Source of the DNA: Trogon surrucura
Taxonomy: Eukaryota; Chordata; Aves; Trogoniformes; Trogonidae
DNA: 64,000 nt
Assembly: GCA_020746105.1 (NCBI GenBank)
Contig: CM036657.1
Coordinates: forward strand, 3,185,652-3,249,651
Direction of reading: 5' to 3'
Below, piece by piece: positions 1 to 64,000 of the stretch; position 1 is the first letter of the stretch, and each line of letters begins with the position of its first letter. The position numbers and the translations under genes were made by a program. Below the pieces are notes generated by a model. The model saw only the letters and a list, made by a program, of their open reading frames with translations, was not told the DNA's origin and ran no database searches.

Positions 1-10
1 GGACGTGACA
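1..10 (+). mobile_element. Last 10 bp of an LTR-C solo LTR
   Basis: The window opens with GGACGTGACA, the exact 3' end of the LTR-C family seen complete at 29,612-30,473 and 48,526-49,524. It is followed by CTGTG, a one-base variant of the CTATG target duplication next to other LTR-C copies. The rest lies outside the window. Confidence 0.7.
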
Positions 11-130
11 CTGTGGATCTCCGAACTTTAACTATGACCCTGCACCTCAGGGTTCATCCTGGTGTCTCTATGGCCATGGCTGTTCCCAAATCAGAAAGGG
101 GTGGGTGGAGCACTGTCGGTGCACTGTCAG
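11..130 (+). repeat. 177-bp satellite, partial monomer
   Basis: Matches the satellite consensus of the 53.5-56.1 kb array: telomere-like start (here degraded to CTTTAACTATG), CCTGCACCTCAGGGTTCA, ATGGCCATGGCTGT, GTGGGTGGAGCACTGT. It ends at the ERV1 LTR remnant. Confidence 0.85.
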
Positions 131-176
131 CACAGCTAGTTGTAAAATGTAGGGTATCCGCAGTTCCCCCTTTTTT
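131..176 (-). mobile_element. ERV1 3' LTR remnant (LTR-A) and polypurine tract
   Basis: Bases 131-162 match the end of the complete LTR-A at 7445-7476 (CAGCTAG..GTA..ATGTAGGG..ATCC.CA). On the minus strand this is the start of the 3' LTR, preceded by the polypurine tract AAAAAAGGGGGAAC (163-176). The other roughly 360 bp of the LTR are missing, and the sequence passes straight into satellite. Confidence 0.75.
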
Positions 177-784
177 CTTGGGTTGGTTTTTTTTTTTTTT
201 TTTGATCAGCATCAAAGTCATGAGATGTACTTCTGGTTCTTCAGACCCCTCAGGCAGCACTTCAGGTGAGATTGTTAACTATAATGAAAAAGAACAAAAC
301 AAAACACTTCCCACAACAACAAATATTATTAAAAACATTTCTAACACACAAAAACATGTTTTGAGGTTTAACCAAATCATATCCTAGCTAAAAAATGTGT
401 AATATTCATCCCACTGCGTTGTTATGTTTTACTTGCTGCTCTGCCTGAGTTCCCAGGACTCACATTCACTGCTTTGCCGGATAGGAATGCGAAAGATGCC
501 CCTGCATCAATCCCAGGCCTCTGTTATCTCAGTGTGGGTCTGCTGCTTGTCGAGCACACAAGGCCAAGCAGTAATTAAGTGAGATGTGTGTGTTTTCTGA
601 CACCTTAGGTGCAAGTTGCTTGAGCGTACCTACAGTCCTCCTCGCCAATCTACCGCTGTACCTCCATATTTCAACCCCCTTGCTCAAGTAACTGCATTTG
701 CTGGCGAAATCGGCTTGCAAGGTATATTAGAAAATAATCTACAAAGGTACATGAAAAATATATATAGAGAGAAAAGCATAAACA
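177..784. other. ERV1 3' region, unassigned
   Basis: AT-rich sequence between the ERV1 polypurine tract and an LTR-B insertion, including a 17-base T run at 187-203. All frames are broken on both strands. By position it should be the env 3' part or untranslated region of ERV1, because the sequence on both sides of LTR-B joins through a target duplication (CAGTTC/CAGTTA). I recognise no protein motif here. Confidence 0.4.
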
Positions 785-790
785 CAGTTC

Positions 791-1191
791 TCTAGAAGGG
801 TCCCTTCGAAGAACCGGCCAAGTAACGACCATCACACCGATACGGTTACAAGTCGTCCTCCCTGTATTGCTCCGGACAGCTCAATATATACAGTTAAGCA
901 GCGTCCACACGCCTGCCCCTTAACAGAGTTGGTCAGATACAGGTTTGCACGCACCAGCCTTTTATTGGGTAGTGCCATTCAACTGTGTAGGCAGCTCTCG
1001 CCCCCTCTTCTCCCCCCGGGGCCAGCACCTCCAGCCAAGCATCTCGCAAAACTCTCACAAAACAGATAAAACCTCCTCCTCCCCGTGTTCCAAGGCAGCT
1101 TCAAGGACAGAGCCTTTGTTTAGGCCTAAGCTGGGTTGTCCACACCTTTAAAGGGATACCGCACCTCTGCTCCACAAGAAATTCCCCTGCA
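791..1191 (-). mobile_element. LTR-B solo LTR, copy 1
   Basis: About 400 bp matching the other LTR-B copies. On the minus strand it starts TGCAGGGGAATTTCTTGTGG, carries a TATATATTGAG box and ends near GGGACCCTTCTAGA. It is flanked by CAGTTC (785-790) and CAGTTA (1192-1197), a 6-bp target duplication with one change. It lies in the 3' region of ERV1, so it is younger than ERV1. Confidence 0.85.
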
Positions 1192-1197
1192 CAGTTA

Positions 1198-1613
1198 AAC
1201 ATAGTGATTTAAATCAAGTGTCTCCTCTCAGGGAACGCAGTCACGATGTCAGCCAGGTATCAGTTGTTGCAGTAAGTCCTGAATATGTTGAACATCATTC
1301 TTCAGGCAGACTGATTCATCAGGTTTGTGAAGGTAGCATATGTCCCATATAGATTGCAGAAGTGTGGCTTGAGCTTTTTCGCGTTGAACTGCAATCTGAT
1401 GTTTGGTTCGTGACACCAGCGACACTGTTCTGATGCTGTTTCCTCTGGATGGAGTACAGGTATGCATTGAAGAAACCTGGAACACAAAAACTCAAGAATC
1501 TGATATTAACAGAGAGTGTATATTTATGATGGGATGACACCATTTTATCTGGTGGTGAAACATAATACAGGAAGATCACTGCAAAAGATAACATTCCCCA
1601 TGTGATTATACCA
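1198..1613 (-). pseudogene. env: ERV1 env 5' remnant (tentative)
   Basis: Lies directly downstream of the integrase end, where a betaretroviral env begins. The minus strand encodes short hydrophobic and signal-like stretches (for example FCSDLPVLCF) broken by stops and frameshifts, and a piece around 1249-1485 that could be surface-subunit sequence. There is no cleavage site, fusion peptide, CX6CC motif or membrane anchor. The env assignment rests on position more than on motifs. Confidence 0.35.
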
Positions 1614-3071
1614 CTAGGTTTCAGAATTTTCTTTTTCTTCTGGAGGAGTTAAATCTTCATCCTTTTCATTTTGGAAATGAGATTGCTGTTTTGTCGTTTC
1701 TAACTCATGATATGGCTTGACACATTTCACTGGCAACCAGCGAGAACCTGTAGGAAGTAGAACACACGCATATCCTCTCCCCTAGGTTAGTAGATCTACA
1801 GGACCTTGCCAGTCAGAAGGTCCAGGCAAATCTCCACACCATACTTTAGGGCGTATAAGCATCGTAGACTTATTTTGATGATGATGCTCCAATGCTGTCG
1901 AGGACAATTTTTCTGCAGAACAATTCAAGAAATGAAAAGTAACCATGTCTAATTGTTCTTGCGGAGTGAGAGCCATACTCCCCCTTTTTTGTTTACGTAA
2001 CATTGCTTTCAGACTGTGATGCGCATGTTCTATTATTGCCTGACCTGTAGGATTATGTGGAATCCCTGTAACATGCCGAATACCCCATTGCTGGAAGAAA
2101 AGCACAATAGATTGAGACGTATATGCAGGACTGTTGTCGGTCTTAATAAACTGTGGTACACCCATGATTGCAAAGCAACGTCTCCAATGTCGCCTGACAT
2201 CCCGTGCTTTTTCCCCGGTTGCAGCAGAAGCAACTAAAAAACCTGAAAAAGTATCAACAGTAACATGCACAAAATGCAATCTGCCAAAAGGAGCATAACG
2301 AGTAACATCTGTCTGCCATGTATCATTAGAGGATAGACCACGGATATTTACACCGTCCTGTAATGGGGGATAGGAGTGTGACTGACAGTCAGCGCAAGCA
2401 CGGACAATATCCCGTACCTGTGATCGAGTAAGATTAAATTCCTTTTGTAGACCAGTCACATTTTGACGGAAAAAAATGTGCGATAGACTAGCTTGTTCAA
2501 ACTGCCGTGTAACTATATTCATAGCGCAGCAAGACTGAGTATAATGATCAGCGACAGCATTACCTCTGGTTATAGGACCAGGTAAGGAGGTGTGGGAGCG
2601 AACATGTACTATGAAACAGGGGTATAATCTATTCATTATCATGTGGCTCAATTCCACTAAGAGAGAAAAAAGCCATTTGTTAGAAACTTCTTTCAAAAAG
2701 GCAGTTTCAATCCTTTGAATAACCCCCACGGCATGCTGCAAGTCAGAAACTATACTGAGTGGTTCCTCAGAAAAGGCACGCAAAGCTAGTCGTATAGCAC
2801 TGAACTCAACTATTTGTGTAGAACCTTCAATTGATTCAGCCCGTACAGACCACTGATCCTCATCTTTCCAAGTTATCACTGCACGATGTGTCTTAGCAGA
2901 CCCATCTGTAAATACAGTCCTGGCATTTAACAAAGGCTGTTGTGTTAAGATCTTACACAGCTGGATTTGTAACACAGCCAAGGACTGTAACAGCTTATTA
3001 GAAGGTGGAGTGAAGGAAACCTTATTAAGATAATCAGCCATTGCTGCCTGGAAAGACAGACTATCCTTCAT
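1614..3071 (-). pseudogene. pol: ERV1 pol 3' part: RNase H and integrase
   Basis: The minus strand is open for 429 codons from 3071 to a stop at 1782-1784, then continues in frame to a stop at 1614. The RNase H part shows FTDGSA, an E in EFSAIRLAL and SDLQHAVGV. The integrase zinc region has CADC and one His, but the second His of the HHCC set reads R (HIFFRQN). The core keeps all three acidic catalytic residues, in WQTDVT, IKTDNSPAY and QAIIEHAH. After the stop the C-terminal GRGYACV stretch matches the integrase DNA-binding end. The product would process and insert viral DNA. The zinc defect and stop make function unlikely. Confidence 0.88.
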
Positions 3072-3179
3072 TAGCTGAACGAATGTTTCCTTGTTACCTG
3101 GAAAATATATGTTATCTGGATCTCATCCTGCTAGTTGTTGAATGCAGAGGCGACCCTTTTGGATTACCCCTATCAGCAT

Positions 3180-3984
3180 TTACAAAGGAGTTGTAACTTT
3201 CTTTGTAAAAGTGTGAGGAAGAAAAATCCATTGTAAAGGTACAAGTTTATCTGTCTGTATGTCATATTGCCCAAATAAACCATATGGTTGAAACTGTGTA
3301 TGGATCACAAAGTAATCCAGAGGCAATAAAGGATTTACTCTTCCCCCTTGTAGTTGTGAAATTCTGCATAACACCAAAGTCAGTTGTCTCTCTGCCTCAG
3401 GAGAAAGGATCCGAGGGGATGTCAATTCAGGGTTTCCTTGAAGAGTATCAAATCAGTGAGACAACTCAGCAGTAGATATCCCTAACATAGGGCGAATCCA
3501 GTTTATGGTTGCCAGCAGTCTCTGTAAATCGTTTAGGGTAGAGATATTGTTTCCAAGACGGAGTTGTTGTGGCTTAATAGAGCGTACAAACAATAGCCAT
3601 CCGAGATATTTCCATGGTGGCTCAGACTGAATTTTATCATGTGCAATATGCAAACCAAACATTTGTAAAGACGCAAGTAAATGTGATACAGCTGCTTGCA
3701 ATTCAGTAGTCGTAGCTGCAGCAATGAGAATATCATCCATGTAATGATAAATTAACACATCAGCATAACGATCTCGTGTAGACTGGAGTGCCCCAGCTAC
3801 GACAATTTGACAAATTGTTGGACTATTCATCATACCTTGTGGCAGCACCGTCCATTGATATAATTTCATTGGTGTCTGATTAACAGATGGCAGTGAAAAA
3901 GCAAAATACTGACGATTATCAGGGTGCAAAGGGATGGCAAAAAACCAATCTTTCAGATCTATTATATAAAGATTCCAGTCAACA
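3180..3984 (-). pseudogene. pol: ERV1 reverse transcriptase, palm to thumb
   Basis: From 3984 leftwards the minus strand encodes DLKDWFFAIPL, LPQGMMNSPTICQ and the catalytic YMDDIL box, the core of a retroviral RT. The frame runs to 3453 (ending near GISTAELSH). It continues in another frame at 3425-3180 with thumb/connection sequence (QGGRVNPLLPLDYF, QWIFLPHT). At least one frameshift near 3440 separates the blocks. The fingers lie on the other side of the LTR-B insertion at 3991-4370. Confidence 0.88.
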
Positions 3985-3990
3985 GGGATC

Positions 3991-4370
3991 TGTAGAGGAA
4001 TTTCTTGTGGAGCAGGGGCGCGGTATCCCTTTAAAGGTTTTGGACAACCCAGCTTAGGTCTAAACAAACGCTCTGTCCCTGAAGCTACCTTGGGGCACGG
4101 AGAGGAGGAGGATGTGCATCTGTTTTGTGAAGAGCCTTGCCGGGGGGAGAAGGAGGGGCGAGAGCTGCCTGCATAGTTGAATGGCACTATCCAATAAAAC
4201 GCTGGTGTGTGTAAATCTGTAACTGACCAACTCTGTTAAGGTGCAGGCGCGTGGACACTGCTTAACTGTATATTTTGAGCTGTCTGGAGCAATAAAGGGA
4301 GGACGACTTGTATCCATATTGGTGGGGTTTGTCCTTGTCTTGACCGGCTCTCCAAAGGGACACTTCTTTA
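3991..4370 (+). mobile_element. LTR-B solo LTR, copy 2, inside ERV1 RT
   Basis: A 380-bp LTR starting TGTAGAGGAATTTCTTGTGG and ending GGGACACTTCTTTA, with a TATATTTTGAG box and AATAAAG about 20 bases later. It is flanked by a perfect 6-bp duplication, GGGATC at 3985-3990 and 4371-4376. Removing it rejoins the RT reading direction of ERV1. It lies antisense to ERV1. Confidence 0.93.
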
Positions 4371-4740
4371 GGGATCATTGCAGAACTGGGAACCCCTGGT
4401 TGAAGGGGGTCCCATTGGTTGCATGACAGCATTTATGGCACGTAAATCTTGTAACAATCGCCACTTCCCGGATTTTTTTCAGAATTACAAAAATAGGAGT
4501 GTTCCATGGACTAGTTGATGGAACTAAATGCCCAAGCTGAACTTGCTCTACTACTAATTTCTCTGCTACTTGCAATTTTTTCCCCTTTCAGAGGCCACTG
4601 ATCAACCCAAACAGGCTTTGCTGTTAACCAAGTGAGTTTGAGTCGGGGCTTTGGATCAGTGACCCTTGGGATAAATTTGCCATCATTGTAAACAAAGTCA
4701 TTCCCCACTGTGACAAAAGATCTCGTCCCCATAAAGTAAA
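4371..4740 (-). pseudogene. pol: ERV1 reverse transcriptase, N-terminal fingers
   Basis: The minus strand encodes WLTAKPVWVDQWPL, then [20 protein letters not shown], the usual start of a class II retroviral RT, in two frames. Frameshifts near 4570 and 4470 break it; the expected [10 protein letters not shown] stretch is garbled. It joins the palm segment through the GGGATC target duplication of the LTR-B insertion. Confidence 0.85.
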
Positions 4741-5513
4741 GGGAACGTCAAGAACAAATGGTCGTAAAGTAGCTTCTTATTTTCTGGACCTATGACATGC
4801 AGAGTTTTGCAGCTTTGCAACGGTACTTGCATACCTCCAATATCACTAACTGCAGCAGCAACAGGAGATAGGGACCATTGCGAAGGCCAGTCCTGTTTTT
4901 TGATGATAGAGACATCAGCACCAGTATCAATTAGTCCAGTAAATGGTAGCTCCTCAATGGTTAAGGATAACATTGGTCGATCTGTTGTAACCTTTTGATT
5001 CCATAAAATTTGTGGCATGTCTGTACTATCCCATCCTTTGTTCCCTCGGATGGTAGCGTTAGCATTAGGAACAACATAAGGCAAAAGCAGCAGTTGTGCC
5101 ACCATCTGCGCCCCTAGTATAGTACATGGAGGAGAAGGAGTCCAAACCATAACTTTAATTTCCCCTAAACAGTCAGAATCAATGACTCCAGGAACAATAA
5201 ATAAGCCCTGTTTACTCACTGAGGATCTACCAATCACAAGACCCACAAAACCACACGGCAATGGTCCATATATCCCTGTAGCAATCAGCTTCACTGAGCT
5301 GTCATTGAAGACTGTATCGGTGGTGGAGGCCAGATCCGGCCCTGCACTGCCTGCTGTGCTGACGGCAAGGTCTACGACTGTCCGTTTGCTGTCGGGCCTT
5401 GCAACCTGCAACACTGATGTTGCTGACATGGCATTACCCACGGTGCTGGTGAAGGCACCGTGTGTACACAACAGACCCTGTTGTATGAAGGGGCACCGGG
5501 TCTCGCGCCCCAT
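4698..5513 (-). pseudogene. pro: ERV1 dUTPase-protease (pro)
   Basis: Minus-strand frame of 271 codons. The N-terminal end overlaps gag, as expected for a frame reached by ribosomal frameshifting. A dUTPase domain follows: STAGSAGPDLAS (motif 1), GLVIGRSS (motif 2), GVIDSDCLGEI (motif 3), then GAQMVAQLLLLPY. Next comes an aspartic protease with the active site GLIDTGADVSII. A dUTPase would lower dUTP during reverse transcription, and the protease would cut Gag and Gag-Pol. The protease flap and C-terminal end run into a frameshift around 4730, where the expected LLSQWG stretch is lost. The dUTPase-before-protease order is a class II signature. Confidence 0.88.
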
Positions 5514-6787
5514 TGCCCATTTCCCTGAATCCGGTTTCCCCGTTTGTCAAATCTAGACCGACACTGATTACTCCAGTGATATCCCTTTCTACACTTAGGA
5601 CATAAATCCTTTGATTTTTTCTGCCCCTTTTTTGTTCTCTGTACATCAGTGCTTGGCTTTTATTGGGACAATCCTTTTGAAGATGACCTGGTTGCTGACA
5701 TTCAAGACACCTTGCTTCTGCCTGTCTTACGACAAGCTGCTGTGCAAAAGCATCTACTAACCCTGTAGCTTTATGCTCGTCAGAGCCTATATTTTGACAA
5801 GTTTTGATGAATTCAGCTACACTCTTTGCAGAGTCTCGCAATGGCAAAATAGCACGTCGGCAGTCAGCATTAGCATTTTCATAGGCTAACTGCATTAAGA
5901 GTGTTTGTAGCGCTTCCTCATTGTCTGTCTGACGAGTTAAAGCAGTCTGCAGTCTATCAATAAACGTAACGTAGGGTTCTTGCAGACCCTGCCGTATCGC
6001 TGCAAAAGATAATTGCCGTATCCCTACTTCAGGGACACGTCTCAAACTTTTCATTGCTGATGTAGTTACTTGTTGTAAGATCAGTTGTGCTAAATTTGCT
6101 TGAGCTTGCAGCATGGCAAATTGTCCTTCTCCTACATATTCTGCCATACCACCTGGACTTAAGCTCGCAATATCATCCATAGTCTGAACCGTGGCAAATT
6201 CCCTATACTCTGCCCACCAGACAGTATATTGTGCTGCACTCAGAACCAATCTCATCAGAGATTTCCAATCATATGGTGTCATAGTATGAGTTTCCGAGTT
6301 TGTTCTGCTGTTAGAGATTCTGCTGCCTCATTTGTAATAGTCTTTATACATGGGTATAAGTCTGACTCCTTTTCAAGATCAGCAGTATCAGGGTCACATG
6401 AATCCACAGACACTTTATCACAAACATGCTCTGCCGTGCCCTGATTGATGCAAATTAGGGGTTCAGCAGAAGCAGTGGTTCCTGCTGCTTGCAAAAGTTC
6501 CTCGGCAAGACGTAATCCAGTTAAAGCAGTGTAAACTGTCCACCACATAATAACTAACACATCTGGTATCTTAAACTGTAAATCTTTCTTAATCTGTAAT
6601 TCCTCACCAACCTTTGCCCACAATTTTGTATCATAAGAGCCTGAATTAGGAAACCATTTACAATATTCCTTAACACATAAAAGCAATTGCAGTACCTAAG
6701 AAGTCGGTACTTTAAATCCCTGTTCGCGTAATATACGCTGTAATACTTCTGCATGGAGCTTATGCATTTTGGAGCTAGACTGCCCCA
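5434..6787 (-). pseudogene. gag: ERV1 gag
   Basis: The start is the minus-strand ATG at 6787, giving MGQSSSKMHK with a myristoylation-type glycine. A stop at 6696-6698 breaks the matrix part. A second frame covers matrix (6686-6279), and after a frameshift near 6280 a third covers capsid to nucleocapsid (6282-5434). Capsid shows the major-homology-like run (QEPYVTFIDRLQTAL) and LAYENANADCRRAI. The first zinc knuckle is CLECQQPGHLQKDC. A second, [14 protein letters not shown], lies in a different frame after another frameshift. Gag would build the virion core; this copy cannot make the full protein. Confidence 0.87.
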
Positions 6788-7062
6788 TGATTACCGGGTC
6801 ACGAGGCTTACCCAAGGCCTCTGACAAAGGTGTGCACACCGTCTGTTTTCTGCTTTAGTCTGTTCGACCACGGAGCCGCCACCGGAGTATTTGACTTGTG
6901 GAACTTCTGTTCGGGAGCCAAAGTTTGTCAGGTTCCTGTTGGGATACTGTTTGCTGCGGAATAATTTCTCAGGTCCCTCTTTGGGTGCTGTCTTCGACTA
7001 AGTCGTTTATTTGTTGAGTTTCTGTCCGGGAGACGTCTCTGTTTGAATAGTTCAAATGTTGA
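6788..7062. other. ERV1 leader
   Basis: Untranslated leader between the primer site and the gag start on the minus strand. It probably holds packaging and splice-donor signals, but none is clear enough to place. Confidence 0.5.
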
Positions 7063-7080
7063 GCCCCATGTTGGGCGCCA
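7063..7080 (-). promoter_or_regulatory. ERV1 primer binding site, tRNA-Lys type
   Basis: Minus strand TGGCGCCCAACATGGGGC lies two bases inside the 5' LTR end. From known retroviruses this matches the 3' end of tRNA-Lys (Lys-1,2 type) except for one A in place of G. Confidence 0.85.
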
Positions 7081-7082
7081 TT

Positions 7083-7476
7083 TGCAGTGGGCTGAAAGGC
7101 ACCGACTCAGCTCTTGACAGAAGCTAAGACAAAGTTTATTAGCAAGAAGCAGTATTTATGGGTTATAAACAGGAGACCAGACTATGCAGTCAGGGTTGTT
7201 ATTTTCTCAGTAATCCTTCAATCACTCTGTTATCACACAGGGAGAACAGACTTTCCCAGGTCTGTTTTGATCATACTCTCCCATTCACTCCCATGCACAT
7301 CTGGTGTACAAGAAGCGACCTCCCAACATGACCTGTACTTGGCTGATCATGGTCTCTTTTGATTATTAGCAAGAAAGCATTAAGCACTTGTTTAGAAAAG
7401 AGCTGAAGGACAAAAGTATTAATTCTGCAACGCAGTACTGCCGGTACAGCTAGCTGTATAATGTAGGGAATCCACA
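7083..7476 (-). mobile_element. ERV1 5' LTR (LTR-A), complete
   Basis: 394 bp. On the minus strand it begins TGTGGATTCCCTACATTATA and ends CAGCCCACTGCA next to the primer binding site. It is followed on the plus strand by AGAAAG, which belongs to the satellite (CAGAAAGGTGT). A shorter, diverged fragment of the same LTR lies inside ERV4 at 36,327-36,598. Confidence 0.88.
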
Positions 7477-7756
7477 AGAAAGGTCTGGATAGAGCGCTGT
7501 TGGTGCAGTGCCGTGCTCCCCTTGGAATGCCTTGTCCAGTTCAAGTGTCTCTATAGCTCCAGGCTCTATGGATCTCTGAACCCTGACCCTAACCAGGACC
7601 CTGCACCTCAGGGTTCAGCCTGACATAATTATGGGTATGGATGTCCCAAAATCAGAAAGGTGGGGGTGGAGCACTGTTGCTGCTGTGTCATGCTCCCCTT
7701 GGAATGCCTTGTCCAGCCCAAGTGTCTCTGCTATTGCAGACTTTATGGAACTCTGA
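7477..7756 (+). repeat. 177-bp satellite, about 1.6 monomers
   Basis: Monomer starts at 7571 and 7748 are 177 bp apart. It contains CCCTGACCCTAACC and the full body. It ends with CTCTGA, the target duplication of ERV2. Confidence 0.92.
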
Positions 7757-7914
7757 TGTGGGGGACGGCAGCTGGACTGCTGAAAACCTGGCATTGGTTG
7801 AAGACATTGACCTTGACATATTCCCAGTGTACCCTTGAGATGGGAAGTTGTGTTTAATGAGCTTGGACATCTTTGCGGAACCTTCTCCCTCAAGATCTGG
7901 AGGGATGAGCCCAG
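7757..7914 (+). mobile_element. ERV2 5' LTR, truncated
   Basis: Matches the first 158 bp of the 3' LTR at 15,796, then diverges after GAGCCCAG. The distal LTR part (TATAAAAGG, AATAAAGG) and any primer site are missing, so this copy has lost its 5' promoter. Confidence 0.87.
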
Positions 7915-8103
7915 TCGGAAGTGATAGGAGCGGAACGCCTGTGTGAAAAACATATTTAAAAAAAACGGTGTTTTGGGCTGCAGGTCGACGTGCAGGGGAG
8001 ATGGAGCCCGGCATAGATGAGAGCAATGGGAGTCTGCTTTGGTCCGGACCTGGAAGTTAAGACACCTGGAAAGGTGAGCCGCCAGGAACAGGGTTTAAGA
8101 AAT
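7915..8103 (+). promoter_or_regulatory. ERV2 leader with probable splice donor
   Basis: Leader between the LTR deletion point and gag. AAG|GTGAGC at 8071-8079 is a strong consensus donor just upstream of gag, the usual place for the env splice donor. No primer binding site can be recognised. Confidence 0.55.
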
Positions 8104-9562
8104 ATGGGTCAACATATTTCTAAAGAGGAGGACTCTATATTGTGCCTCTGGAAAGCTCTTCTTGCTAAAAGAGGAATCAAGTACAGTGATTTTGCACTAT
8201 GGCATATGTTACTGTGGAGTGAAAAGCAGAGATTTGAGGCCTCTGCATCTGTCACTTTCAGTGTTTCTGCTTGGCAAGAGGTGGGGCAAAAGTTATGGGA
8301 CGCAGTTTCTTTAGGATCAATGGACGCTTCTGAGTTAGCTACTACTTGGCGATTGTTGAGTGAGACTCTGAAAGAAATGAGAGCGGAGCGAGAGTTAAAA
8401 GAAAAAGAATTACAGGAGATTTCGGGGGAGGTGGCTCCTGGGACCCCCCAGGAGGAGGTTGAAGGAAGGATGGAGGCTTTGCAGCTCCCTCCTCCCTCGG
8501 ACTCTAACAAAAAATCAGATTCGACCTCTCCAACACAAAAATTGTCAGAGAGCAAATGCCTTTTCCCCCAGTACTTTTTAGACAATAAACCAAGATATAA
8601 GACACCTGCACAGCAATTAGCAGAGTTAACATCTGAAGGCAGTTGTGTTGGAAACCTGCCAGCCCCTTTTGATGTGCCTTTTGATGTGAAAGAAGGAGGT
8701 TTCTCAGCCCAGCCATCTGCTGTTGCCTCTCAGTACCCTCCCTTGCCAGATAGTGATAACAGTAAAGATGAAGGGAGGATAGTTCCTCTTCGATCGTGTA
8801 CACAGGAGGGTGGCCCCGCCTGTTGCCCAGAAAAGCAAACAGGAAAGGCAGCCCCCTGGACGTTACCCCCGGCTACTGTGATTGTTCTACCCCGTAATCC
8901 CGCGCGATTTTGGCATCAAGTTCGGAAAGAAGCTGCTGAAGCAGGAAATGGGAACTTGGTAGAGAAACTTAATCTTCCGCGAGAAACATGCCCTGATCTG
9001 GGACCCCCTGACCTTGAAACTATGGCATATCCTGTGTTTAAAGCGGCACCGAACACAGGGCAGCGCGATGAGCATTCTCCCATTGCTTGGAAAGTAGTCC
9101 AACATCTGCAGGCAAAGGCAGCAAAATTTGGCATTAATTCTCCAGAGGTGATGCAGCTTATATGAGCAATCAATACAGATTTGTTGTGTCCATACGATAT
9201 TGCGCATTTAGCACAAGTACTGTTTCAGCCGATTCAGTATTCGTTTTTTTGTTCTACCTGGAGACAACTGGCATAAAAAACAGCTCTAGACAATATGTAA
9301 CTGCCTCAGGGAGATTCAAGACAAGGAGCAGGACTGGATGCATTAATGGGAACTAATGGTTTTGCTAATCCCCAAGTTCAGGCACAATGACCTCCACTAT
9401 TTTTAGAACAGACTCAGCGAGTTGGAATGTCTGCTTTGATAAAGCCCATGGAGCTGGCCGAGCCGCGGCAGAAATATGTTCCTCTACAACAACAGCCAAA
9501 GGAACCCTTTTTACAGTTTGTAGAAAAAATAGCTGCAACAATTGAAAAGCAAGTTGATGATG
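8104..9562 (+). pseudogene. gag: ERV2 gag, matrix to capsid
   Basis: The chosen start is ATG at 8104 (MGQHISKEED, myristoylation-type glycine); the frame is also open upstream to 8017, but that lacks the signal. The frame is open to TGA at 9163-9165. Matrix has LLAKRGIKYSDF and WQEVGQKLWDAV; a long acidic, proline-rich stretch follows, then capsid. After the stop, capsid continues to 9562 with at least three more stops and the major-homology-like EPFLQFVEKIAATIEKQV. CR1-1 then cuts it. It would have formed the virion core; it is now inactive. Confidence 0.87.
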
Positions 9563-10703
9563 AATCATAGAATCATAGAATGTTAGGGATTGGAAGGGAC
9601 CTTGAAAGATCATCAAGTCCAATCCCCCTGCCAGAGCAGGAATGCCTAGATTATGTTACACAGGAATGTGTCCAGGCAGGTCTTGAATGTCTCCAGAGAA
9701 GGAGACTCCACAACCTCTCTGGGCAGCCTGTTCCAGGGCTCCGTCACCCTCACTGAGAAGAAGTTTCTTCTTGAGTTTAAGCGGAACTTCTTATGTTCCA
9801 GTTTCAGCCCATTACCCCTTGTCCTATCAGTGGTTGTCACCGAGAAGAGCCTGGCTCCATCCTCGTGACACTCACCCTTGATATATTTGTAAACATTAAT
9901 GAGGTCACCCCTCAGTCTCCTCTTCTCCAAACTAAAGAGCCCCAGCTCCCTCAGTCTTTTCTCATAAGGGAGATGCTCCACTCCCTTAATCATCCTAGTT
10001 GCCCTGTGCTGGACTCTCTCCAGCAGTTCCCTGTCTTTCTTGAACTGAGGGGCCCAGAACTGGACACAATATTCCAGATGGGGTCTCACCAGGGCAGAGT
10101 AGAGGGGAAGGAGAACCTCTCTTGACCTACTAACCACCCCCCTTCTAATACACCCCAGGATGCCATTGGCCTTCTTGGCCACAAGGTCACAGTGCTGGCT
10201 CATGGTCATCCTGCTGTCCACCAAGACTCCCAGGTTCCTTTCCCCTACACTACTCTCTAAAAAGTCATTCCCCAACTTATACTGGAACCTGGGGTTGTTC
10301 CTACCCAGATGCAAGACTCTACATTTACCCTTATTATACTTCATTAAAATTTTCCCCGCCCAACACTCCAGCCTGTCCAGGTCTCGCTGAATGGCAGTAC
10401 AGCCTTCTGGCGTGTCAGCCCCACTCCTCCCAGCTTGGTGTCATCAGCAAACTTGCTGATAGTACTCTCTAGTCCCTCATCCAAGTCATTGATGAATATA
10501 TTGAATAATACTGGTCCCAGTACCGACCCTTGAGGGACTCCACTGGATACAGGCCTCCAACCAGACTCCGCCCCATTGACCACGACTCTTTGGCTTCTTC
10601 CCCTTAGTCAGTTCACAGTCCACCTCACTACCCAAGAGTCTAGACCACACTTCCTCAGTTTAGCAGCAAGGATGCTGTGGGAGACTGTGTCAAATGCTTT
10701 ACT
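9563..10703 (-). mobile_element. CR1-1, LINE inserted in ERV2 gag
   Basis: About 1.14 kb of CR1 3' end on the minus strand, ending in the octamer tail (TCATAGAATCATAGAATG on the plus strand) at 9563. The RT C-terminal frame runs 10344-9646 (starting [17 protein letters not shown]). An upstream block, 10583-10344, shows [20 protein letters not shown] and FADDTKLGG. One frameshift separates them. 5'-truncated, as is normal for CR1. It is closely related to CR1-3, CR1-4 and CR1-5 of this window. Confidence 0.93.
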
Positions 10704-11147
10704 GAAGGGCTGCAGCAGGTGTTAGTTAAACAGTTAGCAAAAGATAACATGAAGAAAGATTGTCAAAAAATAATAGAAGCCTTGCCAGGAGATCCCTCTG
10801 TTGCTGATATGGTCTCCACCTGCTCTAAAGTTGGTACAGTGGAACACAAGATGGCAGCTCTCTCCAGAATTATTAGGCAGGAAGCAGCCCCAAAATGTTA
10901 TGAATGTGGTCAAGAAGGACATCTCAAAAGTAATTGCCCACAACGACCATTGAAAATGAATTGTCCTAATGCTAACACAAAGGGAGTGACCTGCAATCGT
11001 TGTGGAAAAACTGGTCATTTGGCAAAACATTGCGGATCAAAATATCACGTGAATGGACAGCCCCTCTCGGGAAACGGGAAGAAGAGCATGAGGGGGGGCG
11101 CACAGACACAAGTGCCTCTCACCAAGCCATTTCTTGGGGGGGGGTGA
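10704..11147 (+). pseudogene. gag: ERV2 gag, capsid end and nucleocapsid
   Basis: The frame resumes after CR1-1 with capsid C-terminal sequence (QQVLVKQLAKDN, IIEALPGDPSVADMVSTC) and two zinc knuckles, CYECGQEGHLKSNC and CNRCGKTGHLAKHC, both with intact CCHC residues. It ends at a stop at 11,147 in the region where a frameshift to pro would be expected. Some capsid sequence may have been lost at the CR1 junction. Confidence 0.88.
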
Positions 11148-11807
11148 GCAAACCTTCCCCTCTGCGACCGCCTCACCGGAAAAACCAGTGTATCAGCAGG
11201 GATGGATATATCCACCTCCGACACAGTAACTATTGTGACCAAAGAAGTTATGAAAGTTCCTATGGATGCCTTTGGCCCCATAGGAAGAGTATTAAGTGCT
11301 TTACTAATTGGACGTTCAAGTAGTACAGTCAATGGCATTATTGTACATGTTGGTGTTATTGACGCTGATTATACTGGACAAATTTGTGCTGTGGTTTCAA
11401 CATCATATCCCCCTGTGACTATCCCAAAGGGGACAGGAATTGCTCAACTTGTTCCTTTTTTGAGTTCTGTTCCCAATACGGAGCAAAAAGATCGACGAGA
11501 CGGAGGCTTTGGATCGACTGGCTTGCCTCAAGTGTTTTGGTCTCCGACAGTTACCTCTCAATGGCCACAGCTGCTTTGTACACTGACAATGAAAGGATGT
11601 TCTCCATCATTGGTGCAGCTGTCAGGACTGTTGGACACCGGAGCAGACGTAACCATTATATCTCAACACTCATGGCCGTCCACCTGTCCTGTCGGTAACA
11701 TGGGAGTGGGGGTGGTTGGTTTGGGTGGTGCTGCTCAGAGTGTAATGTCAGCTAATACAGTTCTTGTTACTAACCCAGAGGGCCAGATGGTTACAATTCG
11801 GCCTTAG
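11148..11807 (+). pseudogene. pro: ERV2 dUTPase-protease (pro)
   Basis: An open frame from about 11,180 (first ATG 11,202) to 11,807. dUTPase motif 1 is partial (SAGMDIS), motif 2 reads LLIGRSS, motif 3 is GVIDADYTGQI, and the last is GTGIAQLVPF. The protease active site is intact as GLLDTGADVTII. The end of the protease, and the link to pol, run through stops after 11,807. Same layout as ERV1, but clearly diverged from it. Confidence 0.87.
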
Positions 11808-12645
11808 GTGACATAAGCCCCGTTGAACTTATGGGACAGAGATTGTCTTTCCCAGTGGGGAGTTAAAATTACCAAGGATTTTTGACGGGGGTCACTGTGT
11901 TGCAGGGCATTCAACAGCCCACCCCTGCCTTGACTGGCTCACTGACAAACCTGTGTGGGTGGATCAGTGGCCCCTGAATTGCGAAAAATTACAGGCCCTG
12001 CAGGATTTAGTACAAGAACAATTAGCTGCAGGACATATCGAACCCCCTCACAGTCCTTGGAATACTCCAGTGTTTGTCATTAAAAAGAAGTCTGGCAAGT
12101 GGCGACTTTTACATGACCTGAGGCAGCTAAATGCTGTAGTGACTACCATGGGAGCCTTACAGCCAGGTCTTCCCTCTCCAGCCATGATCCCCTTGGAATG
12201 GGACATAATTGTAATGGACTTAAAAGACTGTTTTTTCACAATACCATTGGCAGAGCAAGACAAAGAGAAATTTGCATTTTCTGTGCCTTCTGTCAATCAT
12301 GAGGCACCTTCACAAAGATATCAGTGGAAAGTTCTGCCACAAGGCATGAAAAATTCTCCAACAATTTGTCAGTGGTTTGTTGCACAAGCATTGTCACCTG
12401 TTCGAAAAGCATTTCCAGAAGACTGTTGTTACCATTACATGGATGATATCTTGTTAGCTGCCTCTGACAAAAGCCGGTTAAGTAAAATGGAAAAAATGGC
12501 CACTCATTGCTTGCAACAGTTTGGATTGGTCGTAGCACCTGAAAAATTTCAACCCGTAGCACCATGGAAGTACTTAGGCATGATTGTCACAAATACACAA
12601 GTTATGCCTCAGCCAGTAAAATTGGATGTGCTCATGGCACACTGA
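11808..12645 (+). pseudogene. pol: ERV2 reverse transcriptase
   Basis: After a link region with stops (11,808-11,940), the RT frame starts at WVDQWPLNCEKL (11,953). It contains [44 protein letters not shown] and the catalytic YMDDILL. It ends abruptly after PVKLDV at about 12,630, where thumb, connection, RNase H and most of integrase are deleted. By comparison with ERV1 the missing part is about 1.6 kb. The fingers and palm are otherwise well preserved. Confidence 0.9.
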
Positions 12646-12974
12646 GGCACATGCTTCAGAAACAAAAAGGGAGAATGGTGAGGGAACCACCACAGGCACG
12701 TCTGGACAAAGTCCTTTATGTTCTTAACTTTTTACAGCACAGTGATGACTTTTATACTTCTCCTATCTTCCGACATTTCTCTTCTCTTTTCTCGAAATTG
12801 CAAGTTCAAAAAGGTGCCAAAGTCCAAATGAAGGACTTAGTCACAGGCCAATGGCAGGGGCCATTTGATTTGATAACCTGGGGAAGGGGTTATGCTTGTG
12901 TCTCTACAGATAATGGTCCTCGTTGGTGTCCTGCTCGTTGTGTGCAACCTGTTCTGGATTCCCGGAAGACCTCA
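12632..12974 (+). pseudogene. pol: ERV2 integrase C-terminal end
   Basis: The frame begins AHGTLRHMLQKQKGRM, just past the third acidic residue of the integrase core, and runs through GQWQGPFDLITWGRGYACV to a stop at 12,977. No catalytic residue remains. The internal pol deletion fuses it out of frame to RT. Confidence 0.88.
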
Positions 12975-13339
12975 TGATATCCCACTGGCCTGGCATGGGA
13001 CCAATGTTTGGGTGATTTTGATGCACCAACTTAACCAGAGCAGCTTTTTATGTTTGTCTTGCTCAGCCCTATCAGCCTTTTCATACTTGCTTAATAGGTG
13101 TTCCATTGAATGATTCAGAAGCGCATTTGTTAGTATCTCAGCGTGGCATGGGAGGATTATCTGTTGCAAAGGAATGTAATGGCAGTATGCAAAATTGCAC
13201 CCTTGGGATTTTTGACTGGGCCACCAAATTACCAGAATACAGGGAGCCGGAAGAATTAGAGATTTTGGGAACCTTGACCGCACGATCATGCTTGTATGTT
13301 AGTAGCACCGGTTGGCATGCCTCCAATGGGTTACCCCTG
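12909..13339 (+). pseudogene. env: ERV2 env, signal peptide and SU start
   Basis: Overlaps the integrase end in another frame. A hydrophobic leader (MVLVGVLLVVCNLFW) precedes surface-subunit sequence. A frameshift near 13,050 moves it to the frame holding CLIGVPLNDSEAHLL and SCLYVSSTGWHASNG. Short similarity to the intact env of ERV4 (CLIGTPV, preceded by an A-x-P-F-x-T context) supports the call. It stops at the LTR-D insertion. Confidence 0.72.
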
Positions 13340-13588
13340 TGTCGTGGTTTAAGCCGAGTGACCGGCCGGGATAGACAAAGAACCACGTGGTCACTCTCTC
13401 ACTCGCTCACCCCTGCTGGGAGTGAGGGGAAGAGCCCGGAGAGAGCAGTAGGCAGAGGCTCATGGGGTTGAGATAAAAACAGTTTGTTTTAATAGTGAAC
13501 ATAAATGATAACGATAACAATAATAGTGAAGTGACAGTAACGTTTAACCAGATATAACGCGAGTAACATGTAACGTGGATCTCACCAT

Positions 13589-14337
13589 TGTGATATTTTA
13601 GCCTGAGGGTTTCAGACTTGTTGAACGCGGGTTATTCGCTTATCTGTTGTGCAGACCTTGAGAATGGAGAAAAACAAGGCCTACACAGTGAGAACCAGCC
13701 AAAGGAGGGAGTCTTGTGACGACAGGATGGCCCTGTTTTGGCTAAGGAGCAAGGCCGCACGGAGACTAACGATGTGAACCATCCTGCACATAGATAAGTT
13801 GTTGCAAAATAAAACCCTGAAGGCCACAGGGCCCAGAGTGGAAATTTTTACCCTAATATCCCTATATGACTATAGTCACCCACTCTTCACTCAAATCATG
13901 CTGAATGCCACCCCAGGGAGGAGGGTGAAAGTATATAAGGAGCGCAGAGGGTATGTGTCGTTGGGAGGAGAAGACCCCAGAAGAGGAAGAGGCAGTCGAC
14001 GGGCTGTGCTCCTTCTCCTTCACCCAAGATAGGGACGCCTTCTTGGTAAGAATTGCGCTTCCACCTTTTGGTGTGTAATACCCGGGATAGTATTTTTGCT
14101 AGTATTAGTATCGTATATTAGTGCTATTGCAGAGAGTGAATTTATCAACGGCAACTTCGAATCTTGTACCTGTCGCTTCAATAAATTAACTATTGTTAGT
14201 TACCTTGCAAATTGTCTCAGTGCAAGTCCTTAAACAGGGCTCTGAAAATTCAGTGCAAGTCCCTAACGGGGCTCTGAAACAAGCAAGTGCTTGGCTGGGG
14301 TATGTGTCTCTCACAGCCACAGACCTTTCACGCGACA
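13589..14337 (+). mobile_element. LTR-E solo LTR inside LTR-D
   Basis: 749 bp starting TGTGATATTTTAGCC and ending CACGCGACA. Flanked by ACCAT (13,584-13,588) and ACCAT (14,338-14,342), a perfect 5-bp duplication. It has TATATAAGG at about 13,934 and a poly(A) signal AATAAA at about 14,181. Only this one copy occurs in the window. Confidence 0.85.
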
Positions 14338-14341
14338 ACCA

Positions 14342-14718
14342 TGTAGGGGAATTTCTTGTGGAGCAGAGGCGCGGTATCCCTTTAAAGGTTTTGGACAACC
14401 CAGCTTAGGCCTAAACAAACGCTCTGTCCTTGAAGCTGCCTTGGATCACGGAGAGGAGGAGGTTTTATCTGTTTTGTGAAGAGCCTTGCCAGGGGGAGAA
14501 GGAGGGGCGAGAGCCGCCTGCATAGTTGAATGGCACTATCCAATAAAACTCTGGCATGTGTAAACCTGTATCTGACCAACTCTGTTAAGGGGCAGGCACG
14601 TGCACACTGCTTAACTGTATATATCGAGCTGTCCGGAGCAATAAAGGGAGGACGACTTGTAGCCATATCGGTGGGGTTTGTCCTTATCTTGACCGGCTCT
14701 CCGAAGGGACCCTCTTCA
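14342..14718 (+). mobile_element. LTR-B solo LTR, copy 3
   Basis: Starts TGTAGGGGAATTTCTTGTGG, has TATATATCGAG then AATAAAG, and ends GGGACCCTCTTCA. Flanks CAACCA and TCACCA are a 6-bp duplication with two changes. It sits at the right edge of LTR-E, its first T doubling as the last base of that element's ACCAT duplication, so it is the youngest layer of this nest. Confidence 0.85.
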
Positions 14719-14919
14719 TCACCACCCGGAACCCAGCGACGCGCCCAGACCGAGAACTGGAAAGAGAGCGACCACCACCCCGACCAGCTCCCTATATATA
14801 CCCCGAGCATGATGTCACGATGGTATCGAATATCCCTTCGGCCTAGTGACTAGTTATCTCAGCTAGCTCAATTCTTGACTGAAAATTAACCCTATCCCTA
14901 ATGAACCCAGTACACCCTG

Positions 14920-15795
14920 ACAGTGAACAGTGATACCGAAGTATCTGACGTTACACCTTTGTCCCCCTTTTGACAGAATGCCTCTCAATGGTGTCAGCAT
15001 GTTCCTGGAAACAAGAACCATTCAGTAACGGGAATCAGATCTGCATCACGACTGCCAAAAGGGTTGTTCTTATTGTGTGGGGGAGCGAGCCTGGGCCAGC
15101 ATACCAACCAGGGCTGTAGGAGGTCCTTGTACTTTTGGTCGCTTGGCCATGATGACACCACCTATGAAAATGCTAGTAAACCATAGTGATTTGCATGCCT
15201 TTTCTGGGGGGCGTGTGAAAAGATCAGCGACACTGCTGAAAAATTGTGATAGCAATGTGCAACTTTGGAATACTGCAGAACGTATTTTTGCTTCTATTTT
15301 TGCCCCTGGTGTAGCAGTTGCAAACGCACTAACAACCTTAAATAAAATGGCTTGCTGGATAGAAAAGAATGCTAATTTAACCTCTGATGTTTTGTCGCAA
15401 TTGGCTAACGATGTAAGCTCAATAAGGCATGCTACCTCGCAGAACCGTGCAGCAATTGATTTCTTGCTTCTGGCACATGGGCATGGATGCGAAGAGTTTG
15501 ACGGAATGCGATGTGTGAACCTGGAAGATCATTCGGAATCCATCCACAAGAAAATACAAGATCTACAAATCATGACTCATCAGATTCAAGAAGACACAGC
15601 GTTTCTGGGGACTGAAAAGTTTGGGCAATGGGGTTTGTCAAGGTCTTTAATGTCTTTGGTTAAAAGAGGATTTTTAACAGTGCTTGTGGTTGTAATCATG
15701 CTCTTAATGCTACTCTGCCTGATCACTCTGATGCAAAGGGCCCTGCATCAGACTGTTGAGGCAGCGTTTGTAGCTCAAAAACAAAAAGGGGGAAT
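14920..15795 (+). pseudogene. env: ERV2 env, SU end and transmembrane subunit
   Basis: The frame is open from 15,077 to 15,877, running through the polypurine tract into the LTR; SU residues before it are in other frames with stops. It shows a furin site RVKR, an internal fusion-loop region between two Cys (NCDSNV to MACWIEK), heptad sequence, NRAAIDFLLLAHGHGCEE, and a membrane span (about LTVLVVVIMLLMLLCLITL). The alpharetrovirus-like CX6CC motif has lost its first double Cys (GMRCV), so the usual SU-TM disulphide would not form. It would mediate membrane fusion; it is inactive here. Confidence 0.88.
15783..15795 (+). promoter_or_regulatory. ERV2 polypurine tract
   Basis: AAAAAGGGGGAAT lies immediately before the 3' LTR start (TGTGGGGGACG), the expected plus-strand primer for reverse transcription. 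Confidence 0.85.
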
Positions 15796-16143
15796 TGTGG
15801 GGGACGACAGCTGGACTGCTGAAAACCTGGCATTGGTTGAAGACATTGACCTTGACAAATTCCCAGTGTACCCTTGAGATGGGAAGTTGTGTGTACTGAG
15901 TTTGGACACGTTTGCGGAACCTTCTCCCTCAAGATCCGGAGGGATGAGCCCAGACGAAAGCTGCTCAGTGTTAACCAATTAGAACCTGAACAACAAGTGT
16001 TAAACTATAAGCAAAAATCACACTACCTTCTTCTACTACCTTCGACTATGTATAAAAGGCAAACCCTTTGTATAATAAAGGAGCCATTTTTGAGTCACTT
16101 TGATCACCACTCAGATGTGTCCTGTCTGTCTCTTACAACGACA
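15796..16143 (+). mobile_element. ERV2 3' LTR, complete
   Basis: 348 bp, TGTGGGGGACGACAGC to ACGACA. It has a TATAAAAGG box at about 16,050 and AATAAAGG at about 16,075. Followed by TTCTGA, the right target duplication, and satellite. Confidence 0.92.
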
Positions 16144-16317
16144 TTCTGAACCCTAACCCTAACCAGGATCCTGCATCACAAGGTTCAGCCTGACGTCGTA
16201 ATGGCTATGGCTTTCCCAAAATCAGAAAGACGTGGGTGGAGCACTGTTGGTGCAGTACCGTGCTCCCCTTGGAAAGACTTGGCCAGCCCAAGTGTCTCTG
16301 CAGCTTCAGGCTCTATG
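16144..16317 (+). repeat. 177-bp satellite, one monomer
   Basis: TTCTGAACCCTAACCCTAACC to GGCTCTATG, one nearly complete unit between ERV2 and an LTR-C. It ends in CTATG, the LTR-C target site. Confidence 0.92.
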
Positions 16318-16919
16318 TCTAGTGGACTGATTCATGGATTTTGCCTTAAAGATTCCTTGTCATTTTTCCAACCCCCCAGCATGGTCAGAAAAGAAAACCA
16401 GTTTTTGGTCCTATGGAATGTTGTAGAGGGCCGATATGTGTAGGGATTATGAAATCTTGGGGAGTCAGGATGGCCTTATCTCTAGCATATTTTTCAAGGA
16501 GATAGGGCATTTGCACCTCTTTCTAGGAGGTAGGGCATTCACACATGTTATTGAGAATTACTGGAAAGAATGCCCCCTACCTGGCAATCTGCAGGTCCGC
16601 ACATAGAAAATGGTTTATGAATTGAGGCAAGGTAAAGCAAAGATTCCAACAAGAAGAAAAAGAAGAAAGGAGACAACGATGGGTGCATCCTGAACTCTGC
16701 TTTGTCTGGACCATCCCAGGAACCTGGACCTCTCTCTTTCTCTCTCTCTCTCTCTCTCTTTTTCCCTTTTCCTCGCTAAGTAATGCAAGGTCTCTCATAC
16801 TGTTCATGTGGTTTTATGCCTAAATTTCTTTCTTGTGATGGTTAAGTGTGATATTGTCTGACTTAATATTGTGTTTAGATGTCCTTTATTATTCCTTGTT
16901 ATTATTATTAAGTTGTTGT
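16318..16919 (+). mobile_element. LTR-C, 3'-truncated
   Basis: Starts TCTAGTGGACTGATTCATGG (TGTAGCGGACTG in better copies) directly after CTATG. It contains a CT microsatellite (about 16,735-16,760) and ends at AAGTTGTTGTA, where CR1-2a begins. The last 250 bp or so are lost. Confidence 0.87.
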
Positions 16920-18019
16920 ATAGATGATGTAGAGTTGTCTAGATAGGGCTTCAAACTAGGTTGGAAGGGGGAAGGGAATAAAACCCCGCTCAGAACAGAT
17001 GAGCCATGGGGAAGTATCCCAGGGTTAGGTGGAAAAGGCACAAGCACTGGTAACAGATGCTCCATTAAATCTCTTAAGTGTCTGTATACCAATGCAAGAA
17101 GCATGGGGAATAAGCAGGGGGAATTAGAAATCTATGTGCAGCTGGAGAACTATGACCTCATTGCAATTACAGAGATGTGGTGGGACAGCTCACATAACTG
17201 GAATGTGGGCCTTGATGGCTATGTTCTTTTAAGGAAAGACAGGCCAACAAGGTGAGGTGGGGGAGTTGCTCTTTATGTGAGTGAGCAACTGGAGTGTATC
17301 GAGATCCATCCACGGGCAGATGAGGAGCAAGTAGAGAGTTTGTGGGTAAGAATTAAGGGGCAGGCTAGCTTAGGTGATACTGTGGTGGGTGTCTACTACA
17401 GACCACCTGATCAGGAGGAGGAAGTTGATGAGGCCTTTTACAGGCAGCTGACAGCAGCCTCTCAATCCCAGGCCCTGGTTCTCATGGGGGATTTCAGCTA
17501 CCCAGATGTTTACTGGAAGTCCCACACAGCCAGCCATCCTCAGTCCAGGAGGTTCCTCCAGTGCATCGATGATAACTTTTTGATGCAAATAGTGGATGAA
17601 CCAACCAGGAGAGGAGCGCTGCTGGACCTTGTATTCACCAACAAGGAAGGTCTGGTTGAAGCAGTGAAGGTTGAGGGCAATCTTGGCTGCAGCGACCATG
17701 AGATAGTGGAGTTCAGGATCCTGTGCGGTAGAAACAGAATACCAAGCAGGATCTCAACTCTGGACTTCAGAAGGGCCAACTTTGGCCTCTTCAAGCTATT
17801 GCTAGGGGAAACCCCTTGGGACAGGGAGCTGGAAGGTAAAGGGGCCCAAGAGAGTTGGTTGGCATTCAAGGATCACTTCTTCCAGGCTCAGGATCCGTGC
17901 ATCCCATCAGGTAGGAAATCAAGAAAGAGATCCAGAAGACCTGCATGGTTAACCAGGGATCTGCTGGGCAGACTCAGGTGGAAGGGGAGGGTGTATAAAT
18001 TGTGGAAGGAAGGGCTGGC
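16920..18019 (+). mobile_element. CR1-2a, LINE endonuclease fragment
   Basis: CR1 starting just before ORF2 (KCLYTNARSMGNK near 17,080). It encodes an AP-endonuclease-like domain: AITEMWWDSSHNW, GVYYRPPDQEEE, LVLMGDFSYPDVYWKS, and GCSDHEIVEF. A stop lies at 17,254, then the frame is open from 17,277 to about 18,020. It lacks RT and 3' end because a second CR1 family begins at about 18,020. It is very similar to CR1-6 at 50.6-51.6 kb. Confidence 0.9.
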
Positions 18020-19317
18020 AGTTGTCGAGAGGTCAGTTACTGTGGAAACATCTGAGTATCACCAGGAGATTATTAGGGCTTCTCCCTTAAAAAAGGTGAC
18101 ATGGCTGAGATGCATCTACGCTAATGCACACAGCATGGGTAACAAACAGGAGGAACTGGAGGCCATTCTTCAGATGGAGAACTATGATGTAGTTGCCATA
18201 ACAGAAACGTGGTGGGATGACTCACACAATTGGAGTACTGCAGTTGATGGATACCAGCTTTTCAGAAGAGATAGATGAGGTAGGAGAGGTGGTGGGGTGG
18301 CCCTTTATGTTAGGGAGGGATATGAATGCTTAGAAATTAATCAGTGTGATGACAGGCTTGAGAACATATGGGTTAGAATCAAAGGAAAAGGCAATAAGAC
18401 TGACATCATCCTGGGAGTCTGCTACAGACCTCCGAACCAGGATGAAGAAATAGATAAGGTACTTTATAAGCAATTGGGCGAAGTTGCATGGAATCCACCT
18501 ATTGTTCTCATGGGGAATTTTAACTTCCCAGACATCTGCAGGAAATATAATACAGCAGAGAGGGAACAGTCCCGGAGCTTCCTGAAGTGCGTGGGAGATA
18601 ACTTCCTGACACAGATGGTGAGGGAACCGACCAGTGGAAGTGTGCTCCTGGACTTGCTGCTTGTTAATAGAGAAGGTCTCTTGGGGGAGGTGACTGTTAG
18701 AGGCTGTCTTGGACAAAGTGATCATGTAATGTTAGAATTCTCCATTTTGGCGAGGTAAGGAGAGGGCTCAGCAGAATTGCCACCTTGGACTTCCGGAGGG
18801 CTGACTTTGGTCCCTTCAGGTCCATGGTTAAGAGAGTTCCTTGGGAGGCTGTTCTGGAGGGCATGGGAGCCCAGGAAGGCTGGACATACTTTAAGGAATT
18901 AATTTTAAAGGTGCAGGAACTAACTATACCCAAGTCACGAAAGATGAGCCGACAGGGAAGGAGACCAGCCTGGTTGAACAGAGCTTTGCCTGGAACTTAG
19001 GAACAAAAGGAGAGTTTATGGTCTATGGAAGAGGGGGTAGGCAAACTATGAGGATTATAAACAAGAAGTGAAACTGTGCAGGGAGAAAATTAGAAAGGCC
19101 AAATCCCACCAAGAGCTAAACATGGCCACTGTGGTGAAGAATAAGAAGAGAAGTTTATATAAATACATTAACAGTAAGAGGAGGTCTAGGGAGAATCTCC
19201 ATCCTTTGTTGGATGCAGAGGGAAACACAGTGACCACGGATATGGAAAAAGCTGAGGTGCTTAATGCCTTCTTTGCTTCAGTCTTCAACAGTAAGATCAG
19301 CTGTTCTCTGGGCACAC
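18020..19317 (+). mobile_element. CR1-2b, LINE, 5' portion
   Basis: A different CR1 family from CR1-2a, since the endonuclease start is met a second time (RCIYANAHSMGNKQEELE, AITETWWDDSHNW). The endonuclease continues with ILGVCYRPPNQDEE, IVLMGNFNFPDI and LGQSDHVMLEF, with stops at about 18,276 and 18,756. It is cut at 19,317 by ERV3 and resumes at 27,319 after the CACAC target duplication. Confidence 0.88.
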
Positions 19318-19867
19318 TGTGGCAGGTGCATCCTTCCCCCATTGGTCGGGAGTGCCCCCCCCCACCCCTCTGTGAGTCAGCAGTTGCTAGGCAGATTTCA
19401 GAGAATTTTCTGGAAACCCGGACTGGCTCAGAAATGACCTATTACCCTGAGGGGCACTCCCAGGAAGTTGGCTGGCAGCCAATAAGAGGCCAATATGGCT
19501 TGATTGACCACAGTCAACTCGACTGAGACTTTAAAATGGGGTGTCGGCAGCCCTCTTAGGGGAGTTTCCTTCTGGCAACTGGCTCTGCAGGTAGGGGTAC
19601 TCAATCTCCCACCTTAGGTGGGATGCTGCCTAAGGACTTTTGTCCCTGGGGTTGAGACTCCTCATCTTGTATAAGGTGAGCGTATTAGGATCCGGATCAT
19701 TATTCTTTGGTTAGTGTGGGTGTAGTGTATTTCACTCTTTTCCAATTGATACCCAGACTTTTAATTTTGGAGTCACTTCCGTGTATTAGTAAATCCAATT
19801 TAGGCACGTGCGTGAATTTATCATCTTTAGAAACATGGGAGTGCTCTTCTCCACTGTCTCCACAACA
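19318..19867 (+). mobile_element. ERV3 5' LTR (LTR-F)
   Basis: 550 bp, TGTGGCAGGTGCATCC to TCTCCACAACA. Same family as 26,731-27,318 and the inverted copy at 59,900-60,398. Relative to the 3' LTR it lacks a block near 19,670 (a repeated GAGACTCCTCATC unit). Confidence 0.9.
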
Positions 19868-20620
19868 TTATTTGGCGTAGCGAGCAGATTATCAGACAAG
19901 AGAGGGCTGACTCACGGTTGCACCCAGAGCCCTGGTTTAGGAGGGGTAAAGAAAGCCCCGTTTACCCAGCCAAGTGGCTGTGAGCAAGCTGATAACCCGG
20001 AAAAACTGCAAAGGCAGATTCTCCGTGTAGAGTTAGAAAATAATAGCTTAAGAATGGAATTGAAACAAGAAAGGGAGCGAATTCTTTTGTTAGAAGAGAA
20101 AATCTAGTTAATGGTGGCACAAGCTGAGGGGAATTTGCGGTTCCTCCTTAAGACGAAGTTCCCCGGATCGCGGGGTGGCAGCACGGGCGAAATCGAATGT
20201 AAGGAATGGTGGTGTTTCCCTGTCAGTGGCAGTGGTGAGAAAGCGGCTTCTTTCTGTGCTCCTGGAGTTTATCTTATGGCGGTTCCGCGGGTGATCAGTC
20301 TACTGATGTCTGCCATTTTGTGCTGGGAGTTTTGGCCGCGGAGAGAGAGGGGAGCCTGTTATTAAGGGAAAGGAATTTTCTGATTTAAGTGGGGGTGTTC
20401 AAGAGGCGGTAGGTTCTGTAAAGGCCCAGGTGGAGCAGAAAATGATCTGGATGGAGTGGTTGCACAATCTTTTTACATTCGAATGTGAGCTGGGGTGGGC
20501 GAACCCTGGGGGCGGAGGTAGCCATGTCCTCCAGACCTGCCCGCTGGGCGGGATGAGCCCCGGAACCCCCGTCCCAGAACCCGGAACTCCCGTCCCGGTA
20601 CCGGCACGGGGTGGACTGGA
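19868..20620 (+). pseudogene. gag: ERV3 leader and gag remnant
   Basis: Starts with TTATTTGGCGTAGCGAGCAG, where a primer site belongs, but I cannot assign it to a tRNA. A short frame up to 20,107 encodes a charged coiled-coil-like stretch (LENNSLRMELKQERERILLL). The rest is split among frames. No zinc knuckle or protease is visible, so the end of gag and the protease seem deleted. The gag label comes from position only. Confidence 0.45.
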
Positions 20621-23600
20621 TTGGCCCGGGAGAGCGACAGGCTCTATGCCTGGAGAAAGACTCTAGCCCTGGGCGTTCCCCAGACTTCGCAGCATGGGCA
20701 ACCTGTTAAGCATAGTTGGAGGCTGCTGGAATTGCTGAAAGTAAATGCAATGAGTCACAATTCTAGGGCATCAGCTTCCCCCATGTTTGAGAGTATAATT
20801 AAACCCATCTGGTTAGTAAATCAGTGGTCTGCTGATAAGAAGATTTACTCATGGCAATTGCTGTGGGAATGGTCATTAGCCCTTTTAAGGTGGATACCTT
20901 TTGTTCTAATGGTGCTAACAGGCAGGCGTTGGTTGTTGTCTGATAACAGGGTATGGACTTGTGGAAGCGAGGAGATGAAAGAGATGATTGTAAAAACTTG
21001 GGAAACCGCTTTAGCACAGACAGAGGTTTTGCAAATTGCATCACCAGTGCTATATCCTGTTTGTCGGTGCCCGCTGCCTAGTGCGGCTACAGGGTTTGTC
21101 ACTGAATTGCTTGGCGACCTTGAGAGAAGGCAGTCTGAATTACAAGCTGCTGCCCATTCCTGGACAGTTACCTTTGATATGAAGGATGTGTTTTTCATGG
21201 TCCCTCTAAGGGATGAAGACAAACCTCAGTTTGCCTTCACTTGGGAAGGGATACAGTATACGTTTAATCAACTCCCACAGGGCTACAAACATTCGCCCAC
21301 AATTGCCCACAATGCCTTGGCCAAACTCCTTGGTACTGTAGAGGTGCTGGCAGAAGTCTGCATTTATCAATATATAGATGACATCTTAATTGGTGGAAAC
21401 AACAAAGAACAAGTAGGACAAACAGCTAAGGCTGTTTGGAATGTGTTAACTGAAAATGGATTAGATGCTCCACCCTACAAATGCCAAAAATTTCTAGGTG
21501 CCTTATGGATAGCTGGTGCAATGACTGTACCTGATGACACTTTGTCTGCCATAGAGAAAGGGCAAACCTCACGTAAGAGGACAGAACTACAACAATTACT
21601 GGGCACTCTAGGCTATTGGAGGAAACATGTACCAGGTTATTCAGTAATTGCCCACCCACTTTACAACCTGTTGAAGAAAAACAGAGTATGGGACTGGACT
21701 CCACAACATACAGAAGCACTCAATATCTCAAGAGATGAACTCAAGACTTATCAAAGATTAGGCCCTCTACACCCACAGGACCCACCGAGAGTGGAGTGGG
21801 GATTTGCTGCTCATGCCTCCTACTGTAATGTGTTTCAAAAGGGACCACAGGGTCCGGCTAGGCCATTACTGTTTTCCTCCACTGCATTCAAGGAAAGTGA
21901 GTTATGATACTCAGATTGGGAGAAAGGGGTCCTTTCTCTCACCAGAGCAATTAAAGAGGCAGAAAAGTTATGTACCACCCAGGAGATTGTAGTGCAAGGT
22001 CCTTTTCCTCTGCTGAATTCAATCCTCAATGGAACACTCCCTCCTGAGGGTATGGCGCAAAAGGCTACTCTTAGAAAATGGTATGCATATATAGAGGGGA
22101 TTAGTCAGCTACTACAATTAAAGGAAGGCTCAACTAAAACATCTAAACTACAGCAACCTCTAAGTCCAGACCCAGCCATGCTAAGTCTGCCTTGTAAACC
22201 ATCCCCCATCAAGAAGGCCCCTGAATTTAAGACTGACACAAACACACAGGGTGTGTGGTTTACTGATGCATCGGCCTGGTGGGAGGGGTTAAAATGGCAG
22301 TACAAAGCAGTTGCACTGGAAATCAATACCGGGAGGACAGTCGAGGAGGTAGGAGAAGCAAGTGCACAAGTTGGAGAGCTGTGAGCCCTCTTACTAGCTG
22401 CTGAAAATGGTGCCACTGTCATTTACATTGACTCCTATCGACCTTCATGGGTGCCACTGAGTGGGTATGCCATTGGGAATCCAACGAGTGGGAAATAGGC
22501 CGCACCAAGGTATGGAGGGCAGAGGATTGGCAGCGCCTACTGGAAATAGGGAGATCATGACCCTTAAAGGTGGGATGGGTAAAAGGACATACAAGGGACA
22601 AAACCCCTGCTTCCAAGTGGAAACAACAAGTGGATCACTTGACTCAAATCAGAGCAACTTCTTGTGACGAGGACTGGGATCATCTAGCTGAATGGTTACA
22701 TGTAAAGGGAGACCATTCAAGTAAAGCAGACCTGTATTATGAATGTAGATCTCGAGGTTGGCCAATATTTATGAAGGTCTGTGAGGCAATTCTTACTGCT
22801 TGTCCACAATGCCAGATAAGACTTAAAGCTAACCATCCAAATCAAGCTCCCGCCCAACATATCAGATGGGGCAAGGCTCTTTGGAGTACCTGGCAAGTGG
22901 ATTATGTGGGACCATTAAAACCATCCCATGGAAAGAAATTCACCCTGATAGGAGTGGAAGTAGTTTCAGGACTGACAAGAGCTACAGCTACCAGTGCTGC
23001 CACTGGGGACCAAACAGTGCGAGTGCTGAGCGAGTGGTTTAGTGTTTTACCTACTCCTGAAAGTATTCAAAGAAACAACGGGTCACATTTTACAGCCACT
23101 GTAGTTCAAGATTGGGCCCGAGGGGAAGTTATTAAATGGGTGTTTCATACACCATATTAACCCCAGGCCAATGGGATCGTGGAACGCACTAATGGATTGA
23201 TTAAGCAGCATGCTGCTGTCTCACCATCTAACTGGGACACACAGTTGACCTGAGCAGATTTCATCATCAATAACTGCTAGTGAAGTTTTGGTAGTCCAAA
23301 GATTCAAGCATTCTGTCTATCAGAACCACTCATGGGCGCTAGCCCTAGACTAAGAATGCATAATAACTCTGAACCGGACAATACATCAGGCCATTTACCA
23401 TCACAGATATCTGTGGGACAACCAGTCATGGTGAAGTTGCCCTCGATAGGCATTGTGCCCATGACTCTGGTGATGATAATTTTCTGTTGCAAATGGTGGA
23501 GGAGTCGACTAGGAGAGGAGCACTGCTGGACCTCATCCTCGTTAACAAGGAGGATCTCGTTGAAGCAGTAAAGGGTGAGGGCTACCTTGGCTGCAGTGAC

Positions 23601-25929
23601 CATGGAATGGTGGAGTTCAAGATCTCATGTAGCAGAAACAAAATAGCAAGCAGAATTGCAACCCTGGACTTTGCCAAGGCAAACTTTGGATTTTTCAAAC
23701 AATTACTCGAGAAAATCCCATGGGCAAGGCTGTTTGAAGGTAAAAGGGCCCAAGATAGTTGGTTAGCGTTCCAGGACTGCATCTACCGTGCTCAAGATCA
23801 GAGCATCCCGACACGTAGGAAGTCAAGGAAGGGAACCAGGAGACCTGCGTGGCTAAACAAGGATCTGCTGGGTAAGCTCAAGGGCAAGAGGAGAATTTAC
23901 AGATCTTGGAAGGCGGGGCTGGCCACTTGGGAAGAATATAAGGCTGTTGTCCGAGGATGTAGGGAGGCAACTAGGAAAGCAAAGGCCTCCCTAGAATTGA
24001 ACCTGGCGAGAGGGGTCAAGGACAACAGGAAGAGTTTTTTAAATACGTGGCAGATAAAACTAACACCAGAAGCAATGTAGGCCCACTGATGAATGAGGTG
24101 GGTGCCTTGGTGACAGATGATACAGAGAAGGCAGAGTTACTGAATGCCTTCTTTGTCTCTGTCTACTCTGCCGGAGGCTGTCCTGAGGAGCCCCGTTCCC
24201 CTGAGGCCCCAGAGGAAGTCAGGGCAGTGGAGGAGTTTGCTTTAGTCGATGAGGACTGGGTTAGGGACCAATGAAGCAATCTGGACATCCATAAATCCAT
24301 GGGTCCAGACGGGATGCATCCACGGGTGCTGAGGGAGCTGGCTGATGTCATTGCTAGACCACTCTCCATCATCTTTGCCAAGTCTTGGGAGACGGGAGAG
24401 GTGCCTGAGGACTGGAGGGAAGCAAATGTCACTCCAGTCTTCAAAAAGGACAAGAAGGAGGACCCGGGTAACTATAGACCGGTCAGCCTCACCTCCATCC
24501 CTGGGAAAGTGATGGAACGACTTATCCTTGGTGCCATCTCAAGGCATATCAAGGATAAGAGGGTCATTAGAGACAGTCAACATGGCTTCACCAAGGGGAA
24601 GTCGTACTTGACTAACCTCATAGCCTTTTATGAGGATATAACAAGGTGGATAGATGATGGCCGAGCGGTGGATGTGGTCTACCTTGACTTCAGTAAAGCA
24701 TTTGACACAGTCTCCCACAGCATCCTTGCTGCTAAACTGAGGAAGTGTGGTCTAGACTCTCGGGTAGTGAGGTGGACTGCGAACTGGCTAAGGGAAAGAA
24801 GCCAAAGAGTCGTGGTCAATGGGGCGGAGTCTGGTTGGAGGCCTGTATCCAGTGGAGTCCCTCAAGGGTCGGTACTGGGACCAGTATTATTCAATATATT
24901 CATCGATGACTTGGATGAGGGACTAGAGAGTACTATCAGCAAGTTTGCTGATGACACCAAGCTGGGAGGAGTGGCTGACACACCAGAAGCCTGTGCTGCC
25001 ATCCAGCGAGACCTGGACAGGCTGGAGCATTGGGCGGGTAAAAATTTAATGAAATACAACAAGGGTAAATGTAGGGTCTTGCATCTGGGTAGGAACAACC
25101 CCAGGTTCCAGTATAAGTTGGGGAATGACTTATTAGAGAGCAGCACAGGGGAAAGGGACCTGGGAGTCTTGGTGGACAGCAGGATGACCATGAGCTAGCA
25201 CTGTGCCCTTGTGACCAGGAAGGCCAATGGCATCCTGGGGTGTATTAGAAGGGGGGTGCTTAGTAGGTCGAGAGAGGTTCTCCTTCCCCTCTACTCTGCC
25301 CTGGTGAGACCCCATCTGGAAGACTGTGTCCAGTTCTGGGCCCCTCAGTTCAAGAAAGACAGGGAACTGCTGGAGAGAGTCCAGCACAGGGCAACTAGGG
25401 TGATTAAGGGAGTGGAGCATCTCCCTTATGAGAAAAGACTGAGGGAGCTGGGGCTCTTTAGTTTGGAGAAGAGGAGACTGAGGGGTGACCTCATTAATGT
25501 TTACAAATATATCAAGGGTGAGTGTCACGAGGATGGAGCCAGGCTCTTCTCGGTGACAACCAATGATAAGACAAGGGGTAATGGGCTGAAACTGGAACAT
25601 AAGAGGTTCCGCTTAAACTCGAGAAGAAACTTCTTCTCAGTGAGGGTGACGGAACACTGGAACAGGTTGCCCAGGGAGGTTGTGGAGTCTCCTTCTCTGG
25701 AGACATTCAAGACCTGCCTGGACACGTTCCTGTGTAGTATTATCTAGGCGTTCCTGCTCTGGCAGGGGGATTGGACTTGATGATCTTTCGAGGTCCCTTC
25801 CAATCCCTAACATTCTATGATTCTATGATTCATTCTATGAAACCTAGAGGTTTATATCCTTGGGAGGCCCTAGACAGAAATGGAAAAACACACCGTATTA
25901 GTGTCCAGTGGATAATCTCCGACTTCTAA
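20621..25929 (+). pseudogene. pol: ERV3 pol: RT, RNase H, integrase
   Basis: The frame 20,621-21,907 (428 codons) holds RT palm from about residue 150: VTFDMKDVFFMVPL, YTFNQLPQGYKHSPT and the catalytic QYIDDIL, then thumb (LGTLGYWRKHVPGYS). The fingers are missing. RNase H follows at 21,992-22,384 with FTDASAWW. Integrase at 22,570-23,160 shows a His-rich zinc region ending CPQC and core WQVDYVGP, but the second catalytic Asp is replaced (IQRNNGSHF); the Glu survives in VERTNG after a stop at 23,158. CR1-3 interrupts it at 23,471, and the C-terminal end resumes at 25,843 (GLYPWEALDRNGKTHRI), stopping at 25,929. At least four stops make it inactive. Confidence 0.86.
23471..25842 (+). mobile_element. 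CR1-3, LINE in ERV3 integrase
   Basis: About 2.37 kb from the endonuclease C-terminal end to the octamer tail (ATTCTATGATTCTATGATTC). The endonuclease end is open at 23,487-24,080. RT is open for 299 codons at 24,299-25,198 ([64 protein letters not shown]). One TAG at 25,196 separates it from the in-frame rest, 25,211-25,747. It is one of the best-preserved CR1 RTs in the window. Confidence 0.94.
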
Positions 25930-26730
25930 CCTGAAAGGCCAGTCCTGAGAGGCTGAGGTCCACTTTTGTGTTCTCTTTTAGAACAATGAATGAAGACCCC
26001 TACGATTGCCAGAAGAAGATGGATGTGAAGTGCTGGGGTGTTCAGCAGATGGATGTAGTGCCTATGTCCTGAAGGCATATGTGGACTCAATAGACTAACA
26101 TGGAAAGGACTCATTGCTACAATGAAAACTGTTTGGCTGAAGGGATTTCAATATGTTTGGGTTTTCTGGGCCAGGTTATGTTATGACAGGGCATTTTAAG
26201 GGTCTATAACTGAGGAGTTTGTGTCTCAGATCTTCAGGAGACGTGAAGATGAAGGAAGATACTACCAAATGGACTTCTCTCCACCTTCTGGATAGCTTCT
26301 GGGGACTGTCAGGGTGGGGAGAGCAGCATACATTAATAACCTGTTGTTGTGATTCTGCACATTGTTAACTCCGTTAAATGTTGATATATGTTTGGTGTTT
26401 GGGAGGTGGTTTATTGTTATACCTCAACGTTTGAGGAATCTATCTTCCATATTGCTAATTCTATTAAGTATTGATATGTTATACCTCAATGATTCACTAA
26501 TCTATCTATCTATCTTGCATATTGTTAAGTATTGATATATGCTTAGTGCTACGTTTTATAGCACTTTGAAAATGCCTTATGTTCTATTGTAAACCAAGCC
26601 TTGACTGGGGAATGATGATCTGGAGTGATCAATCCTCACCAAGACTGCACCCCCTTTTAACCTTGGAGGCAAGAGGTGCCTGTACCACCACTTCAAGGAG
26701 AGTCAAGATGACTGTGGTCACGGAGTGGAT
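25930..26730. other. ERV3 3' region without recognisable gene
   Basis: Sequence between the end of pol and the 3' LTR. It has only short frames, AT-rich repeats of TTGATATATG type and TCTATCTATCTATC (about 26,495-26,515). No env motif is found. The tract before the LTR (GGTCACGGAGTGGA) is a weak polypurine candidate. Confidence 0.55.
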
Positions 26731-27318
26731 TGTGGCAGGTGCATCCTTCCCCATTGGTCGGGAGCGCCCCACCCCCTCTGTGAGTCAGCAGTTGCTAGGC
26801 AGATTTCAGAGAATTTTCTGGAAACCTGGGCTGGCTCGGAAATGACCCATCACCCTGAGGGGCACTCCCAGGAAGTTGGCTGGCAGCCAATAAGAGGCCA
26901 ATATGGCTTGATTGATCACAGTCAACTCGACTGAGACTTTAAAATGGGGTGCTGGCAGCCCTCTTGGGGGAGTTCCCTCTTGGCAGCTGGCTCTGCAGGT
27001 AGGGGTACTCAATCTCCCCCCTTAGGTGGGATGCCGCCTAAGGACTTTTGTCCCTGGGGTTGAGACTCCTCATCTGTATAAGGTGTCCTTACCATTCTCG
27101 AGATTGAGACTCCTCATCTTTTCATAAGGTGAGCGTATTAGGATCCGGATCATTATTCTTTGGTGAGGGTGGGTGTAGTGTAGTTAACTCTTTTCCAATT
27201 GATACCCGAACCTTTCATTTTGGAGGCACTTGCGTTTATTAATAAATCCAATTTAGGCACGTGGGAATTTATCATCTTTAGAAACATGGGCGCGCTCTTC
27301 TCCACTGTCTCCATGACA
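26731..27318 (+). mobile_element. ERV3 3' LTR (LTR-F)
   Basis: 588 bp, TGTGGCAGGTGCATCC to CTCCATGACA. It contains AATAAATCC at about 27,239. It differs from the 5' LTR at scattered bases and by the extra block near 27,080, so the insertion is not recent. Confidence 0.92.
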
Positions 27319-28864
27319 CACACTGCCCCCTGAGCTGGAAGAAAGGGATGAGGAACAAGCCACTCTCCATCATCTTTCAGCAGTCCTGGTTAACTTGGGA
27401 TGTCCCAGTGGACTGGAGGCTGGCAAATGTAATGCCCATCTTCAAGAAGGACAGAAAGGAGGATCCTGGTAGCTACAGACCTGTCAGCATTACCTCACTG
27501 CTGGGAAAGGTGATGGAACAAATAATCTCATGAGCCATCAGAGAACAATTAAAAGCCAACAGGGAGATCGGGCCCAGTCAGCATGGATTCATGAGGGGCA
27601 GATCCTGCTTGACCAATCTAATCTCATCAAACTGGGCTGGTTTAGCTCAGTGGGTTGAGCGTGGTGCTTGAAACACCCAAGGTCGGGGGTTCGATTCCCG
27701 TTTGGTTCTCACGTGTTGCCTGACCTAGTCGAGAGGTGGTGTCCCTGCTCACAACGGGGAGGTTGGATTAAAATGATCTCTAAGGTCCCTTCCAGCCCAG
27801 GCCATTCTATGATTCTATGATGATGAAACGAGGTGACCTGCTTAGTGGATGACGGAAAGGCTGTCGATGTAGTGTAGCTGGACTTCAGTAAGGCCTTTGA
27901 CACTGTCCCCCACAACATCCTTATGGCTAAGTTGGCTGCCCATGGCTTGGATGGGCACATACTCTGCTGGGTGAAACACTGGTTGGATGACCGGGCCCAA
28001 AGAGTTGTGGTCAATGGAGTTAAATCCAGTTGGTGGCAAGTCACGAGTGGCGTCCCGCAGGGCTTGGTGCTGGGGCCACTCCTGTTTAACATCTTCATCA
28101 ATGATCTTGATGAGGGGATCGAGTGCACCCTCAGCAAGTTTGCAGATGACACCAAGCTGGGAGGGAGTGTCGATCTGCTGGAGGGTAAAAAGGCCAGCTG
28201 AATATGAGTCAGCAGTGTGCCCAGGTGGCCAAGAAGGCCAACAGCATCCTGGCTTGTATTAGAAATTTTGTGACCAGCAGAAGTAGGGGAGGTGATTGTC
28301 CCCCTGTACTCAGCACTGGTGAGGCCACACCTTGAGTATTGTGTTCACTTTTGGGCACCTCAGTATAAGAGGGATATCGAGGTGTTGGAGCGAGTGCAGA
28401 AGAGGGCAACAAAGGTCCTGGAGAACAGACCTTATGAGGAGCGATTGAGGAAGCTGGGACTGTTCAGTTTAAAGAAGAGGAGGCTGAGGGGGGACCTCAT
28501 CATGCTCTACAGTTACTTGAAAGCACATTGCAGAGAGGTTGGTGCTGGTCTCTTCTCACAGGTCATTAGGGACAGAACTAGGGGCAATGGGTTCAAGTTG
28601 CAACAGGGCAAGTTTAGACTGGACATTAGGAGGAAATTCTTCAAGGAAAGAGTGGTAAGACACTGGAACGGACTGCCTCGGGAGGTGGTTCAGTCGCCAT
28701 CCCTGGATGTGTTTAAATGTCGTTTAGATGTGGTGTTGGGTGATATGGCTTAGGAGTGAACTTTTAGTATAGGGTTAATGGTTGTAGTGTAGGGTTAATG
28801 GTTGGACTTGATGATCCCAAGGGTCTTTTCCAACCAGAACTGTTCTGTTTCCATGATTCTATGA
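27319..28864 (+). mobile_element. CR1-2b, LINE, 3' portion
   Basis: Continues CR1-2b after ERV3. RT pieces: PLSIIFQQSWLTWDVPVDWR, NYRPVS-like [20 protein letters not shown] residues, [30 protein letters not shown], then a 28,292-28,753 frame ([18 protein letters not shown]). It ends in a CR1 tail at 28,864 (CCATGATTCTATGA). A SINE interrupts it at 27,635-27,822. Several stops and frameshifts; older than CR1-3. Confidence 0.9.
27635..27822 (+). repeat. tRNA-headed SINE with CR1-like tail
   Basis: The head resembles a tRNA-Ile gene: GGCTGGTTTAGCTCAGTGGG (A box) and GGTTCGATTCC (B box, 27,688-27,698), with a TGGTGCTTGAA anticodon region. It then runs through AACGGGGAGGTTGGATTAAA into the CR1-type tail CCATTCTATGATTCTATGATG. 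The flanks ATCAAAC (27,626) and ATGAAAC (27,823) look like a target duplication with one change. This layout fits the passerine TguSINE1 type. Confidence 0.85.
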
Positions 28865-28978
28865 AAATCAGGAAGGTGTGGGTAGAGCACTGCTGGTGCA
28901 GTGCCGTGCTCCCCTTGACTGCCTTGGCCATCCCAAGTGTTTCTGCAGCTCCAGTCTCTATGGATCTCTGAACCCAAA
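28865..28978 (+). repeat. 177-bp satellite fragment
   Basis: AAAATCAGGAAGGTGTGGGT through CTCTATGGATCTCTGAACCC. It ends at LTR-B copy 4, which entered the telomere-like core. Confidence 0.9.
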
Positions 28979-29349
28979 TAAAGAGGGTCCCTTCGGAGAG
29001 CCGGACAAGACAACGACAAATCCCACCAATACGGGTACATGTCGTTCTCCCTTTATTGCTCTGGACAGCTCAATATATACAGTTAAGTGGTGTTCATGCG
29101 CCTGCCCCTTCACAGAGTTGGTCAGTTAGAGGTTTAGACGCACCAGCGTTTTATTGGATAGTGCCATTCAACTATGCAGGCGACTCTCGCCCCTCCCCTT
29201 CCCCCGGCAAGGCTAGGAAACAGCTACACCTCCTCCTCTCCGTGCCCCCAGGCAGCTTCAAGGACAGAGTCTTTATTTAGGCCTAAGATGGGTTGTCCAA
29301 AACCCTTAAATGGATACTGTGCTCTTGCTCCAGAATAAATTCGTCTACA
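28979..29349 (-). mobile_element. LTR-B solo LTR, copy 4
   Basis: 371 bp on the minus strand, starting TGTAGACGAATTTATTCTGG. Flanks CCCAAA (28,973-28,978) and CCCTAA (29,350-29,355) are a 6-bp duplication of the telomere-like core with one change. Confidence 0.88.
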
Positions 29350-29600
29350 CCCTAACCCTAACCACGATCCTGCACCTCAGGGTTCAGCCTGAAATCATAA
29401 TGGCCATGGCTGTCCCAAAGTCAGAAAGTTGTGGATGGAATGCTGTTGATGCTGTCCAGTGCTCCCCTTGGAATGACTTGTCCAACCCAAGTGTCTCTGC
29501 AGCTCAAGGCTCTATGGATCTCTGAATCCTAGCCCTAAACAGGACCCTGCACCTCAGGGTTCAACCTGATGTCTCTATGGCCATGGCTGTCCCAAAATCA
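29350..29600 (+). repeat. 177-bp satellite, about 1.4 monomers
   Basis: CCCTAACCCTAACCACG to CCCAAAATCA, then an abrupt switch to inverted satellite (GAGATCCATAG, 29,601-29,611). Confidence 0.92.
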
Positions 29601-29611
29601 GAGATCCATAG
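29601..29611 (-). repeat. Satellite inversion junction
   Basis: CCCAAAATCA joins GAGATCCATAG: the reverse complement of CTATGGATCTC follows the forward body with about 100 bp missing. The reverse complement of the same junction occurs at 58,605-58,625. Confidence 0.85.
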
Positions 29612-30010
29612 TGTCACGTCCCACCCAGGAGAGAGTGACCAGTGACTTTCAGATTCGTAATACACCACCAGCGTGGACAATGGTGAGACAGGTCTCAAGG
29701 CCCATTCACAAACATTTATTAATTTATCCCAATCTATAGATCGGACTCACGACAATTGACTGAAATTCATAAGCACGGTAGGGCAGACATTATAACAAAA
29801 ATCCAAAAAAAAAAGCGGAAAAGCAATGAACTTACAACAACTTAATAATAATAACAAGGAATAATAAAGGGCATCTAAACACAATATTAAGTCAGACAAT
29901 ATCACACTTAACCATCACAAGAAGGAAATTTAGGCATAAAACCAAATATACAGCACAATAGTCCTTGCAGTACTTAACGAGGAAAAGGGAAAAAGAGAAA
30001 GAGAGAGAGT

Positions 30011-30043
<33 letters not shown>

Positions 30044-30473
30044 CACTGGTCCGGGTTCATGCAATGGTCCAGCCAAAGCAGAGTTGAGGATGCACCCATC
30101 GTTGTCTTCTTTCTTCTTTTTCTTATTGTTGAAATCTTTGCTTTACCTTCCCTCAATTTATACACCATTTTCTACGTGAGGACCTGCAGAATGCCAAGTA
30201 GGGGCATTCTTTACAGTAATTATCATTAATATGTGCGAATGCCCTACCTCCTTGAAAGATATGCTAGAGAAAAGGTCATCCTGCATCCTCAAGATTTCTT
30301 AATTCCTACACATGTTTGTCCCCAGGGCTGTTTGATGCATTTGTAGCCTTATCAGATCGCCCCTCTACAATATTCCATAGGACCAAAAACTGGTTTTGTT
30401 TTCTGACCATGCTGGTGGATTGTAAAAATGACAAGGAATATTTAAGGCAAAATCCACGAATCAGTCCGCTACA
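29612..30473 (-). mobile_element. LTR-C solo LTR, complete (862 bp)
   Basis: On the minus strand it starts TGTAGCGGACTGATTCGTGG and ends CCTGGGTGGGACGTGACA. Flanked by a perfect CATAG duplication (29,607-29,611 and 30,474-30,478). It carries a TATAAATTG box (antisense at about 30,165), a GA/CT microsatellite (about 29,999-30,045) and an AATAAATG signal. It inserted in satellite. Confidence 0.93.
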
Positions 30474-30968
30474 CATAGAGCCTGGGGCTGCAGAGACACT
30501 TGGGTTGGACAAGGCATTCCAAGGGGAGCACGGCACTGCAACAACAGTACTCCACCAACATGTTTCTGATTTTGGGATACCCATGACCATAGAGACATCA
30601 GGCTGAACCCTGAGGTACAGGATTCTACTTAGGGTTTGGTTTCAATGATCCATAGAGCTTTTTGCTGCAGAGACATGTGGGCTGGACAAGGCATTCCAAG
30701 GGGAGCACACCACTGCACCAACAATGCTCCACCAATACCTTTCTGATTTTGGGGCAGTCATTGCCATAGAGACGTCATGCTTAACCCTTAGTTGCAGGGT
30801 CCTGGTTATGGTTTGTGTTCAGTGATCCATAGAACCTTTTGCTGCAGAGGCACTTGGTCTGGATAAGGCATTCCAAGGGGAGCGCAGCACTGCACCAGCA
30901 GTGCTCTAGCCACATCTTTCTGATTTTAGTACACCCATGGCCATAGAGAATTCATCCTGAACCCAGAG
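30474..30968 (-). repeat. 177-bp satellite, inverted, about 2.8 monomers
   Basis: CATAG monomer marks at 30,474, 30,651 and 30,828, spaced exactly 177 bp. It ends at CCCAGAG, the ERV4 target site. Confidence 0.93.
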
Positions 30969-31424
30969 TGCGGGGAGCCTCATGCTGGAGAAACAGGAAC
31001 TGCAGGCAACGACTCAATATGAGCACGAACAAACAGATCCAACTTTATTCTTTTCTACCAAACATTTATACTCTTTCAACTCTCAGTACATTACACTTTC
31101 TGTTATCTCATTGGTTATTACTACATTCTATCTACTACAACAGTTACTGATTGGTGCGGTTACATCTAATATGCCTACACTTAAACTGTCAGGACGTTGC
31201 ACCTCCAGATGTCCAGTGTCTTTGTTCTCAGTGACAAACAAGAAAGATTTGTAACCTTGTTTTGCTTCAAGGAAGCAAAACAAGGGCAGACTGACCTTAA
31301 TGATCCGTGACTTGTTTGCTTCAGGGAGGCACATCATCAGAAGGCTGACCTTGAGGATCAAAGAATCTAAGGTATTTTCCCAAGCGCAGGCTACAATGTT
31401 ATAGCGCCAGCAAGGCCCGCAACA
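30969..31424 (-). mobile_element. ERV4 3' LTR
   Basis: 456 bp; minus strand TGTTGCGGGCCTTGC to GAGGCTCCCCGCA. It differs from the 5' copy only near 31,025 (A/G) and 31,201 (C/T) by my base-by-base reading. Confidence 0.95.
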
Positions 31425-32605
31425 TCTCCCCCTCTTTTATCAAACACGGCATCAGCTAGCCTTCTGATCTGAGCAGAGAAGCATTGGATGATGCAAGGTC
31501 CCATACAAGCTACAATCAATACGATAACAATAATAATTATAACCATCTTAATTCCATCTTTAAGCCAGGCAGGAATTCCAAAAGACAAAAGCCAGTCATC
31601 AAAAGGATTATGACCTACAGTAATTTTTTGTGTATGTTGTTGAAGCCAATGTAGTTGTTTGTGAATCGAGTCACTATGATCCGACAGGTCAAAACAGCAC
31701 ATTCCTTGAATTTCCTCACACCCTTTACCTTGAGCTAGTAATAGAAAATCAATGGCAGCACGATTTCGAAGGACTACTTGACGCAGACTGCTCATATCTT
31801 GGGCTAGTTGGGATATTACTTGAGTAGTGACATTAGCTTGTTTTGCTGTCCAACATGCCAGTCTTTGAATTTGTTGTAAAGCATGAGAAGTGCCAATGCC
31901 AGGAATTAAGGAAGCAAAAACCTTGGCTGTGGGACCCCATAGCTCCACATCGTCATTACAGTCAGGAGGCAATAGAGAAATACTTCTTTTGGTTCGGGTA
32001 TGATGCAAGGTTGCAAAAAATTCTTTAGATGGAACAAGTAAGGCTAAATGACCAAGGTAACAAGGACCACCGTGAGCAAAGCTAGGAATTCCTTGCCAAG
32101 CACGGTCGCCACAGATCAAGTAAATGTGGGGCGGTAACGAAAGAGGAGAGGAGATGTTTAAATATAAATGTCCAGGTCCCCAACCATAAGGGCGAGATCC
32201 ATAATACTCAGAATGATTAAAATTTTTATGGGGAGTCAGCCAATTTTGTTTTGGAGATAGTGACAAATTCCAGGAACCAAAGTAAATACACCCATACCCA
32301 TTTGGTTTTCGACTGTTTAGTAAATTCAGCTCTTGGGGATCCCAAGGAAGTGGCACTGATAAATTCTTAACAATCATGGCAAGACAGTGGTTGCTATTAC
32401 TTGCTTTTCTACAGTCACCCAATTGAAAAGGGGACACAGGTGTTCCAATTAAGCATGTCTTAAAGGGATCAGTTGCTGATGTTAAATGTAAGCAAAAGGC
32501 ATCATTGCCAGTCTGACTTGCCCATCGTACCCAAAAATTCGTCATAGGGAAGTCTGCTAATGTCCAATTAATCCATAAACAGGTGAGGAACATCAGGCGG
32601 ATCAT
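31391..32605 (-). CDS. env: ERV4 envelope glycoprotein, intact frame
   Basis: 404 codons without a stop. Signal peptide at residues 1-18 (MFLTCLWINWTLA). Surface subunit of about 190 residues with NX(S/T) sites at NLS, NLS, NHS and NIS. Furin site RTKR at 204-207. An internal fusion loop lies between Cys216 and Cys251, NRAAIDFLLLAQGKG at 281-295, an intact CX6CC at Cys296-303-304, and a membrane span at about 354-373. The internal fusion loop and the sequence around CX6CC resemble alpharetrovirus TM. SU is shorter than the roughly 340 residues of alpharetroviral SU, so it may carry a deletion. It would act in receptor binding and fusion. The frame ends inside the 3' LTR. Expression would need splicing from the leader; whether it is expressed or fusogenic cannot be seen here. 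Confidence 0.93.
   Translation of the reverse strand: MIRLMFLTCLWINWTLADFPMTNFWVRWASQTGNDAFCLHLTSATDPFKTCLIGTPVSPFQLGDCRKASNSNHCLAMIVKNLSVPLPWDPQELNLLNSRKPNGYGCIYFGSWNLSLSPKQNWLTPHKNFNHSEYYGSRPYGWGPGHLYLNISSPLSLPPHIYLICGDRAWQGIPSFAHGGPCYLGHLALLVPSKEFFATLHHTRTKRSISLLPPDCNDDVELWGPTAKVFASLIPGIGTSHALQQIQRLACWTAKQANVTTQVISQLAQDMSSLRQVVLRNRAAIDFLLLAQGKGCEEIQGMCCFDLSDHSDSIHKQLHWLQQHTQKITVGHNPFDDWLLSFGIPAWLKDGIKMVIIIIVIVLIVACMGPCIIQCFSAQIRRLADAVFDKRGGDVAGLAGAITL
31425..31443 (-). promoter_or_regulatory. ERV4 polypurine tract
   Basis: Minus strand AAAAGAGGGGGAGA directly precedes the 3' LTR start. It lies inside the end of the env frame. Confidence 0.85.
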
Positions 32606-32961
32606 TATGAATTTTGCAATTCTTCAAATACTAAGACTGTACAATATCAGTATGTTTGACAATAATTAATTAGTTTATAATAGAATTGATTTGTGTCTAT
32701 AACAAGGCTAATTCCTTCTCTTAAGAACAACTCTGGATAGTTTAACTAAACACGAAGTTATAACAGGGACAAACCTATACCTACAAACTAAACAACCTAA
32801 AAACCACTGTCTATTATTATAAGAAAAAAAAAACCAGTTTCCCACACCCTCCACAGTAAAAATGTCCTTGGAGCCACACTGTGCAGCCACAAGGTGGCCA
32901 GTGTAGTCCACACACTTTAGTAATTGTAAGCTTCTCAACTTCTCTCCGAAATGCTACAGTA
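32606..32961 (-). other. ERV4 region between second integrase end and env
   Basis: Minus strand; a 76-codon frame at 32,938-32,708 (CVDYTGHLVAAQCGSKDIF) with no family I recognise. The rest is AT-rich leader to env; a splice acceptor should lie here, but I cannot place it. Confidence 0.45.
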
Positions 32962-33462
32962 TTAGGTACCAGTGGTAATGATATCCGTAGTTCTTGTTCC
33001 AGTATCGAGCGAAGAGACCGTAGACGTAGTTCCCTGCGCCACCTCGTCCTGAATTGGGCTGCTATGTCCTTCAGTATATTTCGCTATCCACGGTTTCACC
33101 CACTTCGCGGGTACCCACGATGATTTGTCACCTAGAAAAACACAAGCATAACCCCGCCCCCAAGTTAATAATCTCACCAGTCCAAACCAGTTTTGTGTAG
33201 CGGGGTCCCAAATTTGTACAGAAACGTCGTGTGTTAATAAGGATCCTTTCCTTTGATGAAGTTGAATGGGCGTCAGTTGTTGTTTAGTATCTACCACATC
33301 GATGTACGTCTTCCAATTGTGAACATATACCGCTTTCATAACGATTTCCTGAGGTGTGAGGGTATGTTCTCCCTCTTTTCGTAACGCTCGGAATAAGCGT
33401 TTAAGGTCCTGATGTTTTCGTTCGACAATGGCTTGTCCAGTGCTGTTATAAGGGACACCCAA
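32962..33462 (-). pseudogene. pol: ERV4 second integrase end (alpha-like lineage)
   Basis: 166 codons starting MGVPYNSTGQAIVERKHQDL, that is from just before the third catalytic acidic residue (E in VERKH) to the C-terminal end: PATQNWFGLVRLLTWGRGYA, then a Ser/Thr-rich tail. It differs from the integrase at 34,225-35,208 (GQSIVERAHLMLKRM), so the element carries two integrase ends from two lineages. This one flanks the alpha-type env and so probably belongs with it. No catalytic domain upstream. Confidence 0.82.
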
Positions 33463-33474
33463 TTGGTGTTGAAC

Positions 33475-33778
33475 ACCCCTTTATCTTAAATCATCCAGAC
33501 CCGCAGTCGCTGGGGAGCCCCTGTTGCAGCGAGGTTTCTGGAGAACCCTCCCGACAATTGGGAAGTCCTACGCAGTGCGTCCACCCGTAGGTGAGGTTTC
33601 CGAAGTCGCTGCAAGAGGGTCCAGCATTTATACTCTTAAATAAACAACCTTACATAACGTTGAATGCGGGAACATCTGGTGTTGTTTGCTCCGTTGAATT
33701 CTTCTCACAGCTTGGCCAGGGCTGAAAGAAGAATGCAAGGGAGTCTCCCTATCAATTTTGGTCCTTAATCACACACTT
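33475..33778 (-). mobile_element. LTR-like piece inside ERV4 (tentative)
   Basis: About 300 bp with no coding signal between an env remnant and the second integrase end. On the minus strand it has GAGTATAAATGCTGGAC (TATA-like) followed by GC-rich sequence with TTCCCAATTGTCGGGAGGG. It may be part of an LTR left at a recombination joint. No copy elsewhere in the window. Confidence 0.4.
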
Positions 33779-34224
33779 CTAACAAAGCAAAAGGCAGCTA
33801 GTTTCCCCCGCCTTGCTTTCAGCTAAAAAAAGATCACTCTGCTGGTTAGTACCATAAACCTTAACACCTATTATGTGGCTTTGATTAGACAGTCTTACAC
33901 AACCAATATAAACTTCATTGTTAGTCACATAAAGAGAATACATATCAGTACAACGGGTAACATTGAAAACAGTTACATCTTCCCATAATTGCTCTGCTAT
34001 CAGCCGTAACCATCTTCTCCCAGTCCAATCCATGTCGTCGTTGGTAATCGGTACCTCAGGGTCCCATCATGTCACTGGGCGAAACAAAGGGATTCAACAG
34101 GCAGGCCCAGTGCACGGTCGTGTTGCTACTACGCTGTTGAAGTAACAGGATGCTGCACAGCCACATCATGCGGGATAGGAACCAAATCATGGTCATTAAA
34201 TGGCTTAATTCGTTTCGCTGGCAG
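33779..34224 (-). pseudogene. env: ERV4 betaretrovirus-like env leader remnant
   Basis: Overlaps and follows the first integrase. One frame has a hydrophobic leader (MIWFLSRMMWLCSILLL) and WACLLNPFV; another, 34,033-33,779, encodes MDWTGRRWLRLIAEQLWE and TNNEVYIGCVRL. It has no cleavage site or TM part. By position it is the 5' end of the env that belonged to the first integrase; it is cut at about 33,778. Confidence 0.55.
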
Positions 34225-35231
34225 TCAATAAGGTCCTGTGGATAAAGAAACACAGCCATAACCTCTTCCCCACGTCAACAGAGGTACCGGACCTTTCCAT
34301 TCATTAGTATGAATGTCCGTATACAGTACATTAGGCTTTGGCAAGTCTTTCTGTTTTTCTTTTTGAGATCTCAGATGAGGAGTTAACATATCAAAACTGG
34401 ATATATTCAGAAAATTTAACACATACGTTGCTTTAGACAACTTCTCGTGTGGAGACATTCCGACAACAGTGCTTTTCTGTTTCTGTAACATTCTTTTCAG
34501 CATGAGATGTGCTCTTTCCACAATGCTCTGTCCCGTTGGTGAATAAGGTATCCCCATCACATGAGATATTCCCCATTCCTGTAAAAATACTTTAAAATTG
34601 TTAGAAACATAAGCTGGACCATTATCCGTTTTTATCTGTGATGGCACTCTTAATGTGGCAATAGCACGTAGCAAATGCAGTCGAACATCTCTAAACTTTT
34701 CACCACTGTGCGCTGTGGCAACAATAAAAGATGAGAAGGTATCTACAGTAACATGCACATATTTCAGTTTACCAAATTCAACTATATGCGTAACATCCAT
34801 TTGCCATACGTCATTGGGAGCAAGACCACGAGGGACTGCTGTTATATTAGAGTTCAGTGGTGTGACCGCTTGACAATCTGGACATGACAAAATAACATCT
34901 TGAGCTTGTCGAGATGTTATGTTAAACTGTTTGGATAAAGCCTTGCTAGTTTGATGATAAAAAGCATGCAAAAGTCTAGCCTGTCCTAATACATCAGGAA
35001 CAGCAGTCATAGCAGCCAGAGAATCAGCCCGAGCATTACCTTCGACTAACGGGCCAGGTAGATTAGAATGAGAACGAGTATGTGTCACAAAGTATTGGTG
35101 TATGCGATTACTACAAAGTAAGCCTAATTTCTGAAACAACATAAAAAGAACACGATTAGAAACATGTTTTAAAAAGGTAAACTCAATTCTGCACAAAAGG
35201 CCATACACATAATGGGAATCAGCAACAATAT
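34225..35231 (-). pseudogene. pol: ERV4 RNase H end and first integrase
   Basis: 327 open codons (35,208-34,225). The first part is the RNase H C-terminal end (HTRSHSNLPGPLVEGNARAD). Integrase follows: zinc region with HAFYHQ and CPDC (all four HHCC residues), and a core with WQMDVTHI, IKTDNGPAY and GQSIVERAH, so all three acidic residues are intact. The C-terminal end has TWGRGYGCVSL. It resembles the ERV1 integrase. It is fused at about 35,231 to capsid because RT, protease and nucleocapsid (about 2.7 kb, judged against ERV1) are deleted. The integrase domain itself looks intact but has no normal Gag-Pol frame to be made from. Confidence 0.88.
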
Positions 35232-36300
35232 TTACAGAACAGTAGCTGTTTTGTTAGTGCATCTCAGCATCTCCAGAATTCTTTTACAGCCCGCGTTAGC
35301 ATTCTCCACAGCAAGCTGCAGTAATAATGCATCTGCTGCCGCTGGTACATCTACCTGTCTTTCAATAGCTCCTTGTAATTGATCAATAAATTGAAGGTAG
35401 GGTTCATCGTTAGCTTGTCTGATAGTGCCAAAAGGTTTGCTTGATTTTTTCATGTCAGGAATCTTTTTAAAAGCTTTTGTTGCTAATTGTGCAGCGAGCT
35501 GTAAAAGTTCTGTAGTAAGATGAGCTTGAAGCTGTGGATTCGCAAACTGACCCTCCCCCAACAGCTGATCCAGGTTAATTGGAGCATTATTATTTTGAGC
35601 TACTGTAGCATTGGATATACATAATTCCCTGTATTCTACATACCAAATTGTATATTGGCTGGGTGTTAAAATCAACTTAAATACCACCTTCCAATCATGA
35701 GGAACCATAAGAAAAGCCTCTTTCATTGTTTCTATTAAATTTTCAGTATAGGATGATTGAATACCCGATTCAGCAACCGTACGCCGCAACTCTTTCAGCA
35801 TGATATAAGAAATCTGTTGACGGTCTGGTGCCTGAGTCCCGTCCGGCCGCGTATGCATGACTACTGGCATAGCTTTAACTACCTCAGGAAAAAAGTCAGT
35901 GTTAAGGAAACCATGCTCATCACGATCGGTTAAAATATCCGTCAGGGGAAATCTGAACCCTAGTAATAGAAGACAGTGCTGGACAAACCTGTGGAGAAGA
36001 TAAGGGAGGGGGTGCATAGGGTGGGGGTCGAGAATTGAGTGGAACAAGAGAGTTCATCTGACCCTTATTTTGACACAGCTGTGAAACAGATTTTGACAGC
36101 CCCTTTCCTTTTTCCGAAAGTCCCGAAAAAACGTCCTGAGCAGTAGGTGCAGATGCCACCATGGCTCTATTCGGCGTGAGCGGAGGATAAAGGTTGGGTT
36201 CTGCCTCGGGGTCGTCAGGACCAACATCAAAGGAACTGTCATCCTCCTCTGGATCTCTTTCAGGGGTTCATCCTGATCTTCCTTCTTTTCTCCCCCCCCC
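35232..36300 (-). pseudogene. gag: ERV4 gag, proline-rich region and capsid
   Basis: The minus strand from 36,300 reads acidic sequence (DDPEAEPNLYPPLTPN) and a PPPYAPPP late-domain motif in one frame (to 35,920). It shifts to another frame that holds capsid to 35,232 (HDWKVVFKLILTPSQYTIWY; major-homology-like NDEPYLQFIDQLQGAI; LAVENANAGCKRIL). It ends at the deletion joint before the zinc knuckles. It is related to ERV1 capsid, not to the gag at 36,652-37,866. Confidence 0.85.
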
Positions 36301-36303
36301 ACC

Positions 36304-36326
36304 TTTTTTTTTTTTTTTTTTTTTTT
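36304..36326. repeat. Poly(T) tract, 23 bases
   Basis: T run at the 3' side (minus strand) of the LTR-A fragment inside ERV4. On the minus strand it reads as poly(A). Confidence 0.9.
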
Positions 36327-36595
36327 ATTAGCTCAAGTATTACTTCAGTCACTCTGTTATCACACAGGGAGAGCAGAATTTCCCAGGTCTGTTTTGATCA
36401 TACTCTCCCGTTCACTCCCATGCACATCTGGTGTACAAGAAGCGTCTTATCTTCATTCTCACGGACAAGCTCTCAACACGAGCTGTACCTGGCTGGTCAG
36501 GGTCTCTTTTCATAATTAGGAAGCAAGAGTTATGCACTTGTTTAGAAAAGAGCTCAGCTCAAGGACGAAAGTCTTAATTCTGCAACGCAGTGCAG

Positions 36596-36598
<3 letters not shown>
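36327..36598 (-). mobile_element. LTR-A fragment inside ERV4
   Basis: Matches the middle and start of the ERV1 5' LTR: ATCACTCTGTTATCACACAGG (shared in 20-base windows), CCCATGCACATCTGGTGTACA, CACTTGTTTAGAAAAGAGCT and TTCTGCAACGCAGT. Both LTR ends are missing. It is bounded on both sides by poly(T) tracts. Confidence 0.85.

Positions 36599-36601
<3 letters not shown>

Positions 36602-36640
<39 letters not shown>
36602..36640. repeat. Poly(T) tract, 39 bases
   Basis: Uninterrupted T run at the 5' side (minus strand) of the LTR-A fragment, next to the end of the tandem-matrix gag. Confidence 0.9.
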
Positions 36641-36651
36641 CTACGACCCAG

Positions 36652-37866
36652 TCAGGACGAGCAGGGAGTTTCTTCCCTTGCCTTCCTCCTCTCCTGCCCC
36701 CCCTCCAACGCCTCGATCGCCGCCGCAGCAACTCTCTTTTCTGCTTGCATGACTTCTAGAGTGCGCATCACGGCCTTCCAAACTGTTCCTAGTTCTTCCG
36801 CTTCTTTTCCTCCCTCTAGAGTACAGTCCCACAAAAAGTCTCCTACTTCACGCCATTCCGTGGAACTAAAGATTAATGGCGGGTTGTTCATTTTCTCCCG
36901 TTTCCGAGCCCATGGGGCTAATACGTCTCGCTCCTTTACTTTTTCTCCTCTCTTAGAGAGTATACTAAGGAGGCGAGTTTTTTTAGGTGGATTACGCTTA
37001 AGATATGCCTGAATGTCACTTATCTCAGTTTCTGTTAGTCGGGGTTCTCCGTTCGATTCTAAATAGTGATTAGCTGACTCACAGTCCCATTCCTCGTTTT
37101 TTAACATGTTAATCACCCAAACACGCCGATTACGTCGAGGACCATAAGATTCAGCCTTATCAAATTGCTTTTCAAAATTTTTGAGTCCATCTACTATAGC
37201 TTGATGAGCTTTACGGTATTTTTCTCGAATTATGTTAGACTGCGCCCCTTTATCCAATCGCTGCATTTCTTCTAACAGCTTGGTCATAACTTCTGTCTGT
37301 TTCTGAATCAACATTTCTAGGGATTCATCTACTTCCATATCTTCAGGTAACGGCACTGTCGCCGGATCAATAGTCCCAGGGGGAGCTGAGGGAGGTGGGG
37401 GCAGAGTGGGTTCGGGTGGCTCCCATGATGGGATGAGATCATTATAAGGACCTCGGCGCGCCGGTGCGGCGACCGGGAGAGGGCTATCTTGTGAGTTTTT
37501 TACTGAGGAATCTGAAGACGGAGTAGCCAATTTCTCAGCAGCAACTGTATACAGTGTTTTAGCAGCAACTTCTACCTCAGCATCTGCTCCCATGCGTTCT
37601 ATCAGTAATCGTAACTGGCGATATGTCGGGGCTATTGCTTTCGCTTCCTTATTCCCTGTCTGTACTGCTTCCCAAATATCTTGCCCCACCTCCTTCCACA
37701 CAGCATCTTTAAAAACGTCAATTGAGTCATTTAAATAACCACGGCGCCGTGCCCAATGTAATAAGTTTGTCAGCAGGGTTCGATCCAGCGATTCCCCTGC
37801 TCTTTGAGCCACACATAAAATGGCTTCCACGGTCGCCTTTTCAATCGCTGATGCAGCGCTTCCCAT
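36652..37866 (-). pseudogene. gag: ERV4 gag with two matrix-like domains
   Basis: 404 codons from ATG at 37,866 (MGSAASAIEK, myristoylation-type glycine); an upstream extension to 37,983 lies in the leader and is unlikely. Domain 1 (residues 1-95) is matrix-like: LLHWARRRGYLND, WKEVGQDIWEAV, APTYRQLRLLIERM. A proline-rich linker (PPEPTLPPPPSAPPG) and a charged, coiled-coil-like part follow. Domain 2 (about 305-385) repeats the matrix pattern: LLSILSKRGEKVKERD, WREVGDFLWDC, LGTVWKAVMRTLEVM, closest in this window to ERV2 matrix. The frame ends at 36,652, then poly(A). No capsid follows in frame. Two matrix domains in one Gag is unusual; whether original or a recombination product is unknown. 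Confidence 0.78.
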
Positions 37867-37901
37867 CCCGTGCACAAAAACAGCTCGTATTGTGAGCTCC
37901 G

Positions 37902-37908
37902 ACTCACC
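37902..37908 (-). promoter_or_regulatory. ERV4 candidate splice donor
   Basis: Minus strand CCG|GTGAGT in the leader just upstream of the gag start. A good consensus donor that could serve env splicing. Confidence 0.5.
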
Positions 37909-38003
37909 GGTCGACAGTGGCCACTCGCGTCTCTCTCGAACGCCCGGTCGCAACCGCCACGGGTTTCTTACGTTCCTCTTCATCGCACGGCAGCTCCCGC
38001 AGG

Positions 38004-38021
38004 ATCACGTCGGGGTCACCA
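38004..38021 (-). promoter_or_regulatory. ERV4 primer binding site, tRNA-Trp type
   Basis: Minus strand TGGTGACCCCGACGTGAT three bases inside the LTR. From known viruses this is the tRNA-Trp primer site used by alpharetroviruses, unlike the Lys-type site of ERV1. Confidence 0.85.
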
Positions 38022-38024
38022 AGA

Positions 38025-38480
38025 TGCGGGGAGCCTCATGCTGGAGAAACAGGAACTGCAGGCAACGACTCAATATGAGCGCGAACAAACAGATCCAACT
38101 TTATTCTTTTCTACCAAACATTTATACTCTTTCAACTCTCAGTACATTACACTTTCTGTTATCTCATTGGTTATTACTACATTCTATCTACTACAACAGT
38201 TACTGATTGGTGCGGTTACATCTAATATGCCTACACTTAAACTGTCAGGACGTTGCATCTCCAGATGTCCAGTGTCTTTGTTCTCAGTGACAAACAAGAA
38301 AGATTTGTAACCTTGTTTTGCTTCAAGGAAGCAAAACAAGGGCAGACTGACCTTAATGATCCGTGACTTGTTTGCTTCAGGGAGGCACATCATCAGAAGG
38401 CTGACCTTGAGGATCAAAGAATCTAAGGTATTTTCCCAAGCGCAGGCTACAATGTTATAGCGCCAGCAAGGCCCGCAACA
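38025..38480 (-). mobile_element. ERV4 5' LTR
   Basis: 456 bp, same limits and nearly the same sequence as 30,969-31,424. Followed by CAGAG, the right target duplication, and inverted satellite. Confidence 0.95.
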
Positions 38481-38703
38481 CAGAGGTACAGGGTCCAGGT
38501 TACAGTGAGAATTCAGAGATCCATAGAGTCTGGAGCTGCAGAGACACCTGAGCTGTAGAAGGCATTCCAAGGGGAGCATGGCTCTGCACCAACAGTCTTC
38601 CACCCACACATTTCTGATTTTGGGACATCCATGGCCACAGACACATGAGGCTGAAGCCTGAGTTGCAGGGTCCTGGTTAGGGTTAGGGTTCAGAGATGCA
38701 TAG
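38481..38703 (-). repeat. 177-bp satellite, inverted, about 1.25 monomers
   Basis: Contains GGTTAGGGTTAGGGTTCAGAG, the inverted telomere-like core, and ends in CATAG before LTR-C. Confidence 0.92.
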
Positions 38704-39038
38704 TGTCATGTCCCACCTAGGAGAGAGGGACAAGTGACTTTCAGATTCGTAATACACCACCAGCGTGGACAATGGTGAGAGAAGTCTCAAGGCCCATACA
38801 CAAACATTTATTAATTTATCACAATCTGTAGATCGGACTCACGACAGTTGACTCAAATTTATAAGCACGGTAGGTAGGCATTATAACAAAAATCCAAAAA
38901 AAGGCGACATAAGCAATGAACTTACAACATCTTAATAGTAATCACAAGGAATAATAGAGGACATCTAAACAGAATATTAAGTCAGACAATATCACACTTA
39001 ACCATCACAAGAAAGAAATTTAGGCATAGAACCAAATA
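38704..39038 (-). mobile_element. LTR-C, part cut by ERV5
   Basis: TGTCATGTCCCACCTAGG to AACCAAATA: the 3' 335 bp of an LTR-C, at the CATAG satellite site. The rest of the LTR, apart from a short piece at 44,514-44,567, is lost. Confidence 0.88.
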
Positions 39039-39587
39039 GGGGAAATAGCATCTAGTGAGAAGCACCCTCTCAGGGTTGTTAGGAGGCAATCAGTCAGAGG
39101 CCTCAGAATAAGGAGATTGAGGTTTTCCAGTTCCCCTTGTAAAAGAACATAAAAAAAAGACAAAGTAACAAGGACACTAGTGATGAGGGCAACTAACAAG
39201 GAACATCTGGTGATGAACCCCCTTGCTTAATTTGATAACAAAACTTCTTGCGAAAAAGTGCTGAGAACAACTAGTTTTGGGACGAGGGTAAAAAGTTCAT
39301 CATGAGGAAGACATACGACCTTGATCCCTGAAGACCCCTGCCCAAGACCACCAGCTGGCACTGCGCAAGCATCAAGAGAAGGAGCTGCTGACCACCGGAA
39401 CTGAGTGCCTTTTTTGCCATAACTCATGTGTAGGCACTAATGAATATGTAACTTTTACTGCATACAACCAAGGTAGCTGCATGGTTCAGACGTGCATGTT
39501 TTTTGGACTTAAATCCCTAATGCACCCAGTGCTGATAAAAAAATAACTATAATCTACTGGGTTATAGAGTTTTTATTCCGCGTGTCA
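39039..39587 (+). mobile_element. ERV5 5' LTR (LTR-G)
   Basis: About 549 bp from GGGGAAATAGCATCTAGTGA to CGCGTGTCA; the first bases (TGATAT in the 3' copy) are missing. The AATAAA of the 3' copy reads AACAAA here. Confidence 0.85.
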
Positions 39588-39590
39588 ATT

Positions 39591-39608
39591 TGGCACCCCA
39601 GATGGGAC
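39591..39608 (+). promoter_or_regulatory. ERV5 primer binding site candidate
   Basis: TGGCACCCCAGATGGGAC, three bases after the LTR end. The right position and a TGG start; the tRNA is not identified. Confidence 0.55.
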
Positions 39609-41730
39609 TTGTCTTGCTTGATCGCAGGACTGACTGAGGAGCGAACGTCCTAGGCGCACTGAGCTGAGCTCTCGGAGGAACTTCGCCCTCAGTCGTTCAC
39701 TGCTACAGCAGACAACGACCATCTATACTAGTAGCGGAGCTAAACGGTATGTTTTACGAGAAAGGGAAAAGCCAGTAAGTCATAAGGATAAGTTTGGCCG
39801 GAGTCACTGGTAACTCGTGCAGAGACGTCTGGCGTACGGGAAAGTCTCCATGAGAGATAAGGGTACCCTGGTATGTGGTGAAGGGGGTCTATTGACCACA
39901 AGAGGTGGCCGCTGGTGATCTTGAGGGTAGATCGACTAGTCCTAAAGACTGCCGCTGCATCCCAGACGGGAGCCAGGTCGGATCTGCTAATGAATGTGCA
40001 AGAAGCAGGAGAAGGGTAAGCGGAATCTTCTAATCTTGTCATATGACTAACTGGATTTTGATAGCAACTGCTAGAGGGATAACACCTGGTGTAATAATTG
40101 TTTGCTTAATACTTTGTAAATGTCCATTCATTGCGTGTGAGTGTGTGACTGAGTGAGACGCAGTCTGACTGCAAAGCGAGTGTGGAGTTCTGATCCTCGG
40201 TTCCGTTATCCCACGAGGGGTGCGACCGGAGACAAACAAAGCGATTGTAGAGTCTTAGAACTCTTATAACGTGGAGGGAGAACTCTCTGACTCCCATCTA
40301 GGAAGAATCCTTTCAAGGTCTCTTGACAGATGAAACGGCAAGCAGAACAAAAGAAAAGGGGTGGATGCAAAGAGAAATAACCCTCTTCAGTTGGTATTTA
40401 AAGAATAAATTAGAAATCTGGACAACTGTATATTTCACCTTGAAAATGAATGCAAGCCAGTTTTTACTGTAAATTGTTTTATCTGTAATCATACCACATG
40501 AGTAGTATTCAAGTGGGATATTCATTGAGAAAGTTGTGGGACGTGGTCAGCTTGGAAAGATAAAGGAGATAACAGGAGATAATAAGGGGTTTGGCACGTA
40601 GCGTTGGTAAGTGATGTAAGAAATGTAAAATGAAATGTGGGGAAGAGAATGTTGATATATTGGTTGGATGGATGTGAAGAGAGAGTGAGGGGAGAAGTTC
40701 AGAGAGATGGAGACAGAGAGGAAGAGAGCAGTGATGAAGGAGGAAGTTTCAGTCTGGTGACAGGCAGGACTAGATGGAGGGAGGCTCTGGGGGATGACAG
40801 GACTGGACGGGTAACGTGTTTGGGTCTCAGTGTCAGATTTCAAAGCTTGGAAAGAGATGGCAAGGATGTATAGGAACGGGTAGCAAAAATCACGGAAACT
40901 TTAATTTAACATTGTGATCCCGACTGGAGAAATTTGCGGGGGATGGGATCTAAAGTAATCTAATGTTTTATGAAGAGAGAAGAGCTGTTTTGGCTAAAGC
41001 TAAAGAGCAGGTGGAGAGAGCTGTATGTGTGGGACACACATACAGGCAGGGAAATTGTAAGATCATTTTGTGACTAACAATTCTAATTGGAATGTTTACA
41101 GACAATTATTAACCAAATATCAGAGACTGATTTTTGCATGATGTTCGGAATGCAATTCCAAAAGTAAAGAATTGGTCCAAATTATATCAAGTCGTTCAGA
41201 GAAAGAATGAGGGACCCTCTTCCTTCCCTGAGAGACTGATGGAAACAGTGAGAAAATAATACGGATTTGAATCTGGAAAATGAAGCGGACACTGTCTCGC
41301 TAGTATGCAATTTTGTGGAACGGTTCAATTTAAACACAAAAAAGATATTACAGAAGTTAAAGGGGGAAATGCCAGCTTTTTAAACAAAATACCGAATCAC
41401 GCTTGTAAAGTGTATAACAACAGAGAGAAAGTGGAGGAGGAAAGCAGAGAAAAGAAGAACTCAGAGATAACAAGCCCCTGGCAGTGGTTGTAGCCCAGGA
41501 AAATACCAGGGCTGGAGGAGGGTGTTATCAGGCTCCGAGAGGCAGGCAAGATCCTGGTGGAATGCCAAGGGCCAGAATGCTGTTAGAAAAAGATCAGCAT
41601 GTCTTTTGCAAAGAGAAGGGGCACTGGAAAAGAGAATGCCCACGACTGAATCAGCAGGGATTGGAAGGAATCCTGGGGCAAACAGCTTACGTGATGATGG
41701 TGGGTTCAGACTGAGGGAAAATGAGGGGAA
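39609..41730 (+). pseudogene. gag: ERV5 leader and gag
   Basis: A long leader to about 40,330, then gag fragments in all three frames. Capsid pieces near 40,920-41,270 read CDPDWRNLRGM and then FPERLMETVRKY, as in gammaretroviral capsid. A basic stretch (EKVEEESREKKN) leads to a single nucleocapsid knuckle near 41,600, HVFCKEKGHWKREC, whose first Cys is replaced by His. The single-knuckle form and the KEKGHWKREC pattern are gamma-like. Many stops and frameshifts; no Gag can be made. Confidence 0.78.
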
Positions 41731-41923
41731 CGAATTGGAACCCTCCCCAACAGAGCCCCTGGTTATAATAAGGTTGGGGAATGAGAAAACAAATTTTCTG
41801 GTAGATACAGGAGCTACTTTTTTAGTATTAAATACATATAGAGATTATTCTAGTAGGGAGAGTGAGTCAATTATCGGTGTCATAAGGCAAAGAGAAAGCC
41901 ATCCATCTTTCTTTAGCCTTTGA
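41731..41923 (+). pseudogene. pro: ERV5 protease
   Basis: The frame contains EPLVIIRLGNEKTNFLVDTG followed by ATFLVLN: an aspartic protease start with the DTG active site. It stops at 41,923, before the flap. In gammaretroviruses the protease follows gag in frame after a stop codon; here a frame change lies between them. Confidence 0.82.
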
Positions 41924-43018
41924 AGTTTAGAATTGGAAAAGGGTGATACCCCATCAATTTCTATATGTACCAGACTACCCTGTGTAGCTATTGAGTAAAT
42001 CGAATGTGGAAATTACTTCTGGAAAAAAAGGAAACATTCAAGTTCACATTCTTGAAAATAAAGATCTGGATGTCCAAGTTCTTACGTTACAGATGGAAGC
42101 CGTGTCACAGGAGGTACCAAAGGAAGTCAAAACACCGTAATGCTTCTGGTTTGGGCCTCAGAAACACAGGAAAATCTCGAGTAGCTGAACCAGTAACCAC
42201 TCAACTGAAGCCAGATGCCAGACCAGTAAGGTGAAAGCAGTAGCCAGTTAAATTAGAAGGTACTTTTCAAAACAACGAGATAATGTCAGCAAAGGGGGGA
42301 CAGCATGTCCCTGAGCAGTGGCGGCAACAGTGCTATTGATCCAGGAGGCGCAAAAGTTAACACTTGGACAGAGACTGACTGTATTTGTACCCCATGTAGT
42401 TACAGCTGTCCTAGAGCAAAATGAGGACAGTGGCTGTCACCAAGCTGGATGCTGAAATCCCAAGCTGTTCTTTTGGAGCAGGACAACGTAGAACTGAGAG
42501 TGACTCCGATCCCGAATCCAGCGACTTTCCTAACTGCTGACCCGGAGCTAAATCACGATTGCTTGGAGGTGATGGAGCAGGTGTACTCCAGCAGAGCTGA
42601 CCTGAAAGATGTGCCCGTGGAAGATGTGGACTCGGACTTGATTGTGGATGGCAGCAGCTTTATGAGAGATGGAATACGAAAACTGTAAAAGGAGTAATCA
42701 GGGCTAAAGCTCGACCACCTAACACATCGGATCAGAAAACAGAGCTTATTTCTAAGAGCCCTGGAGCTGTCACAAGACAAAATTGCTACTATTGGCAAAC
42801 AGACTTTTCCAAACTACTGCGACAAAATGGGCGTCGGTACCTTTTGGTAATGATAGATACTTTTTCAGGCTGGCCAGAAGCTTTTCCTTATCGCACCAAT
42901 CAAGTTAGAGAGGTATCAAAAGCATTACTTAGAGAAATAGTACCAAGATTTGGGGTTCCTACAGGACTATCTTTGGATATGGACCCCACATTTCATAGCA
43001 GAAAGAACACAAAATATT
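41924..43018 (+). pseudogene. pol: ERV5 pol remnants: RT start, RNase H start, first integrase core
   Basis: LKPDARPVR (about 42,210) is the start of an RT; the palm and YxDD box are absent. A 42,449-42,688 frame carries connection sequence and DLIVDGSSFMRDG, the first acidic motif of a gamma RNase H. Then a frame around 42,790-43,038 has WQTDFSKLL and LLVMIDTFSGWPEAFPYRTN, an integrase core with its first Asp; the second should be D but the site reads SLDMDPTF. Large deletions lie between the pieces. Confidence 0.78.
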
Positions 43019-43820
43019 TTAACACTAATTCCAGATAATAGGGGCAGGAGTCTGGATGAGGAAAAATATTGAATACTCTAGAGCTGATAAAGAATTAATA
43101 GAACAAATGAGAGGGCAGATTCCCCCCAAAGGATGAGGACGCCTGAGTGATGGCAGAAGTATAACAGGTATGGGGAACTATCAAAGAACACAATAAGACA
43201 CATTGGGGGGATGGACTCTGTATAATTTTTTTAATCAGAAATGAGTAGGGAGAAATTTATAGCCTACAATGTGACAGGTGACTTAGCAATGGGAAAGGTA
43301 ACTGGATATAATTAGGAAGTATTGGGAAAGGAAATATATCAGGGGACCACAATCAAATTGATTTTTCTGAACTTCCAAGAAAAAGGGGGATATAGGTACT
43401 TATTGGTTCTTATGGACACCTTTTCTGGACGGCCAGAAGCGTTTCCTTTCAGAACAAACAAAGCAAAAGAAGTAACTAAGGAGTTATTAAATGAAATAAT
43501 GCCTCAATTTGAGGTGCTTATGGTCATCTCATTAGATAGGGGTACCCATTTTTTGTGAGCAAGTACTGCAACAGGTTACCAAACTATTAGGAATTGATTG
43601 GCAGTTACATTTGCCCTATAGGCCGTAAGCCAGCAGGCAGGAGGGAAAAAAATGAATCATATGATGAAACAACAGATAGCCAAAATGTGTCAAGAAGCAA
43701 ACCTATCTCGGTATTGAGCACTACCTATTGCACTGCTTAGGATACATCTGAAACCTAGAGCCAAGGAAAATCCTTTCGAAGTATTTTATGGGTTTTTTTC
43801 AATTCTTATAATTATTGTTT
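43019..43820 (+). pseudogene. pol: ERV5 pol remnants: second integrase core and end
   Basis: Around 43,340-43,558 a second, diverged integrase core appears: QIDFSELP, YLLVLMDTFSGRPEAFPF, SLDRGTHF. It repeats the segment at 42,800-43,017 with many differences, so it is not a recent tandem copy. After a stop, 43,690-43,800 gives CQEANLSRY and KPRAKENPFEVFYGF, typical of the gamma integrase C-terminal part. The sequence between the cores (43,019-43,310) shows no clear motif. Confidence 0.75.
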
Positions 43821-44022
43821 CCTCTGGTGCTGTCAGAGTACCAGGGATGCCTGTAGCACCTGGGAGAGACAGCAGCTGAGGCAGAGATTGGAATCGAATA
43901 AGTATTTTGAGTAGGTGTTAGACAGGGAGTAATTTTATTGGCTATAAGTTGTTTCTAACAAAATTAAAAGAGTTTCAAGTTGTAGTAAAAGAATTTACTA
44001 ATTTTCTAGAAAAAGGGGGGAT
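43821..44022 (+). pseudogene. env: ERV5 env tail and polypurine tract
   Basis: A short run reading VVVKEFTNFLEKGG before the LTR could be the last residues of a TM tail; the rest of env is deleted. AAAAAGGGGGGAT (44,010-44,022) is the polypurine tract. Confidence 0.5.
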
Positions 44023-44439
44023 TGATATGGGAAAAAACATCTAGTGAGAGGTACCCTCTCAGACTCGTTAGGACACAATCAATCAGAGACCTCAGAATAA
44101 GGAGGATAAGGCTGTTCAGTATCCGTTGTAAAAAAACATAAAACAAAGACAAATTAACAAGGACACTAGTCATAAGGACACCTAACAAGGAACATCTGGT
44201 GACGAACCCCCTTGCGTAATTTGGTAATAAAACTTCTTGCGAAAAAGTGCTGAGAACAGCTAGTTTTGGGACAAGGGTAAAAAGTTTATTGTGAGGAAGA
44301 CATACGGCCTTCATCCCTGAAGACCCCTGCCCAAGACGACCCGGAGGCACCGCGCAAGCATCAAGAGGAAGAGCTGCTGACCACCGGAACTGAGTGCGTT
44401 TTTTGGGATAGTTCAAGAATATGTATAGGCGTCTAATGA
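44023..44439 (+). mobile_element. ERV5 3' LTR (LTR-G), truncated
   Basis: TGATATGGGAAAAAACATC onward, matching the 5' LTR over about 400 bp with clear divergence. AATAAA at about 44,225. It ends at GTCTAATGA, where a CR1-type tail is joined. Confidence 0.87.
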
Positions 44440-44513
44440 ACAACAGGGAGGTTGGATTAAAATGATCTCTAAGGTCCCTTCCAGCCCAGGACATTCTATG
44501 ATGATTCTATGAT
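44440..44513 (+). repeat. SINE or CR1 3' tail
   Basis: AACAGGGAGGTTGGATTAAA to ATTCTATGATGATTCTATGA, matching the last 75 bp of the SINE at 27,635-27,822. The tRNA head is absent. Confidence 0.78.
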
Positions 44514-44567
44514 TTCCTTACAAGAAATGTTTAAGGCAAAATCCACGGATCAGTCCGCTACAGACAA
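44514..44567 (-). mobile_element. LTR-C 5' end fragment
   Basis: AAATGTTTAAGGCAAAATCC to CAGTCCGCTACA: on the minus strand the first 54 bp of LTR-C (TGTAGCGGACTG). The next satellite bases, GACAACC, place it at the CTGTC site of the monomer. Confidence 0.85.
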
Positions 44568-44754
44568 CCATGACCATTATGATGTCAGGCTGATCCCTGA
44601 GGTGCAGAGTCATGGTTAGGGTCAGGGTTCAGAGATCCATAAAGCATGCAGGTGCAGAGACACTTGGGCTGGACAAGGCATTCCAAAGGGGAGCAGAGCA
44701 CTGCACCAACAGTGCTCCATCCATACCTTTCTAATTTTGAGACCGCCATTGACT
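44568..44754 (-). repeat. 177-bp satellite, inverted
   Basis: GACAACCATGACCATTATG to GACCGCCATTGAC, one monomer with a GGTTAGGGTCAGGG core. Ends at LTR-H. Confidence 0.9.
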
Positions 44755-45073
44755 TGCGGAATGCAGACTCCACAATCAATTAGATTGTAAAGTAGGTATG
44801 TTTATTTCAGCACTGAGCGGCACGTGGGGATTATGCATCAAAGCTGTGCGCGCCTCAACGCGGCACTTGACTTAACTATGTACATTAAAGTGTTACATAT
44901 TCATAAAGTTTCTCAATACACCTACACATATGCATAACCTGTCCCACTTCGTATTAAAATGAGTCATTCCATAATCTCCTCCTGTTTGTGCCTGCGCAGT
45001 GCTCCTGGTGGTGGTCGACGAGGATCTTCAGGAGGAAGGCTGGTAGTCTTCCTTGCTATGCAGTTTTCCCCTT
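44755..45073 (-). mobile_element. LTR-H with adjacent polypurine tract
   Basis: On the minus strand, LTR from TGCATAGCAAGGAAGAC (45,062) to GCATTCCGCA (44,755), 308 bp. It is preceded by AAAGGGGAAAAC (45,063-45,073), a polypurine tract. So this is the 3' end of a provirus, not a solo LTR from recombination; the internal region is deleted. Only copy in the window. Confidence 0.72.
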
Positions 45074-45149
45074 TAGCTGCTTAGGTTTTGGAGATCCGTA
45101 AAGCTTAGAGTTGCAGAGACACGATGGCTGGACAAGGCATTTGAAGCAG
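45074..45149 (-). repeat. 177-bp satellite fragment, inverted
   Basis: TTTGGAGATCCGTAAAGC to GGACAAGGCATTTGAAGC, a partial monomer between LTR-H and LTR-C. Confidence 0.82.
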
Positions 45150-45833
45150 GTAGGGGCATTCTTTCCAATAATTCTCATTAACATGTGCGAATGCCCTATC
45201 TCATTGAAAGAGGTGCTAGAGATAAAGCCATCCTGCCTCACGAAGATTTCCTCATCCCTAAACACATTTGTCACCAGGGCTGTTTGACGCATTTGTAGTC
45301 TTATCATGTAGAGGAATTTCTTGTGGAGCAGAGGCACGGTGTCCCTTTAAAGGTGTGGACAACCCAGCTTAGGCCTAAACAAAGGCTCTGTCCTTGAAGC
45401 TGCCTTGGGACACGGGGAGGAGGAGGTTTTATCTGTTTTGTGAGAGCTTTGCGAGATGCTTGGTTGCAGGTGTTGGCCCCGGGGGGAGAAGGGGGGGCGA
45501 GAGCCGCTTGCATAGTTGAATGGCACTACCCAATAAAACGCTGGCATGTGTAAACCTGTAACTGACCAACTCTGTTAAGGGGCAGGTGCAGGGACACTGC
45601 TTGACTGTATATATTGAGCTGTCCGGAGAAGTAAAGGGAGGACGACTTGTAGCCATATTAGTGTGATGGTCGTTAACTTGGCCGGCTCTCCGAAGGGACC
45701 CTTTCTAGACTATCAGATCGCACCTCTACAACATTCCATGGGCCCAAAAAATGGTTTTGTTTTCTGACCATGCTGGGGGGTTTTAAAAATGACCAGAAAT
45801 ATTTAGGGCAAAATCCACGAATCAGTCCGCTCT
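45150..45833 (-). mobile_element. LTR-C fragment split by LTR-B copy 5
   Basis: Minus-strand LTR-C matching 30,195-30,470 of the complete copy. It is interrupted at 45,307-45,709 by LTR-B and ends at CAGTCCGCT, two or three bases short of the LTR-C start. It meets a plus-strand LTR-C head to head at 45,834. Confidence 0.85.
45307..45709 (+). mobile_element. LTR-B solo LTR, copy 5
   Basis: 403 bp, TGTAGAGGAATTTCTTGTGG to CCCTTTCTAGA. Flanks TTATCA (45,301-45,306) and CTATCA (45,710-45,715): a 6-bp duplication with one change, within LTR-C. Confidence 0.9.
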
Positions 45834-46053
45834 CGCAAAATCCTTTCAAAGAGGGATTCACACATGTTAACGAGAATTACTGGAAAAAAATGACCCTTTC
45901 CTGGCATTCTGCAGGTCCGCACATAGAAAATGGTGTATAAATTGAGGCAAGGAAAAGCAAAGATTTCAACAAGAAGTAAAAGAAGAAGGAAGACAATGAC
46001 AGGTGCACCCTGAACTCTACTTTGCCTGGACCATCCCAGGAACCTGGACCGGT

Positions 46054-46054
<1 letters not shown>

Positions 46055-46106
<52 letters not shown>
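46055..46106. repeat. (CT)n microsatellite in LTR-C
   Basis: About 26 CT units, the longest of the CT/GA runs that every full LTR-C carries downstream of its TATA-like box. Confidence 0.9.
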
Positions 46107-46113
<7 letters not shown>

Positions 46114-46208
46114 TTTCCCATTTCCTTGATAAGTAATGCAAGGTCTATCATACTGTTTCTTTGGTGTTATGCCTAAATTTCTTCCTTGTGATGGTTAAGT
46201 GTGACATT

Positions 46209-46919
46209 ACACAGAATCACAAAATCACAGAATGTCAGGGATTGGAAGGGACCTCGAAAGATCATCAAGTCCAATCCCCCTGCCAGAGCAGGAACACCTA
46301 GATTATGCTACACAGGAACGTGTCCAGGCAGGTCTTGAATGTCTCCAGAGAAGGAGACTCCACAACCTCCCTGGGCAGCCTGTTCCAGTGTTCCGTCACC
46401 CTCACTGAGAAGAAGTTTCTTCTCGAGTTTAAGTGGAACCTCTTATGCTCCAGTTTCAGCCCATTACCCCTTGTCCTATCATTGGTTGTCACCGAGAAGA
46501 GCCTGGCTCCATCCTCGTGACACTCACCCTTGATATATTTGTAAACATTAATGAGGTCACCCCTCAGTCTCCTCTTCTCCAAACTAAAGAGCCCCAGCTC
46601 CCTCAGTCTTTTCTCATAAGGGAGATGCTCCACTCCCTTAATCATCCTAGTTGCCCTGTGCTGGACTCTCTCCAGCAGTTCCCTGTCTTTCTTGAACTGA
46701 GGGGCCCAGAACTGGACACAATATTCCAGATGCGGCCTCACCAGGGCAGAGTAGAGGGGCAGGAAGACCTCTCTTGACCTACTAATCACCCCCCTTCTAA
46801 TACACCCCAGGATGCCATTGACCTTCTTGGCCACAAGGTCACAGTGCTGGCTCATGGTCATCCTGCTGTCCACCAAGACTCCCAGGTCCCTTTCCTCTAT
46901 ACTGCTCTCTAATAAGTCA
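46209..46919 (-). mobile_element. CR1-4, LINE in LTR-C
   Basis: About 710 bp of CR1 3' end on the minus strand, with frame 46,876-46,298 ([13 protein letters not shown] to the end of RT), open for 192 codons. Tail AGAATCACAAAATCACAGAATG. 5'-truncated. Nearly the same sequence as CR1-1 and CR1-3. Confidence 0.93.
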
Positions 46920-47207
46920 TATTGTCTGACTTAATATTGTGTTTAGATGTCCTTTATTATCCCTTGTTCTTATTATTAAGTTGTTGTAAGTTCATTGCTT
47001 ATTTAGCCTTTTCCTGGATTTTGTTCTATTGTCTTCCCTATCTTGCTTTTAAATTATAGTCAATTGTCATGAGTCCGATCTATAGATTGTGATAAATTAA
47101 TAAATGTTTGTGTATGGGTCTTGAAAATTGTATCACCATTGTCCATGCCGATGGTTTATTATGAATCCAAAAGTCACTTGTCCCTCTCTCCTGGGTCGGA
47201 CATGACA

Positions 47208-47324
47208 GTATGGATCTCCGATCCCTAACTCTAACCAGGAACCTGCACCTCAGGCTTCTGCCTGTTGTCATAAAGGCCATGGGAGTCCCAAAATCAGAAA
47301 GGTGTGGGTGGAGCGCTGTTACTG
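47208..47324 (+). repeat. 177-bp satellite fragment
   Basis: GTATGGATCTCCGATCCC to GAGCGCTGTTACTG, ending in TTACTG, the LTR-B copy 6 target. Confidence 0.9.
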
Positions 47325-47693
47325 TGTAGAGAAATTTCTTGTGGAGCAGTAGTGCGGTATCCCTTTTAAAGGTTTAGACAACCCAGCTGAGGCCTAAACA
47401 AAGGCTCTGTCCTTGGACTTGCCTTGGGGCATGGAGAGGAGGAGGTTCATCTGTTTTGTGAAGAAGGGGGAGAAGGGAGGGGCGAGAGCCGCCTGAATAG
47501 CTGAATGGCACTATCCAATAAAACGCTGTCGTGTGTAAACCTGTAACTGACCAACTCTGTTAAGGGGCAGGCGCATGGACACTGCTTAAATGTATATATT
47601 GGGTTGTCCGGAGCAATAAAGGGAGGACGACTTGTAGCCATATTGGTGGGATGCTCATTAACTTGGCCAGCTCTCCGAATGGACCCTTTTTCA
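47325..47693 (+). mobile_element. LTR-B solo LTR, copy 6
   Basis: 369 bp, TGTGTAGAGAAATTTCTTGT to GGACCCTTTTTCA. Flanks TTACTG and TTACCG: a 6-bp duplication with one change, in satellite. Confidence 0.88.
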
Positions 47694-48525
47694 TTACCGC
47701 AGTGCCGTGCTCCCCTTGAAATGCCTTGCCCAGCTCACGTGTCTCTGCAGGTCCAGGCTCTATGGATCTCTGAACCCTAACCCTAACCAGGACCCTGCAC
47801 CTCAGGGTTCATCTAGATGTCATAATGGCTATGGCTGTCCCAAAATCAAAAATTTGTAGATGGAATGCTGTTACGGCATTGCCATGCTCCCATTGAAGTG
47901 CCTTTCCCAGGCCAAGTGTCTCTGCAGCTCCACGGTCTAGGGATCTCTGAACACTAATCCTAACCAGGACCCTGCACCTCAGAGTTCAGCCTGATGTCTC
48001 TATGGCTATGAGTGTTCCAAAATCAGAAATGTGTGGGTGAAGCACTGCTGGTGCAGTGCCGTGCTCACCTTGGAATGCCTTGTCCAGCCCATGTGTCTCT
48101 GAAGCAAAGGGCTCTATGGATCTCTGAACCCAAACCCTAACCTAGACCCTGCACGTTTGGATTCAGTGTGAAGTCTCTGTGGCCATGGGTATCCCAAAAT
48201 CAGAAAGGTGTTGGTGGAGCACTGTTGGAGCAGTGCCGTGCTCCCCTTGGAATGCTTTGTCCAGCCCATGTATCTCTGTAGATCCAGGCTCGATGGAATT
48301 CTCTACTCAAACCCTAACCTGGACCATGCACATCTGGATTCAGCCTGATGTGTCTGTGGCCGTGGCTGTCCCAAAATCACAAAGGTGTGGGTGGAAGACT
48401 GTTGGTTTATTGCCATGCTCCCACGTGTCTCTGCAGGTCCAGGCTCCAGGAATTTCTGAATCCTATCCCTTACCAGGACCCTGCACCTCTGGGATAAGTC
48501 TGACATCATAATGGCCATGACTGTC
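47694..48525 (+). repeat. 177-bp satellite array, about 4.7 monomers
   Basis: Monomer marks at 47,764, 47,942, 48,119 and 48,296 (spacing 178, 177, 177), then a shortened unit. It ends at ATGACTGTC, the second LTR-C site. Confidence 0.93.
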
Positions 48526-49524
48526 TGTAGCGGACTGATCCGTGAATTTTGCCTTAAACATTTCTTGTCAGTTTTACAACCCCCCAGCATGGTCAGAAAA
48601 CAAAACCAGTTTAGGGAAGGTTGTAGAGGGGCGATCTGATAAGGCTACAAATGCCTCAAATAGCCCTTGGGCAGAATTTGTACAGGGCTTAGGAAATCTT
48701 GTGGAGGCAGGATGGCCTAATATCTAGCATATCTTTCAAGGAGATAGGGCATTCACACATGTTCATGAGAATTACTGGAAAGAATGCCCCCACCTGGCTT
48801 TCTGCATGTCCCCATGTAGAAAATGGTGTATAAATTGAAGCAAAAGACAGAAGAAAGCGAACTAAAGAAGCATGTAACCTGAGATGAAGACACCAAGAAG
48901 AAAAGTGCAGGAGAAGAAGAAAAGATGACATCATCCTTGAACCCTTGATGGTGTCAAATGCAGGAACCAGGACCGGTGATCTCTGTCTCTCTCTGTGTCC
49001 TCTCCCACCACACCTCTCTCTCTTCCCCCCCCCTCCTCTTTCCTTTTCTCCTCTCTTACTAAGTAATACAAGACCTATCACACTGCTTCCTTAGTTTATA
49101 CTTACTTTCTGTCTTGTTACCAGAAGTATAATGTTCCCTATTAGAAATTATGTCTTTTTTCCTTGTTAAGTCCCTCTCTCTCTTTTTCCCTTTTCCTCAA
49201 TAAATATTGCAAGGCTTATCATACTGTTTATTTAGTTCTATGCCTATTTTTCTTTCGTGTGATGGTGAAAAATGTGTTTAGATGTCCTTTATTATTCCTT
49301 GTTATTACCATTAAATTATTGTACTTCATTGCTTATATAACCTTTTCCTGGATTTTTGTTATATTGTCTGCCCTATCGTGCTTTTAAATTAGAGTCAATA
49401 GTCGTGAGTCCGATCTATATGTTGTGATAAATTAATAAATGTTTGTGTATAGGCCTTCAGACCTGTCTCACTGTTGCCCACGCCGAAAAGTTACTTGCCC
49501 CCTTCTCGTGGGTGGGACGTGACA
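48526..49524 (+). mobile_element. LTR-C solo LTR, long form (999 bp)
   Basis: TGTAGCGGACTGATCCGTG to GGTGGGACGTGACA, flanked by a perfect CTGTC duplication (48,521-48,525 and 49,525-49,529). It is longer than other copies because the segment around CTTTTCCTC..AAGTAAT..CTATCA..ACTG is present twice (about 49,040-49,095 and 49,185-49,230). Confidence 0.92.
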
Positions 49525-49997
49525 CTGTCCCAAAATCAGAAAGGTGTGGCTGGAGCACTGTTGGTGCATTGCAGTGCTCCCCTTGGAATGCCTTGCCCAG
49601 ACCAAGTGCCTCTGCAGCAAAACACTCTGTGGATCACTGAACCGAAACCCTAACCAGGACCCTGCACCTCAGGGTTCAACCTGATGTCATAATGGCCATG
49701 GGTGTCCCAAAATCAGGAAGGGGTGGATGGAGCACTGTTTTTGGAATGCCGTGCTCCCCTTGGAATGCCTTGTCCAACCCAAGTGTCTCTGCAGCTCCAG
49801 GCTTAATGCATCTCTGAAAACGAACCCTAATCAGGACACTGTACCTCAGGGTTTAGCCTGATGTCTCAATGGCCATGGCTGTCCCAAAATCAGAAAGGTG
49901 TGGATGGAGCACTGTTGGTGCAGTGCTGTGCTCCCCTTGGAATGCCTTGTCTAGCCCAAGTGTCTCTGCAGCTCCAGACTCTACGGATCTATGAACC
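49525..49997 (+). repeat. 177-bp satellite array, about 2.7 monomers
   Basis: CTGTCCCAAAATCAG onward with cores ACCGAAACCCTAACC and CGAACCCTAATC. It ends GGATCTATGAACC, exactly as at 56,058. Confidence 0.92.
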
Positions 49998-50064
49998 TCT
50001 CCTGGATTTAGCTAAAAACCCAGTCATGTTTAGTGATTTCTACTTCCAATTTAGTGTATTATTA
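49998..50064 (+). mobile_element. LTR-I 5' fragment
   Basis: TCTCCTGGATTTAGCTAAAA to AATTTAGTGTATT, the first 60 bp or so of LTR-I at the same satellite position (after GATCTATGAACC) as the complete copy at 56,059. It then passes into LTR-C. Confidence 0.78.
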
Positions 50065-50266
50065 GTTATTATTATTAAGTTGTTGTAAGTTCATTGCTTA
50101 TTTTGCCTTTTCCTGGATGTTTCTTCTAGTGTCTGACCTATCGTGCTTTTAAATTAGAGTCGATTGTCGTTATTCCGATCTATACATTGTGTTAAATTAA
50201 TAAATGTTTGTGTATGGGTCTTGAGACTTGTCTCACCGTTTTCCACGCCGTTGGTGTATTATGAAT
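50065..50266 (+). mobile_element. LTR-C 3' part before CR1-6
   Basis: TTATTATTATTAAGTTGTTG to GGTGTATTATGAAT. It continues after CR1-6 at 53,425-53,468. Confidence 0.85.
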
Positions 50267-53200
50267 TGCTCGAAGACTGGTATTATCAATGTCTCAAAGA
50301 CTGGTGCCACCAGCAACATTTTGTGTTTTACGATCACGGGGAAGTTTATGCATTACTGGGCATGAGAGATATAGGTGGTGTAGAGCTGTCTCAGAGAGGG
50401 AGGAGAATCCTCGGTGCAGAGTTGGAGGGATTAATCGATAGGGCTTTAAACTGGGTTGGAAGGGGGAAGGGGATAAAACCTGACTCACTACAGATGAGCC
50501 ATGGGGAAGTATCCCAGGGTTAGGCGTAAAAGGCACAAGCAACAGTAACAGATGCTTCTCCATTAAATCTCTTAAGTGTCTGTATACCAATGCAAGAAGT
50601 ATGGGGAATAAGCAGGGAGAATTAGAAATCTATGTGCAGCTGGAGAACTATGATCTCATTGCAATTACAGAGACGTGGTGGGACAGCTCACATAACTGGA
50701 ATGTGGCCCTTGATGGCTATGTTATTTTTAGGAAAGACGGGCCAACGAGGCGAGGTGGGGGAGTTGCTCTTTCTGTGACTGAGTAAGTGGAGTGTATCGA
50801 GATCCATCCAGGGGCAGATGAGGAGCAAGTAGAGAGTTTATGGGTAAGAATTAAGGGGCAGGCTAGCTTAGGTGATACTGTGGTGGGTGTCTATTACAGA
50901 CAACCTGATCAGGAGGAGGAAATTGATGAGGCCTTTTACAGGCAGCTGACAGCAGCCTCTCAATCCCAGGCCCTGGTTCTCATGGGGGATTTCAACTACC
51001 CAGATGTTTGCTGGAAGTCCCACACAGCCAGCCGTCCTCAGTCCAGGAGGTTCCTCCAGTGCATCGATGATAACTTTTTGATGCAAATGGTGGATGAGCC
51101 GACCAGGAGAGGAGCGCTGCTGGACCTTGTGTTCACCAACAAGGAAGGTCTGGTTGAAGCAGTGAAGGTTGAGGGCAATCTGAGCTGCAGCGACCATGAG
51201 ATAGTGGAGTGCAGGATCCTGTGTGGTAGAAACAGAATACCAAGCAGGATCTCAACTCTGGACTTCAGAAGGGCCGACTTTGGCCTCTTCAAGCAATTGC
51301 TGGGGGAAACCCCTTGGGACAGGGAGCTGGAAGGTAAAGGGGCCCAAGAGAGTTGGTTGGCATTCAAGGATCACTTCTTCCAGGCTCAGGATCCGTGCAT
51401 CCCATCATGTAGGAAATCAAGAAAGAGATCCAGAAGACCTGCATGGTTAACTAGGAATCTGCTGGGCAGACTCAGGTGGAAGGGGAGGGTATATAAATTG
51501 TGGAAGGAAGGGCTGGTCACTTGGGTGGAGTACAGGACAGCTGTCAGGGAATGTAGGGAGGCAATTAGAAACGCTAAGGCCTCCTTGGAATTAAAACTTG
51601 CAAGGGAGGTCAAGGACAACTGAAAGGGCTTCTTCAAATACATTGCTGACAAAAGTAACACTAGAGGCAATATAGGCCCTCTTGTGAATGAGGTGGGTGC
51701 CCTGGAGACAGAGGACAGAAAGAAGGCAGAGTTGCTGAATGCCTTCTTTGCCTCTGTCTACACTGCTGGAGACTGGTCCTAAGGAGCCTCAGTCCCCTGA
51801 GGCCCCAGAGGAAGTAATGATAAAGGAGGAGTCTGCCCTGGTTGATGAGGAGTGGGTTAAGGATCAGTTTGAACACTTAAACATCCATACATCCATGGGC
51901 CCTAATGGGATGCACCCACGGGTGCTGAGGGAACTGACGGGAGTCATTGCTAGGCCACTCTCCATCATCTTTGGTAAGTCATGGGTAACAGGTGAGGTGC
52001 CTGAAGACTGGAGGACAGCGAATGTCACTCCAGTCTATAAGAAGGGCAGGAAGGATGACCCGGGTAACTACAGACCGGTCAGCCTCACCTCCAGCCCTGG
52101 AAAGGAGATGGAACGTCTTATCCTTGACGCTGTCTCTAGGCATATCAAGGATAGGATGGTTATTAGGAGCAGTCAGCATGGCTTTGCCAAGGGGAAGTCA
52201 TGTTTGACCAACCTGATAGCCTTTTATGAAGACATAACCAGGTGGATGGATGGTGGCCGTGCAGTGGATGTGGTCTACCTGGATATCAGCAAGGCCTTTG
52301 ACACCGTCTCCCACAGCATCCTCATAGGTAAACTGAGGAAGTGTGGTCTGGATGACCAAGTAGTGAGGTGGGTTGCTAATTGTTTGAAGGGAAGAAGCTA
52401 GAGAGTTTTGGTCAATGGGACTGAGTCTGGCTGGATGCCTGTGTCTAGTGGGGTCCTCAGGGGTCAGTGCTCGGGCCATTGCTTTTCAATATATTCATCA
52501 ATGACCTGGACGAGGGATTAGAGAATGTTGTCAGCAAGTTTGCTGATGACACAAAACTGGGAGGAGTGGTTGACACACCAGAAGGCTGTGTTGCCATTCA
52601 GAGAGACCTGGATAGGCTGGAGGGCTGGGCAGGGAGAAATCTGATGAAGTTTAACAAGGGCAAGTGTAGAGTTTTGCACTTGGGAAAGAATAACCCCATG
52701 TGCCAATATAGGTTGGGGACTGCCCTGCTGGAGAGCAGTGCAGGGGAAAGGGACCTGAGGGTTCTAGTGGACAGCAGGATGACCATGAGCCAGCAATGTG
52801 CCCTCGTGACCAAGAAGGCCAATGGCATCCTGGGGTGTATTAGAAGGGGAGTAGCTAGTAGGTCAAGAGAGTTCCTCCTGCCCCTCTTCTCTGCCCTGGT
52901 CAGGCCGCATCTGGAATATTGTGTCCAGTTCTGGGCCCCTCAGCTCAAGAAGGACAGGGAGTTGTTTGAGAGAGTCCAGCGCAGAGCCACAAAGATGATT
53001 AAGGGAGTGGAACATCTCCCTTATGAGGAAAGGCTGAAGGAGCTTGGGTCTCTTTAGCTTGGAGAAGAGGAGGCTGAGGGGTGACCTCATTAATGTTTAG
53101 ACATATGTCAAGGGGGAATGTCAGGAGGATGGATCCAGGCTCTTTTCAGCAGCGTCCATTGACAGGACAAGGGGCAATGGGTGCAAGCTGGAGCACAGGA

Positions 53201-53424
53201 TGTTCCATAAAAATATTAGGAAAAACTTTTTCACAGTGAGGGTGACAGAGCACTGGCACAGGCTGCCCAGGGAGGTTGTGGAATCTCCTTCTCTGGAGAC
53301 ATTCAAAACTCGCCTGGACGCTTTCCGATGCGGTTTGCTGTAGGTGGTCCTGCTCTGGCAGGGGTGTTGGACTAGATGATCTTTGAGGTCCCTTCCCACC
53401 TCTAACATTCTGTGATTCTGTGCG
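50267..53424 (+). mobile_element. CR1-6, 3.2-kb LINE, largest CR1 in window
   Basis: Covers 3' UTR, RT, the endonuclease and about 330 bp upstream of ORF2. The endonuclease starts at 50,601 (MGNKQGELE, AITETWWDSSHNW) and runs, after a stop at 50,785, to 51,623 (VLMGDFNYPDVCW, LSCSDHEIVE). RT pieces: 51,739-52,401 ([25 protein letters not shown]) and 52,467-53,057 ([24 protein letters not shown]). Stops at about 50,785, 51,623 and 52,399, and a frameshift near 52,455. Tail CTAACATTCTGTGATTCTGTG. No ORF1. Inserted in an LTR-C. Confidence 0.93.
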
Positions 53425-53468
53425 AAACTAAAAGTCACTTGTCCCCCACTCATGGCTGGGATTTGAAA
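53425..53468 (+). mobile_element. LTR-C 3' end after CR1-6
   Basis: AAGTCACTTGTCCCCCACTC to GATTTGAAA, the last 44 bp of an LTR-C with a decayed end, followed by CTGTC of the satellite. Confidence 0.82.
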
Positions 53469-56058
53469 CTGTCCCAAGATCAGAAAGTTGTGGATGGAGC
53501 GCTGTTGGTGCAGTGACGTGCTCCCCTTGGAATGTCTTGTCCAGCCCAAGTGTCTCTGCAGCTCCAGGCTCCATGGGTCTCTCAAAGCTAAACCTAATCA
53601 GGACTCTGCACCATAGGATTCAGCCTCATGTCTCCATAGCCATGGCTCTCTCAAATTCAGAAAGGTGTGGGTGGAGCACTGTCAGTGCAGTGCCAGGCTC
53701 CCCTTGGAATGCATGGTCCAGCTCAAGTGTCTCTGCATCTTCAGACTCCGTGGAACTCTGAACCGCAACCAGGACCCTGCACGTCTGGATTCATCCTGAT
53801 GTCATAATGGCCATGGCTGTCCCAAAATCAGAAAGGTGTGTGTGAAGCACGTTTGGTGTAGTGCCGTGCTCCCCTTGGAATGCCTTGTCCAGCCCAAGTC
53901 TCTCTGCAGCTCCAGGCTCTATAGAACTCTGAAACCTAACCCCAACCAGAAACCTGCAGGTCCGGGTTCAACCTGATGTGTGTTTTCCCATGAGTGTCCC
54001 AATATCACAGATGTGTGGGTGGAGCACTGTTGGTGCAGTGCTGTGCTCTCCTTCGAATGCATTCTTGAGCCCATGTGTCTGTACAGCTCCAGGCTCTATG
54101 GATCTCGGAACCCTAACCCTAACCAGGACCCTGCACCTCAGGGTTCAACCTGTAATCGTAATGGTCATGGGTGTCCCAAAATCAGAAAGGTGTGGGTGGA
54201 GCACTGTTGGTGCAGTGCCGTGCTCCCCTTGGAATGCCTTGTCCAGCCCAAGTGTCTCTGCATCTCTAGGCTGTATGGATCTCTGAATACTAAACATAAC
54301 CAGGACCCTGCACCTCGGGGTTCAGCCTGATGTCATAATGGCCATGGCTGTCCCAAAATCAGAAAGGTGTGAGTGGAGCACTGTTGGTGCAGTGCCCTGC
54401 TCCCCTTGGAATGCCTTGTCCAGCCCAAGTGTGTCTGCAGCAAAAAGCTCTATGGATCCCTGAACCCTAACCCTAACCATGACCTTGCACCTCAGGGTTC
54501 AGCCTGATATCGTAATGGCCATGGGTGTCCCAAAATGAGAAAGGTGTGGGTGGAGCACTCTTTGTGCAGGGCTGTGCTCCCCTTGGAATGCCTTGTCCAG
54601 CCCAAGTGTGTCTGCAGCAAAAAGCTCTATGGATCCCTGAACCCTAACCCTAACCATGACCTTGCACCTCAGGGTTCAGCCTGATATCGTAATGGCCATG
54701 GGTGTCCCAAAATGAGAAAGGTGTGGGTGGAGCATTGTTGGTGCAGTGCCGTGCTCCCCTTGGAATGCCTTGTCCAACCCAAGTGTCTCTGCAGCTCCAG
54801 TCTCTAGGGATATCTGAACTCTAACCCTAACCAGGGGCCAGCACCTCTTGGTTCATCGTGATATCATAATGGCCATCGGTGTCCCAAAATCAGAAAGGTG
54901 CTGGTGGAGCACTGTTGGTGCAGTGCCGTGCTCCCCTTGGAATGCCTTGTCCACACGAAGTGTCTCTGCAGCTCCAGTCTCTACGGATATCTGAACTCTA
55001 ACCCTAACCAGGGCCCTGCACCTCAGGATTCTGCCTGATATCGTAATGGCCATGGCTGTCCCAAAATCAGGAAGGTGTGGGTGGAGTACTCTTGGTGCAG
55101 TGCCGTGCTCCCCTTGGAATGCCTCGTCCAGCCCAAGTGTCTCTGCAACAAAAGGCTCTATGGATCTCGGAACCCTAACCCTAAACAAGGCCCTGCACCT
55201 CAGGGTTCAGCCTGTAATCATAGTGGTCATGGGTGTCCCAAAATCAGAAAGCTGTGAGTGGAGCACTGTTGGTGCAGTGCCGTGCTCCCCTTGGAACACC
55301 TTGTCCAGCCCAAGTGTCTCTGCTGCTCCAGTCTCTATGGATATCTGAACCCTAACCCTAACCAGGGCCCTGCACCTCAGGGTTCATCCTGAATTCTCTA
55401 TGGACATGAGTGTCCCAAAATCAGAAAGCTGTGGGTGGAGCATTGTTGCTGCAGTGCCATGTTCCCCTTGGAATGCCTTGTCCACACCAAGTGTCCCTGA
55501 AGCAAAAGGCTCTATGGATCTCTGCACCCTAACCCTAACCAGGGATGTGCACCTCAGGGTTCAGCCTTATGTCTCTATGCCATGAGTGTCCCAAAATCAG
55601 AAAGCTGTTGGTGGAGCGCTGTTGGTGCAGTGCCGTGGTCCCCATAGAATGCCTTGTCCAGCCCAAGTGTCTCTGCAGTAAAAGGCTCTATGGATCTCTG
55701 AACCCTAACCCTAACCAGGGCCCTGCACCTCTGGGTTCATCCCGATGTCTGTATGGCGATGGGTGTCCCAAAACCAGAAAGGTGTGGGTGGAGCACTGTT
55801 GCTGTAATGGTGTGCTCCCCTTAGAATGCCTTGTCCAACCCAAGTGTCTCTGCAGCAAAAGGCTCTATGGATCTCTGAATCCGAACCCTAACCAGGACCC
55901 TGCACTTCATAGTTCAACCTGATGTCTCTGTGGCCATGAGTGTCCCAAAATCAGAAAGGTGTGGGTAGAGCACTGTTGGTACAGTGCCGTGCTCCCCTTG
56001 GAATGCCTTGTCCAGCCCAAGTGTCTCTGCAGCTCCAGGCTCTACGGATCTATGAACC
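53469..56058 (+). repeat. Main 177-bp satellite array, about 14.6 monomers
   Basis: Monomer marks (the GATCTCTG position) at 53,576, 53,753, 53,924, 54,101, 54,278, 54,455, 54,632, 54,809, 54,986, 55,163, 55,340, 55,517, 55,693, 55,870 and 56,047. Spacing is 177 except 171 once and 176 once. Each unit holds a telomere-like core (best form CCCTAACCCTAACC), CCTGCACCTCAGGGTTCA, a GCCATG block, CCCAAAATCAGAAAGGTGTG, GAGCACTGTTGGTGCAGTGC and CTTGGAATGCCTTGTCCAGC. Two unit types alternate loosely: GCAGCTCCAG and GCAGCAAAAGG near the end. No gene in it. Confidence 0.97.
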
Positions 56059-56865
56059 TGTCCCGGGTTTTGCTAAAAACCCAGTCCTGTTAGTGATTTT
56101 TACTTTCCAGTTTAGTGTCTTCTAAAAGAGTTCATGTTCTGAAGTTCGCAGCGTTTTTCCAGACAGTGTGTGCTACTGGCTGTAATAACACCTGATGTTT
56201 ACAGTTACTGCCTGGGACTGGGATGAAGAAAGGCTCTTGCTTATACTATTCATATAGTGACCAAGGCAACTGCTGGCTCTTGTGTGCCACGCTGGGGGTG
56301 CTGGGTGGTAAAAGGGGGCACAAGGAAGTAAAAGGTTGCACCTCCGGGGGGTAATAGACAGGACAGGTGACCAACGAGAGTATTCCATCCCATATACATC
56401 ACATTTAGTATAAATTGAGCGATCACAAGTGTTTCGTCCCTTTTTTCGCCCTTTTTCACCCTTTTCACCCTTTTTCTACAATGAGTGGTGTCGAGAGAGG
56501 ACTCCATCTGACCTCCTGCTTTTGATCTGGATCCTGAGTTCCCGAATCCAGCTCCCTGTATGCAGCTCCCTGCTGCCGCTGAGCCTGGGGTTTCCCCAGT
56601 GCCTCCTGGTCTGCAGCACCAGTGGTGATTGCTATCGAGAGAGTGAGTTGGGTTTGATATCAGGCTACTATCTATAGTTGTATATAGTTCTTTTATCTTT
56701 TGACCATTATTTCCATTATTTGCTTTAAAGTTGTTCTAGGTTTTTCTCTAACCCATAAGTCTCTCTGCCTCATTCCCTTTTCTCTTTCCATTTGGGTGGG
56801 GGGGGAAGAGGGGGTTAGAGAGCATCTGTTTGCATTAGTGTCCGGCCCAGCCCTTACTCGCGACA
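56059..56865 (+). mobile_element. LTR-I solo LTR, plus strand (807 bp)
   Basis: TGTCCCGGGTTTTGC to CTTACTCGCGACA. A TATAAATTG-like box lies at about 56,411. It forms an inverted pair with 56,902-57,711. There is no matching target duplication on its two sides (GAACC versus GTGTG), so one flank has been exchanged. Confidence 0.88.
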
Positions 56866-56901
56866 GTGTGGTGTCGTACCGTGCTCTCCTTGGAATGCCT
56901 T
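56866..56901 (+). repeat. 36-bp satellite spacer between inverted LTR-I copies
   Basis: GTGTGGTGTCGTACCGTGCT to GGAATGCCTT, satellite body ending in GCCTT, the target duplication of the second LTR-I. Confidence 0.85.
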
Positions 56902-57711
56902 TGTCGCGGGTTAGGGCTGGGCCGGCCACTAACATGGACATACGCTCTCTAACCCCCTCTTCCCCCCCCCAAAAGGGAAGAGAAAAGGGAATGAGGCAGA
57001 GAGACTTACGGATGAGAGAAGAGAAAAACTAGAACAGCTTTAATGAAAATAATAGAAAATAATAGTAAAAAGATAAAAGTAAAGAACTATATACAACTAT
57101 AGATAGTAGCCCGATATCAAACCCGACTCCCTCCCCCGGTAGAAATCACCACTGGTGCTGCAGACCAGGAGGCACTGGGGAAACCCCAGGCTCAGCGGCG
57201 GCGGGGAGCTGGATACAGGGAGCTGGATTCGGGAACTCAGGATCCGGATCAAAAGCAGGAGGTCAGATGGAGTCCTCTCTGGACACCGGCCATTGCAGAA
57301 AGGAAGGGTGAAAAGACCGAAAAGGGGACGAAACTCTCATTATCATTCAATTTATACTAAATATGACGTATATGGGATGGAATACTCTCGCTGGTCACCT
57401 GCCCTGTCTATTACCCCCCGGAGGTGCAACCTTTTACTTCCTTGTGCCCCCTTTTACCACCCAGCACCCCCAGCGTGGCACACAAGAGCCAGCAGTGGCC
57501 TTGGTCACTATAGGAATAAGTATAAGCAAGACCCTTTCTGCATACCAGTCCCAGGCAGTAACTGTAAACATCAGGTGTTATCACTGCCAGTAGCACACAC
57601 TGTCTGCAAAAACACGCTACTGACTTGAGAAAGTGCAGCCTTTTAGAAGACACTAAACTGGAAAGTAAAAATCACTTAAAAAGGACTGGGTTTTTAGCTA
57701 AACCCAGGACA
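56902..57711 (-). mobile_element. LTR-I solo LTR, minus strand (810 bp)
   Basis: Reverse complement of the LTR-I family: plus strand TGTCGCGGGTTAGGGC to GCTAAACCCAGGACA. Flanked by a perfect GCCTT duplication (56,897-56,901 and 57,712-57,716), so it is an independent insertion. Confidence 0.92.
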
Positions 57712-57753
57712 GCCTTGTGCAGCCCAAGTGTCTCTGCACCTCCAGGCTCTATG
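57712..57753 (+). repeat. 177-bp satellite fragment
   Basis: GCCTTGTGCAGCCCAAGTG to GGCTCTATG, ending in the CTATG LTR-C site. Confidence 0.9.
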
Positions 57754-58604
57754 TATAGCGGACTGATTCGTGGATTTTGCCTTAAAAATTTCTGGTCATT
57801 TGTACAACCCCCCAGCATGGTCAGAAAACAAAACCAGTTTTTGGTCCTATGGAATGTTGTAGAGGGGCGATCTGAAAAGGCTACAAATGCCTCAGACAGC
57901 CCTGGCGACGAATATGTGTAGGGGTTAGGAAATCTTGGGGAGGCTGGATGGCCTTATCTCTAGCATTGCTTTCAAGGAGATAGGGCATTCGCACATGTTA
58001 TTGAGAATTACTGGAAAGAAAGCCCCCTACCTGGAATTCTGCAGGTTCCCATGTAGAAAATGGTGTATAAATTGAGGCAAGGTAAAGCAAAGATTTCAAC
58101 AAGAAGAAAAAGAAGAAAGAAGACAACGACGGGTGCATCTTGAACTCTGCTTTGGCTGGAACATAACAAGAATGTCGACCGGTGATCTCTCTCTCTGTCT
58201 CTCTCTCTCTCTCTGTCTTTCTCTCTTTTTTTCCCTTTTCCTCACGAAGTATTGCAAGGACTGTCATACTGTTTATTTGGTTTTATGCCTAAATTTCCTT
58301 CTTGTGATGGTTAAGTGTGATATTGTCTGACTTAATATTGTGTTTAGATGTCCTTTATTATCCCTTGTTATTATTATTATGTTCTTATTATTATGTTGCT
58401 GTAAGTTCATTGCTTATTTGGCCTTTTCCTGGATTTTTGACCTATTGTCTGCTCTATCTTGCTTTTAGAGTTTGATATATAGATTGTAATAAATTAATAA
58501 ATGATTGTGTATGGGTCTTGAGACTTGTCTCACCATTGTCCAAGCCCGTGGTGTATTACCAATCTGAAAGTAACTTGTCACTCTCTCCTGGGTAGGACAT
58601 GACA
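57754..58604 (+). mobile_element. LTR-C solo LTR, complete (851 bp)
   Basis: TATAGCGGACTGATTCGTGG to GGTAGGACATGACA, with CTATG on both sides (57,749-57,753; 58,605-58,609). TATAAATTG at about 58,065, a CT microsatellite at about 58,187-58,225, and AATAAATG at about 58,495. Confidence 0.93.
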
Positions 58605-59186
58605 CTATGGATCTCTGATTTTGGGACAGCCATGGCCATAGAGACATCAGGCTGGACCCTGAGGTGCAGGGTCCAGGTTAGGGTTACGGTTCAGAGATCC
58701 ATAGAGCCTTTTGCTGCAGAGACACTTGGGCTGGACAAGGCATTCCAAGGGGAGCACGGCACTGCAAAACAGTATTCCAGCCACAAACTTTCTGATGTGG
58801 GCAGAGACATACCCATTATGAGTTTCGTCTGGACCCTGAGATGCAGAGTTCTGGTTAGGTTTAGGTTTGAGAGATCCATAGCGCCTGGAGCTGCAGAGAG
58901 ACTTTGACTGGAAAAGACTTTCCAAGGGGAGCACGGCAGTGCATCAACAGTGCTCCACCCACACCTTTCTGATGCTGGGAGAGCCATAACCATTATTACA
59001 TCAGACTTAACCCTGAGATGCAGGGTCCTGGTTAGGATTAGAGTTCAGAGATCCATAGAGACTGGAGCTGCAGAGACACTTTGACTCGAAAAGGCATTCC
59101 AAGGGGAGCACGGTACTGCAGCATTAGTGTTCCACCCACAACTTTCTGATTTTGGGATACCCATGACCATTATAACATCAGAGAGG
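58605..59186 (-). repeat. 177-bp satellite with inversion junction, then inverted array
   Basis: Begins with 13 bases of forward satellite (CTATGGATCTCTG), then switches to inverted body (ATTTTGGGACAGCC). CATAG monomer marks follow at about 58,699, 58,877 and 59,054. It ends at CATCAGAG where CR1-5 enters. Confidence 0.92.
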
Positions 59187-59666
59187 AAGACAGGGAACTG
59201 CTGGAGAGAGTCCAGCACAGGGCGACTAGGATGATTAAGGGAGTGGAGCATCTCCCTTATGAGGGAAGGCTGAGAGAGCTGGGACCCTTTAGTTTGGACA
59301 AGAGGAGACTGAGGGGTGACCTCATTAATGTTTACAAATATATCAAGGGTGAGTGTCATGAGGATGGAGCCAGGCTCTTCTCGGTGACAACCACTGATAG
59401 GACAAGGGGTAATGGGCTGAAACTGGAACATAAGAGGTTCCGCTTAAACTCGAGAAGAAACTTCTTCTCAGTGAGGGTGACGGAACACTGGAACAGGCTG
59501 CCCACGTTGATTGTGGAGTCTCCTTCTCTGGAGACATTCAAGACCTGCCTGGACACGTTCCTATGTAGCATTATCTAGGCATTCCTGCTCTGGCAGGAGG
59601 ATTGGACTCGATGATCTTTCGAGGTCCCTTCCAATCCCTAACACTCAGTGATTCTGTGTGAGAGTG
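59187..59666 (+). mobile_element. CR1-5, short LINE 3' end
   Basis: About 480 bp, frame 59,231-59,578 ([18 protein letters not shown] to the RT end), tail CTAACACTCAGTGATTCTGTG. Inserted in inverted satellite. Confidence 0.92.
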
Positions 59667-59899
59667 AACCCTGCGGTGCAGGGTCCAGCTTAGGGCTAAG
59701 GTTCACAGTTCCCTAGACTCTGGAGTTGCGGAGACACTTGGGCTGGGCAAGGCATTCCAAGGGGAGCACGGCACTGCACCAGCAGTGCTCCACCCACACC
59801 TTTCTGATTTTGGGACACCCATGGCCATAGAGACATCAGGTTGAATCCAGACGTGCAGGGTCCTGGTTAGGGTTAGGGTTTAGAGTTCCATAAAGCCTG
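59667..59899 (-). repeat. 177-bp satellite, inverted, about 1.3 monomers
   Basis: GAGTGAACCCTGCGGTGCAG to CCATAAAGCCTG, with a GGTTAGGGTTAGGGTTTAGAG core. Ends at LTR-F. Confidence 0.92.
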
Positions 59900-60398
59900 T
59901 GTCGTGGAGACAGTGGAGAAGAGCGCTCCCACGTTCCTAAAGATGATGGATAAATGCACGCACGTGCCAAAACTAGATTCATTAATAAACAGAGGCGCCT
60001 CCAAATTAAAGGTTCGTGTATCATTTGGAAGAGTGTTAACTACACTAAACCCACCCTAACCAAAGAGTAATGATCCGGATTCTAATACGCTCATCTTATA
60101 CAAGAGGAGGAGTCTCAACCCCAGGGACAAAAGTCCTTAGGCAGCGTCCCACCTAAGGGGGGAGATTGAATACCCTTACCTGCAGAGCCAGCTGCCACAA
60201 GGGAAGTCCCCCAAGAGGGTTGCCGACACCCCATTTTAAAGTCTCAGTCGAGTTGACTGTGGTCAATCAAGCCATATTGGCTTCTTATTGGCTGCCAGCC
60301 AACTTCCTGGGAGTGCCCCTCAGGGTGATGGGTCATTTCCGAGCCAGCCCAGGTTTCCAGAAAATTCTCTGAAATCTGCCTAGCAACTGCAGACTCAC
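59900..60398 (-). mobile_element. LTR-F, inverted, 5'-truncated
   Basis: TGTCGTGGAGACAGTGGAGA to AGCAACTGCAGACTCAC: reverse complement of the ERV3 LTR, lacking about 50 bp at its start. It abuts the LTR-I remnant of ERV6. Confidence 0.88.
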
Positions 60399-60485
60399 AA
60401 CCTTTCAGTAGACACTAAACGGGAAAGTAAAAATCACTAAACAGGACTGGGATTTAGCTAAACCCAGGACATTCCACCCCTTATT
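60399..60485 (-). mobile_element. ERV6 3' LTR start (LTR-I) and polypurine tract
   Basis: Minus strand TGTCCTGGGTTTAGC from 60,470, matching LTR-I for about 70 bp. Just upstream lies AATAAGGGGTGGAA (60,471-60,484), the polypurine tract. Confidence 0.82.
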
Positions 60486-60839
60486 CCATACCATTTATGT
60501 CATACTGATCACGAGCTAATGATCTACTTATAGGGAAAGTTCAGTAAGTTCATGAAGTTCATAATCGTGGGTTCCATTCATCATAGCAGTCTCTCAGGGC
60601 AGGAAAGTTCATGTGAGATTTGTTACAGTTCATGTCCATAGGTTGTAGGTGCACTTCGAAGAAGTTACTGTATGTGACTCGATGAGACTAGCTCAGTTGC
60701 TGGATGTCACTTGATGAGGTTAGCTCTGGTCATCACTGGTTGTTATTCTGAAAAACACTTTTTGAACACTGTTAGTATTATGTAAGAACATCATAGAGGA
60801 TTAAATCAAGTATTCTCACCCAGAGTTAAATTTCCTTGA
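60486..60839. other. ERV6 region between pol and LTR
   Basis: No open frame or motif. On the plus strand it carries repeated AAGTTCAT and GATGAG/CTAGCTC words. No env detected; many ERV-L elements lack env. Confidence 0.5.
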
Positions 60840-63800
60840 GGTACACATTGAACTTCACCATCTTTCATCATCACCCACCAAGTAGTTCCAGGGCCTTGAG
60901 CGAAAGCAACCCCACGAATGGGTTCGCCTTGCCTGAAGCAGGAAATACCCAGACAGTCTTCCCCAACAAATTCCTTTCATACACCACAGGGACTTTATCT
61001 CCCTCTACTGTATGTAAAGGCTCTGAATGAGCAGGACCAGCACAACTGATGGATCCTCTGTTGTTAACTAACCAGGTGGCATGTGCTAAATGCATGTCCC
61101 AATTTTTAAAAGTTCCACCTCCCATAGCTTTCAGAGTAGTTTTTAACAGTCCATTGTATCGTTCAAATTTTCCAGACGCTTGTGCATGATAAAGGATATG
61201 ATATACCCATTCAATACCATGTTCTTTAGCCCAATTGTCTATAAGATTGTTTTTGAAATGAGTCCCATTATCTGATTCAATTCTTTCTGGAGTGCCGTGT
61301 CGCCACAAGATCTGCTTTTCTAGGCCCAAGATAGTGTTTCGGGCAGTGGCGTGAGGCACGGGATATGTTTCCAACCATCCAGTGGTTGCTTCCACCATAG
61401 TGAGCACATAGCGCTTACCCTGGCGAGTTAGAGGAAGTGTGATGTAATCAATCTACCAGGCCTCCCCATACCTATATTTTAACCATCGTTCCCCATGCCT
61501 CAAAGGTTTTAATGGCTTAGCTTGCTTAATTTCGGCGCATATTTCACTATCATGGATAACCTGCGCAATAGCGTCCATAGTTAAATCCACCCCTCGGTCA
61601 CGAGCCCATCTGTATGTTCCATCTCTTCCCTGATGTCCTGAAGTGTCATGGGCCCACCGAGCTAGAAACAGTTCTCCTTTATGTTTCCAGTCCAAGTCTA
61701 TTTGGAACACTTGAGTAGCCTGATCCACTTGCTGGTTGTGTCGATGTTCCTCAGTGACACAACTTTTGGGCACATGGGCATCTACGTGGCGTACCTTTAC
61801 AACTAAGTTCTCTAGCCGAGCAGCAATGTCTTGCCATAGTTCAGCAGCCCAAATAGGCTTACCTCTGCGCTGCCAGTTATTGTGTTTCCACTGTTTTAAC
61901 CAACCCCAAAAAGCATTTACCGCCATCCATGAGTCAGTATAAAGATAGAGCACTGGTCATTTTTCCCATTCAGCAATGTCTAAGGCCAGCTGGATGGCTT
62001 TTACCTCCGCAGACTGTCTCGATCCACCTTCTCCCTCAGTTGCTTCTGCAACTCGACGTGTGGGACTCCACACAGCAGCTTTCCACTTGGGACAATTTCC
62101 TACAAGGTGACAAGATCCATCAGTGAATAGGGCATACTGCTTTTCATTATCTGGTAACTGATTATATGGTGGAGTTTCTTCAGCACATGTCACCACCTCC
62201 TTAGGTGGCATTGCAAGGTCTTTACCTTGTGGCCAGTCTGCGATTACCTCTAAAAGTCCTGGACGATTGTGATGACCCATTCGAGCTCTCTGTGTAATTA
62301 GGGCAGTCCATTTACTCCATGTAGCATCGGTGGCATGATGTGTGGAAGGAACTTTACTCTTGAACATCCAGTTTAGGACTGATATTCGTGGTACTAGGAG
62401 AAGCTGTGCATCAGTACCAATCACTTCCGAAGCAGCTTTAACTCCTTCATATGCAGCCAATATTTCTTTTTCAATTGCAGTACAGTTGGCCTCAGAGCCT
62501 CTATATTTTCGGCTCCAAAATCCTAAGGGTCGACCTCGAGTTTCTCCTGGTGCCCTCTGCCAGAGGCTCCAGGCAGGACCATTGTCCCCAGCTGCGGTGT
62601 ATAGCAAATTTTTAATATCTTGTCCTGTTCGGATTGGCCCAAGAGCTACTGCCTGTACGATCTCGTGTTTGATTTGTTCAAAGGCCTGTTGCTGTTCAGG
62701 GCCCCATTGAAATTTGTTTTTCTTTCGAGTCACATTAAAAAGAGGTTTCACAATCTGACTATAACCAGGAATATGCATTCTCCAGAAACCCACAGTACCT
62801 AAGAAGGATTGTGTTTCTTTTTTGTTAGTTGGTGGCAACATAGCTGATATTGTGTCAATCACGTCTATTGGGATCTGGCGACGCCCATCTTACCATTTCA
62901 CTCCCAAATAATGGATCTCTCGTGCAGGTCCCTTGACCTTGCTTCTCTTTATGGCAAAACCAGCATCCAAAAGAATCTCAATTATTTTCTTACCTTTCGT
63001 GAAAACTTCTTCTGCTGTGTTACCCCATACGATGATGTCATCGATGTATTGCAGATGTTCCGGAGCTCCACCCCTCTCCAGGGCAGTATGGATCAGTCCA
63101 TGGCAGATGGTAGGGCTGTGTTTCCACCCCTGGGGCAGTCGGTTCCAGGTGTACTGGATACCCCTCCAGGTGAAAGCAAACTGCGGCCTGCATTCTGCTG
63201 CTATAGGAATAGAGAAAAACGCACTAGCAATGTCAATTGTGGCATACCACTTAGCTGCCTTTGACTCCAGTTCTTACTGAAGGTCTAACATGTCCAGCAC
63301 GGCAGCACTCATTGGTGGTGTAACCACATTTAGGCCACGATAGTCTACAGTTAATCTCCGTTTTCCATCAGACTTTCGCACAGGCCAGATAGGACTGTTA
63401 AATGGTGATCGAGCTTTACTGATCACTCCTTGGATTTCTAGGTGACATATCAGCTTGTGGATGGGAACTACAGAGTCTCGGTTGGTACGATATTGTCGTC
63501 GATACACTGTTATAGTAGAAATTGGTACTTGTTGGTCTTCAGTTTTCATCAGTCCTACGACACTAGACTCCTCTGACAGTTTGGGCAAACTAGACAGCTG
63601 ATCATTGTCCTCACTCTCTACAGCTGCTATGCCAAAAGCCCATCGATACCCTCTTGGATCCTCATAATACCCTCTCTTGAGGAAGTCTATGCCAAGGATG
63701 CATGGGGCATTTGGACCAGTCACTATGGGGTGCTTTTTCCACATATTCCCAGTAAGGCTCATTTTGACCTCCAATACAGACAGTTGTTGAGAACCACCCA

Positions 63801-63960
63801 TCACTCCAGAAATAGTAACAGTTTCAGTTCCTGTATGATTCGTTAGCATTAGGGTGCACTGTGCACCAGTGTCCACCAGAGCTCTATATTTTCGTGGTTC
63901 TAATGTGCCAGGCCACCGAATCCACACAGTCCAATAAACTCGGTTGTCCCTCTCCTCCAC
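60840..63960 (-). pseudogene. pol: ERV6 pol: protease, RT, RNase H, integrase
   Basis: Four open blocks on the minus strand. 63,960-63,274: protease (RALVDTGAQCTLM) and RT fingers (SPFNSPIWPVRKSDGKRRLT), ending in a stop. Then 63,270-62,890: DIASAFFSIPI, LPQGWKHSPTICHG and the catalytic QYIDDIIVWG, with a stop at about 62,890. 62,862-61,957: thumb (LGTVGFWRMHIPGYS), connection and RNase H (FTDGS, SAEVKAIQLAL). 61,953-61,453: RNase H end (YTDSWMAVN, HVDAH) and zinc region (H residues kept, one Cys of CXXC lost). 61,407-60,871: integrase core with ESDNGTHF and KFERYNG; its first Asp (IDYITLPL) sits just before. Only about four defects, so this pol is fairly well kept. Confidence 0.9.
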
Positions 63961-64000
63961 CTGGCTGGAGGCAGGGCCCCTCTAATTTTGAGGTTGATTC

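Follow-up and report, generated by a model that had tools for sequence, protein, structure and literature searches.

A retroviral LTR at two fixed positions of a 177-bp satellite: probable spread from two founding insertions

Why does one long terminal repeat, here called LTR-C, lie again and again at the same two places of a satellite monomer? The first-pass annotation had read this pattern as two founding insertions that were later amplified with the satellite. We have followed up this reading in the window, by which we mean the whole 64-kb stretch of DNA analysed, and the evidence below comes from a small number of copies in one stretch. As argued below, two founding insertions followed by spread within the array by recombination is the best reading of the data, and we consider it probable.

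The 177-bp satellite makes up about 6.8 kb of the window (6787 bases assigned) and is split by retroviral and LINE sequence. Its phases are counted over the monomer, with phase 1 at the start of CTATG. The median identity of monomer pairs within the window is 79-84%. With the stretch 29,612-30,473 as the query and reference, the LTR-C copies of the window were collected, and they are listed in Table 1, where positions of the element are those of the reference. The copies C1, C2 and C6 have satellite on both sides with no internal region adjoining, C1 and C6 have TGT...ACA ends, and a 5-bp target duplication is present in all three of them, as in solo LTRs. No internal region of LTR-C (gag-pol) was found in the 64-kb window. 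The class of the retrovirus (I, II or III) does not follow from a 5-bp duplication by itself. The body and the 5' end of C7 are separated by an insertion of about 3.2 kb. It is noted that C5 (45147-47207) is a fold-back of LTR-C, with positions 584-859 inverted onto 632-1, and that the satellite strand flips there too.

Table 1. Positions of the LTR-C copies and of the satellite features in the window
Feature	Positions	Strand	Remarks
C8, LTR-C 5' end	1..10	-	truncated at window edge; adjoins CTGTG (CTATG site, one change)
C3, LTR-C positions ~222-862	16318..16920	-	3' end adjoins CTATG; 5' part absent; CR1-like sequence from 16942
C1, full solo LTR-C (TGT...ACA)	29612..30473	+	flanked by CATAG (CTATG reversed) on each side
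C4, LTR-C positions 1-337	38704..39038	+	adjoins CATAG; broken by later elements
C4b, LTR-C 3' end, positions ~817-862	44517..44562	+	adjoins GACAA (CTGTC site; one change from GACAG)
C5, LTR-C positions 1-632	46916-47207 + 45853-46208	-	CR1-like insertion between; 5' end adjoins GTATG (one change)
C5 inverted piece, LTR-C positions 584-859	45147-45306 + 45702-45831		LTR-B between pieces
C6, full, longer solo LTR-C (TGT...ACA)	48526..49524	-	flanked by CTGTC on each side
C7 body, LTR-C positions 42-252	50057..50266	-	far side joined to fragment of element X
C7 5' end, LTR-C positions 1-46	53423..53468	-	adjoins CTGTC
C2, full solo LTR-C	57754..58604	-	flanked by CTATG on each side
Satellite inversion breakpoint CCCAAAATCAGAGATCCATAG	29591..29611	+	21 bases; ends at C1
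Breakpoint CCCAAAATCAGAGATCCATAG beside C2	58605..58625	-	exact second copy
Satellite/X junction CTACGGATCTATGAACC	49981..49997	+	identical to 56042-56058
Longest unbroken satellite stretch	53469..56058	+	~14.7 monomers, without LTR-C

The nine junctions that the first-pass annotation had placed beside CTATG or CTGTC are all real. Six copies (C8, C3, C1, C4, C5 and C2) are at the CTATG site, phase 1-5, and three (C4b, C6 and C7) are at the CTGTC site, phase 76-80, with one-base variants of the target (CTGTG, GTATG and GACAA) in three of the nine. Only the coordinate 44,567 given for one of them needs correction, since the 5-base site ends there, whereas the LTR itself ends at 44,562. All nine copies are antisense to the satellite, and the target duplication is seen in each of the three copies with two ends, CTATG in C1 and C2 and CTGTC in C6. 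If nine insertions were distributed uniformly, the chance that they fall on at most two of the 177 positions would be about 5e-14, so that uniform independent insertion is rejected, while with random orientation the agreement within the sites would be expected once in 128 (hand arithmetic). The claim that the positions are not scattered is also upheld by the other elements of the window, whose satellite ends are spread over phases 10/14, 15/21, 17, 34/50, 52/55, 72/21, 89/122, 113/117, 141/145 and 172 (two figures denote the two sides), with three of these elements within phases 10-21, so that the spread of this control is not perfectly even. There are also 36 uninterrupted CTATG and 35 uninterrupted CTGTC sites within the window.

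The strongest new fact for spread within the array is the private breakpoint shared by C1 and C2. Searching the window for CCCAAAATCAGAGATCCATAG with up to three mismatches gives two matches, both exact, and they lie only beside these two copies. The alignment of C1 with C2 runs through the inverted satellite, the breakpoint, the LTR and the satellite of the other side, with the 12 bases from 29,600 up to the LTR being identical. The identity is 733/836 (87.7%) in the LTR, 212/248 in the inverted arm and 38/42 on the other side. Beyond the breakpoint the two arms are mutual nearest neighbours (84/91, 92.3%), and over 86 bases only 3 of 593 monomer pairs are as high. The divergence of the LTRs agrees with that of the arms (87.7% versus 92.3%, p 0.23). 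Because the breakpoint is common to both copies, their independent insertion would need a prior duplication of the breakpoint and then two hits by LTR-C at the same base and in the same orientation. We draw nothing from the strand flips of the satellite as such, of which there are three in the window, all at LTR-C copies, because C1 and C2 represent one event by descent and LTR-C occupies about half of the gaps.

The relationships among the LTRs also follow the two sites. The pairwise identity is 86-93% within C1-C5 and 78-84% between C6 and C1-C5, while C7 is 82-84% identical to four of C1-C5 and 90% identical to C3, the latter over 31 bases; within the CTGTC group it is 95.7% (44/46) for C4b and C6 and 82.8% for C6 and C7. 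The excess of within-site over between-site identity is the best of 56 labellings, and it holds with positions 40-230 omitted, where the CTGTC group is represented at length by C6 only. In neighbour joining with two chosen sets of six rows each, C6 and C7 are united in 938/1000 and C4b and C6 in 987/1000. In the maximum-likelihood tree of seven single-piece rows the pairing of C6 with C7b is not recovered (10% of 200 bootstraps), and it is not rejected either (p-AU 0.213); a second maximum-likelihood tree omits C4b as too short.

Within the CTATG group the history is more complicated. Based on the whole LTR, C1 is united with C4 (support 95/95), and a p-AU of 0.029 rejects its pairing with C2; this is also the case for positions 40-230 (99/97 for C1 with C4; p-AU 0.007 for C1 with C2). 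Outside positions 40-230, by contrast, neither pairing is rejected (p-AU 0.536 for C1 with C2 and 0.154 for C1 with C4). Correspondingly, C1 and C2 are alike at 139/146 sites in positions 1-39 and 231-337 and at 140/171 in positions 40-230 (Fisher p 0.0002), and C1 shares seven derived states with C4, at 59-204, and two with C2, at 25 and 313. The best contrast block of C1 and C2 is at positions 131-210, where 19/60 sites mismatch against 31/314 in the rest of the first 400, with 10/2000 shuffles being as strong. Similar blocks are present in C2-C4 (5/2000 shuffles), C1-C5 (8) and C4-C5 (37), such that four of the nine pairs scanned have fewer than 50/2000 shuffles as strong and the other five have none of such blocks. 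A run test over the complete set of sites at which C1 matches either C2 or C4 gave no signal (1691/10000 shuffles; 4896/10000 for the longest run). It should be noted that gaps and A-runs occur in the alignment around 180-200, and part of the contrast may thus be alignment noise. The LTR is nevertheless seen to be a mosaic, with a conflict that is limited to a block near 131-210, which is consistent with gene conversion. C1 and C4 are neighbours, about four monomers apart, and conversion between them or between their ancestors would explain the conflict.

The first-pass annotation had predicted, for composite amplification, that the trees of LTR and flanking satellite agree. The two histories partly disagree: C1 and C2 are united by both the breakpoint and the arm, but the whole LTR places C1 with C4, and the flanks of C8, C5 and C4 resemble one another only as much as randomly taken monomers do. 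The downstream flanks of the last three are mutually 80-81% alike, which is the median of 524 monomer pairs, and that of C6 and C7 (81/97) is likewise at the median of monomer pairs. The upstream flank of C1 and C3 (85/97) is moderately high, with 126/594 monomer pairs as high. For C4b and C6 the upstream flank is 57/70, with 210/595 monomer pairs as high, and an A at 49 is found in just these two of 38 rows; here the LTRs, with their 44/46, are more alike than the flank with 63/80 (p 0.01; this pair is one of five that were compared). Hence, apart from C1 and C2, the flanks show no co-duplication; reshuffling of the array would erase such a signal and may have done so here. Trees of LTR and flank give no clean test, owing to the mosaic nature of the LTR and to a general likeness among flanks that is too high for resolution. 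We consider that the disagreement between LTR and flank is best explained by gene conversion or unequal exchange.

From these data the following course of events may be envisaged. LTR-C would have been the terminal repeat of an endogenous retrovirus, now extinct, which would have inserted twice, at CTATG and at CTGTC of the monomer, both times antisense, with the insertions then reduced to solo LTRs. The satellite bearing the LTR would have been copied by recombination within the array, i.e., by segmental or inverted duplication, unequal exchange and gene conversion. By this process the exact place and orientation of the LTR would be kept, while the flanking monomers and blocks internal to the LTR would be reshuffled among the copies, and many copies would subsequently have been disrupted by younger proviruses and CR1-like elements. 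That each site was hit by a single integration, and which type of recombination operated, we infer from the pattern. The earlier claim of two founding insertions amplified with the satellite is thus sustained in part, by the identity of the base, the orientation in 9/9, the target duplications in 3/3, the breakpoint of C1 and C2 and the sorting of LTR identity by site, but the histories of LTR and flank partly disagree.

An alternative is that the integrase of LTR-C, perhaps with nucleosomes positioned on the 177-bp monomer, had an exact target preference and repeatedly used the same two bases. Such a preference accounts for exact positions despite unrelated flanks and for the disagreement between LTR and breakpoint, and the monomer, which is of nucleosome length, has its two LTR-C sites at a distance of 75 bp; moreover, LTR elements have been reported to favour palindromes and nucleosome-occupied DNA (PMC6911290). 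It is at odds, however, with the single orientation in 9/9, the lack of one-base scatter at either site, the 36 and 35 empty sites nearby, the shared breakpoint, which would need an earlier duplication plus two hits at the same base, and the sorting of LTR lineages by site. Integration machinery with two-fold symmetry should yield both orientations. We therefore regard target preference as unlikely, and less likely than the spread of two founding insertions. Its most specific form, a site-locked vertebrate satellite retrovirus that is base-exact at two positions 75 bp apart, in one orientation, and with later copies still arriving, appears improbable.

The amplification could also have proceeded as a regular composite higher-order repeat, as the first-pass annotation had supposed, with a long unit of satellite and LTR-C being multiplied head to tail. 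The constant position and orientation would be expected then, and the neighbours C8-C3 and C1-C4 are indeed 3 to 4 monomers apart when later insertions are discounted. The satellite between neighbouring LTR-C copies, however, amounts to 3.2, 2.1, 4.1, 1.4, 5.3, 2.7 and 15.1 monomers, and the flanking monomers mismatch in order. As neither a constant unit length nor an ordered match of flanking monomers was found in this window, a composite repeat with a regular unit is rejected here, and we give this explanation very little weight. Least credible of all is an artefact of assembly, in which collapsed or misjoined repeats would have produced the repeated junctions. Satellites and nested repeats are hard to assemble and the breakpoint is present twice in opposite orientation, but the LTR-C copies differ by 8-20%, far beyond sequencing error, they bear different later insertions, and the window contains no N.

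Returning to the spread of two founding insertions, it is useful to compare it with known systems. In the bovine 1.711b satellite, a unit carrying an inserted sequence forms a regular long repeat; the likeness is that an insertion was amplified together with the satellite, and the difference is that the spacing of LTR-C is irregular instead of forming a regular long composite. In humans, the HERV-K insertions K111 and K222 lie in the centromeric repeats CER:D22Z3 and pCER:D22Z8 and were expanded by recombination and conversion (PMC4425911). The K111 copies keep one target duplication, GAATTC, the two lineages have exchanged sequence and undergone gene conversion with each other, and there are recombinants with mixed flanks (PMC4425911). 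There (PMC4425911), and probably here too, a tandem repeat received two retroviral insertions that were multiplied along with it, and a shared target site is also what is found for LTR-C, with six copies at CTATG and three at CTGTC. By contrast, K111 and K222 are largely proviruses that are about 99% alike and occur across many chromosomes (PMC4425911), whereas LTR-C is represented by old solo LTRs with 78-96% identity, known from one 64-kb stretch. A further parallel is with the centromere cores of maize, for which gene conversion is described (PMC2834711): conversion-type exchange in repeat-rich centromeric DNA is common to both, except that the maize case is of a plant and measured in populations (PMC2834711), whereas here conversion is inferred from a mosaic block. 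LTR-C is probably a further instance of the process described for human K111 and K222. No comparable case in this lineage was present among the matches listed in the literature, and none of the papers listed bore the term "177 bp". If our reading is true, old solo LTRs would be natural tags that record duplication, inversion and sequence exchange of a satellite array, and the counts and ages of LTRs in satellite DNA would reflect recombination rather than retroviral activity.

Duplication of this kind may be general in this array, as is suggested by a second repeated junction. The junction of the satellite with element X is present twice (49981-50056 and 56042-56120), the final 17 satellite bases of both carry the same private changes, and the monomers preceding the two junctions are 154/177 alike, with 31/434 pairs as high. 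Element X itself is LTR-like, with two inverted copies of about 800 bp each (56058-57712) that are 86.7% alike and lie around a 33-bp scrap of satellite; by eye, its right copy is flanked by GCCTT on each side.

Regarding the other contents of the window, a Pfam scan of 10 of the 59 listed reading frames gave matches in nine of them, to retroviral gag, pol, integrase and envelope domains and to endonuclease and reverse transcriptase of LINE type, the LINE being presumably CR1. Avian_gp85 is matched by two of the ten scanned frames, one of which exceeds the curated cut-off, and from this we take the host to be probably a bird. A young-looking provirus at 30961-38480 lies inside the satellite, with terminal repeats of 464 bp that are 99.1% alike and an envelope frame that matches TLV_coat and Avian_gp85. 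Another provirus, at 7757-16143, lies between satellite phases 14 and 10, and its flanks CTCTGA and TTCTGA resemble a 6-bp target duplication. The satellite pattern had no match in viral contigs; it had one match in genome contigs, and the LTR pattern had one in viral contigs, but each of these comprises just 20-21 identical bases and is regarded as due to chance. The satellite monomer includes a short telomere-like stretch, CCCTAACCCTAACC. Finally, the neighbouring monomers at 54450-54803 carry identical changes over the first 95 bases in both, which may be a sign of a recent local duplication.
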